Source: Tribonema minus | Taxonomy: Eukaryota; Sar; Xanthophyceae; Tribonematales; Tribonemataceae | Length of the DNA: 64,000 nt | NCBI GenBank assembly: GCA_017506865.1 | Contig: JAFCMP010000539.1 | Location: forward strand, 585,045 to 649,044 | Reading direction: 5' to 3' | Translations under genes and position numbers: made by a program | Part shown: one piece after another, positions 1 through 64,000 of the stretch | Numbering within the stretch: the first letter of the stretch is position 1 | Layout of the letters: the number at the start of each line of letters is the position of its first letter | Notes under the pieces: generated by a model | Database searches by the model: none | The model's input: only the letters and a program-made list of their open reading frames with translations | Told to the model about the DNA's origin: nothing

Positions 1-299
1 AGCGGTACGTGCTCAATTGCACCAGCACCCGAACATGGGTGAAGGGGTGTACACATCTCCATGAGTGCAAACAGCCTACATGCGCGAAGGCGGAGCAGCA
101 AGGAGCGGGGAGGAAGGGGGAGAGTCACATGCTGCTGACGGTACTTCAAGGACCTACACCGCCAATTAAAGGTGCATGGCTAAAGTGCAGCGTGCGTGCT
201 GCTTCTGCTGACTGACTCTGAACGTACAACTTTCTTCACCGGAGATTAACAAAACAAGGAGAAAGTCGGTGACGACGCTGTGACAACACCAGCTGCCTC

Positions 300-560
300 A
301 ACAGCTGACGCTGAATCCGCAATGGCTCCTCAAAGCCGAACTCCTTGCTCCGTGGCCTACATGATGGTCGCCGCTAGCTTGGCCTCCTTACAATTGCGCA
401 CGTCATCGGTGGCTTGATATTCGTCTCTTTTGAATCACAAACAAACACCAAGTACCTGTCGCTGAATGGGTGACGGCTCCTTGTAGCCGAGCTCCTCATG
501 CATCCACGATGATCGCCGCCAGGTTGCCTCGTCCCAGCTGCACACCTCATTGGTGGCATG
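300..560 (-). repeat. Decayed copies of the 3' end of Prp28 exon 4
   Basis: Minus-strand sequence at about 470-545 repeats the end of exon 4 (real copy 648-740): [11 protein letters not shown] followed by a GT is still readable, but the upstream part is scrambled. A weaker third copy lies at about 300-385. Together with the real exon end they form a short array within the intron that follows the Q-motif exon. Confidence 0.7.
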
Positions 561-647
561 ATATTTCTTCACCCGATTTCAGAGAGTCACAGCAATGTAA
601 ACAGGACACACCTAAACAAGCACAAAAACCGCCTCAACACCACAAAC

Positions 648-3600
648 CTGTCGCTGAATGGGCGACGGCTCCTTGTAGCCGAGCTCTTCAATTGCCTCCA
701 TGATAGTCGCCGCCAGCTTGCCCTCCTCCCAGTTGCGCAGCGGCAGCGGCGCCTTGCCGCCCTTGACGCGTATGTCGAAGTCCTCGCGGAAGATGCGCCA
801 GTCGCGCTCGGCCATCTCTGACAGGGGCTTCTCGCTCCAGTGCGCGCCGCGCAGGCCTGCAGCGGTAAAGTTCAAGTTCAAATTGAAGATGTGAGCATTG
901 TGACTACTAGGGGCATGATGAAGATGCGGCAGCGGCTTCTCGCTCCAGTGCGCGCCGCGCAGGCCTGCAGCGGTGAAGTTCAAGTTCAAATTGAAGATGT
1001 GAGCAATGTGACTACTAGGGGCGTGATGAAGATGCGGCCGCGGCTTCTCGCTCCAGTGCGCGCCGCGCAGGCCTGCAGCGGTGAAGTTCAAGTTAAAACT
1101 GAAGATGTGAACAATGTGATTGGAGCCTCAAGCTGAGGATGCGGAAGATGCGCCAGTCGCGGTCCGCCATCTCCGACAGGGGCTTCTCGCTCCAGAGCGC
1201 GCTACGCAGGCCTGTGGCGGCAATGTCCAATTTGAAGTTGACGATGAAAAAAACAACGCTCCGCCACAAAAGCGGCGAGCGACGCACTGGGGTGGATGTC
1301 TGTCTTGTAGTTCAGAACTGGACTGCCGCTGCAAGGTGCTTAATAAGCAGCACGTAGCTCAAGGCGCTTCGCACCACGCTGCAAACACAGCTCGTCACAC
1401 GTGCCGGTCGACGTGTGCTCCATGCCGACCGCCTCTGGAGCGGCCTGCTGCTGGGCACACGTTCAAGTTCACACTGCAATCGCCAAAAAATGATGCGCTG
1501 CCAGGTACTGCAAGCTCCTCAAAACAGTGCGCGTTCATGTAACTCAGAAATCGCTACGCTCCCACCACTCCAGCAGATCGTCGCACGCACCGGTTGATGC
1601 GCGCTCTGAGCCCACTGTCTCTGAGGCGGCCTGCCGGCGGGTGCGTTGAAGTTACACTTCAACCCGCCAAAAGAAGATGCGCTGCGAGGCACCGCAAGCT
1701 CTTCGAGAACAGTACGTGACTCAAAGAGGCGCTAGACAACGCAGTTTACACTGCTTGTAGACTAAGCCCATCGTCGCACGCACCCTAGGCACAGCAAGCT
1801 CTTCGAGAACAGTACGTGATTCAAAGAGGCGCTAAATTATGCAGTTTACACTGCTTGTAAGCCCATCGCCGCACACACCGATCGATGCGCGCTCTGAGCC
1901 GACCGCCTCTGAGGCGGCCTGCTGGCGGGCGCGTTGAAGATACACTTCATTGTTGAAGTTACACTTCAACCCGCCAAAAGAAGATGCGCTGCTAGGCACT
2001 GCAAGCTCTTGGAGAACAGTACATGATTCAGAGAGGCCCTGGACTACGCAGCTCACGCTGCTTGAACAGGTCATCGCACGCACCGATCGATGCGCGCTCT
2101 GAGCCGACCGCCTCGGTGGCGGCCTGCTGGCGGGCGCGTTGAAGCTCGCGGGCGCGCGCGCGCTCGCGATCTCGCCTGTCAGCCTCGCTCAGCCCCTGCT
2201 CCAGCTCCAGCCGCCGCTGCTCCTCCTGCCAATCCCAATTAAGCAGGGAGGGAGGGGGGGGGGGGGGGGGGAGGGGCAGTAGGCATCAGCACTGCAAAAA
2301 CAAGGCAAATGTAATGGGTCAGGGCAGACCAACAGGGAGAACGCGCGAAGGGGGGACGGGGGACTGGGGGTGGGGGGGGGGGGGGGCGCATCAGCACGTC
2401 AGCAGACACAAGGCAAACTGTTCAAGCGGCAACTGGCGACCAGCGTGATGAAATTGGCAGCTCCGATGCATTGAGTGCATGATGGAGCGCATTTGTCAGA
2501 GGCTCGGGCGTTACAACAGAGTGTGCGCAAGTCTGCAGAGCTGGCACGCGCGCACGCGGCCACACAAGCAGCTTCATACTTGAACTTTAGGCACCACACG
2601 CGCGCACCTGCCGTTTCGCCATGGGTTTTGAGAACCGCGCTGCCCCTTGCGCTGCTCGCGCAGGTCGATGCCCGCAATGTAGCTACTTCACTTGAAGTTT
2701 ATGCAAAAGCGCACCAACCACTACCACTACCGCTGCTTCGCCACAACCGCATCGAGAGAGAAACTTCACACTTGAACTTGCGCACCTGGCCGCTGCATCG
2801 CCCCTGAATGCATGAGGCTAGGCGACAAAGAAGAGGGACCATGCAACATCAAACTTGAACTGGATGAAAGCGCACCTGGCGCTTCGCCATGAGCGCGTTC
2901 AAGAAGGCGCTGTTCTTGCGCTGCTTGCGCATGTCGATGCCCGCAATGTAGCTACTTCAACATAAACTTCAATGTAACTTTGACGTCACACGCACACACA
3001 ACTCCGAACTTGAACTTGAACTACGCACCTGTCGCTTCGCCATGAGCGCGTTCAGGAAGGCGCTGTCCTTGCGCTGCTCGCGCATGTCGATGCCCGCAAT
3101 GTAGCCGCGCCCATACAGCGCGTTGATCTGCGCCTTCTGCTGGTACAGCGGGTTGTAGTCCTGGCTCGTGTCATCGCCCGCCTCCCAGTCAAACTGGAAA
3201 ACCGCCTTGAACTTGTCCGCCGCCTTGACGACGCGCTTGGTGTTCTTCTGGCCGCCCAGGTACGACTTGCGGATCATCTCCAGCTCGCGCTCCTGCGCGC
3301 CAGCAGTTATGGCAGTTTCAGGATGTGACATGTTGGCAGTGTGCGACATTTCCCTTTAATTGCTGTTTTGTTGTTTCTGAAGAAATTGCCGCGCTGTATT
3401 TATAATCACTTGCGGATTAGGTCCAGCTCGCGCTCCTGCGACGAGACAATTACGGTAGTTTCCGGTTATGACATGATCGGCATTGTCCGACATTGCCTTC
3501 CTAATGTGTTGTTTCTGAATAATTGCCTAATAAAATCACTTGCGGATCATCTCCAGCTCGCGCTCATGCGTCAGCAAGGTGCGCGCATGGCGGCGGTTTC

Positions 3601-5491
3601 AGATCACCGCAACCAGCTGCTTTATGGCAAACGCGGGGCGCATCTTGTGCAGCAAGAAGGTGTCAGGGGAGTTGCAGACATCGTGGCAGCAGCTCAACGA
3701 TTGACACCAATTGCAGACGAGACAAGCATGGATGTTGTGCAGCAAGCAGATTTTAATGCTCCCCAGCAATCACATCAGGCGGAGTTGGTTGACAATAGGT
3801 ACGGCGTGTCTGGCTCAGCGCTAAACGCCCGCTCCCGTGCAAGCCACTGGCTGCGCCTTTAACGACGCGTTCTCATCCACATTGCGTGCGGGGACTGTAG
3901 GGGTGGCCAACCGACAGACACCAGATCATGGCAGCGCGCAAAGTGGTCACGTGGCGGCGCACACCACGATGCCCAGCGGAGTTCATCCTTCCAGGTTCAA
4001 CTTCAACATGAGAGGTGACGCTCGCATGCATAAATTCACATGTGTGAACGTGGGTGGGCTTCGCTTCATCGATTTCTGAGTGCTGTGCTCAGCACCAGTG
4101 ACGTCTTCTATCCAGTGCTTACAAACTCTTTTCTGTCCACCTGGTAACGTCAAATGTGTGACCACTTGCATGGAATGCATGGTACTACGTACCAATCCTG
4201 GACTATGTAGCTCTGAAATACCAGCTCCAGACTTGTGATCTCTTATCCAATAACTCGTGGCGTTCTATTTGCCTACACAACCAGACCTTACCTGCTGCCG
4301 AGTCTAGCATGCTCTTGCAAGCACGGAGCGCTGTGTCAGATGCAGTATGAGACGTACTGGAGTCAACGCTCAACATGGCGCAATGCGCAGCGCCGGGCAG
4401 CGATCATCCATAAAAGAGTGCCTGGGTGGTGGTACATTGCAGACGGCACGCAGCAGCCCAGAATGCAGATGCAGCGCACAACAAGCCGCTGCGCCGCTGC
4501 GCAAGGTTCGCCATTGGCAGCGGCTTCTGTGAAGTTCCGCCAATTCGGGCCAGTAGGATTGAATGTAGCATCAGACCCAGCCTGCTGTCGTGCACGGGCC
4601 ATAGCAAACTGTTGCTTCACTCACAACGCCGCACGCTGTACTACCCTTGTACGACAGTTGTCTCACTTCAACAATGGAGGTGTGGACTTGAGTTGCGCTG
4701 CCTCGCCGTGTTTCGCCGGGCGTTGGCGTGCGCCCGACCGCAGGAAACTCTTATGCTCACCAAAGTGTTGGTGTGTCGAGACGTGTATTGAAGTCCTACG
4801 TCACGGACTGCCCGCTGTATTGATGTACTGGTAGACTACAGTGTTCAAGTATTGCGATGTGTGGAGTGTATGCCATGCTCACCTTTTCTCGTTGCTGCAA
4901 TCTTTCCTCGCGCTGCTCCCGGTCCTTCTCCCTATCGCGCATGCGCTCTCGCTCCCTTTCCCTGGCTGATGACCCCAGCCCGCTACGAGCCACGCTCTCC
5001 ACCCGGGCCTCCGAGGCTTCCTTCCGTTTCTCCTGTAGCCTGGCCATGGCCTCCGCCTCCCTCTCCTTCTTAGATTTGAAGGCTATCTTCCCCTTCCCCG
5101 CTGAGAAGTTCTGCATGCCCTCCTGCTCTGCTCGTTTGGCCGCGAGCAGATCCTCCAGCGAGGGTGGTTCAACCCTCTTGGCGTGGCGCCCAACGGTGCT
5201 GCCGCTGGCGTTGCTCTCGGCGTCTCCGTTCGTGTGGCGGCCTGCATCTGCAGGGGGCTTCACATCCCTTCTGGCTAGAGCTCTCGCCAGGGCTTTGGCC
5301 TCTGCTCTAGCAGCGATGCGAGCCATCCTCGCTGCTTCAATTTCTTCCTGCTGCTCCGGCGTCAGCTCCTCGGGCTCTGCCTTGGCCCTCTTGGCGGCAG
5401 CTGCAGATCCATTCGGATATTCATCGCTGAGGGATGATGTTACTGCCGTGGATCCATTCGTAGCCGGGCTGTCGCTGCGCTCCCGCTTCAT
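648..5491 (-). CDS. PRP28: Prp28/DDX23-type spliceosomal DEAD-box helicase, first four exons (gene continues off the left edge)
   Basis: In other eukaryotes this helicase (U5-100K) displaces U1 from the 5' splice site during spliceosome activation in the nucleus. Exons read on the minus strand are 4883-5491 (ATG at 5491), 3029-3292, 2084-2225 and 648-856. They join in phases 0, 0 and 1 and give 408 residues. Exon 1 is a charged R/E/K-rich arm. Exon 2 holds the family block [17 protein letters not shown] and [10 protein letters not shown]. Exon 4 holds [18 protein letters not shown] and ends in the Q-motif region [11 protein letters not shown]. Walker A and the DEAD box are not in the window and should lie to the left. 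The upstream Met at 5617 was rejected as the start because the sequence before MKRERS looks untranslated. Introns 1-3 carry decayed copies of exon edges (separate entries). Family identity is firm; the 2084 donor is the least certain junction. Confidence 0.93.
828..1215 (-). repeat. Tandem copies of the 5' edge of Prp28 exon 4 with its acceptor
   Basis: A 108-base unit holding the acceptor (CTGCAG) and the first coding bases ([11 protein letters not shown]) starts at 828, 936 and 1044 and is nearly identical in each. A fourth, diverged copy at about 1138-1215 extends further into the exon ([11 protein letters not shown]). Because 108 is divisible by three, the frame stays open through the first three copies, so any of three acceptors could join without a frame change. 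The copy at 828 is contiguous with the rest of the exon. Confidence 0.9.
1390..2160 (-). repeat. Copies of the 3' edge of Prp28 exon 3 with its donor
   Basis: The end of exon 3 (around [19 protein letters not shown], real copy 2084-2150) reappears at about 1860-1950, 1570-1665 and, most decayed, 1395-1465. Each copy keeps the shared flank of short GAAGTTACACTTCAA-like bases. The spacing is about 190-290 bases. Confidence 0.8.
2254..2271 (-). promoter_or_regulatory. C18 run (minus strand) before the acceptor of Prp28 exon 3
   Basis: An uninterrupted run of 18 G on the plus strand reads as C18 in the transcript. It ends 26 bases upstream of the deduced acceptor of exon 3 (CAG at 2228-2226). 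It may serve as the polypyrimidine tract. Confidence 0.5.
2610..3110 (-). repeat. Copies of the 3' edge of Prp28 exon 2
   Basis: The coding stretch for [20 protein letters not shown] (real copy 3031-3105) recurs at about 2879-2952 and, more decayed, 2618-2690. Both copies end in the same flank (ATGTAGCTACTTCA on the plus strand), which suggests one copy was made from the other after the first duplication. Confidence 0.85.
3255..3575 (-). repeat. Copies of the 5' edge of Prp28 exon 2 with its acceptor
   Basis: The first codons of exon 2 (RELEMIRK) and the upstream intron end recur three times, at about 3262-3300 (real), 3407-3440 and 3537-3570, about 130-145 bases apart. The intervening intron sequence (TGTTGTTTCTGAA and a CCGACATT-like stretch) is repeated as well, so whole junction-containing segments were duplicated. 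Confidence 0.85.
3576..4882. other. Prp28 intron 1, remainder
   Basis: Intron sequence between the exon 2 edge copies and the donor of exon 1. I see no further exon, transposase or RNA gene in it. Short frames on either strand lack any recognisable domain. Confidence 0.6.
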
Positions 5492-5889
5492 GGTGTGTGT
5501 GTGTGTCGCAGTCGAAGCGAAGCGTGTGTCAACTCTATGTATGTAAGCACTTGTTAGCGTGCAGCACCACAATAGAGAGCGGCGCTTGCTGTAGAGATGC
5601 TCCGGAACAGTACACACGCCTCAGTGGTGTAAGCTCAGCTAAGCTAAGAGGCAGTGCCGAGGCTGAATAAAAAAGCCCACACACGGCAGTGCCCAATCCT
5701 CGTTTTTCTGCGAAGTCGATCCCAGTTTTGTTGGTCAATAGCGTTCGGCGATGCCAGAGGCGGCATAGCCGCGCAGAAAAAGGGCTGCTTGGATTTTAGT
5801 TGACAGGAGAGGACGCCCCAGAGGCAGGGCAGCAAGCAGGGCCCAATGTCTTATGAGATTGCCCCTCAGGTGCACAACAGAAGCGAGCC
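5492..5889. other. Head-to-head intergenic region between Prp28 and the fucosyltransferase-like gene
   Basis: This 398-base gap separates two start codons facing away from each other, so it should hold both 5' leaders and both promoters. A GTGTGT microsatellite lies just before the Prp28 ATG (5492-5504). I see no clear TATA box. Confidence 0.6.
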
Positions 5890-8676
5890 ATGCCGGCATC
5901 ACCTGGGGGAGGGGCGATGTTGAGACCTAGCGGCGGAAGCCGGGGCGCTGCTGCCACCACCGCATTGTCGACTGGTGCAGCAGCGCCCTCGGCCATAGGC
6001 ATTGACATTGCACCAGTGCATCAGGCCCCGCCTGCGCCTGCTGCAAGCGGGGATGCAGCCTCGCCTGGCGACAAGAGGCGCAAAGGCAAGCGGCGAGGGC
6101 TGCTAAGGAGGTGCAGGCGTGTGGCGAAGCGGAGATGGAGACACATGGGAGTAGCTGGCGTCACGGTGCTGCTGCTGGCGACACTGATGCTGTGCCTCAC
6201 GGCGTTCCTCGAGCGCTGGGGCAAGCACGATGTCGGCGTGCCAAATAAGGACGCCTCTTCCATGACAGCGCCTGCCACGGCGACGCCTCGATTTTTTGAC
6301 GGCAAGGTCATACCATCTATACTCACGGACTACAGCGTAGCTCACAACGCCATGACCGCCGACCCCGGTTCGGGCCGCTATTTGTTGTACGAGATACCCG
6401 CACAGACGACGCTGCCACAATCGTTGCTGGTGAGCCGATGCCTGATGCTTTGCACAAACGCGCTGCATTAGACTATGTGCATTTGGTGTCGTATAGCAGC
6501 ATCATAAGCCATGCTGCTGGTCGCTTGACCTAGTGGCTCTATATCGCGTGTCGGCCCTACTGTGTCAACACATCACACCGTCATTTTGCTAGAACAGGCT
6601 AGTATGGCGTATATGAAGTCGTTATACCCTTCATGGTGTCACTTGCAATGCAGTTTTAACTTCGAGGCATAGATCGTATCTGCGCACTCCAGGTTGTGGG
6701 GGTGGTCATTTGTTTGGACACACTTTTCGACTGGTAGTCTTCCAGGTACAAAGCAGTAATTTGGGTGGATGATCGTTGAGGAGACATGAAACTTGCATAC
6801 GCAAGATGCCTGTATCGGTCGGCAGCAACGGCTGGCGGACTTCCAATTTCTCAATACTCTTGTTGACAGATCGTTCACATACTATTGGCACATAATGTTG
6901 GCACAACACAAACTCATTCCCACCTCCCGCTTCTGCAAGCTGAAAGCACATCGCTGTATTGCGCCGAGCTGCTGTGCCAGCACCTGTGTTGCAATGCGAG
7001 AGAATGCTGTAGGCCCCTGCCAACAATCTCACCAGCTGACCACCGTCTACACATTGACAGTACCTCACATCAAGGCACAACGCTCCATCAACACGCTCTC
7101 ATGCCTTGATATTCACATCACCCTGTGCACCAGTCCCAGCCCCCCCCCCCACACACACACCCACCCCCATTCACCCCCCCCCCCCCCCCCCCAAACACCC
7201 TCCTTCACCCCCCACCAGGGCCTCACGAGCGCCTTCCTGCTGGCGATGCTCAGCGGCCGCGCGCTGCTCGTCCAGTGGACCAAGGACTACGAGGCGCCGG
7301 GGCCCTCCGACATCGGCGGCGGCGCGGGCGACTGGGACTACGGCGCCAACGCGACGGCGGTGCCACACGACGAGCGGCGCAGCTCTCTCGAGGAGATCTT
7401 CCTGGACCCCGGGTTCTGGTGGAGCTGGGACAGGTTCATGGGGCGGTGGACGGGGCGCTTCGAACGCGCCGCGGCGGAGATTGATATCGTGGTTGTGAAC
7501 GTGAGCGCGGAGGTGGAGGCGCTCGCGTGCGGCGACCTGCGGCGGTGGCGCGTGCGCGACCAGTTTGTGAAGGTCGCCGGCGCGCACTACTTTGCGCCTG
7601 CGCTCGCGGTGAACGCGCGCCACGCGGACGCGCTGTTCGCGCAGCTCCCGCGCGACCAGCTCTTTGCGTACCTCAGCAACTGGCTGCTGCGCCCCGTGCC
7701 GACCGTCATGACGGCGGTGCACCGCTTCGCGGAGCGCTACTTTGAGGACAACTACGTCATCGGCCTCGAGATGTCGCTGTGGCAGGCGCTCGGCGAGTGG
7801 GGCACGATGACCGCCGCGCAGCAGAAGCGCTTCTTCCAGGAGGCGGCGGACGCGACGTACCGCGCGACGCAGGCGCTCGTGCGCGGCGGCGGCGGCGGCG
7901 GCGGCGGCCGCCACGGCGGCGGCGGCGCCAGCAGCAGCAGCAGCGCCAGCGGCAGTGGCGCCAGCGGCGGCGGCGGCGGCGCCAAGCGCGGCGTCATGAT
8001 CCTGGTCGTGACGGACGACGAGGAGGCGCTGCGCGCGCGGCTCAAGGGCCAGCCGCAGGACGCGCTCGGCGCGGCGGGCATCATCGCCATCACGGGCCCG
8101 CGCGGCACGGGCACGCGGCGCATCCTCACGGAGCTCCAGGAGGTGTGGCTGCTGGGCTACGCGGACGTGTGCATCGTGAGCCCCGCGAGCCCGACGGGCG
8201 TCGTGGGGCACGCGCGCACGGGGCGCGCGCCCATCGTCGTCGCCGCCGACGGCGGCGCCGCGCACGCGAGCGCCGCGACGCAGCCGTGCTTCGCAGACCT
8301 CGCCGCGCTGCGCGCCGCGTCGTGCTTCCGCCCCGACATGCTCGCGCAGCTCAGCATTGACCCGGAGGTGCCGTGCGTCGACGAGACGGGCTGGCGGCGC
8401 CGCCTCGGCCGGCAGCGTGGAGAGGGGGGGGGGCAAGGGGGGCTGGGGGCTGTTCCCGCGGGTGGGGGGGCGGAGTCCGCCGTGTGGGCGGCAGGGGGGG
8501 CGCCCTGGACTGCCCAACTGGGGTCCTCCGCGGCGCACTGGAGAGGGGGTGAGCGCGCGGCGGAAGTGCTCTTGCCCGTGTCGCAGTGGTCTGGCGGCTG
8601 TGGCGGTGGCGGCAGCGGCGGCGGCGGCTCGCGCCGCGGGGTCTGGGCGGGGTCTCCGGAATCGCCCTGGCGATGA
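5890..8676 (+). CDS. Type II membrane protein resembling a fucosyltransferase (GT37-like)
   Basis: Two exons are deduced: 5890-6429 (donor GTGAGC) and 7219-8676 (acceptor CAG at 7216-7218), both phase 0, about 665 residues. Residues 1-85 are low-complexity and end in a strongly basic stretch. Residues about 86-107 (MGVAGVTVLLLATLMLCLTA) form one membrane segment, as in Golgi type II enzymes. The exon 2 start, LTSAFLLAMLSGRALLV, resembles the donor-binding entry motif of plant-type fucosyltransferases. Later blocks (YLSNWLLRPVPTVM, LQEVWLLGYADVCIVS) match the general layout of that fold. A Gly/Ser-rich insert sits at about 7886-7985. The Gly-rich tail after about 8400 may be partly intron or UTR, so the 3' end is uncertain. 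An alternative is another GT-B enzyme binding GDP-sugar. Fold assignment is moderate; substrate is unknown. Confidence 0.55.
7174..7192 (+). promoter_or_regulatory. C19 run before the exon 2 acceptor of the fucosyltransferase-like gene
   Basis: An uninterrupted C19 run, within a wider C-rich stretch from 7140, ends 26 bases before the deduced acceptor at 7218. It is probably the polypyrimidine tract of this intron. Confidence 0.5.
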
Positions 8677-10037
8677 TATGCTTTCGTGCAGCAGCAGTGC
8701 TCTGCTCATCCGGCGGTGGCGGCGTCGGCAGTCGCCGCCCGCCCCGCTGGACTTTACTCAGTGTCCCCCCACCGCCCTCCCTGTGCCCCCCCTCCCCCCC
8801 CCCCCTCCCCATACACCTGCCTCCCCCTCTCGTAGCGCTTGTTGTGCTGTACAGTAGGAGGAGTGCGCAAGAGTGCGTGTGCGTGCGGGATGCCAGCGGC
8901 AGCGCGCAAAGGAGCGCGCCCTTGTATGCGTCCTGCCCCCCCTCTCCCTCCTCCCCCCTCCCCCCCGCTTTGTAAACAAGTTGGAGCACGTAAGCGCCCC
9001 CCCCTTCACCATCACACGTTAAGCGCTGGAGCCTTTGATTATTGGCTGCAACAATAGATGTCTGTGCGTTTTGTAGACAGCAGTTTGAAGACTTGGCTTT
9101 GCGCCTGTTGCCTGCCTGGTGCACTTCTATGTTGGAGGCGGAGTGTGTGAGCATGCACCTGCCATTATATTGCAACAATCACGGATAATACTGCAATGTG
9201 CACGTGGCATTATGGCAGTCCACCACGATCTTGCGCCGCAGCATTGGCAAGTGACAGTGACGATCGATGGTGGACCTGTCATGGACCATGTTCAAGAACA
9301 CATTGGCTCACGAGATGGGCAGTGTGTTGTCTGCATGTGTTCAAGCCAGTCTTTGCCTTCATCACGTGCGTTACTTGCAAACATTGATGGTGTATAGGAT
9401 CTCTACATATTAAACTGCGAGTGACGCCAGAGCTATGGCAGATCATGGCCCACTGAGGTCGAGGCTGCCATGGCAGGTCAGAGGCGACGCATCAAAGCTG
9501 GATGTTTCATGTCAGAGACCCAGCATTGCCACACGCCATGCCAGTTGCTGCATGCTTCATCGATCAGCTTTGCGTGGCTTGCTGCCATTGAACACGCCAC
9601 GAAACTCACAGGGTCAACGATTCAAAAGGGCAGAACCGTGCCAGCATCCAACAGGGGGGGCAACAAGCTGCGCTGACACTGCACCAGGTTGCAGGGGAGA
9701 ACCAGGTGTTAGTCGCGCACATTGGGCTTCAATGAAAGAGAGCTCTCTAACACTCTTGTCTTGTCGCCTAAAACTCACGAGCTTCTTCAACTTGAAGTAC
9801 CCAGAGGCGCGAAAGAGTTTTTGGTTGAAAGAAGCATGAATGCTGCCTCGTGCCGCGTCGACGCACCTCGTGTCACTGTGAGGCATGCGAGACTGGGGTA
9901 GAGCAGCAGCAATCCGACAGCCCCAATCTCACAGACCAGAATTAGATCCTAAGCTCCAGCAGCAAGGAGTCTGAGCCGGCAAACAGTGCTAGCTAGCTGG
10001 GCGCTGCTGCAGTGGCGCGGTTGTTTGCGCTCGGGTC
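8677..10037. other. Intergenic region downstream of the fucosyltransferase-like gene
   Basis: The left part is a C-rich 3' flank with a TGTAA at 8971-8975 that could be a polyadenylation signal. From about 9050 to 10037 I see only short frames without domains. The last hundred bases should contain the leader of the next gene. Confidence 0.5.
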
Positions 10038-11192
10038 ATGAACGATGGCGGCGCAAATTTCACGCCGTCATGCGTGAGCTGCTTGCAACCTATCAGTGAG
10101 GACTCCGGCCTCTTGCTGTCGTGCCAGCACTTCATCTGCGGGGGCTGCGCCGCCACGGCTTCCCGCGCGCAGTGCCCAGCATGCGCCGACGTGCCCGTTG
10201 ACGCAGTCCCGTTGTCCAGTCTGCCTGTTGAAGTTGGCATGTACATGCAGCAACCCCCTCAGATCCTGCAGATGGTGGGGGAAGTGTGGAGCTTTCAGGC
10301 CAGCCACTATCAAGCCACCATCGCCAACATGCGGGCAGCTCTGGGAGAGGTGACGCAGGCGGTGGGAGGGCTGCAGGGACAGGTGGCATCGCTGCAGAGG
10401 GGCGTCAACTCCGAGATGGAGCTGCGCAAGAGAGCGGAGGCGGAGAATCAGGCACTGAGGCAGCAGCTGGCCCAGCTGCAGCAACAGCAGCAGCGGCAGC
10501 AGCACCACTTCAGGCCAGCGACGGCCGCGCAGCTCTACCAACAGCAACACGGCGGCCGCCAACACCACCAACAACAGGGACCGCAGCAGCGGCCGCAGTC
10601 GGCCCACCCTCAGGACAATTTCAGCAGACCTGGTACACAGCAGCAGCAGCAGCAGCACCAGCAGCGGCAGCAGGAGCAGCACCCCAGGAACATCATGGGC
10701 GAGCTGCAGAGCTATTTTGTGCGCCAGAGCAATGCCGAGAATCCGCCGCCTCCCCCAGGCACGGCGCAGCAGCAGCAGCAGCAGCGGCCCGTCTCGCGGT
10801 CCAGCCCGCCTAAGCCGCGCTCCCCTTACACGCGCCCTTCCAGCGGCAGCGCCGGCGGCGGCGGCAGCCGCGGCGACGCCTTCAGCAGCGGCAGACCCGG
10901 TTCTCGCGGGTCGGAGATGGGCCACCCCGGCGCCGCGCCGCGCACGCCGCTGGGCGTCGTGCGCGGCTCGAACGCGCTCGGCAGCTCGTCGCCGCTGTCG
11001 CTGGGGTCGCCCACCACGCGCCTGCGCAGCACGCAGCTGCCGTACGCGCGCACCGGCAGCGGCGGCGCCGGCGCGTCCGACGGCAGCGGCGGCGGCGGCC
11101 TCGCGCGCCTGCGCAGCCCGCCGTCGCTGCAGCGCCCCTCGACCAGCGCCGGCGGCGGCGGCATGCCGCGGCCCGGCTCGCACGGAAGCGGC

Positions 11193-11223
<31 letters not shown>

Positions 11224-11348
11224 GGTTGATGTCGAGGCCGGGGACAGCGGCGTCATCGGCGAACGGATCACTGGGGATGGGGGCGATGCGCGGCATCGGA
11301 GCGCCGGTGTCACGGCGGCCCGGCAGCAGCATGCCATCTACTTGGTGA
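10038..11348 (+). CDS. RING-finger protein with Zip3/RNF212-like layout
   Basis: One intronless frame of 436 residues. The N-terminal RING reads C-x2-C-x13-C-x-H-x2-C-x2-C-x8-C-x2-C (residues about 12-49, from CVSC to CPAC). A helical segment follows with FQASHYQATIANMR and a leucine/glutamine heptad-like stretch (about 95-150), then a long Q-rich and Ser/Gly/Pro-rich tail. A short RING, a coiled coil and a disordered Ser-rich tail is the layout of the meiotic SUMO/ubiquitin ligases Zip3, RNF212 and HEI10, which mark crossover sites; this is layout similarity only. Any small RING E3 with a coiled coil could look alike. The tail is built of CAG and GGC trinucleotide runs and is probably length-variable. 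Tail-to-tail with the methyltransferase gene. Confidence 0.6.
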
Positions 11349-12808
11349 TGGTTGTGCAGCGGCGATGCTGGCGGCGCACAGCGGCGGCGGGAGGGGAGGA
11401 AGGAGGGTATGATGCAGGCGCCGTGCAGTTCGTCGTCGAGCTCGCGCTGTTTGAAAGGTTGCTTGCACGTGCACGGCACTGAAGAAGCGCCACCAGGCCG
11501 CTTTAAAAGGTGCGTTGCTGGCATACGCAGTAGCTGGACTGCCACGGTAGCTGCACTGAGCTCTGAGCACAGCTCCACCGGCAGCAGCTGCAAGGTGGCT
11601 TGCGCGGCGGTGCCAGCGGCAATGGCAGCGGCGGCGGCAGCTGCGACGGCAGCGGCGGCGGCAGCAACAGCAGCAGCGGCGGCGGCGGCAGCCTATCGGA
11701 AACAGATGGAAACAGATGGCACATGCCAGCAGACACCAATCAGCAGCGCCTCAACAGTCAGCCAGCACACACTGCTACCGCGCCACCAGCGCAATGGCAG
11801 GGGGGAGGGGTGAGGGGTCCGGGCGTTGCGTGCATAGCATTGAGAAGGACATGATGGTGCAGCGTAGGCACACACCGCGCGTCGGCCGGTGCCAGCGCTG
11901 ATGCGCGCTGCAGGCGTGTTGAGCAGTGCTGCCACACGAGCAGGTCGACTTTGTAGCAAGGGCTCACTCAGGCTGTTGGCAGCGCAGCGTGTAGCGGGGC
12001 CGCAGCACGGCCCAGTTGTCGCGCATGCACGCATTGGAACAGCGATGGCAGGGGCGAATGGTGGCAATCGGGGTTGTCATGTGCTCAGGAGCAGCGGTCT
12101 GTATGCCGTGGATTGGGCATGTATATTTCCACATGCGCCCCCTTGCGGTCAAGCGGAGACGGGTCTGTGAAGTCTGTGGCTTGATTAAAGGGCAGAGAGA
12201 GGCAAAATCTGACAGACAGCTGTGTCACCAATCCATTCAGCATCATAGCTGCCACCAATTATGCTGCATCTTGCACACTGCTTCAAGTGCAACTCTGCTG
12301 TCATTTAGACCATGCTCATGGATTTGCTGCTTTCTCAGACAGTGTACTGGCCTCGCTGCGCGCATCACCAGCTGTTTTGAGCAGTTTTCAGTGTGCACGT
12401 TGTGTCAACAGCGACACTACAATGGGTGACCGGTGCGCAGGTCGACATCAACCGCCGTCACTTCAGGCCACTTGAGCCAGTTGTACTGTGAAGCTGCAAC
12501 AATCTGGACATGGTGGGTTCATTGCTTGGCGCCCGAGATCAACAGCCATGCGCCTTGAGTTGAGCACTGCTTCACTGCGCATTGCGGTCCACTGCAAATG
12601 TAAATGTAGCACAAGAGCCGAAACAACAATGCAACACAGTATGCTGGATTATGACAGCGTCAGTGACAGCAAGTCGCTCCCTTGCTGAACCAGCACAATT
12701 TGCAAAACAGCTGAATTCCTGGGCTGATCCGACAGGTACGTATGTGTATCATTTGACATCAGCATGCTGTTCTGATTGCCACCGGCGATAATGCCAGCTT
12801 CAACCTTG
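11349..12808. other. Tail-to-tail intergenic region
   Basis: It contains a GCN-type trinucleotide repeat tract at about 11615-11700 and otherwise no frame with a recognisable domain. It should hold the two 3' UTRs of the flanking convergent genes. Confidence 0.5.
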
Positions 12809-15007
12809 CTATCTGCAACGCGTTATGGCATACACGGTGATTTTGTCAGAGCGGTACTGCGGATGCAGCAACTCGCGCGGCACCGCCGCCACCGCAAAGC
12901 TGCGACTCAGCTCTGCCATCAGCAGCTCAGTCGTCGCGCGAGAACGCTCCTGATAAGACAGTAGAATCACCAGCGGTTTTCTCCGGTGCCTGATGCTGCT
13001 ATCAGCGGCGTTGGCGGCGCTTTCATCACAATTACTTTGGACGGTATGCATGCTAGTATCATCGCTGACGCATCTGCCGGAAGCACTGCCGCCGCTGCCG
13101 CCGCCGCTGCCGCCGCTGCTGCCGCCGCCGCCGCCGCTGCGGCTGCCGCTGTCGCCGTCGCCGCCGCCGGTGTAGTCGTCACAGGAACCCTGATTGCAGC
13201 TGCAGCAGCTGGGGCCGCATGTATCGGGCGCTGCGGCAACATGCCGATCCCCCCCCGACCCCCTTGTAAGCGCCTCCAGGGTCCGCACCAGCGGCGGCAC
13301 CAGCTCGTTGAGCCACACCACGTCGGCAGCGATGATCAAGTCGAGGTTGGCCAGCGAGTCGTTGATAGCGGGGGGGTCGTACCAGTCGAGGGCGAGTGTA
13401 TGGATGGCGGTGCTGGTGCAGTGCTCAGCATTGAGTTTCACGTTGGCGGCGAGGTTGGCGAGGGCGTACGGAAGGTCGGAGAGGATGACTTCCTGATGAG
13501 GAAGGGATGAAGCGGGAAGAAACAAACAAATGTGATGAGACGGGAAGGAAGGACACGTGTGATGAGCAAGAAACATTATTAATCACGTGGGAAGTAAAAA
13601 CACATAAAGGTACTTCGAAGTAGACCCTATCAGTGGCAGGTGCATGCCCTGTGAGATCACGTCCAGACCGTGTGCTGCCTACTGACAGGCTGTGCTTGGC
13701 AGGGTCGTTGAGTGCATCATTCGGCAGAACGGTCCGCGATTGACATATACTCATGAATGCCAGTAACCGTTGAATACGCCAAGTTGATTGTGTGTGTGGG
13801 GGGGTGCATTGGGCTCATGCCCGGCTGTGGCTGGACAAGCAGTGACTACACAAGGGTATGTAGCAGAGCCACACCACAAAGCAGCAGCCTGCCATGCCTC
13901 GCTGACCATGGACAGCACCATATCGACTGCGGCGGTATGAGCCGCTAAACAGGCTCAGCCATACACAACTTGCCGCACAACACCGTCACTGACAATGCGA
14001 CAAGATCACACGCGCAGTGTGGTCGTCACCTTGGCGCCCAGATAAGCAGCCGCCAGACCCGCAAGCCCTGTGCCCGCTCCAAGCTCCAGCACGCACGTTC
14101 TGCCCGGCACCACGTGACAGTTTGCATGCTCCATGTACTTTGCCAGCACCATGGCGCCGTCCTGCACAGCAATAAAGCGGATTGTATGCATCGTTTTACG
14201 TATCAAACTTCCCAGATTCACTGGGGAGTGAGTCTTTCTTAAAGCGCAGGTAGGAAAAGCTGGTGTGCGGGCACTGTCGCTACACTTGAGGCTGCAACTG
14301 CTTTATGGCTGAAAGACGCAACTGACGCATGAGCATTTCTGCAAGACATGGACTGCCGACGCACATGCTCGTAGCCTGCCTGACAGGAAGAGACTCGTGC
14401 TGGCTGCATTAGCTGGCGCTATGAAGAGCAGAGTTTGCTTCTGCTCTGCCTGCGCAATTACATCAACGCCAGAATCGAACGACTCCACACACCAATCAGC
14501 TCACTGCCACTTGCAATCGCTGGTACTCAGTCGGCAGCAGAAATCTCAACGCGGCACACTCACCCACGTAAACAGGCCCGTGCCAAGGTCAGAATTCTCC
14601 ACATCTCTGATCTCCAAGGGGTGGCCAGCAATGGTGAAGTTGCCCCCTGCTTCTCTTTCGAACTCCCTCCAGGGCAGCGCCAGCAGAGGTCCGTGACTGT
14701 CTGCATCGCTGCCACCACGGAGCTCTCGAACTATGACGCTGATGCGGGCGACCCGCTTCGGTACACAGGCCCAGGAAGTGGCAGCCGTCAAAGGGACGAA
14801 CTGCCCATCACTGTTGGCAACGTCAACCCTGCCGTTGGAGAAGTTTAGTTTTGGCAACATGCAGGCTAGCTCAGCCAGGAGAGCAACGCTTGATGCTGCT
14901 GAAAGTCGGAGTCTGTGTTTCTCGATGTCACCTCCAGCGTGCACTTCGACTATATACAGGCATGGCGGTGGAGGCGCTGAAGAGGCGGCCGCTGAGTCGC
15001 ATGCCAT
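12809..15007 (-). CDS. METTL21-type protein-lysine methyltransferase
   Basis: Three exons on the minus strand: 14564-15007, 14030-14161 and 13492 down to 12809 (stop TAG). All junctions are phase 0, giving 419 residues. The assembled order matches the METTL21/FAM86 family: an N-terminal domain ending in FTIAGHPLEIRD, then DGAMVLAKYME, the SAM-binding motif VLELGAGTGLAGLAAA, the acidic-loop equivalent ILSDLPYALANLAANVKLN, and the post-motif DLIIAADVVWLNELV. Family members methylate lysines on chaperones and translation factors; which target applies here cannot be read from sequence. Exon 3 carries an insert of roughly 90 residues (Gly/Ser-rich plus several Cys) between the DVV helix and the last strands. 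Start chosen at MACDSAAASS; a Met at 15112 is possible but the preceding bases look like UTR. Unlike its neighbours, this gene shows no obvious exon-edge copies. Confidence 0.85.
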
Positions 15008-17738
15008 AGCTCGCCATGGCGCTGCAAAAAAAAATCGCCGAACTTCCAGACCATCTTCAAGTTCACGTTGAACTTGAAGTGCAACCTTGTGTGTAGTAGT
15101 GGGCGTGTACAACTTGATGCTACTTGAAGGTCACAGGTGTAGTGCTACAGAATGGCACAGCGTTGCTCCCCCTCCAGTTCTGAGTACATCCGCTTGCATT
15201 CAACTCCCATCAACACTGTTGATTCAAGAGCCACATTGATCCAGTTGAAGTTGAAGGTGGGGACCAAGAGAAACACCAGTCTGCTGCTGGAATGGCACCT
15301 TCAACAACATGTGTGCCGGCATCAGGTGCACGACCTCCTCATCCTCAGGACGTTCGACAAGGCAATTGTGGTGCAGGCCATCATGACGTCTACGCCTACA
15401 GACAACAGAGACCTTCCACACAGGCGAGGTGCATACCTGCAAATGCGTCATGTGTCACTTCATCGTGCTGTCAATGACTAGCACGCAAGGCTCCCAGAGT
15501 GTGATTTTACCTGATGAAGAACCTTGCAGATTTGCCAGTTGCTCCCAAGCACAGTCCTCTTTTCAAATCCATTTCACATTCATTTCAACACATGGAACCC
15601 CCCCCCACGTGGCACCTGCTCTCATGATCGCCCTGCCGTTGGGCAATCTTTTCTGCAGTGCTATCACATGGATGGTGTCCATCTATGCCACCATGCGCGC
15701 TCCCCCCCCCCCCCCCCCCCCCCCCCGCATGCGTCTTTATGAGTGTCAGGCCTGTCCTGACCCATCCAGCCTTCCTGCTCCTGTCTTGAGGCAATCAGGT
15801 GTGAATTCATGCATGCAGGCATGGGTCTGAACGGCGTACATGAAGGCACCACAAAGAGTTATGGACAGAAACACCATCGCCGCCACTTGGTGATGTGCAC
15901 CTGCTGTGCCCTGTGCAAATGGCAGCTTGCACTCAGTTGCTCAAGGAGCTGCCAAAAATAGCACATCCAGCAAGGAGCTGTCAAAAACAGCACACCCAGG
16001 CCTCAGCACAACGCAGCTCTGGCACAGCAGGTGCAGACATGCAAAGCAGCGCGCGACTCCTGTGACGTGCGCACTTAAACAAACACACAATAATAAAGTC
16101 TTCATTTATATTGAGGCATAGCAAAAAGAAGGTGCGTTGCAGCAATGAGGGGCCCACCACCCCATGCCGAACGCGCCTCGTCTTGTATGTATCTGTGTGT
16201 GCTGGACACAGGTGGTGGTGAGGTGGGCGAGCCGCAGAGGTGTTGTGTATCACGTTTACTTGCCGTTTTGCTTCTGCGGAGCGCAAGCACCAATCAGGAA
16301 AGCGACGAGTGATGAGCCACGCGGTCACACATGAAATGTCACCTTGAGTACATGCTTTGACAGTGCATGATCGGAAAGCAACGGATGAGATATGCGGGGA
16401 CATGGATAGAAAGCGACGGGTGAGCAAATGCGGTTACGCATGAAATCGTGGAACGTCACATGCGAAGTTGCTGTGACTGTGCGTGATGAGCGTGGCGAAC
16501 TGTTCTGCCAGCCTTAGACCCCCGCCGCACCAGCAGCAGAGTGCTCTCATTGCTGCCCCAGAGAGTCCTGGCTGTAGCGTCTGCTGCCATCTTTGCACGC
16601 TATACTTTGCACGCGTTGTACTGGCGAAGCGCATGGTGTGTCATGTTCGACATGCCTGCATGCGTGTACATAGTTGCGCTTGCTTCAGGGACCTCACTCG
16701 GTACGTGCACGCATCGCAGCGTTGAAACGCACACAAGCTCTGATCGCTGAGATGCGATTGCAAACCTAGCCATCAATGACCTCTGTGTGCTGAGCTGCAA
16801 TTGAACTTCTGGCCATAAATCATCACATGCGGATATGCTTAGAGGCTGCGATCGAAGTCTGTCCTCTGGGCTTCCACGCGCTCTTGTTCACGTCTATAGG
16901 ATAGATCAATTGCAACCTCCAGCAGCAGCTAACAACAAACGCCTCCAGTCTCATCAATAGCTGACTTGCCTGGATCCAGCTGGCCACGTGTGTGCTGCGA
17001 TTACAGAGAGCGAGCACAAGCGGAGAAGCAGCACGGCGAAGCAGGTAAACGTAAAGGTGAGAGCTAGTCAAGACGTGGCACACTGACAATGGAACGCTTG
17101 CCTTCAATAATCAAATGAAAGCCAACAAAAGTGCAAAACGTCACAGATAACGACCGATTCAAGGTGAGGTGCAGATTGAGTATGATGCAGTTCCGGGGCA
17201 TACCACCTTCAATTGTGCCAGCAAAAACGGATCAGGTCCTTTTCTTTGAATGAGACGGCGAAAAGCGCATTGTGCCTGAGCTACTCGCACCAAAGTGGTC
17301 AAACAAAAAGCTGCCCTTCTGCAGGCAGCAGCCCCGTGCATGCGCTACTTGTCGACATGAGCAACCTCCCTGTGTTGTCCACGTCATGATGCATGAAACT
17401 GTCGTTAACATGAGGGCTGACGAATCAAAGATGGTGTCAGTGGCAACTGGCGCGCATCACCCTCAGTGAAGTATTTGTACAGCGCGTACAATAAATTGCC
17501 ATGCCGTGGCTGTGCAGCTCTCGCCATCGCCCCCAAACACCAACACCTCCTGTTGGTGCAGATTGATAAATACTGTCTGACGTCAATGATCACGCCCAAC
17601 ACAGTGGCAAAAAGAATGCAGCACTCTCTCCCCGTCGCTGGCCTGGAAACCTGCCAATGTGCGCTGCGGACCAATGACCCCCTGTGCGCACCAAGTTCAG
17701 CAAGCATTGAATTTGTGCAAGGTGCGAGCTTCACTCAC
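15008..17738. other. Intergenic region with a C25 homopolymer
   Basis: No frame with a recognisable domain. It contains a palindromic stretch of TTCAAGTT/AACTTGAA words at about 15055-15085 and a C25 run at 15702-15726. An AG lies about 24 bases after that run, but no convincing exon follows. A possible fourth exon of the next gene at about 17206-17280 is discussed in that gene's entry. Confidence 0.5.
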
Positions 17739-18830
17739 CCCCAGGCGACAGGTGTGAGCAGGGAGCCGATGATGTAGCCGGGGTTGATGGTGTCAGCGGT
17801 CAAGGTGTGGAAGATGTTGGACTCGTGCACAGAGTAGGTGCCGACGCCCAGGCAGATGAGGGAGATGACGCCGAGGGCGGGGGAGGGGATCTGAGACACG
17901 ACGGGGCCCAGGACCTGCGGATCGGCACCGGCGGTTGCAGCACCTCTGGCGTCAGCACATGGGTTGCACCCATATGACCCTCACATATGCCCACCCAAGG
18001 GTTGCGTGCGAGCAGCACAGCTGTGCAGCGAGCTCGCTGCTGTCCCGCCCCCCCTCTCTCCCGCCACTCCGCCTCCAAAGAAGCTCGCCTCTCCCAGCTG
18101 CTATCGCCAGCCAGCGCCATCTCGCGGTGCTGCTCGCAGTGCACACTTTCTTCCCCGTGCCGGTATCAGGAGCACAGTGCATAAGAAGGCAGGGAAGCCA
18201 TCGATTGCAGCCGACAACCGCAGCGGCCAAGAGTGGTTTTTAGCTCACCTTGGAGGGGGGAGCCTTGCCCTCCCAGTATGTGTCCTCCGTCATCTTGAGA
18301 GCACCTGCAGCGTGATCAGCAGCACGGCAACGACTGTACGTGAGAAGGCTGTCACTGCTGCACAGTTGAGGTAAGCTACATGCGACTGCAACGTGAGATT
18401 TTGCCAAGATCGGACATCATCAAGCGCGAGAACTCGGCTTCAAGCCAGGATCACTCCCACTGCCGCCTGCCCGCCATCCCCCGCCTCGCACGCTCGCTCG
18501 CTGCGCTCCGCTCCGCTGCACGACCTCAGAGCAGCAAGCGCCTCATACAAGTGCGAGGTCTGCGCCTCCTCCTGCTGCCGCTGCAGCGCCTACGCCCACG
18601 CCATTGAAGCCCCAAAAATCGTTACAGCATAGCGTCAAGTCCCGTCACCACCAGCGCCAAACCCGCAAGCCATCGTCTAGCACGCTGCACGCACTCTGTC
18701 AGCGTCCAGATTTTCATGATCTACCTGCGGACCGGGCCGCCTTGTGCATCACGGGGGAGGGCGCCATGAACGCGCTCGCCGTCGCCAGGGCCATGGCAAG
18801 GCAGAGCAGGCACTTCATGATGCAGTTCAT
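17739..18830 (-). CDS. Small plastid-targeted membrane protein with bipartite (ASAF-type) presequence
   Basis: Three minus-strand exons are deduced: 18725-18830 (ATG at 18830), 18249-18304 and 17739-17914, joined in phases 1 and 0. The protein opens with MNCIMKCLLCLAMALATA, a signal peptide, cut at ASA-FMAP. The transit stretch has basic residues (HKAARSAG), then ALK-M, a common mature start in red-lineage plastid proteins. The mature part begins MTEDTYWEGKAPPSK. It carries one clear hydrophobic segment (PALGVISLICLGVGTY) and a second near GYIIGSLLTPVAWG, a shape like small photosystem or light-harvesting accessory subunits, which I cannot match by name. At 17739 the frame meets a stop that coincides with a donor-like GTGAGT. 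It either ends there or continues; a candidate fourth exon at about 17206-17280 would add roughly 20 residues. Targeting is well supported, function is not. Confidence 0.65.
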
Positions 18831-20340
18831 GATGCTCGTGGTGGCTTGGTATCGAAGGTACTGCTGCAGCACGACAGTCCTGAGCCGATTGAAGGAGGAA
18901 GATGTGAATTCATATCAACTTTCATATTCATCATCATGAATCAAGAGGGGTGCCATTATTGCCATGGACATTCACATGATCACACATATAATCGAGAAGG
19001 CCTTGAAGCCAAAGAACGTAGGCTGCACATGCAACATAATGCGTCAAGAACAGATGCGCTTATAGATGATTGCGTGTGCCATGAAGTAGACTTGTACATA
19101 CAAGAGGCACATGCAAAAGCTTGCCGCCACAGCAGACATTGAGCAAAATCAAACTTCATGCACGTCTTGCCTGCTGTATGCACCTGCACAAAAACACAGC
19201 TGAGGTGGCACAACAAGGGCGCTGGACAAGCGCACGCAGAACGAGCACGCTTGATGACATGTATGCCAAATAATGACGCACAGAGTAAAGTTCACAAATC
19301 AGCTGAGGCAATGAACACATTGCAGCACTAAACATGCCTGTGCAGTCAGCAGAGTGTGCGCGAATGTGCAACACCTGCTGTCAATTGATGACAAAGAGAG
19401 GCGCGTGAACATCGAACAGGGGCACTCTGCAGATTCAAGCAACACAAGTTTGAAAAGGGGGAAATCACAAGCAAATCAGACATTCCTCTGTATTTGTAAG
19501 GGCAGCTGCCAGTATATAGTATGACAACGCTGACGTGATTGTGCGGAACCAGTACCGCCCTCACAAATTGTAAGCTCAACAAACGCATCATCGGACTGCG
19601 CTGCCGCTACTGGAATCAGGACGCCAAACACTCGATACACGTTACGTACAAACTGCTCAACTACTGTACAAAAGCTAATATGCGCAAGCTGCCCAGCTGA
19701 TACGGGAGAATCCACAAGCACGGGTCGCCCGCCCGCGCTAGATGCTCACTGCCAGCACTTAACGACATCATGGGCGCACTGGTACCTACATGCGTACCGT
19801 GTCAGTGATCAGAACCAGCAACGGGCTGACAGAGGTCGTATTTGCCGCCGCTGTGACAGAAGCCGTTGCACTTCTCAGTCACGTGACCAGAACACGTCAA
19901 CTGCTAAGCATGGCTTGCCTGCGTGCCACTGCTCAGTGCCAGTGCCAGTGCGTGTACAGTTGTCTGAGTGCTGCTGCACCTGCTGAGCGCTGCCACATCC
20001 GCCCAACATAGACTTTTGCTGCTCGCGCGCACCGCAGGCTCTGCCTGGCTCCGCAACGACGCATTGGCCTGCAACGACGCATTGGCCATGGCCGGCGCTT
20101 GTGCCCGGCATTGGCAGTTTCAGCGTGTTCTGAGCGCAGTTTCGGCGTGTCATGAGTGCACAGTGGCAGTGCTCCGTGACCTCATTCTTGTGTTGTGCAT
20201 CTTTGAAGGCGACCAGGGAGGTCCAACACCGCTGTTGTTGGGGCTGTTCGAAGGACCCTCGGCAACCCCAATTGACACCTGAAGACTCGTTTGGCACGGC
20301 CGCAGCAGTGCACTGGCCGCTTCCTCAGTGATTGCTGGTC
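18831..20340. other. Intergenic region between the plastid protein gene and AMSH
   Basis: Short frames only, none with a domain. There are short direct repeats such as GACGCATTGGCC twice at about 20059-20090. Nothing here can be called a gene. Confidence 0.5.
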
Positions 20341-20344
20341 CTAC

Positions 20345-20600
20345 CCGCCCGCCTTTCGATGCACAACGCTCAGCAGCACGCGTGCGCGCAGCGTCCCACT
20401 GCACCTCGTCGACGATGACAGCCAGCGCCGCCACTCGCGCCTAGCGAAGGCCGCAGCCCTAGCCTCACGGTGCCGGGGGGGGGGGCGGGCGGTCGGGGGC
20501 ATGGGCGGGGTGGGTGGGTAAGTATCAGTCACCGGCCCGCCTTGCGCAGGTCCACAACGCTCAGCGGCGCGCGTGCGTCCCACTCCACGCGCGCGTCGCC
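20345..20600 (-). repeat. Decayed copy of the last AMSH exon tail
   Basis: Plus-strand 20347-20425 (CCCGCCTTTCGATGCACAAC and onward) mirrors the end of the last AMSH exon at 20536-20600 with substitutions and small indels. So the terminal exon edge, which has no splice donor, was also duplicated outward. Confidence 0.65.
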
Positions 20601-23320
20601 GTATATGGTGACATCCGTGGGGTGCGGGTGGAACCCCTTCAGGCGGCAGTCGAGGATGAGGCGCAGTCCGTGCGGCGCCTCGAGACGGAAGACGCCGACG
20701 CGCTTGGCGGCGTCGGTTGGCGCGATCACTACGGCGACAGCCTCGGGGAGCATGATCTGGTAGCCGGCGTGCGTGTGGAGGTCCACGCTGCTCATGAAGC
20801 AGCTGCGCAATGCAGCGGTGGGCGGGGGGGGGGGGGGGGGGGGGGGATGGGGGTTAATGAGGGTAGGTAAGTAGGTCAGCACATGATTTTCGTGCAATGA
20901 TGGCAGCGACAGCCTCGGGCAGCATGAAGTGGTAGCAAGCAATGGTGAGGGGGTCCACGCTGCTGATGAAGCAGCTGTGCAATGCGCAGAGGGGGCGGGG
21001 GTGAGGAGTGAGTAGGCACGCAGCATTGATGGCGGCAATGTGACGATGGCCGTTGCCCCAAGCAGCATGACCTGGTATGTGTGTAGCCTGCGTGCACGTG
21101 AACGTCCGTGCTGCGCATGAAATAGCTGCGCAGTGCACAGAGAGGGGGGTAAAGGGTGTGATTAGGTGTGAGGGTAGGGATGCAGTAAAGCAATGGCGGT
21201 ATTGTGCGTGGCGGCAGCACCGCTCAACTCCAGATTTGACACATGGCGGCCTCCGGAGCGGCATGACCTGGTAGGTGCCTCGATTACAGCAGCAAACTGA
21301 AACTGCACGATGTACAAAAAAACTGTAGCACGTGCGCTCAAGCACCAGAACAGCTGGACGCTCAGGTCGATGCCGCGGCAGTATGAGCTGCCAGCAGTGT
21401 ACGAACATGCTGCTGAGCGGTGCTGATGATTGCGCCAAGGCAGCGCTCAGTGTGATGGGTGCGATTGAGATGGCCCGGCACTCACTCTTGCCGCGGATGC
21501 GTGTGTATCCAGCCCAGCGTGATGAGCTTGAACTCGAGCATGTAGCTGAAGACCAGCTCCTCGCCGGTGGCGGTACAACTGTCGCTGGAGCCCGTCTGCA
21601 GGCGGAGACAGGCGACGCATACTGCTGAGTGTGGCAGACATTGGGGGTACGCAAAGTGCCAGCGGCAGGCGGAGACAGGCGACGAATACTGCTGAGTGTG
21701 GCAGACACTGGGGGTATGCAAAGTGCCAGCGGCAGGCCTGTTTGGCGCTGCCTGCATCACGTCACATGATCATGCGCGTGGCTGAGCGGTGACACACTGC
21801 GCAATAGCAAACTTCAACGTCAACATTGTTTTCACTCATGGTGGCAGTACGGGAGAAGTGCCACAGCTTTCGCAAGCCTCAGAGATGTGGCCACACGTGT
21901 CAGTGTCTTGTGTGAATGCGCGGTAGCAGAGTGTTGAGAGATCTGGGTATCTGCCACTTGTTGAAGTGGATGCCTGCTTTTTGCGAGCGCCACATTGGCA
22001 ATAATTTCCAATGTTCAATGCAAGTCAGCCAGAGTCAGCTCCAAAACTGCACATGTCGATTGTGCCTGTGCACTGGCAGAGCAAGCCAACATGAGCTGAC
22101 CTCACATAAGTGGCTCGGTATTATAAGAGTTCAGTGAACTCTGCATGGGCGCTTTTGCAGGCCAAAAGGAGGCATTAACTGGGAGCAGACGTTATGCTTG
22201 CGGTCAGTGGGCGACTTTCACGCAACCGGCGCATCTGCCTGGTCAATCGTTCAACGTTGGCGACGCCTGAGTGAGGACAACACCAGCTTGGAGCACGCCT
22301 TTCACACCATCACAACGAACCAAACACATCACACATACTAGCAGCACACCTTCTTCAGACCATCACACCACAACAAAAACATCACAAATACTAGCCTCAC
22401 ACCTTCTTCATACCATCACATAAAACCAAACACACAACACGCACAGGAGCGTCACTTGCCTGCGGCGGTACGATGAGCGTTGTCATCGTGAGCGCGTCGC
22501 CGTTCAACACGCGCCCCGCCAGTATCCCGCACGTCTCGATGCCGTCGCGGCCGCGCTCCGTGTTCGGCTGCGCGATCGCCTCGAACCGCGCCACCAGAGA
22601 CGCCGGCAGAATCAGTTTCCGCAACCGATGCGTGGGCGTCCGCCGCCTCGGCGTAACAGCTGCTGCCGCGGGGGTATAGGCATTTGAGCCCCCGCCTCGG
22701 ACCTGCGGGTAGGCGAGGTCGTCGCCGCCCTGCGCGCGCCGCTGCTGACCTGGCGTGAGAGACAGCGTGCTGAGCATCGATGCCAGGTCCACGTTGCGGC
22801 CGTTGCTCTGCAGCAGGGCGTCATCGGGCACCGCGGCTGCCGACAGGGGCGGCGCCCCCGCCGCCGCCGCTGCTGCCGGTGCGGACGTCTGTGACTCGCG
22901 CGCAGGCGTGAAGGCTCCGTCTAGCTCTGCCGCCAGTTGCATCTCCTCTAGCAGAGCGTCTTCATCGTCCAGTCGCTGCGCCACCGCCTCGAGCTTGGGC
23001 ATGGCGGCTTTCGCTTCCCTGCCGAGGCGGGCCCTCTCTCTGGCATACTGCGGAGTGCTGTAGGCGTTGTGTCTTGGCAGCCGCTCCAGCACCATGATCA
23101 TGTAGCGCTTGTAGAAGGTGTAGGCGTAAAGAGGGGCGTCCTCGTCAGCTGCCATCTCGTAGTACGCGTCGGCCTGCGCCAGCAGCTGTCGGGTCGTATT
23201 GAGGTAGACCTCGAACCGCACAGTGTTCAGGACGGCGGCGCATTCGCAGTCCTTCTGCAGCAGCCGCCTCGTGGGGCCCATCGTGCTGCCACCGCTGCTG
23301 CTCATGTGCAGAGAGCTCAT
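20529..23320 (-). CDS. AMSH/STAMBP-type JAMM deubiquitinase
   Basis: Zinc-dependent deubiquitinase that in animals and plants trims K63 chains at endosomes alongside ESCRT. Three exons: 22460-23320, 21486-21595 and 20529-20802, junction phases 0 and 2, 414 residues, close to the family length. The N-terminus is the MIT-like dimer domain (YAYTFYKRYMIMVLERLPRH). The catalytic part includes GIETCGILAG, TGSSDSCTATGEE, LGWIHTHP and FMSSVDLHTHAGYQIMLPEA, so the catalytic Glu and the H-x-H-x(n)-S-x2-D zinc set are complete but split over three exons. It ends in LKGFHPHP and VVDLRKAGR. Intron 1 appears to start with GC (CAG|GCAAGT), a known minor donor class. Intron 2 and the intron 1 side of exon 2 hold exon-edge copies. 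Start chosen at MSSLHMSSSGG. Divergent from the J-protein gene. Identity firm. Confidence 0.93.
20745..21290 (-). repeat. Copies of the 5' edge of AMSH exon 3 with its acceptor
   Basis: The exon start coding SCFMSSVDLHTHAGYQIMLP (real copy 20745-20818) recurs at about 20895-20985, 21040-21140 and, weakest, 21195-21275. Spacing is about 145-155 bases. Decay rises with distance from the true exon: the second copy still reads SCFISSVDPLTIACYHFMLP. Confidence 0.85.
20824..20846 (-). promoter_or_regulatory. C23 run (minus strand) before the acceptor of AMSH exon 3
   Basis: A plus-strand G23 run reads as C23 in the transcript. It ends 19 bases upstream of the deduced acceptor (CAG at 20805-20803). 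The likely role is a polypyrimidine tract. Confidence 0.5.
21590..21745 (-). repeat. Two-and-a-half tandem copies at the acceptor of AMSH exon 2
   Basis: A unit of about 64 bases (CAGGCGGAGACAGGCGACG, then ATACTGCTGAGTGTGGCAGAC, shown split) is repeated directly at about 21600-21662 and 21664-21726. A further partial copy abuts the exon. The junction AG is present in each. Confidence 0.8.
22290..22450. repeat. Minisatellite in AMSH intron 1 next to the GC donor
   Basis: About three copies of a 55-60 base unit built from ACACCTTCTTCA, ACCATCACA and AACCAAACACATCAC words lie directly downstream of the donor of exon 1. They do not resemble exon sequence. Confidence 0.7.
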
Positions 23321-23734
23321 CGCAGAGATGGTTATTGATGTTGCACTTGAGCACTTGTTCTGCCGACTGACAGCTGACAACGGCAGCCCAGCCAGCAGCA
23401 CTTCCTGCGTTAACCAAGCGTCATATTATTCAAGTTCAACGGAACACTCTGCCTAGCTTCAGGTAAACTAGTGTCTCACGGCCGGCAACACAAACTTCAC
23501 ATCTGACGAATCCAACTTCCAGAAGAACTTCACCAACTTTCAGAAGAGAGGCAGTGTGTGCCTGAGGACGCTAACATCCCCGGTTCTGGTGGTGACTGAG
23601 GATCTACGCTGCTGGCGCACTGGCTGCAGCTCGCAAGCCTGGCCGGCACCAGTTTTGTCTGCAGCCACACGTGTCGCACATTTTGGAGCCCCACCTCTAG
23701 CTTGGGTGTGCTGTAGCAGTAGCGGGGTGGCACA
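23321..23734. other. Head-to-head intergenic region between AMSH and the J-protein gene
   Basis: This 414-base gap between divergent start codons should hold both promoters and leaders. It contains TTCAAGTTCAAC and GAACTTCACCAACTT words but no clear TATA box. Confidence 0.6.
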
Positions 23735-26700
23735 ATGGCGGAGGGCGAGGATGTGCTCTCCCTCATGCTATACACTGTGCTGGTGTATCCGGTCTGCAAG
23801 TGGATCATGGGCTCAAAGCGCTTCGGCAAGCGGTCGGTGTGGTATGCCATGGCTCTTCTGGCAGCGGTGGCTGCGGTGCACATAGCTTGGGAGTGGCGGG
23901 AGCGCGGGCCCAATCACTATCAGCTGCTGGGGGTGGGAAGGGAGGCAACGCCGCTGGAGATAAAGAAGGCGTACAAGAGGGCGAGTCTGGAGCTGCACCC
24001 GGACAAGAATCCGAGTCCCGAGGCAGTGGACCAGTTTGCTGAGGTAAGCCATGTGTTGTCATATTTTTTAGCACCTCACTTCGTGTTTTCTTAATCATCA
24101 CGCCAGCCAATTTATGATGACTGCAAGATGATTGTCTGTAGAAATCAAAGAAACGAGTGAGCCAAAGTCAAAAAGAACACAGTTCATGACCTATGGGTGC
24201 GCGAGTCTGCGAAGGCCTGATTGGCATCATGCGCTCTGCCTGTGACCTCTTGGTTTGTGCAATCGTGCAAGCTTGAAGACAATTGTACCACGCCAACAGT
24301 GCGCATAGAAAACTGTGCGCATCGACATTTGACGAGATGTCATGCATGAGCAACAAGCAGTCAATTTGAGATGCATTCTGTGACTGGTGCTCTAGCTGGG
24401 AACAGTTGCAAGTGCTCAACTTGATTGTCGGTGTCAACATAATGCATGGTAAAGCCTAATGCACAGTTGATAGCTGCGTGCATCGCATGGTGCGCATGGG
24501 TGCAGCCGATACCTCATATGTCTTGTGCAAAGGACTCCTTTGTGGTAAGTTGACACTCAGCGTCATCTCAACTCTCATCATGAAGCTGAGATCATGAGTT
24601 CGTTCCTGGCTCTATAACGCACAAAGGCTAGTGAGGGCAAGGTTGCCGCTTCCATCAATGCCTGTTTTGTTGCATTCTTGTTGGACACAGTGTGTGTGTT
24701 GCACACTCTTGGTGCTGTGCGGATTGCGTGCTGTGGTGCAACAGCATGCAGGCTGTTTGTGTGGCAGGCAAACGTGGATTTTGTGTTTGTGCTCAGATCA
24801 GTGGCAACAAAACTCAGCTACAGACAGCAGTTCAGATCACTGAGTTCCACAGATATCGTCAGTGAGCGCCCCGCTTGTTTCGCGACTGCTGCCAGGGTAG
24901 AGGAGATGCCACTTCGTGATGTACAGGCGCACTGGGAATCTGACGGTCTACACTTTTCAACTATGCCTACTAAATTGGCGTCATCAAGATATCGCTGATA
25001 ACTTGCAGTGATTGTATGAATCACCACCTTGAACTGACTTTCACTGTGGTCTACTCACTGACACGCTGCTCAATTTTGCAGCCACCATGTGGTCACGGGG
25101 TATCCATCACTCGTAAAGTTGTCAAAAGTGCCTTAATTAGGCAAAAACATTACCCGACAGAGGAAGCACAGACAGACTTCTACTGTACTCATTGGTGCTT
25201 CTGTGCCTTGGTATACACACGGGAGAACCACAGCGACGCAATTCACACTCATCATCGATGCCGGTACGCCTCTGCACGCTAACCCCCGCCACTGCCGCCG
25301 CCGCCGCCGCGCTGCAGATGAAGGACGCGTACGAGGTCCTCATGGACCAGGAGTTCCGCGACATCTACAACAAGCTCGGGCCGGAGGCGATCCGCACGAA
25401 GCAGCGCATGGACGAGACGGAGCTGCTGCTGGCGATAGGCGCGCAGTACGTCGTCTGGGGCGTCATCGCGTACCTGCTCACCATGGGCGCCGCGGGCGCC
25501 GCCGCGCGCGCCGCCGTCTTCACGGGCGAGATCGCCATGATCGTGCTCGAGATCACGAACATATCTACAGGGCAGGGCAGCTCGCTGCTGCCGCCGTGGT
25601 TCGCGCCTAGCGTGACGGATCACGAGGTGATCTGGCTCATGCGCGCGGCGTTCCCGGCGTACCTGACGGGCGCGCGCGCGCTGTGCGCGCACCGGCACGT
25701 GGACGTCGGCGCGCAGACGCGCGACCTGCTCGCCGCGCTGCAGAAGGGGCACGCGGAGCTGCTGCTCAAGCTGCAGCTGCTGCAGACGGGTGAGTGCGCG
25801 GCGGGGGATGCGCGTTTGCTGGCTCGTATGCAGTACTGGTAGCGCTGCGATTTATAGGATCTCAAGCCCGTAGAGTGATTGCTGCCAGCGGCGCTGCAGA
25901 TGGGGCGCTGTTCACTCTGCAGCTGCCGCGGACGGGCGAGTGTGCTGCTTGGAGTGCGTGTGTGTGGGTGCGGTACTTATGTGTGCTGGATTGTACGCAA
26001 TAATGGAGCAGTAGTGCCAACTTCAAATGCATTGTTGAGACTGCTGCCAACGGCGCTGCACAAGGGACATGCGGAGTTGCTGCTCAAGCTGCAGCTATAG
26101 ACGAGTACCTGCGCTCGTGCTGGTTGGTGTGCGGGGGGGAAAGGGGGGATGGGTGTATTGCTCGAAGCACTGTGCACAACTGACAGGGGGGGTGTTTTGC
26201 GGTTGTCGAGTTCTGATTTGTTGTCGTAATCGCTACAAGTGGCGCTGCAGAAGATGTGCGCTGAGCTGCTGCTCATGCAGGCATAAGCTACTGTAGGCCG
26301 CAGTTCGCAGCTGACAGCAGAAGTTCAACTTTGTGAAGGTGTGCGCTTGAGACATGCAGTTGTGGATGGTGCTGTATCAGCGCATGCCGAGCAGCTGCTC
26401 GTGCCGTAGCTGCTGCAGAGCACATGCGTGCATTGCTTCTTTGAAAGCACAAAACTTCAAGTGGTCTCCTATAGAGTCTGGCAGCTGTAGTGATGATAGC
26501 GCAGCGGATGCTCTTCGGTTTCCGACCCAGATCACCAGAGCCACTGCTGTAGCATTCACACCCGTGGCAATCCCGTTCTGATAGCTGGTGGGTAATTCAA
26601 CATGTACCTCAACTTCACCTCAACACTTTTCTAAACACCGATCACCCCCCCGGTCAGCGCCACCGCCCGCCACCTGACTCCAATACAGCACATCTCCTGC

Positions 26701-27547
26701 AACTCTGCTCACTTGCAGCGCTACCGCCACAACCTAGCCCAAATTCCACAAATACTCCTGCCATCCTGCAGAAATACGGGACCTGTCGGCGGCGGCAGCG
26801 GCGCGGGGGGGCAGCGGCAACCCGCGCCTGGCGGCGGCGGCGGCGGGGGCGGACAAGGCGGTTACGGTTTCGGCGAAACAGTCGCCGGCGGCGATGGTGC
26901 GGGAGCTGGAGCAGCGTATGAAGGAGCACTCGCAGAACATTGAGCTGCTGGCGACGCCGATACAGGAGCCCGTCAAGGGGCGCTCGAACTTCTGGTGGAT
27001 CCTGGGCGCCTACGTGGTCTTCTGTGAGTGCACGTTCAGTACATTGTGTATGTAGGCATCGCACTGAAGTACATTGCGGTACTGTTGCGATACTGTATCG
27101 CACTGAAGTACATTGCGGTACTGTTGCGATACTGTGGTCGGACTTCTGGTGGATCCTGGGCACCTATGGGGTCTTGTGTGAGTGCTCGCGAATGTGTGTA
27201 TCGCAGTGAAGTACATTGCGATACTGTAGTCGGACTTCTGGTGGATTCTGTGTGGTCTTCTGTGAGTGCATGCATATGCATCACAGTGAAGTTCAACATC
27301 TCGATCCTGTGCCAGGAAGTAGCTGTGGAATTTACCTGTGATTGTAGGCGTGGCGGCTGCTGTCAGTGTGGTCATCTGTTAGTGCATGCATGCGCATGTA
27401 TCACAGTGAAGTACGTTGTGATACTGTGCAGGGAGTGGTGGCATTCCCACAAGCGCAGGAGCTGCTGGTTGTGCTGTTGTCAATGCAAGCGCTCGGGGAC
27501 GTCCGCAGTTTCAAGCATCGTGGCCGCAAATGTGGTGTTGTGCTTAG
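23735..27547 (+). CDS. Membrane-anchored J-domain (DnaJ/Hsp40) protein
   Basis: Hsp70 co-chaperone, probably in the ER or another inner membrane. Four exons: 23735-24043, 25318-25789, 26772-27023 and 27432-27547 (last one tentative), phases 0, 1 and 1, 382 residues. Residues 5-25 and 37-54 are hydrophobic. The J domain follows from about 60 (NHYQLLGVGREATPLEIKKA) with HPD at 88-90 and continues across the first intron into MKDAYEVLMDQEFRDIYNKL. Two further membrane segments lie in exon 2 (AQYVVWGVIAYLLTMGAA; AVFTGEIAMIVLEIT), then VDVGAQTRDLLAALQKGHAE. Exon 3 is an Ala-rich linker, a short charged helix and a last hydrophobic stretch (NFWWILGAYVVF). This layout matches a family of small membrane J-proteins in plants and protists whose client is unknown to me. 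Exon 4 rests only on frame and splice sites. Confidence 0.85.
24044..25317 (+). other. Intron 1 of the J-protein gene
   Basis: A 1274-base intron, GTAAGC to CAG, splitting the J domain after the helix carrying HPD. A GCCGCC run precedes the acceptor. I see no nested gene and no exon-edge copies here. Confidence 0.6.
25741..26430 (+). repeat. Copies of the 3' edge of J-protein exon 2
   Basis: The exon end coding QKGHAELLLKLQLLQT plus donor (real copy 25741-25798) recurs at about 25886-25945, 26046-26110, 26236-26290 and perhaps 26385-26430, about 150-190 bases apart. The third still reads HKGHAELLLKLQL. Only the nearest copies keep a GT-like donor. Confidence 0.8.
26985..27400 (+). repeat. 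Copies of the 3' edge of J-protein exon 3
   Basis: The stretch TTCTGGTGGATCCTGGG, then the donor GTGAGTG (real copy 26989-27030) recurs at about 27137-27185 and 27228-27270, with a faint copy near 27365-27385. In between, a 41-base unit with GTACATTGCGGTACTGTTGC is repeated directly at 27068-27130. Confidence 0.85.
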
Positions 27548-30220
27548 TGACGTAGCCTTGACAGGACGTGGAGCACGTAGCAGTGCTGCTAGGTGGCGCA
27601 TTCTGATTCACAGTGCACAACTCTGTTGGAAGGCTGGTGATACTCGCAGCTCACTTTGACGGAAGGATGAGGCAAGTCCTGACTACGCTGAACTCAAATT
27701 GTAATCATTGTAATGCAAAGTAGAAGTAGAAGTCTTGAGAGTGGCGTTGAGGAAATTCTACAACGTGTCTTTTAGGACGTTGTGGAATGCATGGTTTAAC
27801 TTCAGCTGCGTTAATCGTCGCAGCACATGAAGCCGCAAAACATGCTGAATGGATGTTGAACGCAGCCGCTTGAACTATTGCAGCAAATGTAACCGTTGCA
27901 CGGCCAGGTCGAGGGAAACAATCTGACTCAGGCCGCTGACTCAGGTCGTGTAGTCCTGGCAGGTATGACAGGTCCCACACATGCTAGCTGGTGTGGGGCA
28001 TAGGTATGAACTTTCCGGGTGCCCACCATGTGTGCGCCGGGGATTCGTGGGAACCTCAAGTTGAAGTTAAACTTCAACAGGTGACTCTCCCACTTCAACA
28101 TTCTCAGGGGCAGCAACAAAGATCCAGGTATGGGTTAGAATGAGGGTCACGCCTACAAAACGCACACTTCACAACATTGGTATTTGTGTCACTTGGCGTG
28201 TGCACATTCTTCAAGTGTCAATTTTGTCGGCCACGAGCTGCAGACATGTGCTGTTGTCTGACGCACTTTGTGCATTGCCACTTCAACTTGAAGATGCTCA
28301 TCAAGCACTGCGCTGGGTTCCTCCATTGTGTATGATTTGTGGCTTGCTGTCTTCCCCCTGCGCTTGAAACTCCAATACCGCCACAATGGATGCTTATCCT
28401 ATACATTGCCCCGTGCCTCTATCTGCCCCTTCTCTCTGCTGTGCTCCCCCTGTGCAGACTACTTCACGCAGTAGAGGTTCGCACAGGCGCTGTGAGCAGC
28501 AACGTTGCACACACGCCGCGGCGGTGCACTCAACTGTGACAAAACAATCACACAGCAATACCAACAACGCATTACAACTTACACAATCTGGTACGTTCTT
28601 CCTGCATTGCTCAGCAAGTGCCTATGCTGTGTATACTATTCACTTCGCAAACAGCAACTCACACACGAGCTAGTCCAGCGCATCGCTCTTGCGCGCACGT
28701 ACCTCTGCTTTCACGCGCTGATGCCATGCTGCGCAAACTTTGCAAATGTAGACACGTTCCTGTGCTCGCCGAGGCCTTGACAACATGCATGACATAATGG
28801 CAATGTGACAATTCAAGTGCTCAAGGCTGCAAGGCTGACATCAGTCACATGGCCGCAGACAAAAACAGTTGAAAGACCATTGCAGAAACCTACTGGATAT
28901 GAAGTGTGCTGCATTTGACAGAGATCTCTGCCGCAACTGTATTCGCAAGTGTGGAAGGCATCAACACGTGCATGCATGCATGCTCGCGTATGATGTCCAT
29001 GTATCGACACGTATGCATACACTGTTGTGACCATCCATATGTATGCATACCTCACCTCATCGTGATCATGCATAGCCTGCCCTTGGTGACTGCAGCAGCC
29101 CATGACTGCTTTGTGAAGCATGTGTCACAGTGTCATCTGCTCCATGAGCAGTATGCCGCGACTTCTGGCTGAACGCGCACGCCAAATGACGAGCCTCGTG
29201 TAAGCACAAGTCCACCTAGGTGTACACAACGTAGTGGTTGTGCAGGACACCAATGTACCGTTGCTTGCGTCGGTGAAATGACACCCATGTCAGGTGCCAT
29301 GCGAGGTATGTACTGCTATGTGCGTGACTGTCGATGCGACTGCGCTCAAGCTCGACCTACTAGTAACTGCGCTGGTGGTATACATCAATGCTTGTGCAGG
29401 TCATGACGCTGCAGCTTGCGTAGATGCAACTGCGGCATCCCGTTGTGGAATGCGCGCCCCGCACATGAATAGAAACGCAGACTTTCAGCAGCTGGCCATC
29501 CTGGCGGAGCTGCTTGACGAAGGTGTGAACGGTGGGCTGAGCACTGCTGATTGAGCGCTGTTGCAGCCTGTGCGTTGCTCACACGTTTGAACCCGGTGCC
29601 TCCTGTCGAACACCAGACAAGACCGGAATTGCAGACGGTGAATGTCGCTTTGTGACAGTGATTTTGCCATCAGCGAAAACCAGAGCTTCGATATGTTGTT
29701 TGCCAACTCAACTGTCATAACTACAGCGTGTTCTAGCACGCACTTCACAATGTTCTGGTCGGTATGGTGATGTGAAAGTTCAAGTTGAAGCAAGCTGATG
29801 CGCCATGCTGCCCTACCATGCATGTGTGCTGCTGCCTTTACTTGTGCAAGTGTCAACAGAGCTGCAAACAAGCGCTCGTGATTTGACTGACGGCAGTGCT
29901 CTGAACATTGATAATAGCATCAATGCATTGCGAAGCGCAAGCACCCAGGAAAAGTCCAATCATCTCGATGCACTTCAGCTTGAGTGCTGTCCCATGCTAC
30001 AAATAAGATGCTTGTACGTATGATGCGCCGCAGATGCGTACCAGCGCTAGGGACACAGGCTGGGAAGAACACACTCACAGGGACACGCGTGCAGCAATGA
30101 TTGCGCGCTGGCAATCGGCATGCCTACTGTGACACATGTGCGTGCCCAAAGACAAGCGCGCAGCAACAATTGCACGCTTGCATTGCCAAGTCATCTGTGA
30201 CCAGGTGTGCACAGTAAACG
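27548..30220. other. Intergenic region downstream of the J-protein gene
   Basis: TGTAATCATTGTAATG at about 27699-27715 could be a polyadenylation signal. The rest holds only short frames. About 28970-29050 is rich in GCATGC and GTATGCATAC palindromic words. From about 29560 it becomes homologous to the spacers of the ubiquitin/RING cluster (separate entry). Confidence 0.5.
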
Positions 30221-30361
30221 GTGAGACACGATCACACGTTCACAACTGAAGAAGCCTACCTGAGCGTGCCACGCAGTGCCAGACTCCGTTCCACGGCTGT
30301 GCGCCGCAGCATCCTAGAAACGCGCGCTCGTGGGGGTCCCATTGACGACTCCGGCCAGCTC

Positions 30362-31772
30362 TTAGGCGGCGGCGCCCACCCCGTGAAGCTCAGTGCGGCA
30401 CGCGGTGCACGTCGCCCCGATGCTGCTCTCCTGCCACCTCTGCAGGCATGTGGCATAGTACCTGTGCCCGCAAGCCCTCGTGACGGTGTGCTCCGCTGCG
30501 GCAAGAGGCATGAGGCACACAGCGCACTCGCTGGGCAAGGCGTCCTTGTCTTTATCCTGGGCGTCGCTGGCGATGGGCTTGGCGACGAGCACGAGCCGCG
30601 ACCACGAGGCCATGTTGCCGTGCTCATTGACTCGATGATAGAGGTCATCGCTGGCTGTGTGCCAGGGGCTGCGCATGAGCATGCCGTCCGTCTTGGCGCC
30701 CTCGTACATCCAGGTGCACGCATAGAAGCCGCAGGTGACGGGGGTGACGTCTGCACCGCACTCGGGGCACGCGCACTGCGATCCCAGCGTAAATGCGTTC
30801 ATGCCTATCATGCTGATGACGAGTTTGTTGCGTGCCTTGCAGGCGCGGTTGCGGCAGTAGCCCTCCATGTTCAGCCCCTCGCAGGCGGTGCGCCAGTCGG
30901 GGGCGTCTGGGTCAAAGCTCAAGCGCTGCATGGCATCGCTTCGGGACACGTCGGCGAAGGGGATTTTGAGCAGTGGCATGCTGCGCCCTCCGCAGAGGCT
31001 AAGCACCATGTGCACAGTGCTCCCACTCCCAATGCCAAAGTCGCCGAGTGTGTGGCTCGGCTGCAGCCTCTTGCCAGCAAATGAGAGTTTCTGCTGGTCG
31101 ACCGGAACGCCTTCCTTGCCCTCAATGGCCTCCTCGAGGGAGGCGACTGTGTCACTGTGAGACAGGCCGTGCACCGTGATCGTGCTCCCGCTCAGGGTCT
31201 TGACGAAGATGCAAGGCCCAGGTGTCTTTGCCGGTACTGCACGCAGCGTCGTGGCGGCTGCGAGGTTGTCCAGCTTCCTCAGCTGCTTGTGCCGGCCCAG
31301 CTTCGTTCCACCCGCCATGAGCACCATGTCTCCGCTGCCGTCAGGACCCAGGCCTGCTGCAACTGCTGCCAGCACGTCGGCAACGGTCTGGGACGGCTTC
31401 TGTGTCAGGCGCAGGGTGCGCGTCTTGCCGCTGCCGAGGTCCACCTCAATGGCGAGCTTGATGTACTCTGGCAGCACCGGGGCAGTGAAGCGAGGATGGG
31501 GGGCTTCGTGGTAGGGCAGCGCCTCGTCGAGCTCAGGCACCAAGTCGTTCCAAAACCTTGTCATCAGGCAGCAGAATGCCGCGGTATCGCAGGTCGACCA
31601 GGGTCTGGCCCGTGCGAGCTGCGAAGCGCCGCTTCGCGTTACGCACGCTGTCTGTGGAAAGCACTTGCAGCGCACCTACTCCCTGGTAGCAGCTGAGCGG
31701 AGAGTGCTGCGTGTCAGAAGGCGTCGGCCAGAGGCCTACCTCGACAAAGCGCAGCTGAACTTTGGTGCTCAT
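30362..31772 (-). CDS. Ubiquitin-like repeat plus RING protein, cluster copy A (one frame change)
   Basis: Probable E3-type protein. Start MSTKVQLRFVEVGLW at 31772. Order: a ubiquitin-like module (GALQVLSTDSV to LRYRGILLPDDK), a second (IKLAIEVDLGSGKTRTLRL), a third close to true ubiquitin (IFVKTLSGSTITVHGL, DQQKLSFAGKRLQ, STVHMVL), a conserved cysteine-rich domain (ADVSRSDAMQRL, APDWRTACEGLNMEGYC, CGFYACTWMYEG) and a C-terminal RING (CAVCLMPL to CTAC). The frame changes once near 31533-31570, between the first and second modules, and the span is 1411 bases (one over a multiple of three). So either this copy is slightly broken or the assembly has an error. In the RING, CGHRYYATC has Tyr where copies B and C keep the zinc-binding His. 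Closest to intact of the three. Confidence 0.75.
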
Positions 31773-34168
31773 CAGCCAACACACTGTTACGACCGCGCAG
31801 CACCGGCCGGCTTTCTCTCTCCTCGCGCGAGGCTTCTTGCAGCCAGACGGTCATGAACGTGACTGGCGATCATGTGATCACGTGACCATCGGAGTTCAAC
31901 ATGGGGCGGGCGGCAAAAAACACTTGGGGCACTTCCTGCTTCATAAGCCAAGTCTTGGCGCATGTGATCCGCAGTGCTGCCCACGTCGAGCAAGGTGTAA
32001 TCTGCCAATGCGCCATACATTTAACATATCATGACACTGATCCAATGTGAGCGCACAAAACAGGCATTCTAGCCTAATCAGGTCTTTTGCAGAGTCACCG
32101 CCCATTGCTGAGTGATTGCTGGACAGTGGCTATGCCATACCCACATGCAGTGGTGCAGGTGATAGGGCTCCAAAAAGTGCCCAAGTGCAGCCTGTAATTG
32201 CCGTAGGCGAGGGGCTCTGCATGCATTTCTTACTTGTAAGGCATGCGCTATCCACACTTTCGGGTGCGGACGCGGTCCGCGTGCTGATTCTGGCGTGGCA
32301 TGTTCGTGCGCGTGTAGAGGGGCCCGGCAGTGTGTGGCTACTTCAGGTGTAGTTCAACTCAGAATTGGAGAACAAAGGGTATGACATGGTCACTTTCGAG
32401 TTGTCGGCGGTTGATGTAGAAGTATGCTGCTCTGACGTTGCTACTTCTGCCACAAGCCATGATGCACGGATGCATGTGATACATAAGTTATGCGTATCAG
32501 ACACATCAGCCCCTTTGTTCGTTTGAGCTTGCTGGCACCTAGGAAGCTTCATCAGCGCTCAAAGCATTCTATGTTGCCAAAGCGCACTGCACTTAGACTG
32601 CGCTTCATTAGCATATGCCTCTACACTGCCCCCCTCCCCATGCTGCGCCCCCTTTGCAACAGAAGGCAAGCACATGGTGGCAGCGCGCAGCAGCGCTGTT
32701 GTGGTCTGACTTGCCCACTCTATGACGGGGTTTTAAGGCCGGACGAGGTGCCGATGGTTCGACGCCCAAGCGCCGTCGGCTGCGTGAGCTATGATCATCC
32801 CCTTTGCAACAACGACCTTTCGCGCCAGCGAGCCAAGCGCTCTGCTGGTTGCATATGCTCGGCATCACAAACTGACACCATTTTTCAACTGTAACATTGT
32901 CAAGAACATACCTGCAGCCCCTGGAGGCCTTCCCTTCTTGACATTTTGCCAAACGCAATGGCAATATGCGAAGACAAGTGCACTGCTGCATGCCAGTGGC
33001 TGACATCTATCAAAGCGCAGGCAAGACACACGAGTTGTGGCGCGACAGGTGGAGATCATTGCAGAGGCCATGCATGCGGGCGAGACGAGCGCTGCTGCAT
33101 GAGCACAGTTACTTCAGCTGTCATATTAAACAAACTGCCAAATGCACGCGAGTATCATAGCCGTCAACAAGTGCATTCACCGCATGCCCCCGCGCAAAAT
33201 GCCCACTATCTGGGTCACATGTACTCATGGTTCAGTTATGATACAGCTGAAGCGCTCAACCTACCCTTGACACAGCCAGCCTGACTATGCTTGCGACACA
33301 CATTTCTTCGATCCCGACAGCTCTGCGTTCTACACTATCACGCGAGTTCTGGCTACACATGTTTGCACTTATATGGCGTGCTGAGCGCTGCCCCTGATCA
33401 CAGCTGCCAGCTGCAGCCGGCTGTGCTTCTGCGTTTGAAACTAGCGCCGCCTGTCAAGATCAGACAAGAGCGGAATTGCAGACGATTAACACCGCTCTAT
33501 GAAATCTGTGAATATATGTCACAGGCAATGATGCAAACTGAATGCTTTATTCGTACATGCAGCTGTCACAACCGTCATGATGCGGTTTCATTGCAGTGAC
33601 CAACAATGAAACTGTCAATCATAGTGCAAGTGCAGCCTGCTGCCAGTGCTCTGACACGGATACACTGCGAAGTTGGTGTACCGGCTATCCAGCCGTTCAT
33701 GTGCACTCAACAAGCTACCTTCAACTTTGACAAACACAACACCGTCGAGGCATGCTAGCTGTGAGGCAAGGCGGCGCTCGCATATTCACTGATGGTAGTG
33801 CGCTGAACATCGATGTCGAACGCTCAGAGAAATTCTAAGCGCCTTAAACGCGCTCCAGCATGAACACTGTTGAGTGCTCCAACTTCAAGACAGTAGCTGC
33901 CAATACAAAGGATATGCAAGATATGCAACGTAGGAGGCTTACATCATACGCTCAAAGACAGACGCACAACAGTGAGTGCACATTTGCTGTTGCCAAGCCT
34001 AGCGTCAGCGTGACATGCGTGCACAGTGTTAATACCATAACAGCGAGAAACATCCACAATCCGGGGCTCACCTAAGCAACCTTGAAGATGAAGTCGTCCC
34101 AAGCTTGTCGGACATCAAGATGCAGTGCTCGGGACTTGGCGGCATGCCGTTGTGGCCCATGCGTCTGG
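31773..34168. other. Spacer between cluster copies A and B
   Basis: Non-coding as far as I can see. Contains the cluster-specific homologous blocks noted above and no transposase or RNA gene that I recognise. Confidence 0.5.
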
Positions 34169-35637
34169 CTAGCCCGAGGCAACAGTGCCCGCCTTGCGTT
34201 TCTTGCTGGTGGTCACAATGCCGCAGGTGGGGCACTCTGAGCGCTGGCTGCCTCCACCGCTCTCCTGCCACCTCGTGAGGCACTCTGAATGGCACCTGTG
34301 GCCGCAGGCGCCGCTTGCGGTTGTTTTCGCCTTTGAGGCAAGGCCCATGAGGCAACTGCGCAGTCGTGGGGCATGGTGGCCCTGCGTTTGCCCTTGGCAC
34401 TGGGGGCGCAGGGCTTGGCGGTGAGCACCAGGCGATGCCACACGGCCATGTTGCCGCACTCGCTGACGCGATCGTAGGCGTTGCGGGCTGTGCGCCAGGG
34501 GCTGCGCATGAACACGCCATCTTTTTTGGCACCCTCGTACATCCAGAGGCACGCCATGAGCCCGCAGGTGCGAGGCTGGAAGGCACTCCCGCACAGCGAA
34601 CACAGCGGACATTCGCAGCGCGATCCGAGTGTGAACGCGGCCATGCCCACCTGGTGGATGACCATGGAGTTGCGCGCTGGACACCCTGCCTTGCGGCAGT
34701 AGCCCTCCATGTTGAGCCCCTCGCACGCAACACGCCAGTCGGGCGCGTCTGCGGTCAACTGGATGTGCTTGATGGCTCTGCTGCGGGACACGTCAGCGAA
34801 AGGTAGTGCCATCCTGCCGCAGCCTCCATCGCTCGCGGGAAACAAGTCCAAAGTGCTCCCATTTTCAATTCCAAAGTCAGTGAGAGTGCAGTCTCTATGC
34901 AGCCTGTTGCCATCATAAAGAAGCCTCTGTAGATCGCGTGGTGTGCCGTACTGGTCCTCGACGGCATCTGTGATGGTGTCTATGAGGGTATCAATCGTGT
35001 CCGAGCGGGACAGGTGCACTGTGAGTTGCTGTCCAGCCGATGCCTCAATATAGACCTTAACATAGATGGTCATGGTCGTGTCGGGCGCATTTTCTGCCAC
35101 TGCATGCAGCGCCATGGCGCACGCTAGGCTCGCCAGCTTCTGCAACTGCTTAGCTTCTGCGCAGCTTCGCTCCCCCAGGGGCTGTCATGAGCACCACGTC
35201 CCTACCGCGGTCGAGGCGCAAACCTGCTGCAACTGCCCCAAGGACATCGGCAACTGTGTGGGAAGGCTTCTGTGTCAGCCGCAGGGTGCGCATGTTGCCG
35301 TTGCCGAGGTCCACCTCGACGGTAAGCTTGATGTGCTCTGGCAGCACTTGGGCGGTGAAACGAGGATGCAGGACCTCGCCACTTGACTCCTCGTCAAGCT
35401 CGAAGACCAACTCGTTGATGATCTTGGTGTCGGGCAGCAGACTCCCCCGAAACCACAGGTCGACCAGAGTGCGCCCCGTCTGAGCATAGAAACGCCGCTT
35501 CACATTGGCGACGGTGTCTGGGGTCAATATCTGTAGGGCTCCTACGCCCTGGTAGCAGCTCAGCGGCGTTTTCGTATTTGTAGGAGTCGGCCAAAGGCCC
35601 AACTCAACAAAGCGCGCAGCTGGACCTTGGTGCTCAT
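34169..35637 (-). pseudogene. Ubiquitin-like repeat plus RING gene, cluster copy B (decayed)
   Basis: Same domain order as copy A. The ATG at 35637 starts MSTKVQLR but the frame shifts by two bases almost at once; the next part (ELGLWPTPTNT to VLMTAPGGAKLRR) is in another frame. A second shift near 35148 leads to the ubiquitin-like and cysteine-rich part (FADVSRSRAIKHIQL, CGLMACLWMYEG). A third near 34350 puts the RING (CGHRCHSECLTRW, CPTCG) in yet another frame, ending TSKKRKAGTVASG. RING ligands are intact. With three disruptions this is most likely a pseudogene, though one recent enough that every domain is still recognisable. Confidence 0.8.
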
Positions 35638-38028
35638 GCTGCGCCAAAAACTTCAAACAAAGAGTGAACGCACTTCAAGTCTCCATTGAAGTTGTTGCTC
35701 GAACGGAAGTCGCAAAGCGCCTTGCAAAGCAAGGGATGTCGACGTAGCACGCTGACCGCTTGCAAAGCACCAATCAGTGAAGTCCCTGCTGTCGGGCGCA
35801 GGTGCTCAACGTGATGCGAACGCGGACACAAAACCGTGTGATATCCTCAGCGCTGCGCCGTTGCACACCTGCTCGCAGTGATGAATGGTGTACTCACAAG
35901 CTGTGGCTACAGGATGCCAGGGGGAGCCCATGCCAGAAAGTACGTGCGCGCCGTCCTGCCTTTACGCCTGCAGCTGCCGGTAATGCATCACCGCAGTGTA
36001 GCGCCGCCAACAGTTTTTCTGAAGCCGCACAGAGGCGTAGTGTCGAAGGGCAACATGCAGCGCGCACGTAACGTCGGTACGGATGAATATGGTCTACTTT
36101 TGTGCTGGTGATGCTGGCACCATAATGGCAAAATGGTTGACTTGTGGAATGACAACATGTCAATCTGGTTATTGCATGATGTCAGCAAGCAATTGCCTGC
36201 AAACTGTGTCACCGCGCAAATCTTCATATCGCGTGTTGCATGCAAGACCCATTCATCAACCGACATTACCCCATGCACGCAGTTGATAACCTGGATACCA
36301 GTCAACTTGGGCAACTCATTGACTGGAATGGTTTGCTCTAGACTATGTGGGCAAACTGCGCTTCTGTGAAAACAGACGAGCGCCCTGCCACCATGATGCG
36401 AAGTTTTTCTGACTTCAGCTTCAGACCAGCTTTGACATCACAGTCGCAAGGCACTCATCACCTGCAAAGTCAGAACATTGACATCGCGCGTGCACCTTTG
36501 GAGCAATGCCATCCCCTGCACTGTTGCAACTCATGAGCATTAATGTCAATTGACAACCTGAACGCATGTCGCCAGTTTGAAATGTACCATCAGCGCCACG
36601 CATAGCCTATGCAGCCATCTGGGGGGCTCTCCTGTGTGTGCCATGGCAACTTGTCGCAGTTTGAGCTGATGCGCAGTCAATACTCATTACATATGTGCAA
36701 CCAATGGCGCGCACGGGCTGCGACTTGAAAACAGTTGCACATGACAAGTTTATGGGGGGTAACAACAGCTTTGTGATGGCGCTTCAACAATGCCGTTCCC
36801 TAAGTCATGTGCAGCCAAGGTGCGATTGACGGCACGCTTCAAAATGGTTCGCCAACTCTGAAGGGCGCGTGGGTTCGAGATCAAGGAAGAAAATGCAGAA
36901 CGCAGCGTGTTCAGCGTGACGGCACCCGACAGAAACAGCACCAAAAGGTTGTACCCAACTTGAAACATTGCACATTGGCATGGCGGGATTTACAAAGCCA
37001 TATTGGTCCCTCAGGTTGACATCCTGATAGCTGATGAACTCTGCATAACGCAAGGCTTCAGCAATGTGGCGTGCGCTGCTTACATTTTGGATGCAGTTCG
37101 CGGTGCTGCGAGTGGGTATGTCTGCGTGCGGGAGGGGGGGGCGGGTGTCAGAGTTTGACCAAGCAGTGTAGATAAGACTGGGGTATGAGCAACTTGGTGA
37201 TTTCATATGTGTCGGCGGCTATCAGTGTATGCTGCGTATATCGGCTCTTGCACGTACTTCCATGATATATCATGGACGCATGCAAGTTGTATACACATGC
37301 ATGCTATTTCATGCATTCAAATATATAATGCCCCTTTGTGCATTTGTTTGAGCTTGCTGGCACCTAGAAAGCTTTGTCAGCGCTCAAGGCATCCCATTGC
37401 TGCCGGACCGCATGCTCAGACTAGTAGTACGCTCCGCTAGCTGCCTCTGCACTGCCCCTTGGAGTCGCCCAGCTGCGCCCCCTTCGAAACAGAATGCAAG
37501 CACACCGTGCGCCATGGCAGCACGCAGCAGTGCTGTTGCTTGGACGCGCATTCAGTGCAAAGTCGGTTAAGCAGGCTGCCCAGGCATGCATGCACTCGAC
37601 AAGCTGCCTTCAACTTCAACAAACCCAATTGCCGTTCAGGAAGCTAGCTGTGAGGTAAGGCAGCGCTCTATTTTTTTTGTGATGGCAGTGCTCAAATATT
37701 GACTGATGGCAGCAGTGCTCTGAACATGATGTCAAATGCCTGTAAAACTCAAACCACCTCAAATGCGCATCGTTCTGAGCGCTGTCTTCTGCTCCAGCGT
37801 CAAGAAAGCAGACGCCAATACACTGCACTTCAAGAACCGAGGCTCACATGAACACGCTCAAAGACACAACAAAACAGTAATTGCGCCTGCAGTTGCCAAG
37901 ACTACCGCCAACGTAACAGGCGTGCACAGTGCTGAACAGTGAGAAACATCGACAATCAAAAGGGGCCTACCTGAGCGATCTTCAAGTTGAGGTGGTCAGG
38001 CTGTCGAACGGCGAGGAGCGGCGCTGGC
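35638..38028. other. Spacer between cluster copies B and C
   Basis: Non-coding as far as I can see. The right half is homologous to the A-B spacer; the left half (about 35700-37200) has no visible counterpart, so an insertion may account for the larger spacing here. Confidence 0.5.
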
Positions 38029-38059
38029 TCATGGGAGGACTCCGTGCTTGGTGGCGCTC

Positions 38060-38315
38060 CGCACCACCCGCGAGTCTGGCTGGCCCTGCGCGACAGCGCC
38101 CGCTTTGCGCTTCCTGATCGTGACGCCACACAAGTCTGGCCGGCCCTGCGGGACAGCGCCCGCATTGCGCTCCCTAGTCGCGGCGCCGCGCGAGTTGGGC
38201 CGGCCCTGCGCGACAGCGCCCGCATTGCGCTTCCTGATCGCGACGCCGCGCGAGTCTGGCCTGATCGCGGCGCCGCGCGAGTCTGGCCGGCCCTGAGCGA
38301 CAGCGCCCGCTTTGC
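38060..38315 (-). repeat. 60-base coding minisatellite in the tail of copy C
   Basis: About four copies of a 60-base unit (GGCCGGCCCTGCGCGACAGC, then the CGCTTCCTGATCGCGACGCC stretch) encode a 20-residue repeat rich in Arg, Ala and Gly. A shortened unit lies near 38258-38283. Absent from copies A and B. Confidence 0.85.
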
Positions 38316-38584
38316 GCTGTGTAGGCATGGCGACGCACTCGGGCAGGGGGCACTCTGGGCGCTGGCTGCTTCCGCCGCTCCCGCCGCTCTCCTGCCACCT
38401 TTTGAGGCACCGTGGGTGGCACCTGTGGCCGCACGCAATCGTGGTGGTCTCCGTCCTTGGGGCGCAAGGCAGTCTGCACACGGCACAGGCGTTGTATGAA
38501 ATCGCCCCGCCTTGGCCCTTGGCGTTGGGGTCGCGGGGCTTGGCGATGAGGACCAGCTTACGCCACTCGGCCAATGGACCAATG

Positions 38585-39015
38585 GGATCCGCTCCGCTCA
38601 TCCGCGACCCTGAAAGCCAAGAAGCAACCGAGGCCCTTGTCCATAGTGAAGTCTCCAGGGCAGAACTGGTATTGAAGATGGGTTGTGACAGGCTGTAGCC
38701 CTATGTCAGGGGCATCTGCTGACTACTCAGTTGTTGAACTTGATGTTAATCCTGATGTGATTTTGTACTTCAACGGTGATATTCTTACTTCAACTTCATG
38801 CTAACTTCAACTGCCATATCACTGCTCAACATGCAATAGCACGGCTCCACCCGTCTCAACTTCAACAACCAATAGCTCTTCTGGTGCGTCTGAGTGAGGC
38901 CAACAACCTACTATCATCAAACCTCCACAGTTTGAGTGTCTTGACTGACCTCACTATAGCATAAGCGCTCGGTTGCTTTTTGGGTTTCAGGGTCGCGGAT
39001 GAGCGGAGCGGATCC
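38585..39015. mobile_element. MITE-like insertion with 69-base inverted repeats
   Basis: The arms 38585-38653 and 38947-39015 are reverse complements of each other with few mismatches, starting GGATCCGCTCCGCTCATCCG in both directions. They flank about 290 bases of low-GC DNA without a coding frame. The insert sits in copy C exactly between GNMA and EWRKLVL, which are adjacent in copies A and B. GGCC borders both sides and may be a short target duplication. No transposase, so non-autonomous if it is a transposon. Confidence 0.7.
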
Positions 39016-39315
39016 TTGGCCATGTTGCCGCTTGCGCTGATGCGGTCGTACGTGTTGCCCGCTGTGTATTCGGGGCTGGTTATGCGCATGCCATTCTTCT
39101 TGGTGCCCTCGAACATCCACGAGCACGCGTAGAAGCCGCAGGTGCTCGGCGCGATGGTTCTGTAGCAAATGGGGCATTTGCAGTCCGACGCGTCGGTGTC
39201 ACGGTCGTCGAGACTCAGTGTGAAGGCGCCCATGCCCACCTGGTGGATCACCGGCTTGTTGCGCGCTGGGCAGCGTGGCTGGTGGCACGTACCCTCTATG
39301 TTGATCCCACCGCAC

Positions 39316-40097
39316 GCAACACGCCAGTCGGGCGCGTCCTCAGTCAACTTGATGTGCTCGACGGATCTGGTGCGGGACACGTCAGCGAAGAGTACTCCGC
39401 CAATCGCGCCGCCACCGCCGCCTGCTCTGAGGCGCAAAATGAAGTGGACAACACTCTCGTGCTTAATCCCGTAGTCCGACAGTAGGCAGCCCATCGCCAG
39501 CTGCTTGCCTTCAAACAAAAGACTCAGCTGCTTGACTGGAAGGCGCGTAACGCCTTCGATGGCCTCCTTGAGGAAGTCGACTGTGTCCGAGCAGGACAGA
39601 CCTTCCACAGTGAATATCCGCTGTGTCGACACGTTTTGCACGAAAAATTGAGTGCTGGTGTCCGGTGGCACTGCATGCAGCGTCATGGTGGCTGCCAGGC
39701 TCTGCAGCAACACGCCAGTGGGGCGCGTCCTCAGTCAACTTGATGTGCTCGACGGATCTGGTGCGGGACACGTCAGCGAAGAGTACTCCGCCAATCGCGC
39801 CGCCACCGCCGCCTGCTCTGAGGCGCAAAATGAAGTGGACAACACTCTCGTGCTTAATCCCGTAGTCCGACAGTAGGCAGCCCATCGCCAGCTGCTTGCC
39901 TTCAAACAAAAGACTCAGCTGCTTGACTGGAAGGCGCGTAACGCCTTCGATGGCCTCCTTGAGGAAGTCGACTGTGTCCGAGCAGGACAGACCTTCCACA
40001 GTGAATATCCGCTGTGTCGACACGTTTTGCACGAAAAATTGAGTGCTGGTGTCCGGTGGCACTGCATGCAGCGTCATGGTGGCTGCCAGGCTCTGCA
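39316..40097. repeat. 391-base direct duplication inside copy C
   Basis: Two adjacent copies, 39316-39706 and 39707-40097, differ at only one base that I can find (CAGTCGGG against CAGTGGGG). They cover the third ubiquitin-like module and the start of the cysteine-rich domain. The near identity means a very recent event or an assembly artefact. Confidence 0.9.
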
Positions 40098-40587
40098 GCT
40101 TCCTCAGCTGCTTGCGCCGGCACAGCTTCGTTCCACCCGCCATGAGCATTATGTCGCCGCTGCTGTCGAGACCCAGACCTGTGGCGACTGCTGTAAGGAC
40201 GTCAGCAGCAGTGGCGGTCGGCTTCTGCGTCAGGTGCAGGGTGTGCTGCTTGCTGTTGCCGAGGTTCACCTCAACGCTGAGCTTGATGTGCTCTGGAAGC
40301 ACTTGAGCCGTGAAGCGAGGATGGATTTCGCCTGTTGCAGACTCGTCAAGCTCGGGGACCAGGTCGTTGACTGTCCCAGAGTCAGCCAAGAGTAGGCCTC
40401 GATACCACAGGTCGACTAGAGTGCGACCCTTTGAAGCAAAATAGCGCTTCACATCTTTTACAGTGTCTGTGGTCCATATTTGTGTGGAGCCCACGCCCTG
40501 GTAGCAGCTCAGCGGGAACTGCTGCACGTCTGAAAAAGTTGGCCAAAGGCCTACCTCGACGAAGCGCAGCGTGGCCGTGGTGCTCAT

Positions 40588-41732
40588 GGCTGCAGAATGA
40601 CGACGCAGAAGCGCTGCAGGAGTGTGATCGAAGAGATCAACAACACTAACAGACCTGTTTTGCCTCCCGCCAATTTTTGATATTTTTTTTTTTACTTCGA
40701 AGGCCGACACACTCTTTGTGAGCAAGCTGCCGTTGAGCACTGATACCATGATCAGTTATCATGCAGCCTCTCAGGACATGACAACATGAATTGCTCTTCT
40801 GCATCAACTGTTGCGATCAGCATATACTCGACGCATTTCATATGCCCGTCGCTATTGCTTCAATCAAAAGGCACAAGCCCACAGAGGGTAGCAGCAATGA
40901 AGGCACACCCCAGCTTTGCCCGGCAAATATGCGCAATTGGAGCATGCCAACATCACATATGTCAGAGTTCGTCGTGGCAATAATGGTCAACTGTAAATGA
41001 CAATCAGCACAACACATATGCGCTAGGCAGCACACAGTGCTATTGAAAGTTTACCGGCAGACGCCAGCGTGACGCGAGTGCTGCCTTCGATACAGCCTCG
41101 TCAACCGCCCTCATTGCTAAAGGCATGGGTGGGCACAACCGCCAGCAACGCGACAGAAGAAAAGAATGAGCCGCACTTGACCACCACCCGCACCCCCCCC
41201 CCCTCGCCCCCATGTCTGACCCCTTCACCCCCCTGCTCGCCCCCTCAAGTTCGCTCCTGTAGTTGGTCTCAACGACCAGCCCGATACCCCCACAAAATCT
41301 TGCGCGCTGACCCCCCAAACAACACAGCAACCACGGCTCCCAGACGCTCCCTCACAGAGAAGGTCAACCCAGGGCGCTCTGACATATCAGAGCGCCGCAC
41401 ACAACAGGAACGCTTGCGGCCATCTGCCCCCCCCCGCACGCTACAAGGAAAGCCCCCCATCTCCCCCCCCCCCCCCCCCCCCCAAGCCCCCCACGCTACG
41501 AGGACATGGGGATTTCTTCATAGGCGGGCTGACAAAGCCACCCAAGGCCCATCCCTCCCCCTTTTCTGACCCCCATGATCCTCCTGTGGGAGCTCCATCG
41601 GCAGTCGACCATGGTGGTGGCGTTGATGCAGCAGCTGCTTTTGGTCGGAGAGCCATGGTGCTTGGCGGCCACTCTGGTTGTGAAGAAAAGCGGAAGGTGG
41701 TACGGCTTTTACGGTGCGCGCCAGCGCGGCGG
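40588..41732. other. Intergenic region between the RING cluster and the sterol methyltransferase
   Basis: Holds a T11 run near 40683-40693 and a C21 run at 41463-41483 within a C-rich stretch. It should contain the 3' UTR of the sterol methyltransferase. No further gene seen. Confidence 0.5.
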
Positions 41733-44700
41733 TTACTTCTTGCGGGCCACAAAGAAGTACGACGGCGTGAAGATCTGCCGCCTGCCGCCGTCCACGAGGT
41801 CGATGGCGGTCGCGTTGAGCAGCGCTGACACCTGCAATGTGACATGACACATCGCCAAATAATAGTGTAGTGGTGAGTCGAGAGAGGTGAGCTATGCAAT
41901 GTGCCCAAGTGAGCTGATGAGGAGACAGTGGAGCTCTTTGCTGTGCCCATTGAGCAACATCGTCAGGGGTCTAGTTGAGCAGCGCAGACACCTGCAGTGT
42001 GACACAAGGCATCGGCAAATAGTGTAGTGATGAGTGCAGACACTTCACTATTTGCCGTGCCACTTGAGCTATAGGGCGAGCGCACTGGTGCCATGTGGCA
42101 TCCCCGATTGAGCTTTGAATCATGCCAGAGTGTGGCGTGAGACCCTGAGCCTGGTAGCACGTCAACATTCACGCAGCAGCTGATGCTGGTCGTTCCCAAA
42201 AGCTCTGCTGCCGGCCAACCTTGCGTGCCACACACCAATGGTAAGAGTATGTGTGCGTACAGTGCAGGCCCCACACCATGCCAATAATCGGTACTGCTGC
42301 AGTCAAATGGAACTGGTGCGTCGCTGAGGCCAGCTCCCGCACGGCGTCGTGCTAGGCCCACATGGTACCCTCAGGCGGAGGGGTCACCACGCATCTTCGC
42401 AGCCAGCAAAGCAATGATAGTTCATTTGTCAAGTTGAAGAGGAGCGTCACCTGCGTGGAGCCGCGCGGCGCGACGCGCGGCACCTCCAGCGTGAACACGA
42501 AAGTAATCAACTACATACATACAGTACATTTTATTCATAAGAGTATGTAGTCTAGTGCTCGATATCCATACAGTGAGTAGGTTATGTGACACCGGAGAAA
42601 AGGAGTGTCACCTGCGTGGAGCCGTGTGGCGCGACGCGCAGCGTCTCCAGCGTGAAGACGAGCGCATGCGTGCACATACAGTATATAGTACTCCCATTAG
42701 ACTTGATACTTTTTTACAGCGCATAGTAAGATTTATGGCCCTCCGGGTTCATCTGTCACGTTGCAGCGGAGAGTCACCTGCGTGGAGCCGCACGGCGCGA
42801 CGCGAAGCGACTCCAGCGTGAAGACGCAGTACGTGAATACATCCGTTTTCATTCATACAGTATGTAGTACTCCCACTGGACGTGATACTTCTACAAAGTT
42901 ATAGAAATTATAGCCCTCCAGGTTCGAGTTGGAGAGGAGCGTCACCTGCGTGGAGCCGCGCGGCGCGACGCACAGCGTCTCCAGCGTGAAGATGCAGTAC
43001 ATAGGTGAATACATACAGTATACAGTCCTCCCATTGGACTTGATACTTCTACAGCACATAGCAAGTTTTATAACCCTCGAGGTTCATCTGTCAAGTTGAA
43101 GAGGAGAGTCACCTGCGTGGAGCCGCGCGGCGCGACGCGCAGTGTCTCCAGCGTGAAGACGAGCGCGTGCGTGCACGCGCGGCCGAAGCGCGTCATGCGG
43201 AAACCGCTGAGCGTCATCGAACCCCCCAGCGTTGCGTACCACGGGACCTGGTGGGGCGAGTGCACCTCGCGGTTGGCGTCGTAGTGGTCCAGAACTTCAA
43301 ATCCTGCGGCCTGCACATGCGTTGAGAAGGAATGAGTTGAAGAAGGGACTCAGTTCATGATGTTTCGATTTAGAGGCGATCAAGAAGGGTTTGGGTATTG
43401 GAAGTTTTTTTAGTGCAGTGGTCGTCATTTTGTGCTGCAAACGGCCTTGAGGTCTGGTCGCTGACCTCAGCCCTAGCTTTGTCGCAGTACTGCAAGAAGC
43501 GGCCTACACAGGAGCTTCATGCATGTAACTTCAACTCTGGTACAAGAAACAAGGTATGCTGTTGAGCATGGCGAAAGTTTCAAAAACTTCAACTTCCGCA
43601 CCGCACATCAACAGCTCCCCAACTCAGCAAAGAGTCGCACAATATCCTCAACCAGTGATATGTACTTGCACAACGTGTGTTATGATTGCAAAGCAGCGGT
43701 TCACAAGCATACAGTACCTGAAAGTGTTGGCAACACTCGCCCCAATAGCAGCAGCCTATATCCTTTGTGTGTACGGTCACAGGCACACAAACGCACTCCC
43801 ACAACCTGCCCCTAAAAAGGCACAACACCGTCCGTGATGTATGCATTCATGTTGCCGCAACCCAAACCCTGACCCTAAGCACTCAAAGCAAAGCGCCTTG
43901 AGAGCAGCGACCACATCCGTGGCGTGTACACTCAACAAAGCGCACTTTTGAAAAGATGCCCACAAACTTCACCTCATCTACGACAACCTGAAATCCGCGA
44001 GGTGTACACTCATACACCCTAACTCTAACCCTAACTTTGTTCCTAATTCCAACCCTACAGTACTTCTAGCACTCGATTCTAACCCCAATCCTATTTTCAA
44101 GCCCTAGAAATGCTCACCTCAAGAGCAGCGACCACATCCTCAGGGTACACGAGCGTGGGCAGCCCGTTGCCGACCTCAATGCCCTCCTTAATGCGCACGT
44201 GGTCCTTGTCCTCGGGGTCAAACTTGCCGGGCAGCACCACCCACTCGTACCCCGCAAAGCAGCAGCCAGGCTTCAGTACGCGCGCCACTTCGCTGAAGCA
44301 CTGGACCTGAGCGTTGATGCAGGAGTGTGTGGCAGTGCTCAGCAATGGGTATGTATGAATGTGATGAGACGGCACGAGCGCCACTTCGCTGAAGCACTGG
44401 ACGTGATAAGTGTTGTCGCAGAGTGCGTGGCATTGTTCAGCGCGGGCACTGCATGCAATGACACACGCAAGTTGTGCTATTGAACCGCTGTCGAATGTCG
44501 TCAAAACTACACGCTGGCTTCAACCGTGTTGGGTCGTGTGCATATCCATTAAATGGCACAAACCAGGTGTTCTATCTGATATCATTCAATCCAAAGCCGC
44601 AACAGAGTACGCCCACCCTGCTTCAGCATCTATGCAACATTGCCACAGCACCAGACCTTAGTAATGTGGATAAAACGGCACGGACAAAACGAAGACCGCC

Positions 44701-47700
44701 ACTGCTGCGCGGAGGTTGTTCTTTGGTAATGCCTCTGAGCTGCGTTTGAATGCAGCATGTGGCAGTTGCGTGCTCATTGCCGCGTTGCAGGCTTGACAGT
44801 TCCGGCAGTTGCACTTGCCGGCAGAGAGACTGCAATGCATTCACTTTGGACTTGACGCAGCAGAGTGCCAACGCTGCAAGCATTTTGGAAGTAGATACCA
44901 AGTCGCAGAGTGAGGTTGCGCTCCACGCATTCAGGACCATGGTCAGGGTTTGTTAACCCCAACCCAAACCTTAATCATGGGGTTAGATTGCGTCACACAT
45001 TCAGGAGTATGAATGGGGTTTGCCAACGCCAACTCAAAGCTTTACCATAGGGTTACTCTAAACCCCCTCATCCTGACACTAGATTGTCGCTGTCGCTCAC
45101 ACACACCATGCATCCAGTTTTGGCTCTTGCTGCATCAGTGGCCGGTTTGGGAGCTGCAACATGACTTTTAGAGCCAAGGCTTCAAGAGTATTGCTTCCCA
45201 GAAAGCCATGAATAAGAGCCATTGTGCAGCTGCCGCATACCACTGCAAACAGCGCAAAAGCAATCTCAGCCATTATCCTCTAGTATATGCCGCCTGACAT
45301 ACAACAGATCGTGTACTGGCAAGTGACTTTTACTGACCTTGTCTGGGCTATGGCAGGTTGCCTCAATCGCATATGCAGCATCAAGGGTGGCATCCTCAAC
45401 ATTGCGAACTTCACACGGACACACCCAAACTGTCGCCCCCCATACATATTCTGCCTGACAACTAGTCAGTGACAAGCTATGTCGCACAACGATGCACTGA
45501 AAAGTGACTTCCACTGACCTTGTCTGGGCTATGGCAGGTCGCCTCAATCGCGTACGCAGCGTTATTCAGCTGACACAGATCACTGCAACCCGTGATCTAC
45601 GTATATGCCGCCTGACAAACAACAGATCAAGTACAGAGAGGTGACTTTTACTCACCTTGTCTGGGCTATGGCAGGTTGCCTCAATTGCGTACGCAGCGTC
45701 AAAGGTGGCATCCTCGAAGGGCTGCTTTTGGAAGTCCCCCTGTATGAGCTTACACAAGTCCGCCAGCCCCTTCCTCTCATTGTACTTGTTGCCAACGTTG
45801 ACCTGCAAGCAAAGGTCCAGGGCAAGAAAGTCAGTGATCAACTGTCGCAGCTGCGTTCTCTGCTTGTAACAGCCAGATGTTGGCTTCATGCAATTGTATT
45901 CTTGCACTAGTGAGGCCATGGGTGGGTTCTTGTGCTACAGCTTGCGAATTCAGACAAGTACACCTGTGTGTAAGGGCTCCAGATAAGCAGGCACGTAGGT
46001 ACCACTTGACTCACGCTCGACTACCGCTGGTGACCGCGACATGAAGAACAGGATGTTTCAGGGCGCAAATAGACATGTTTAAGTCCCTAAACCTAACCCT
46101 AGCCATATGAAGCACACCTGCTCTTGGCGTGTTTTGCGCCTTCGTGTATCGTACCTTGAGTGTATGATATCACCAAGCAACTACATGATGTAAGAACTTC
46201 ATTTCATCTGCAAGATATTCGTGATATACTGCTGCAGCACCACCGTCACACCTCACATCAAATCCAAGCACACAACAGCTCAACACGTATCGCAAAGGAT
46301 GTGTGCTTCGTAGAAAACATAACATGCATGACGAGGTTCATATAGACGCTTCCGTCCTACTGCAGGGGTGGTGGCAGTTGCAGTTGCAGTAGAATTTATC
46401 ACACATCAATTATATCAGCAGGGGGATTTCAGGTACTCTTTTCAGTCAAGCACAACACACTGCAGCCATTAATATGCGGAGGCTGCTTGGGAAGAAATCA
46501 GGTTCAAATGCGCACAGCGTCAGTGTTGTCATGTCAACATTCAAAAAATAGTGAGCACTTGCAGCTGAATTGGTGCAATGTTGTCACTGATTCAAAATTG
46601 TGAGCACTTGCACCTGGTTCAGTGCAACACTGCGTCTGTGTAACATCTTCAAACTGCCCTTGTCAGAGGCATGAGTCATTTGTGTTCTATCTGAAAATTG
46701 CAGTTTGTGGTTTGGTTGCGCTGCTCGAGTGTTGCTGCGACACAGCTCTGCGCAGTCGCATAACGCATTATCAAAGATAATGCGGCGACCGCGGCTATTG
46801 GTGGAAGGCAATCAATTTGACGGCCAACTACACCCTGTCACCTAGAGCTCTACCAACTTTTGATTCGTTTCCATAATGCCATCACAGCAGATTCCAGTTG
46901 TACTACGCCCAGTACAAAGTGATTGCAGAGCCTGTGCTAGCCAGTGTGGCAGGGGCGTCAGCGTCAAACTTCAAAATATTTCAAACTTCAACTATGTCAA
47001 AACTTCAAGATTTCATACCTAGGCGGCAGTTGGTGTTTAATCAAATAATGTGAACTGGAGATGTACGCGTTAGGGCTCCAAAGCTGCACCCCGTGCCCGC
47101 ACTGTAATTCCTGGCATTCTGTATTTGTTGCGCACTGTGAAACTTGCACATACCTGGCATCTCTACAAGTACTTCGTACCGTTGTAATGAACTGTCCATG
47201 CATGTGCCGCTGAATTGGCACCACAATGCATGCGCCATTGATGCGACACCCAAGGCAATAGTGCCTCTTTCAGAACACACCTAGTGCTGTGGTTCAGCAG
47301 CAAACCACAAGAAGACATAAAAGTCTCACTGAAGCATGTTAGCAACTTTATTGGACTTGATGCCTTTGAGGTTGGTGGTGTGCATTCAACACAAACCTCA
47401 AAGATGTTTTGTCCATTACACATATGCAAAGTTGTTGGTTTTCACTACGTACATGCATTTCCTGGACAACAGTTGAGCCATTGAGAAACGCACGCCCTGC
47501 AGCACATGATCCCCAACGTCCTCCTGTAATGTTTGATAGTGATCCCATCGATGTGCGCGCCGCTGATCAGGCACAAGTGCCGCATGCGCCCCCCCACCCC
47601 GCACCCGACGTCCAGCACGCGCATCCCCGCAATACCTTGCTATACATACCCCATGAATGATCATACTTATCATACTTCATGCAGTTTCGCACCTGGTACT

Positions 47701-49566
47701 GGTTGATAGTAATCCCGTCAATGCTTGCGCCGCTGAACTGGCACATGTGCCGCATCGGTCCCCCCACCCCGCACCCCACATCCAGCACACGCATCCCCGG
47801 CTTCATCCCCAGGCGCGAGCACAGGTGGTACTCCGCGCGCTTAATGCTCTCCATGAAGCCCTCGCCCACAACGCGCGGCGCAAAGTGGAAGCTCGGCCCC
47901 CACCCCCACTCGTAGAAGTCCGTCACGAGGTTGTAGAACGAGTTGATCATCTTCTGGTACTCGCTCTGGCGCTTGGCAATGGACTCCTCTGTGGTGATGG
48001 CGCCCGTGGCCTTGCGCGCGCCCGCGAAGAGGCCCTCGTAGCCGTCGATGCAGTCCTTGACCTCGTCGCGCTGGAGCACGGAGTCCGAGTTGCTGAGCAT
48101 CGACAGGGACCCCTGGATCGTGTCGTTGAAGTCGTTGGAGTCGCGCGCCATTTGCTGCAAGAACGGTATTTAATTTCGCGAAAACAACGCAGGACTGACA
48201 ACTTTAGAGCGTGAAATGGTGGTGCAAGGTCTGCTGGCATGCTGTTGTGATGCAGTCCTTGACTTTGTCGCGTGCGAGAACTAAGTCCGAGTTGCTGAGC
48301 GTCGAGAGCGAGCCCTGGATAGTGTCGTTGAAGTCGTTGGAGTCGCGCGCCACCTGCTGCGGATGCGGTTTTTGAAATACAAAGCGGGACTGACAGACTT
48401 CAGAGGGAGCGTTGGTGTTGGTACGAGAGCTCCTCACAAATACAGTTAGTTGACCTCAACGCACACAAGGACCGAAATCAGGTTGCTGCACGTTGACACC
48501 GAAGACCTGGAATGAACAGGTCAAGTGTTTGACAACATGTGCCATTTTGCTGTGCGCATGGCACCTGGTGGAGAATGCAATGGTGCAGCCATGTTGGAAG
48601 CCATTCTCTAAGTAAGGTGGGCATCACCACTGCAATGGCATCCAAGGTGTCACCAAGAGGCAAGTAGGTACCAGTGTGTGGCACACTACGTTTCAATTGA
48701 TTCTTGACACTTGTTACAATATAGAATAAGCACAGGGCAGCGGCAGCATCGACGTGCACGCCTGGCCAGTTTGTTCTTTGTTCTGACTGAAACACTGGTG
48801 TTACCCTTGCTGGACTGTGCTCAAAATGTGCAGCATTGCACAGCTTGCACGCGTGCCATGCCTCCAATTGCGGCTATCAGCGCACTACAAGTTGTCGCCC
48901 TCCATGTGCCTTTTGCGCCCTGACGGCACAAGTCATTCGCGCTGCTGTACACCATAATGGGCAGCTTGGAACCTTTTCTTTTGTTAAACCCCCTTGAGTT
49001 CAAAAGGGCTTTTAAAAAATGGACGGAGCATGATATTGCAGCTGCACTGTGAATCAGACTCAGCGCACAGCATACACTGATGTACGGTTTGGTGCATCGA
49101 AATGGGCCAACGGTGGCGGTGAACCGAATAGCGGAGTTTAACGTTGGCGATTATGTGGCTGTCAGAAATCAGTGTGAGTGATGGCTAGGAGTATCAGAAC
49201 GGGCACAGCACAGCACGCGCGCCAGGGCGCCAGACTAATATCAGCAGCCACGGCGCAGACCGAGATCTTCGTGCTCGAAAATTGGGCCGGTGGCTCTGTA
49301 AGTTCCTCGACCATCAAGTGCACAGGCTGACGATAGCGGCCGTCAACAATACGGCCCTGCACTGACGAGTGTCACATATTTTGAGAGCTGCACGCACATG
49401 ATGGGCCAGCAAGTGGACTTACGATCTTTTTCGCCCGTCGCATCTTGAGCACAACTGCGAAAGTCACAACGGCAGCTGCAGCGAGTGAAGACTCCACTGG
49501 CCGCTTTGATACCTCCGCCGACACCCTATCCAGCGCCCTCTCCAGCCTCTCATTGCGTAGCGCCAT
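41733..49566 (-). CDS. Sterol C24-methyltransferase (SMT/ERG6 type)
   Basis: Transfers a methyl group from SAM to C24 of the sterol side chain; a membrane-associated ER enzyme that sets the 24-alkyl sterols of algae and plants. Six minus-strand exons: 49423-49566, 47693-48154, 45656-45802, 44118-44306, 43113-43310 and 41733-41831, all phase 0, 412 residues. Residues 27-41 are one hydrophobic anchor. Then come the SMT block YNLVTDFYEWGWGPSFHFAP, the SAM motif LDVGCGVGGP (172-181), YAIEATCHSPDK, RVLKPGCCFAGYEWVV, IEVGNGLP and AGFEVLD, with a late YFFVARKK. The pieces match the family without gaps. Start MALRNERLER was preferred over a Met 11 codons upstream. Five introns total far more than the coding length, and almost every junction is flanked by copies of the exon edge. 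Whether it makes 24-methyl or 24-ethyl sterols cannot be told. Identity firm. Confidence 0.95.
41810..42035 (-). repeat. Two copies of the 5' edge of sterol methyltransferase exon 6
   Basis: The acceptor and first codons (GACACCTGCA-TGTGACA on the plus strand) at 41812-41875 recur at about 41970-42033, including the intron-side words CAAATA and TAGTGTAGT-GTGAG. The period is about 158 bases. Confidence 0.85.
42421..43165 (-). repeat. Five copies of the 3' edge of sterol methyltransferase exon 5, each with an intact donor
   Basis: The exon end coding LETLRVAPRGSTQ and its donor (CAG|GTGAC) is real at 43091-43165. It recurs at about 42921-42996, 42765-42827, 42600-42672 and 42421-42500, spaced about 160-170 bases. 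All five keep the CAG|GTGAC donor, and about 50 bases of coding sequence are well preserved. Repeated intron words (CATACAGTATGTAGT, CTTGATACTTCTACA) lie between them. Confidence 0.95.
43316..44117 (-). other. Intron 4 of the sterol methyltransferase with telomere-like words
   Basis: Between exons 5 and 4 no exon copies are seen. At 44016-44060 there are CCCTAACTCTAACCCTAACT-type words, and at 43857-43880 CCCAAACCCTGACCCTAA, resembling degenerate telomeric repeats. Confidence 0.55.
44280..44415 (-). repeat. Two copies of the 5' edge of sterol methyltransferase exon 4
   Basis: GCGCCACTTCGCTGAAGCAC, with the acceptor side following, occurs at 44281-44309 (real) and again at about 44378-44403 in the intron. 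The copy retains VQCFSEVA-like coding sense but its acceptor is altered. Confidence 0.8.
44416..45300 (-). other. Intron 3 of the sterol methyltransferase, inner part
   Basis: No exon copies in this inner portion. Two short blocks about 70 bases apart (44945-44985 and 45014-45057) share the plan GGGTTTG-AACCCCAACCCAAA and AGGGTTA-like words, again resembling decayed telomeric sequence. Confidence 0.5.
45310..45720 (-). repeat. Three copies of the 3' edge of sterol methyltransferase exon 3
   Basis: The exon end coding AYAIEATCHSPDK and its donor (real at 45640-45720) recurs at about 45495-45562 and 45315-45400, about 160-180 bases apart. The intron copies read GTCAGT where the real donor is GTGAGT. 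The intronic flank (GTGCACTG- and ACAACAGATC words) is repeated too. Confidence 0.9.
45803..47537 (-). other. Intron 2 of the sterol methyltransferase, inner part
   Basis: Low-GC intron DNA without domains on either strand. Contains a CCTAAACCTAACCCTAGCC telomere-like stretch at 46086-46104 and a direct repeat with TGTGAGCACTTGCA words at about 46550-46615. Confidence 0.5.
47538..47800 (-). repeat. Two copies of the 3' edge of sterol methyltransferase exon 2
   Basis: The coding stretch RVLDVGCGVGGPMRHMCQF to ITINQYQ plus donor (real at 47693-47800) is repeated at about 47538-47640, about 157 bases away, with roughly one change in ten. The copy still contains the SAM-binding motif. Confidence 0.9.
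48050..48365 (-). repeat. Two copies of the 5' edge of sterol methyltransferase exon 2
   Basis: The exon start coding ARDSNDFNDTIQGSLSMLSN and its acceptor (real at 48054-48157) recurs at about 48252-48360, about 200 bases into intron 1. The copy reads ARDSNDFNDTIQGSLSTLSN and keeps a usable-looking CAG. Confidence 0.9.
48366..49422 (-). other. Intron 1 of the sterol methyltransferase, remainder
   Basis: No gene or exon-like sequence seen apart from the edge copy noted separately. Confidence 0.5.
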
Positions 49567-50457
49567 GCTGCAGCCGTCCTGCGCAGCAGTAGACAGCACC
49601 AGGGGAGGCAGCGCGAATAATTCAGATCTGATGACTCCATTCGTTGAAAGAAACCCGGGCCGGCGTCTGACTAGTGCATGCAGCAGATGATGGTGACTCC
49701 TCAGACACTCACCGTCTCACCTAGCCGCTGGAATCTGCTGTCGTGAGTGCTAGCCTTTTTTCTTCTTCGGCGCCGCCGATGATCGATCATCGGCCGATGA
49801 CGCTCGCCGGTGATCTGAGGGTCCTCCGAGTTAAGGTAGGTATTTTCTAGCCCGGGCCTCCCCTACATACCCTCCCACGGGGGGAAGAGAAGGGGGGCCA
49901 AGTGGCTAGGAGAGACTGTATATGAACAACGTATTTGTGTACGTACATGCTGTCATGTGCCACCATAGATTGTTGTGTCAAATGTTTGCAACGAGCGTTT
50001 CCGCTCCGCAGTCTCTGCTTGGGGTAGGATGGTACACAGTATGCCCCTTATTTACGACTGGACGCCTGTCTATTGATACGGCTTGGGGGTGTATTCAGAC
50101 AGTTACAGGCAGTTACACCTCACAGGTTGGCACAGGTCTCAGTAGACCTGTGTAGTCGGTGTAGACCTTGACATGTGATTGAGAGCTGGCCTGACCTTAG
50201 TTGAAGGCAGGTGCAACTAGTTGGGTCACATGCCAAAGGGCACATCAAAGTAGTATGCACAGCATCAGAACCTCCCCTGCAAGCAGCAAGCCCGAACCTT
50301 GCTGTGCCAGCCGTCGTCCAGCCCCAAGCCTTCCGTCTCTCAGCAACAGAATAAAATATCCGGTAAGCGCATCGCGTTTCCTTTCGCATAACATTTCATT
50401 TGAGTTCTCTGAAGCGTGTCTACTTGTTTTGCTCTTCCAGCTTGCTTGTTTGCATTC

Positions 50458-50658
50458 ATGACAGCATCACAAGGTAAGCCGCTTCAATTTGGCACCCGAA
50501 GACAGTCCTTACCTCGTGCTAACCCCGCCCGCAAGGGCAGCAGCGTGGTGATCGCTGTCCAATGTATCACTGCTCGAATCGTGTCAAAGCCTTTCGAGGA
50601 CCCAGATTACGTAAAGCAATACGTAAAGAACAGCCGTGGGAAGCGAGTTAAACGTTAA
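50458..50658 (+). CDS. Small basic protein frame with transit-peptide-like start (tentative)
   Basis: A 66-residue frame, MTASQGKPLQF to NSRGKRVKR, with an Arg/Ser-rich first half resembling an organelle presequence and a basic end. It lies among splice-like signals: a donor-like GTAAGC at 50363, an acceptor-like TTGCTCTTCCAG ending at 50440 and a donor-like GTAAGC at 50474. It may therefore be part of a spliced transcript, or the leader of the neighbouring element, rather than a simple gene. I recognise no family. Confidence 0.25.
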   Translation: MTASQGKPLQFGTRRQSLPRANPARKGSSVVIAVQCITARIVSKPFEDPDYVKQYVKNSRGKRVKR

Positions 50659-50692
50659 TCACGCTAGGTTCCTGCACTAGAATGCTTATGAC

Positions 50693-50734
50693 GGGGCGGC
50701 GTAGTGGTGCACCGCTACGTCGTGACCCGCCCCC
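50693..50734. other. GC-rich hairpin
   Basis: A near-perfect 20-base palindrome (50700-50719, centre GTGCAC) is enclosed by GGGGCGG and CCGCCCC arms. It follows the small frame ending at 50658. Possible roles are transcript end processing or an element-internal structure. Confidence 0.6.
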
Positions 50735-51473
50735 TTGATGTCAACGACGCAGTGCGTGCTGCACGGGTCTGAGCAGCAATGAACATGCAACTTCATTTAG
50801 CTGGCCTTATTCTGCGGCTCATCTGTGGTTGATGAACGTGGTCACGTGGACCCATATCGGACATCGAGGGTAGACCCGTGCGGTAGCGCGCTGTGTACAC
50901 CAGCTTGCGCGCCGTACACTATCACGTCACGAACGCACCAGAGTCTCCCGGGAGAACGCGCGGAGATCCTTTAGGGGGGACACGTGATAGCTTGTGTATC
51001 AGAAGTCACAGAAACGGTAGTGACTTGTCATAGACAGTGTTAAGTGGTTGCACTCGAGAAGTCTCGAGAATAAGCGCACAAAGGGGCATGCGCTGCCACT
51101 TTTCTGGCTGTAACGGTTGCCTATGACTAGAATAAAAACCCTACCGCATGCTCTTCCTTAGTAATTTGCTCTAAAGCTGATATGACTAGCTTTTTGCAAA
51201 GAAGGGGGAGAGGAGTCTAGCTTAAGAGCAAAGCGATGCAATTTTGCTTCATGATTGTACGGCCGCAATTGTGTTGCAGAATTGACAACGCGGTCGATCT
51301 GTACAACTGCTATGTCAAACTGGCTGGCTTGCAGTTCAGAGTGCCCTAGTAGCATCAGACCTCGTGCAGAGGCGTGCGGGGCATAGACGGCTCGTGCGCT
51401 GACAATTTAAAATCATGGTTTTGTCGTCGCACTCAGCTTCATGCGCGTGAATCGTGTGCAGGATACACCATAA

Positions 51474-53576
51474 ATGGTCAAGACTGACCATGGCTCCAAG
51501 AAGCCAACGAGTGGGTCAAGCCGCAGCGGAGGTGTTAGTGGCGGTGCTAGGCCTGCTGGCAGCACTGCTGCTAAGAGCAACAAGGGCGGTCAGCGCTCCG
51601 CTACGCGCCCCGCGCCAAGCTCGGGTGACAAGCCGTCGAGCCCCCCTCCCCGGCCCGCGGCAGCGTCCGCAAGACCCAGCCAGGTCGGTGCCAGCGCGCC
51701 CGACACGTCTGCCTCGGTACGGTCCACAGAATCAGTAGTCACTGGTGCCGCACCTCCTTTTATACGTAATTTCGCTGAGTCCAGCGACGAGCCCGGCGGT
51801 GGCGGCTCAGAAGCCGAAGCCATAGTGGCAAGGCAGTTACGTTTGAGGCAGAAAAGAGAACAGCTTGCAGCAATGGGCATTATGCTTAGCGAAGCCCAGG
51901 TAGCAGAAGGCGAGGAAGCTTTTGCACGTGCAGCTGTTGAGAAAAAACTCGCACCAACGAAAAGCCCACGCAAGACACCGCGTGCAGCTGCAACAACCGC
52001 GCCAGTTGTGCCGGTAGCCGCGCCAGTTGTGCCGGCAGCGTCCGCGAAGTCTGCGGCGCCAGCACCTGCGAAGTCCACAGTGCCAGTTGCAGCACTGGTT
52101 GCGCCCGCGGTGGCCCCACCTAAGGTCGCGCGCAGTCAGCCGGCCAAGACGTCGGTTACGCGCGGTGCACGGGTCCCAGTTGCGGCGCCTGAAGTAGCAC
52201 CGGCGGCTCCGACGCCTCAGAGCTCCAAGCCATCAGCTAGGCTAGTGGCTCCCACATACTATACTGCACCAGCGAGGGCCCCTGAAGCCTCAGATAAATC
52301 GCCTGTGACGCAGCCGCGTCGGGGTGCAAGTGGTAAGGCGCGGCGTGTGCCAGTTGTGCCACGTAGCGTGCCAGTCGTGCAAAGTTCGCCAGTTGTGCCA
52401 CGTAGCGCGCCCGTCATACCGCGAAAGCCAGTTGAGCAACAAGCGGCAGAGCGACGGAGGGCAGTTAGGCAACTGCTCGAGTCTTCTGAGTCATCTGGTG
52501 ATGAGGGTGGTGTGCCCTTTGATCCTGAGGGCACAGATGAGGCTTACGACCAGTGGCGTGAGGGCATCGAAGCTCGCGTCGAGGCACATAAGCGAGCTGC
52601 CAAGGCCGCCAAAACGGCTGCAACGTTCGCCGAAATTCACGAGCGTGCCCTTTACGAACGCCTTGGCGAGCTCCAGCTTCGCGTCACCAGAGCTCCTAGT
52701 GAGAGCAAGAACATGGTGAAGAACTCACTGCTGCCGATGGCGCGGACGTTCGCTGCGGAGCAGGCCGAAGAGGTGCGCAAGCATAATGTTGCACTTCTGG
52801 AAAAACGTGGTCATGACTTCAAAGCTAGCCAGTTCGGCGAGCTGCTGACCATAGGTGAACACCGTAAGCGGTCCAATAGTTGGCATCGCTTCGCCTTCGG
52901 CACAGGCGACGGTGAGGAGGCGGAACTCTGGCGAATGCTAAGGGAGTTCGAGAACACGCCTCTGGTCACCGAGGAGGCGCGCCTAGCTGCGGACACTTAC
53001 CCGCGCAGCCTGGTGACGCACCCGTTCCTCAACACTGACGGGCACTCCGACACGTCGGACGACGACGCAGCCGGCGCAGCTGCGAGTCCGCGTGAAGATG
53101 GCGCAGTGGCCGGCGTAGCCACCAGCGCATCGGCTCTAGGTGAGAGCATTAGGACTGCGGGGGCAGTAGAACCCTCGTACTCCTCAGTTGCCATGACGGC
53201 GCGGAAACCCAAAGTTGACTTGAGGGGTTTCGGCGGCACTGGCGTCGTCATTGTAACGCAAGTAGGCAGGCTTGAAGCTTCCATTAGAGCTTTTGAGCGT
53301 AGCTGCGACACGCGTGGCGTGCCCAAGTCGGCCTACTCAGAAGCGCTGTTGCAGAGTCTGACCAAGAGTCAGTACGCTGATCTGACCAGCGCAGTCACCA
53401 ATGAGCGCACGGGAATGCTAGAAACTCGTGCGTTTAGTGATTTGTCTTATGAGCAGATGGTGCAATGCCTTACGGCAGCGTACGATAGCACATCTGCCAG
53501 GCAAATAGCACTTCAAAAGTATCATGAACTCACGCGTACCTCCGGTACCAGCCCGAAGTGTGGGGCAGGGAGGTAG
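51474..53576 (+). CDS. Gag-like frame 1 of the retroelement-like block
   Basis: A 700-residue frame. The first 330 residues are Ala/Pro/Ser-rich and disordered, with many VPVAAP-like repeats. From about 370 there is a charged helical stretch (KRAAKAAKTAATFAEIHERA). The last 130 residues (VGRLEASIRAFERSCDTRG, LSYEQMVQCLTAAYDSTSA) have the helical look of a retroelement capsid. No host family recognised. Confidence 0.6.
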   Translation: MVKTDHGSKKPTSGSSRSGGVSGGARPAGSTAAKSNKGGQRSATRPAPSSGDKPSSPPPRPAAASARPSQVGASAPDTSASVRSTESVVTGAAPPFIRNFAESSDEPGGGGSEAEAIVARQLRLRQKREQLAAMGIMLSEAQVAEGEEAFARAAVEKKLAPTKSPRKTPRAAATTAPVVPVAAPVVPAASAKSAAPAPAKSTVPVAALVAPAVAPPKVARSQPAKTSVTRGARVPVAAPEVAPAAPTPQSSKPSARLVAPTYYTAPARAPEASDKSPVTQPRRGASGKARRVPVVPRSVPVVQSSPVVPRSAPVIPRKPVEQQAAERRRAVRQLLESSESSGDEGGVPFDPEGTDEAYDQWREGIEARVEAHKRAAKAAKTAATFAEIHERALYERLGELQLRVTRAPSESKNMVKNSLLPMARTFAAEQAEEVRKHNVALLEKRGHDFKASQFGELLTIGEHRKRSNSWHRFAFGTGDGEEAELWRMLREFENTPLVTEEARLAADTYPRSLVTHPFLNTDGHSDTSDDDAAGAAASPREDGAVAGVATSASALGESIRTAGAVEPSYSSVAMTARKPKVDLRGFGGTGVVIVTQVGRLEASIRAFERSCDTRGVPKSAYSEALLQSLTKSQYADLTSAVTNERTGMLETRAFSDLSYEQMVQCLTAAYDSTSARQIALQKYHELTRTSGTSPKCGAGR

Positions 53577-55105
53577 TTGCAGCCGCGCACGACGCCGGCT
53601 GCGCGGACAACCAGCAAATTGTTCGTATGAAGTTCGTTCATGAACTGCCATTATGCTGCCGTCAAGAAGTAAACGGCATGTATGAGACCTGGGATCTAAA
53701 GAACACCGCTTTTCCCAAGGTCGTGGCAACTGCCCAGCAAAAGTGGCAGGCAGCGCCTATTGACGAGCGCGAGACTCGAAATGTTGTGTCTGCAATGGCC
53801 GCGGCACACATCTCAACCCCCCCCTACTCTGACACAGGCAAGCGCCCTGCCAAGGATGGGTGGAGCGTGGTCAGTAACGACCATCGCTATAAAAAGAAGA
53901 ATAAGCTTTCGGCTGTTCGCGCTGTGTTGGCGGGGCTGAGCGCTAACGAGCGTCGCCAGCTTGGAGTCAGCGGCCGCGCGCCGCAGGGCAAGGCTAGCTC
54001 CGCAGGCGATAACGGCGGCGGCGGAGCCAAGCCCCAGAGCAACTTCAAGTGTCTTGGCTGCAGAGTGAACCAGGGAGACTGGGACACACTTATGCGGCAC
54101 ATTACTACCTGCCCTCAGTGCATTGCGCACCGAAAGAGGATGGCAGAAAAGCACCGCCAAGGTGAATCACACTTGCAATTGTCTGCTGCCTTGGTAGGAA
54201 GTGACTTGCCTGCTGCAAGTTCAGCATCAGCAATCAGTGAATTGCCTGGTGTAGTTAGAGCAGATGCATGTTCGGCACAGGTAGCTGAGCATGCCACTGA
54301 CGCTGTTTACGATGTCTCTTTGCGCGCACAGATGGCGGCAATTGAGGGTGGGCCAGAGCCACCACCCAGAGTTATCAAACACGCGTCTATCTGCTGTGGG
54401 GCGCTAGGAGGCGCCATAGCTGGGGGTAAGTTGACCTCCAGAGCAGGTTTTGTAACACGCACGGTGCTCGCAGTTGACAAAGACGTCAAGGCAATTGAGG
54501 CTCTGCATGAAGTTCATCCAGAAGTGCCCACGCTCACTGCATGCATCACTGATGCGAAGGTTGTTGCACGTCTCATCGACGAGAAACCTGACGTCACCAC
54601 CATCTCGCCGCCCTGCACAGATTTTTCGGCAGAGGGCAAGAAGGTCGAGGGCGAAGCTGCCGAGTGCACGGTCCATGCCGCACGGCTCATCGTGCGGGCC
54701 AAGCTTCGGGTGGTGTTGTATGAGAATGTGCCAGGAGTGCTAGTGTCACGCGCGTTTGCACGCGCAGTACGCATTCTCAAGTCGGCTGGTTACATGCTGT
54801 ACATTGCCAGGTTAAAGGCTTCTGAGTTTGAAGTACCTTGCAGGAGGCAGAGGGTGTACATTGTCATAGTACCAGCAGGGGTGGCCTCACGTGAGGCGCT
54901 CCAGAGGTTCGGTGCGGTAATAAATACCAAGCGTTTACACAGCAGACCCACATCTGTTCGCTCTCGCTTGCGCTGCCCCGAACGCACATTCTGTGGTGAC
55001 ACTGGATGTTGGAGTGTCACCTGTAACTGTTACGGTTGGCAGTTACGAGTTGTTCGTTGTGTTTGTTTGGCTCAGACAAGAGCAGCAGCCCCAGAATACA
55101 CATAG
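53558..55105 (+). CDS. Zinc finger plus DNA cytosine-5 methyltransferase module 1
   Basis: A 515-residue frame. It has a Cys/His finger (CLGCRVNQGDWDTLMRHITT, then C-P-Q-C) at about 165-190. A C5-methyltransferase domain at about 54370-54890 shows motif I (ICCGALGG), the catalytic loop ISPPCTDFS, YENVPGVL and RQRVYIV. It is distinct in sequence from module 2. Such domains methylate cytosine in DNA; in an element they could mark its own copies or counter host marking. Confidence 0.8.
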   Translation: MWGREVVAAAHDAGCADNQQIVRMKFVHELPLCCRQEVNGMYETWDLKNTAFPKVVATAQQKWQAAPIDERETRNVVSAMAAAHISTPPYSDTGKRPAKDGWSVVSNDHRYKKKNKLSAVRAVLAGLSANERRQLGVSGRAPQGKASSAGDNGGGGAKPQSNFKCLGCRVNQGDWDTLMRHITTCPQCIAHRKRMAEKHRQGESHLQLSAALVGSDLPAASSASAISELPGVVRADACSAQVAEHATDAVYDVSLRAQMAAIEGGPEPPPRVIKHASICCGALGGAIAGGKLTSRAGFVTRTVLAVDKDVKAIEALHEVHPEVPTLTACITDAKVVARLIDEKPDVTTISPPCTDFSAEGKKVEGEAAECTVHAARLIVRAKLRVVLYENVPGVLVSRAFARAVRILKSAGYMLYIARLKASEFEVPCRRQRVYIVIVPAGVASREALQRFGAVINTKRLHSRPTSVRSRLRCPERTFCGDTGCWSVTCNCYGWQLRVVRCVCLAQTRAAAPEYT

Positions 55106-55258
55106 CACAGTTCGGTCAGCTGTGTTGTGTGTGGGTGTCTTCTCTGCATTGTTCCCTGCACTTGCTGAAGTGTAGTACGGAGACTAGTTGTTTCATCAGT
55201 TGGTTCCCGAGTACGAAAAGACGACCTTTGACCAAATCCACCAGGCGATAGCGGTACG

Positions 55259-58200
55259 ATGGCGCACGAGCAGGACTCGGCGCGTGCTGCATCAGGAGTA
55301 AACTCTCGCGCAACGCGGAGCTCTGGAGTTGTGTTGGCCAAGCTGCCCTATGGCCACAACCCGGAGCCGAGGCGTGTGCAGAGGTCACGGAGTTTGTCCG
55401 TGGGACGCGCAGCATCACTGGCAGATGCTGTTGCGATCAAGGCTGGAGGCGCTGCTGGTGGCGCAGTCGTACCAGCCCAGAGTGCGAACGAGCTAGCAAG
55501 CGGCAGCGCAGTGAGAACAGAGCCTGTGCCAGGGCCTGCAACTGACGCTGCTGCGGCGGCTCCGCACCACTTGTCCACCATCGGGAGCAGCGACACCACT
55601 TCAGGTCCAGTATCTGTCGCTGACCACGCTTTGGTGGAGTGGGCAGACAGTGCTGCTGCCGACTGGGGGCACGAGTCTGGCGGCAAGCCTTCTGGACCCA
55701 CAGGACTTCTTGGCGCCCTCGCCGACAACCCGAAGCACCTGGTCATCCGCCCGATGGGATCTGGGCCCGCAATGGACGCGGTGCCCTCTCCTAGGGAGCG
55801 TGAAATGGAGCAGGAGGAGCAGCGAAAGGAAGCTGCGATGGTGGGGCATATGACTGCCGAGGAGGACTTGGACTTGCAGCTCAACATGGAGTTGCAGTAC
55901 CTGCAGTCCGAGGTAACCAGCCTCAAAGGGGGGCTCGCAGGGGTGGCCAACACCACCTCTCTCATGGGGCAGGATCTGTGCATGGTAATTACGCACAACT
56001 TGCCCGGTATCGACACATCGCTGCGCAGGCACCAGATGCAGCTGGCGGAGCACGCTAGTGCACTGGCGCAGATGGGGAGTGGCCCCACCATCGCAGGCGG
56101 TGCAGCATCACAGCGCGACATGGACGCGCTGGTACAGGATGTGATTCCTGTCATACAAGGAGACATGGCGGCCATCGCGGAGAGCATCGCGGAGGTCGGT
56201 GAGAGGGTCGCGACTGCGGAGTTGCGGCTGATCCACATGGGTGAGCGCCTGTCAGGAGTGGCAGCGGAGGTTGCGCAGGGGCAAAAGCGCATGGAGGAGG
56301 TGATCGCGCGGCACGAGGATCTGCTGCGGCGGCACAACAACGCTGCAGCGGGCGTGGGGGACATGCGGCGCCAGCTATTTGAGGTGGGCACTAAAGTTGC
56401 GATGCTTGATGCGCAGCGTCGTACCACAACGGCGTATGAGACATCCTTCCACTCTGTGGGTAGCAACTTTGGCAGCGCAGCACCCAGTGTGGCTCCCGAG
56501 GACAGCGTGTCAGTAGCAGACTTCAGCACCAGCGGCCCGGCAGTGCCGCTTAGTACGATCCGCAGCAGCAGCGTGGCACGACCGCCTATTGCGCCATACG
56601 CTGCACCATTGGCTGGGCCTGGAAAGCACGTGTCGCCGAGCGCATCGGCGGCGCCGACCATTCCTGCTGGCGGCGCTGACGCCCGGCCACTGCGTCAACA
56701 ACTGGAACGTGTAACAAGCAGCTACGCTGCTGACTCGTCGGATGCGACTTTGGCACCCACAGCGCAGCCCACTATGAAGCCCGACGCTCAGCTGCAGCTG
56801 CAGCATGCAGCAGATCAGAGCCACTTCCATCAGGCTCTGATGACACTTACTATGCAGCGCGATGCAGCTACGGCAGAGGCTCAGCAGCTACGGAGGGTCA
56901 ACGCTGGCCTATCGGCGGCGCCAACGGCCGCAATGGCGGCCGCCCCAGGTACTATGCAAGCAGCGGCTACCCAGCAGAGGCCGTCGACGACTGCTGCGCC
57001 AACTGCCTTGCCTGCTGCCACCCTCGCGGACGGCGGCAGCAGCGACTTTGGCGCCGCAGCCCGCGGCGCCGGCAGCAGCGGCGGCGCTGCAGGCAGCGGC
57101 GGCGCCGGAGGCGGCGCCGGCGGCGACGGCGACGGCGGTGGCGGAGGCGGCAGCGGCCCCTCTAGATCGCCCCGGGGCACTGTACCGGTTGGCGCAGCCT
57201 CTGGCGGCGGCAGCGGCGGCGGCGGTGGAGGCGGCGGTGGTGCAGGTGGCGCTGGTGGTGGCGGCAGTGGAGGCAGCCGTGACGACAACTTTGATCGTGA
57301 TGGCTGGGCTCTGCGCCGTGTACCGGCAGACTTGGACAAGCTGTTCCATGGCCTCACGCCTGTAAACCGCGGCGACGAGTATGTCGTGTGGCAGATTGGC
57401 AGTCAACTGCTGGTGCACCTGCGCCACGCCTGCTCACTCGCGCGTCAGAAGGCCAAGCTGCCGCAGGTGCTCAACAGGGAGGACGACTTTGGTTGCGAAT
57501 GGCTGGCCCCCTTTACCATGGGCCTGTGTGTCGCCTTACGGGGCTCGCATCCGGCAGCAGCAACGGTGCGCGAGCAGGCAGAACAATGGATCGCGGAGGG
57601 CGCACGGGGAGTGGCGGCTGGCACGAGAGACCTGCAGCTCTACAAGTGGCTCATGGAACAACTGGGGGAGCACTTCCAGCAAGGTCAGCCTTCTCGCATT
57701 GCGGCGGACCTGTTACGCGTGGCGGTGCGCAAAGACACGCCATTCCGTGATGCGCTCAACTACATGCAGTCCAAGTGCAACCTGTCCGCAATGATCGACC
57801 CGACAAACGACAACCTACGCGTCCAAGCTCTTACGGGCTTGGTAAACAGGCAATACCCAACAATTGCCGCGCAGGACAACATTCGGGACATCATCAACCG
57901 CCACACACGCTACAGCATGCACCAGGCGCTTGAGGCGCTCAAGGCGCACCGCTCCGTGCAGCATCTCGCCAGCGGCGCACCCGCCGGCTACTCTATATAC
58001 CCCGAGACACTCAGCACGGGCTCAGGCGGAGGCGCCAGCGGTCTAAGTGGCGGCAATGGTGGCGGTGGCACCAATGATTACGCGCTGGGCGACAGGAGGC
58101 GCAGGCAGCAGCGTGAATCAGTGACACTGAACTCCATGGCTCTGTTGGCAGTGGTGGAGGAGAAATTCACCAGCTCGGAGCGGGCGCGGGGTAACGCGCT

Positions 58201-58570
58201 GGGGTGCTACAACTGCGGCGGTGATCACCTGTTCAGCGCATGCTCGGAGGCATTCAACCACGCAGGTTGGGCAGCGGCAGCAGTACAACGCCCACTGGTG
58301 CAGAAATTTGCGCCTACGAACCAGACGACGTGGCAGGCACTCCGGTCGCGCATACGTGCTTTCAACAGCGGCGATGCCTCCTCGCTTCAGGGCCCGCGCG
58401 GCAGAGATTCCGCAGATGGTGGAAGCGGAAGTGGCGCTGGCGGTGGCAGGAGCTACAACCGCTACGGGGCGGCTACGGCCGCGGCGGCCGTGGCAACAGT
58501 GGCAACAGGGGCACCTAGGGGTGCGACCCCCAGCCCACTCCTGGCTGGGGGGAGCACTTGGAGCCTCTAG
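55259..58570 (+). CDS. Gag-like frame 2 with CCHC zinc knuckle
   Basis: A 1103-residue frame. The N-terminal third is disordered, then a coiled coil (about 190-390). A Gly-rich linker at about 600-680 is followed by a helical capsid-like part (LDKLFHGLTPVNRGDEYVVW, LYKWLMEQLGEHFQQG) and one zinc knuckle, CYNCGGDHLFSAC, near 58205. The knuckle and order support a Gag identity. Confidence 0.7.
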   Translation: MAHEQDSARAASGVNSRATRSSGVVLAKLPYGHNPEPRRVQRSRSLSVGRAASLADAVAIKAGGAAGGAVVPAQSANELASGSAVRTEPVPGPATDAAAAAPHHLSTIGSSDTTSGPVSVADHALVEWADSAAADWGHESGGKPSGPTGLLGALADNPKHLVIRPMGSGPAMDAVPSPREREMEQEEQRKEAAMVGHMTAEEDLDLQLNMELQYLQSEVTSLKGGLAGVANTTSLMGQDLCMVITHNLPGIDTSLRRHQMQLAEHASALAQMGSGPTIAGGAASQRDMDALVQDVIPVIQGDMAAIAESIAEVGERVATAELRLIHMGERLSGVAAEVAQGQKRMEEVIARHEDLLRRHNNAAAGVGDMRRQLFEVGTKVAMLDAQRRTTTAYETSFHSVGSNFGSAAPSVAPEDSVSVADFSTSGPAVPLSTIRSSSVARPPIAPYAAPLAGPGKHVSPSASAAPTIPAGGADARPLRQQLERVTSSYAADSSDATLAPTAQPTMKPDAQLQLQHAADQSHFHQALMTLTMQRDAATAEAQQLRRVNAGLSAAPTAAMAAAPGTMQAAATQQRPSTTAAPTALPAATLADGGSSDFGAAARGAGSSGGAAGSGGAGGGAGGDGDGGGGGGSGPSRSPRGTVPVGAASGGGSGGGGGGGGGAGGAGGGGSGGSRDDNFDRDGWALRRVPADLDKLFHGLTPVNRGDEYVVWQIGSQLLVHLRHACSLARQKAKLPQVLNREDDFGCEWLAPFTMGLCVALRGSHPAAATVREQAEQWIAEGARGVAAGTRDLQLYKWLMEQLGEHFQQGQPSRIAADLLRVAVRKDTPFRDALNYMQSKCNLSAMIDPTNDNLRVQALTGLVNRQYPTIAAQDNIRDIINRHTRYSMHQALEALKAHRSVQHLASGAPAGYSIYPETLSTGSGGGASGLSGGNGGGGTNDYALGDRRRRQQRESVTLNSMALLAVVEEKFTSSERARGNALGCYNCGGDHLFSACSEAFNHAGWAAAAVQRPLVQKFAPTNQTTWQALRSRIRAFNSGDASSLQGPRGRDSADGGSGSGAGGGRSYNRYGAATAAAAVATVATGAPRGATPSPLLAGGSTWSL

Positions 58571-61500
58571 TGTCACTGGGGGGGGGAGTGACGCCCTCCC
58601 CCCGACGACAGTCAGAGACGCTGCGGCAGCAGCGGCGCCTGCGGGCGTCGCGCAAGCTGCAGTGCGCGCGACGTCTGCGGGGGCGACGGCGAGCGCCGCC
58701 CAAGCAGCTGACGCGCAGCGGAGCGCTGCGATGGCAGCGGCGCCCTCGGGCGCCGCGCCAGTCGCAGCGCGTACTTCTGGTGTGGCGGCGCCGCGGCGCG
58801 CCGCGCACGCACCAGAGGCACTACGGAGTGCTGTGGCAGCAGCGGCGCCTACTGACGTCGCGCAAGCTGCAGCACGCGCGGCTTCTGCGAGGGTGCCGGT
58901 GAGCGCCGCCCAAACGGCTGACGCGCAACGAAGCGCTGCGATGGCAGCGGCGCCCTCGGGCACCGCGCCGGTCGCGGCGCGTGCTGCTGGTTTGGCGGTG
59001 CCTGCGCGCGCCGCGCACGCACCAACAGCACCACGGAGGGCTGCGGCAGCAGCGGTGTCTATGGACGTCGCGCAAGCGGCGCGCGCAGCTTCTTCAGTGG
59101 CGCCGTCGGGCGCCGCCCAAGAGGATGACGCGCAGCGGGGCGTTGCGATGGCAGCAGCGCCCTCGGGCGCCGCGCCAGTCGCGGCGCGTGCTTCTGGTGT
59201 GGCGGCGCCGCGACGCGCCGCGCTCGCACCAGCAGCACCACGGAACGCTGCGGCAGCAGCGGCACCTTTGGGCGCTGCGCTGTCTGCAGTGCATGCAGCT
59301 TCTGCAGCAGCGGCGAGCGCCGCCCACGCAGCAGCTGCGCAGCAGAGCGTTACGACGGCGCAGCTTCCGTTGAGCGCTGCTGCTGAGGAGGCGCCCACGA
59401 ACGCTGCTCAAGCAGCAACGGCGCGATGGAGACCGGCGGCGTTGGCGGCGCCTGATGGTGCTGCACAGTCGCCGGCGACAACAACTACGACTGTACAGCG
59501 ATGGCCTATTTTGGGGCGACGTAAGTCCAGCGGCGCGCGGCTACGGCGCGCGCGCGCGGAGCGCCTGCAGCAGGAGCAGCGCGCTCGACAGCCGGTAGCA
59601 CCCCTCAGCCCTATTCAGGAGCTTGGTACTCCAGCATGGAGACCCGTGCATGCTGCGGCGGGTCATGGAGTTGGCGCGCACGCGTCATCGCAAGGGGGGG
59701 TGAGGATACCACCAGCACCAGCAGTGAGTAGCTGCAGCACGACTACAACTGCAACTTCTGCGCCGGCAACGGCGCCACATTTGGCGACTGCAGCAGCTGC
59801 TGCGACACGACACACGACAACTCCATCTTCTACACCAACTTCAACTCTGACATCAACTGCGACTCCCACACATTCCTCAAGACCGCCTTCAGCACCACTC
59901 AGCGGCGGCGACGCTGCTGCGGCGGCGCACGCCGCCGACGACGCCGCCTTTGCAGCGGAGCAGCAGCGCAGGCTGATAGCTCTGCAGCGGCTTCATGCTT
60001 TCAAGGTGGATGGCACGGCTCAACCTGAGCCGCAGCGGCGGATGCGCAGCTGGGCGCCGGCGGCAGAGACCCTTGGCGCCATCGACGAGGTGCTGGACGG
60101 CGAGGCGGGCCTGACAGCGGTGGAGATAGCCATGGCAGAGGAGGCGCGCACTGTTGAGCGCTGCTTCGAGATACTGGCCATGTGGGCGCCGGAGGACGGA
60201 GCTGATGACGGGGCGGTCTTGGCATACTACGCTGAGGTGGCAGCGATGGAGGCCGCAGTACTACCTGTACCACAGCAGGCAAGCATGCCCAACGTAAGGG
60301 GCAAACTCTATACTGACGTGCACTCTAGGTTCAAGGCCCGTTTACGCTCTGCGCGCGCACTACGTTGCAAGTTTTCTAGGGACATTCTCTGGGACACTGG
60401 GGCCTCAGTTACTGCCATCAGGGAGCAAGCATTCCGCAAATTAGTTGCATCAGGAGCCATAGAGCAACGGGATGTCCACCAACTCAGCAAACCTAGGGCA
60501 GTAGCCGGTGTTGACACATCCAAGAAGCCACAGCGCGTCACCCACGCTGTAGCGCTTCACTTTGAGGCTGATGGCCCAGACGGGGTAGCTTTCACTCAGC
60601 TGGCGCTCATTGTACCACATCTGCCACACGACATCATCATTGGGCGTGACCACATCAGCAGACATAAGTGGCATGCAAGTCATAGTGGCAGTGGGCCCAC
60701 ATACGTGTATGGCGAGCCATCAGCAGAGCCCACCCCCAGCTTCAGTCCCAAAGTCCCAGTGTACACCTACGGGGAGGAACGCGATTGGGTGGCAGTAGTG
60801 CGCGTCGCAACAGAGCTAGATGGCCTTGAACATGGTGTGCAGACAGTTTGGGTTCAAGTGATGGAGTCTGATGGGATCACACCTGTCGTCTCCTGCCCGG
60901 GAGAACTGGACACAGCACATGTGACCATCGCGGAGGAATTCCTGAATCACATGTACACACGCGAGCTGACGGTTGGGCTGCATGCCAAGCCGGTCAAGCT
61001 CGAGCAGCGGGGGGAGCCCGTCTCGCTGCCACGTGGCACCGTGCTGGGCAAGGCGCGGCCGCTACGTGAGGTAACTGACAGCGTGCTGGAACGAGACCCG
61101 AACGCGCGCGCCACGGCGGTAGACGTTTACTGCGGCGCTGGCGGCCTGGCGGAGGGGCTCCAGCCCTACTTGAACGTCAAGCTCGCCGTTGACTCTGAGG
61201 AGCGCGCTCTTCGGATATACAAGGAGAATCACCCTCATACGGACGTCCGCCGCCGGGATATGGCGGACCCATCTACGCGCGCAGAGCTCATTGCAGATAT
61301 GAGGCGGCTGCGCGCCGAGGTCTTATTAGGGGGCCCCCCCTGCCAGAAGTTCTCAACAGCAGGGGAGGGGGAGACGGCTTTGGGCATGGAGCACCTCTAC
61401 TACATGCTGGAGGTAGCAATGGGCGCAGAGACCTGCCGACTACTGCAGATTGAAAATGTTCCGGGCCTTAGGGCGGCACCGGAGCTGGCGGAGTTTCTGC

Positions 61501-63227
61501 GCTGCGCAGCACACGGCGGCTTCACGGTGCAGCAGGAGCTAGTGATCACTGGTGCAGACAGCCGCATTGCTCAGACGCGCACGCGTGTGTTTTGGCTGCT
61601 GGGGCGACCTGGCACTGGCGAGCACGACAGCGCGCGCATGCAGGCGTCTATGCACCAGGCAGTGCAGTTGCTGACATATGCCAAGCAGCAAGCTGAGTAC
61701 GACACCGTGCGCAACGTCACCAGCGACGTGCTTGACTCCAACGGTCAGCGGCGCGACTTCTTTGCAACAGTTGGCCGCAACACTAAGGCCAAACAGGTGC
61801 ACTCTATGGACGGCCCCGCGCCGACCATTCGCGGCTGCACATACCGCCGAAACCTGCAGCCTAACATGGACGTGCGACCACAGGATGCTACGCAGGACCC
61901 GGCTGAGCACGCGCGCGCGGAGTACCTACCCTGGCATGCGCTGCGCGCCATTCACAGCTTCCCCACCTCGTACAAGTGGGATGCTCCAGAGCCGCCTGAC
62001 GTCACTGCCTACTCACAGATGCTGGCGAACGCGGTGTGCCCGCAAATGGCGGACCTACTGGGGGGGATCCTGCTGCAGAGCGGATTGCTGCATGATGTCG
62101 TGGACCAGGCGGCGGCATCGTCGCTGCCAGATCCAGTACAAACCCTCATCAATTCTGGCACCCACCACGCTTTCGGCAAGTATGGAGTGGCTCTTGCACA
62201 GGAGGCGCGCAGACGTGTGGCGCGCGGAGCGCGCGCCCCTCAAGCACAAGCTGCTGCAGCTGCGGCGGCGCCGGCGAGCGCTGCGACGGCGGCGCCGGCG
62301 AGCGCTGCTGCAGCAGAGCCGGCAAGCGCTGCTGCGGCGGCAGCATATACAGGCATTGCGCGCAGTGCGCCGCGGGCTGCTGCCGCGGCGCCGCAGGGTG
62401 CCGCGCAGTCAGCGGCCGCGCCGCGGAGCTCTGCGACAAAAGAGACGTCTTCTGGCCCCCTACACGGCGACACTGCTGCTGCTGCGCAGGCAGCGGCTGC
62501 ATGCCGGGGCGCTGCGGCGGCATCGGTGCCGGCTGGCACCGTGCGCGCTGCGGCCCAAGCTGCCTCAGGGGCGGCTCATAAGGAGGTCGCGCAGGCAACA
62601 GTTGCGCGACGGAGCGCTGCGACGGCAGCGGCGCCCGAGGGCGCCGCGCCAGTCGCGGCGCGTGCTGCTGGTGTAGCGGCTGCGTCGGCGCACGCCTCGC
62701 GCGCACCAGTGACACCAGGGAGTGCTGCAGCAGCAGCAGCGCCTGTGGGCGCCGCGCCAGCTGCAGCGCGCGCAGTCTCTTCGGTGGCGCCGGCGAGCGC
62801 CACCCAAGCGGCGGACGCGCAGCGGAGCGCTGCGGTGGCAGCGGCGCCTACGGGCGCCGCGCCTGTCGCGGCATACGCTGATTCTGCCGCGGCGCCGACC
62901 AGCGCCGCGCATGGAGTGGCAACTCAACAGAGCACTGCGGCAGCAGCGGCGCATGCTGGCGCTGAACCAGTCGCAGTGCACATGGCCACCGCAGTGGAGT
63001 GGGCGAGCTCCGCACAGGCGGCAGCGGCGCAGCAGCGCTCTGCAGCGGCAGCGGCGTCTGAGGACGCCGCGCATGCGGCAGCGGCTAGTGGGAGCAATGC
63101 TGCAGCGGCAGCATCAGTGACAAGAGATACAGCGGCGCCCGCGCACGCGCAGCGGCAGGCGCCGCCGCGGCGGCGCCAGCGCGCGCTGGGAGGGAGGGGA
63201 CATCTTTGTGCTGGACCTGCGCACTGA
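58221..63227 (+). CDS. Aspartic protease plus DNA cytosine-5 methyltransferase module 2
   Basis: A 1668-residue frame. After a long Ala-rich repeat region comes a retropepsin-like active site (ILWDTGASVTAIR) near 60385-60425 with a downstream IIGRDHI flap-side motif. The C5-methyltransferase runs from about 61115 to 62075: DVYCGAGGLAEGL, LGGPPCQKFS, IENVPGL, QTRTRVFWLLG and a C-terminal ANAVCPQMADLLGG. A second Ala-rich repeat region follows. Gag-Pro with a methyltransferase where a polymerase would be expected is unusual. Confidence 0.8.
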   Translation: MITCSAHARRHSTTQVGQRQQYNAHWCRNLRLRTRRRGRHSGRAYVLSTAAMPPRFRARAAEIPQMVEAEVALAVAGATTATGRLRPRRPWQQWQQGHLGVRPPAHSWLGGALGASSVTGGGSDALPPTTVRDAAAAAAPAGVAQAAVRATSAGATASAAQAADAQRSAAMAAAPSGAAPVAARTSGVAAPRRAAHAPEALRSAVAAAAPTDVAQAAARAASARVPVSAAQTADAQRSAAMAAAPSGTAPVAARAAGLAVPARAAHAPTAPRRAAAAAVSMDVAQAARAASSVAPSGAAQEDDAQRGVAMAAAPSGAAPVAARASGVAAPRRAALAPAAPRNAAAAAAPLGAALSAVHAASAAAASAAHAAAAQQSVTTAQLPLSAAAEEAPTNAAQAATARWRPAALAAPDGAAQSPATTTTTVQRWPILGRRKSSGARLRRARAERLQQEQRARQPVAPLSPIQELGTPAWRPVHAAAGHGVGAHASSQGGVRIPPAPAVSSCSTTTTATSAPATAPHLATAAAAATRHTTTPSSTPTSTLTSTATPTHSSRPPSAPLSGGDAAAAAHAADDAAFAAEQQRRLIALQRLHAFKVDGTAQPEPQRRMRSWAPAAETLGAIDEVLDGEAGLTAVEIAMAEEARTVERCFEILAMWAPEDGADDGAVLAYYAEVAAMEAAVLPVPQQASMPNVRGKLYTDVHSRFKARLRSARALRCKFSRDILWDTGASVTAIREQAFRKLVASGAIEQRDVHQLSKPRAVAGVDTSKKPQRVTHAVALHFEADGPDGVAFTQLALIVPHLPHDIIIGRDHISRHKWHASHSGSGPTYVYGEPSAEPTPSFSPKVPVYTYGEERDWVAVVRVATELDGLEHGVQTVWVQVMESDGITPVVSCPGELDTAHVTIAEEFLNHMYTRELTVGLHAKPVKLEQRGEPVSLPRGTVLGKARPLREVTDSVLERDPNARATAVDVYCGAGGLAEGLQPYLNVKLAVDSEERALRIYKENHPHTDVRRRDMADPSTRAELIADMRRLRAEVLLGGPPCQKFSTAGEGETALGMEHLYYMLEVAMGAETCRLLQIENVPGLRAAPELAEFLRCAAHGGFTVQQELVITGADSRIAQTRTRVFWLLGRPGTGEHDSARMQASMHQAVQLLTYAKQQAEYDTVRNVTSDVLDSNGQRRDFFATVGRNTKAKQVHSMDGPAPTIRGCTYRRNLQPNMDVRPQDATQDPAEHARAEYLPWHALRAIHSFPTSYKWDAPEPPDVTAYSQMLANAVCPQMADLLGGILLQSGLLHDVVDQAAASSLPDPVQTLINSGTHHAFGKYGVALAQEARRRVARGARAPQAQAAAAAAAPASAATAAPASAAAAEPASAAAAAAYTGIARSAPRAAAAAPQGAAQSAAAPRSSATKETSSGPLHGDTAAAAQAAAACRGAAAASVPAGTVRAAAQAASGAAHKEVAQATVARRSAATAAAPEGAAPVAARAAGVAAASAHASRAPVTPGSAAAAAAPVGAAPAAARAVSSVAPASATQAADAQRSAAVAAAPTGAAPVAAYADSAAAPTSAAHGVATQQSTAAAAAHAGAEPVAVHMATAVEWASSAQAAAAQQRSAAAAASEDAAHAAAASGSNAAAAASVTRDTAAPAHAQRQAPPRRRQRALGGRGHLCAGPAH
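58600..59400 (+). repeat. Ala-rich coding repeat, left array
   Basis: Roughly four units of about 210 bases (70 residues) built around MAAAPSGAAPVAAR and DVAQAAARAAS. The anchor word recurs near 58727, 58937 and 59146. Confidence 0.8.
62240..63110 (+). repeat. Ala-rich coding repeat, right array
   Basis: The same 70-residue module (TAAAPEGAAPVAARAAGVAA and relatives) reappears after the methyltransferase, with anchors near 62622 and 62829 about 207 bases apart. So the protease-methyltransferase core is framed by matching arrays. Confidence 0.8.
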
Positions 63228-63228
63228 C

Positions 63229-63615
63229 ATTATGCGCTGCGAGGCGGAGCCGGAGGGTGACGCCGGCAGCAGCGCTGACGCGACTATTGCGAAGGGCGCA
63301 GCAGCCGTGCGAGAGGCGCTGCAGCAACACCTCGGTGAGGCCGTTGACTTTGAGCCTAGTGGGAGCGCAAAAGTACACATTCCTGACAGCGCGCGCTTGG
63401 CCCGTTCACGGCGGCGCCTGCCGCGGACCTGCTGCACTGAAACATTATGCGCTGCGAGGCGGAGCCGGCAGGGTGACGCCGGCAGCAGCGCTGACGCGAC
63501 TATTGCGAAGGGGCGCAGCAGCCGTTCGAGAGGCGCTGCAGCAAAACACCTCGGTGAGGCCGTTGACTTTGAGCCTAGTGGGAGCGCAAAGTACACATTT
63601 CCTGACAGCGGCGGC
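63229..63615 (+). repeat. Direct duplication of about 170 bases near the right edge of the block
   Basis: Sequence beginning CATTATGCGCTGCGAGGCGG at 63229 is repeated from about 63444, 215 bases away, and both copies run to a CCTGACAGCG end. It lies in the element after its long frame. Confidence 0.85.
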
Positions 63616-64000
63616 TTAAGTTTGGGGTCTACGTTCACGAAGACCCTAAGGTTAATGCTGCTTTGGCTGAGGCACGCAAGCACTTGCCAGACTACATGCT
63701 GGCAGTGCGCGTTGACCTGCAGGGATGGGACGTGGATCAGGTGGCGTGTTTTTGTGCTACTGCTCGCTCATTATAGCCCAAAATGTTTCTCAAAAGACAA
63801 GTGGGACATAGGGCATTGTAACCATTGCCCTTCCTCTTTGATCTCAAAGAGGGCAGCACACCGCACCATGACCGTCCATATATGTACTCTCCTGCAATGA
63901 CGGCTCTGGTCAAGTCGAAATCGACAAGCGCTGGCTGCTGGCATCATCCTCCCTTCCAACTCTGAGTGGGCATCCCCTTGGTGGCAGTGCTCAAGCCTGA

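Follow-up and report, generated by a model that had tools for sequence, protein, structure and literature searches.

Decayed copies of exon edges recur in introns of Tribonema minus and may record intron lengthening

The window analysed here is a 64,000-nucleotide stretch of DNA from the yellow-green alga Tribonema minus (Xanthophyceae; assembly of 158.18 Mb in 554 contigs), covering positions 585045-649044, the terminal part of a 649,044-base contig. It carries genes for Prp28, AMSH, a J-protein and a sterol methyltransferase, whose introns had been predicted, across positions 300 to 48365, to be bordered by arrays of decayed copies of the adjoining exon edge. Such arrays were present in all four named genes, but they did not extend through the whole interval: the stretches at 4-20 kb and 28-36 kb were without arrays, with a local copy in 0-7% of tiles.

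For Prp28, a spliced aligner written for the present analysis was used with P0001, an RNA-derived Trinity protein (isoform label i6, representing 5 member sequences) that is 99% identical to the draft translation. The resulting model has ten exons and nine GT-AG introns of 477-1590 bp, with four exons inside the window and six past its start in the neighbouring stretch L002. The predicted exon-edge copies were borne out, as local repeats linked edge to copy at 9 of 18 edges, namely the acceptors of introns 1, 3, 4, 6 and 9 and the donors of introns 2, 3, 4 and 5; intron 8 also held a copy of exon 9 sequence. On the minus strand of the window, the acceptor array of intron 1 (3265..3570) holds the exon 2 head (about 28 bp) twice, together with the intron tail, and live exon 2 (3029..3292) is followed by the donor array of intron 2 (2602..3105), in which the exon 2 tail (77 bp) is copied together with the donor. 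The tail and donor of live exon 3 (2084..2225) occur in three copies in the intron 3 donor array (1375..2144), and the acceptor array of the same intron (786..1246) includes a 108-bp unit present in 2.8 copies at 96% identity. The tail of live exon 4 (648..856) is found twice in the intron 4 donor array (305..756), all live exons being those of the spliced model. The 3' end of the Prp28 CDS is copied in downstream non-coding DNA (L002 3474-3822), with no splice site, and an interstitial TTAGGG tract stands directly after a copy of exon 5. Short interstitial tracts of this kind are frequent, at L002 8799-8866 and in the random loci L004, L009, L011 and L012.

The AMSH model was built with P0241 from a brown-alga relative; its upstream exons were unreliable (internal stop), so the model was used for the last exon only (20802..20544). 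As predicted, the head of this exon is copied twice in the acceptor array of the last intron (20734..21137, minus strand), and the CDS 3' end is copied in downstream non-coding sequence (20343..20577, minus strand), where no splice site is involved. In the J-protein gene, whose exon ends were judged by eye without a gene model, two exon tails on the plus strand end at about 25789 and about 27024, and both bear the expected donor arrays, with two decayed copies (25726..26096) and three (26984..27427), respectively. Self-comparison of the sterol methyltransferase gene, modelled with the T. minus protein P0121, likewise revealed copies at three donor and three acceptor edges, all on the minus strand. 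Exon 48154..47693 has an acceptor copy (48047..48405) and a donor-side copy (47526..47799) that stops 3 bp short of the splice site; donor arrays belong to exons 45802..45656 (45279..45715) and 43310..43113 (42420..43176, four copies), and acceptor copies to exon 44306..44118 (44278..44441) and the last exon, 41831..41736 (41808..42035). No copy of the sterol methyltransferase CDS 3' end was seen, unlike those of Prp28 and AMSH, giving two copied CDS 3' ends among three.

Other features lie in the window and the neighbouring loci. A cluster of ubiquitin-plus-RING paralogues occupies 30256-40755, with a ubiquitin domain in both scanned frames and a RING domain in one, and includes a 391-bp direct duplication of 99.7% identity (39316-40099), which may have arisen recently or may stem from the assembly. 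Long frames at 51474-63900 form a mobile-element-like stretch, where two of the four scanned frames have a C-5 cytosine DNA methylase domain (PF00145, E ~1e-18), one of them with a protease-like DTGAS motif seen by eye; judged from these motifs, the stretch is possibly a retroelement that encodes its own DNA methyltransferase. Satellite-like blocks of ~131-bp units lie about 3 kb apart in L003 (1805-2501 and 4817-5513). The 8-mer TTGAAGTT/AACTTCAA occurs in both orientations, with examples at 1232, 1646, 2965 and 28061; it was counted 117 times in the window and L002-L015, 31 times the order-1 expectation, some of the occurrences falling in the L003 satellite.

An independent gene sample was obtained from the kinesin family, which was searched across the whole genome (132 matches). 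Eight kinesin genes, picked for compactness and exon number, were modelled with a profile built from nine further kinesin loci in the T. minus genome; one of the eight, L020, was picked partly because the match list hinted at a copy. Together with Prp28 and sterol methyltransferase they make a sample of ten genes, AMSH and the J-protein standing outside it. Before counting, introns 1 and 2 of sterol methyltransferase, where the first exons were misplaced, and 14 introns of doubtful model in the kinesin genes were excluded, and 48 of the 64 modelled introns were kept. The sample thus comprises 48 introns of ten genes in one genome, most of the models being without RNA support.

To evaluate exon edges in this sample, each 50-bp exon end was compared by alignment with the intron next to it and scored against dinucleotide shuffles (p<1e-3). 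A decayed copy was found at 36 of 94 exon edges, and copies occurred on both sides of introns, as had been predicted, at 17/47 donors and 19/47 acceptors. When exon ends were set against introns of other genes, only 2/376 matched, and the exon-middle control gave an intron copy in 1/36. The kinesin genes alone had copies at 21/68 edges (counted from the edge-test rows). Genes differed strongly, from 1/20 edges in L018-L020 to 7/8 in L017, and L020 had no copy at any of its four edges despite the hint in the match list. Edge arrays were present in 28 of 48 introns (13 acceptor only, 7 donor only, 8 both) and made up about one third of the sampled intron sequence; arrays of all kinds covered 0.37 of it.

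Local copies were also counted in the random loci L003-L015, one of which (L011) overlaps kinesin locus L021. A direct copy was found for 21% of tiles and an inverted one for 3%, satellite locus L003 included. In L009, L012 and L014, which by eye seem to hold one gene with WD repeats, one with an RRM and two more, local copies touched 11 of 14 hand-picked coding-like segments. The share of tiles with a copy was 1-4% in L006, L008, L010 and L013, and 14-42% in L003, L004, L005, L007 and L015, where no multi-exon gene was recognised. Edge copies thus recur in sampled genes and random loci, in agreement with the predicted recurrence in unrelated genes, and the exon-edge copy observation is confirmed and extended. 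Most copies are unlikely to be assembly artefacts because their divergence is too high.

We collected 81 copies, 60 of which span the splice junction; 77 lie closer to their own edge, and the remaining four were counted near mid-intron. The exon part of the 36 edge arrays reaches 21-125 bp inside the exon, and the exon-side end is often common to the copies within one array. Spacing between copies had a median of 137 bp, within the anticipated 60-200 bases, but its measured range was broader (56-361 bp). At the cut-off used for counting spacing, 33 edges had a copy and 19 had two or more; among these 19, the nearest copy was the best preserved at 12 edges against 7.4 expected, so that the predicted better preservation of nearest copies is a weak trend only. 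Of 35 nearest copies, 13 abut the live edge head to tail and 22 are separated from it by a non-aligning spacer of 20-164 bp. Such a spacer was present for 13 of 14 nearest copies in pairs with at least 85% identity, compared with 0-73% of such young copies under simulated tandem duplication. Since most young copies carry a non-aligning spacer, plain head-to-tail duplication is an incomplete explanation. Copy divergence peaked at K 0.2-0.3. In four of five fresh pairs, a microhomology sample of only that size, the breakpoints overlapped by -1 to 6 bp. No extended element was detected at the copy boundaries, and a dispersed element at the breakpoints was rejected, as TTGAAGTT-family motifs stood at 9/77 copy boundaries compared with 5.4% of random windows.

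Comparison of 62 copies with the live exon gave 310 differences in 3236 bp, at frequencies of 0.067, 0.056 and 0.164 at codon positions 1, 2 and 3, respectively; positions 1 and 2 would record decay of the copy, and position 3 would add the silent changes of the exon. Among 22 indels in copies, 21 were not multiples of three, and the copies are therefore dead. GT or AG was intact in 50 of 60 junction-spanning copies, where 47.0 would be expected from the identity of the remaining sequence, and no selection for or against copy splice sites was detected in these 60. Copies thus decay neutrally beside a constrained exon. The idea that the arrays plant spare splice sites is literally true, given the retained GT and AG, but the number retained is what neutral decay would leave. 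The copies contain only part of an exon, and their indels nearly always break the frame. Mutually exclusive or alternative exons, which would be duplicates of a whole exon with an unbroken frame and a splice site at either end, were accordingly ruled out.

Intron length was correlated with duplicated bases (rho 0.72, p 7e-9, n=48) and with the duplicated fraction (rho 0.52), in support of the predicted lengthening of introns. The suggested link to AGGT-type intron gain was not supported, given that nearly all copies sit closer to their own edge, that their exon-side ends lie well inside exons and that no new intron was made, as far as the models show. Existing introns seem to lengthen, in a process unlike classical AGGT intron gain.

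The prediction that arrays act at existing junctions was examined by counting arrays that include an exon edge. These were 36 of 45 merged arrays (80%; gene bootstrap 66-91%), 21/28 among kinesin merged arrays, and 36/49 unmerged arrays (36/50 in the count matched to unmerged simulations). The edge share was 0.70-0.88 over E cut-offs from 1e-2 to 1e-9, with arrays merged or unmerged and the low-complexity filter on or off, and edge arrays comprised 13,932 of 15,828 array bp. Plain tile coverage was flat with distance from the edge and near zero 100-120 bp inside exons, so by this measure, which counted against the prediction, copies were no commoner near splice sites. Flat coverage was nevertheless dropped as proof of no edge preference, because simulated even placement lowers coverage at edges: a duplication internal to the intron leaves two members there, and an edge-crossing one leaves only one. 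All simulations included exon constraint and small indels; deletion turnover, bursts or random insertions were added in particular runs. Without bias, mean edge fractions were 0.34-0.43 and 0.38-0.51 in two run sets for unmerged arrays, and 0.33-0.40, 0.35-0.62 and 0.34-0.56 in three run sets for merged arrays; the mean of 0.62 (best replicate 0.68) required coverage twice that of the real introns. When an edge bias was imposed, the means were 0.60 (3x), 0.70 (6x) and 0.74 (10x) for merged arrays, even the ten-fold bias thus falling short of the observed share, and in other run sets 0.62-0.65 (5x, merged) and 0.71 (3x, unmerged). Unbiased runs at similar coverage had younger arrays (89-96% identity) than the real introns (81/77%). 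The models may be incomplete and cannot span all regimes of intron turnover, and every run departed from the real introns in some feature. With this caution, exon edges look truly preferred by the arrays, since unbiased simulations stayed below the observed 0.80.

Based on the directly observed presence of copies, their edge preference relative to simulated even placement, their neutral decay and the intron-length correlation, it seems somewhat more likely than not that T. minus introns grow largely by recurrent local copying whose source lies preferentially at exon-intron edges. One event would copy 21-125 bp of the exon end with the splice signal and some intron, and leave the copy about 60-360 bp into the intron. 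An edge-straddling copy would leave the protein unchanged if the outermost splice sites stay in use, and some arrays may later expand as ordinary head-to-tail repeats. The molecular step is most likely a template switch, during repair or replication, to adjacent sequence at exon edges. The spacers suggest that the intron flank of the copy is lost early, or that a fragment is inserted instead of a head-to-tail duplication. Used acceptors lie downstream of their copies and used donors upstream of theirs, so the site chosen must be the one closest to the opposite end of the exon, and exon definition would let the cell tolerate intact decoy sites. More tentatively, exon edges may be hotspots of local copying, probably tied to splicing or transcription, that form the main route of intron growth, with the spliceosome ignoring the decoy arrays. 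A splice junction is not strictly needed, because Prp28 and AMSH have copies of the CDS 3' end; the near absence of repeats around apparently intronless window genes points the opposite way. Local repeats in L003 (satellite), L004 and L005 also count against copying at edges.

Splicing would be irrelevant if duplications arose in GC-rich exons generally, with exon-internal ones purged by selection and edge-straddling ones surviving. We consider this unlikely, although GC content is higher in exons than in introns (0.650 versus 0.557) and in interior arrays than in non-array intron (0.589 versus 0.551), long frames of the window contain tandem repeats (unit length 60 bp or 105/210 bp), and the two copied CDS 3' ends agree with it. 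However, repeats are near absent around the window genes at 4-20 kb and 28-36 kb, which appear intronless from their long frames and whose CDS ends would be expected to show copies, although such ends are few.

We give still less credence to neutral local tandem duplication spread evenly, with edges seeming favoured since the conserved exon keeps edge-spanning copies recognisable longer. The exon part of copies is indeed more alike (0.916/0.895) than the intron part (0.825/0.861), coverage falls to near zero inside exons at the scale of the repeat unit, and the edge fraction rises with simulated turnover. Yet no unbiased run reached 0.80, the top replicate at similar coverage being 0.62, and arrays with at least 85% identity, among which interior ones would not be concealed by decay, were at edges in 6/6 cases, though six are few, compared with 36-54% in unbiased runs. 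Maintenance of copies by gene conversion from the exon or by use as alternative splice sites is improbable: in L017 intron 3 the exon part of some copies has kept 97-100% identity next to intron sequence that has diverged, the copies vary more unevenly in their differences than expected (overdispersion; chi2 111, 61 df) and the Prp28 protein bears its isoform label and five members, but frame-breaking indels and neutral splice-site decay oppose it, and the contrast in copy-copy flanks that resembles conversion was rejected as evidence because neutral simulations give an equal one.

Recurrent local copying from exon edges would make the arrays a readable record of intron lengthening that extends over about one third of the sampled intron sequence. 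Many introns also set up a natural competition in splice choice, with one or more near-perfect donors or acceptors standing 56-361 nt away from the used site or from the neighbouring copy. Genuine targeting of edges would tie local mutation to splicing or transcription.

Minisatellite-like intron arrays have units of tens to hundreds of bp in several copies. The Tribonema arrays resemble them in unit size, in copy number and, in part, in regular period, but are anchored at exon edges, and 22/35 nearest copies have a non-aligning spacer. Introner elements are a single sequence family spread over many genes. A lineage-wide effect on introns is shared with them, whereas Tribonema exon edges match their own introns and rarely others; the 2/376 cross-gene matches and the lack of an extended element at copy boundaries rule introners out. 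Among the open-licence literature listed, we found no account, for Tribonema or any other organism, in which exon-edge arrays are a habit of the whole genome. Tandem duplication is an established route to new introns (PMC3443670; PMC2891723, Drosophila cases). As in the Drosophila cases (PMC2891723), splice sites in Tribonema are furnished by exon sequence that was duplicated locally; there, both ends of the new intron come from one duplicated segment, whereas 77/81 Tribonema copies lie nearer their own edge. In the potato RdRp gene, a tandem duplication crossing the intron-exon boundary made a new intron (Ma, Lan and Niu 2016, PMC4974935). Local duplication likewise crosses the boundary in Tribonema and brings splice signals along, but the potato case is one gene and one intron-creating event, whereas in Tribonema many genes are involved and existing introns are lengthened.
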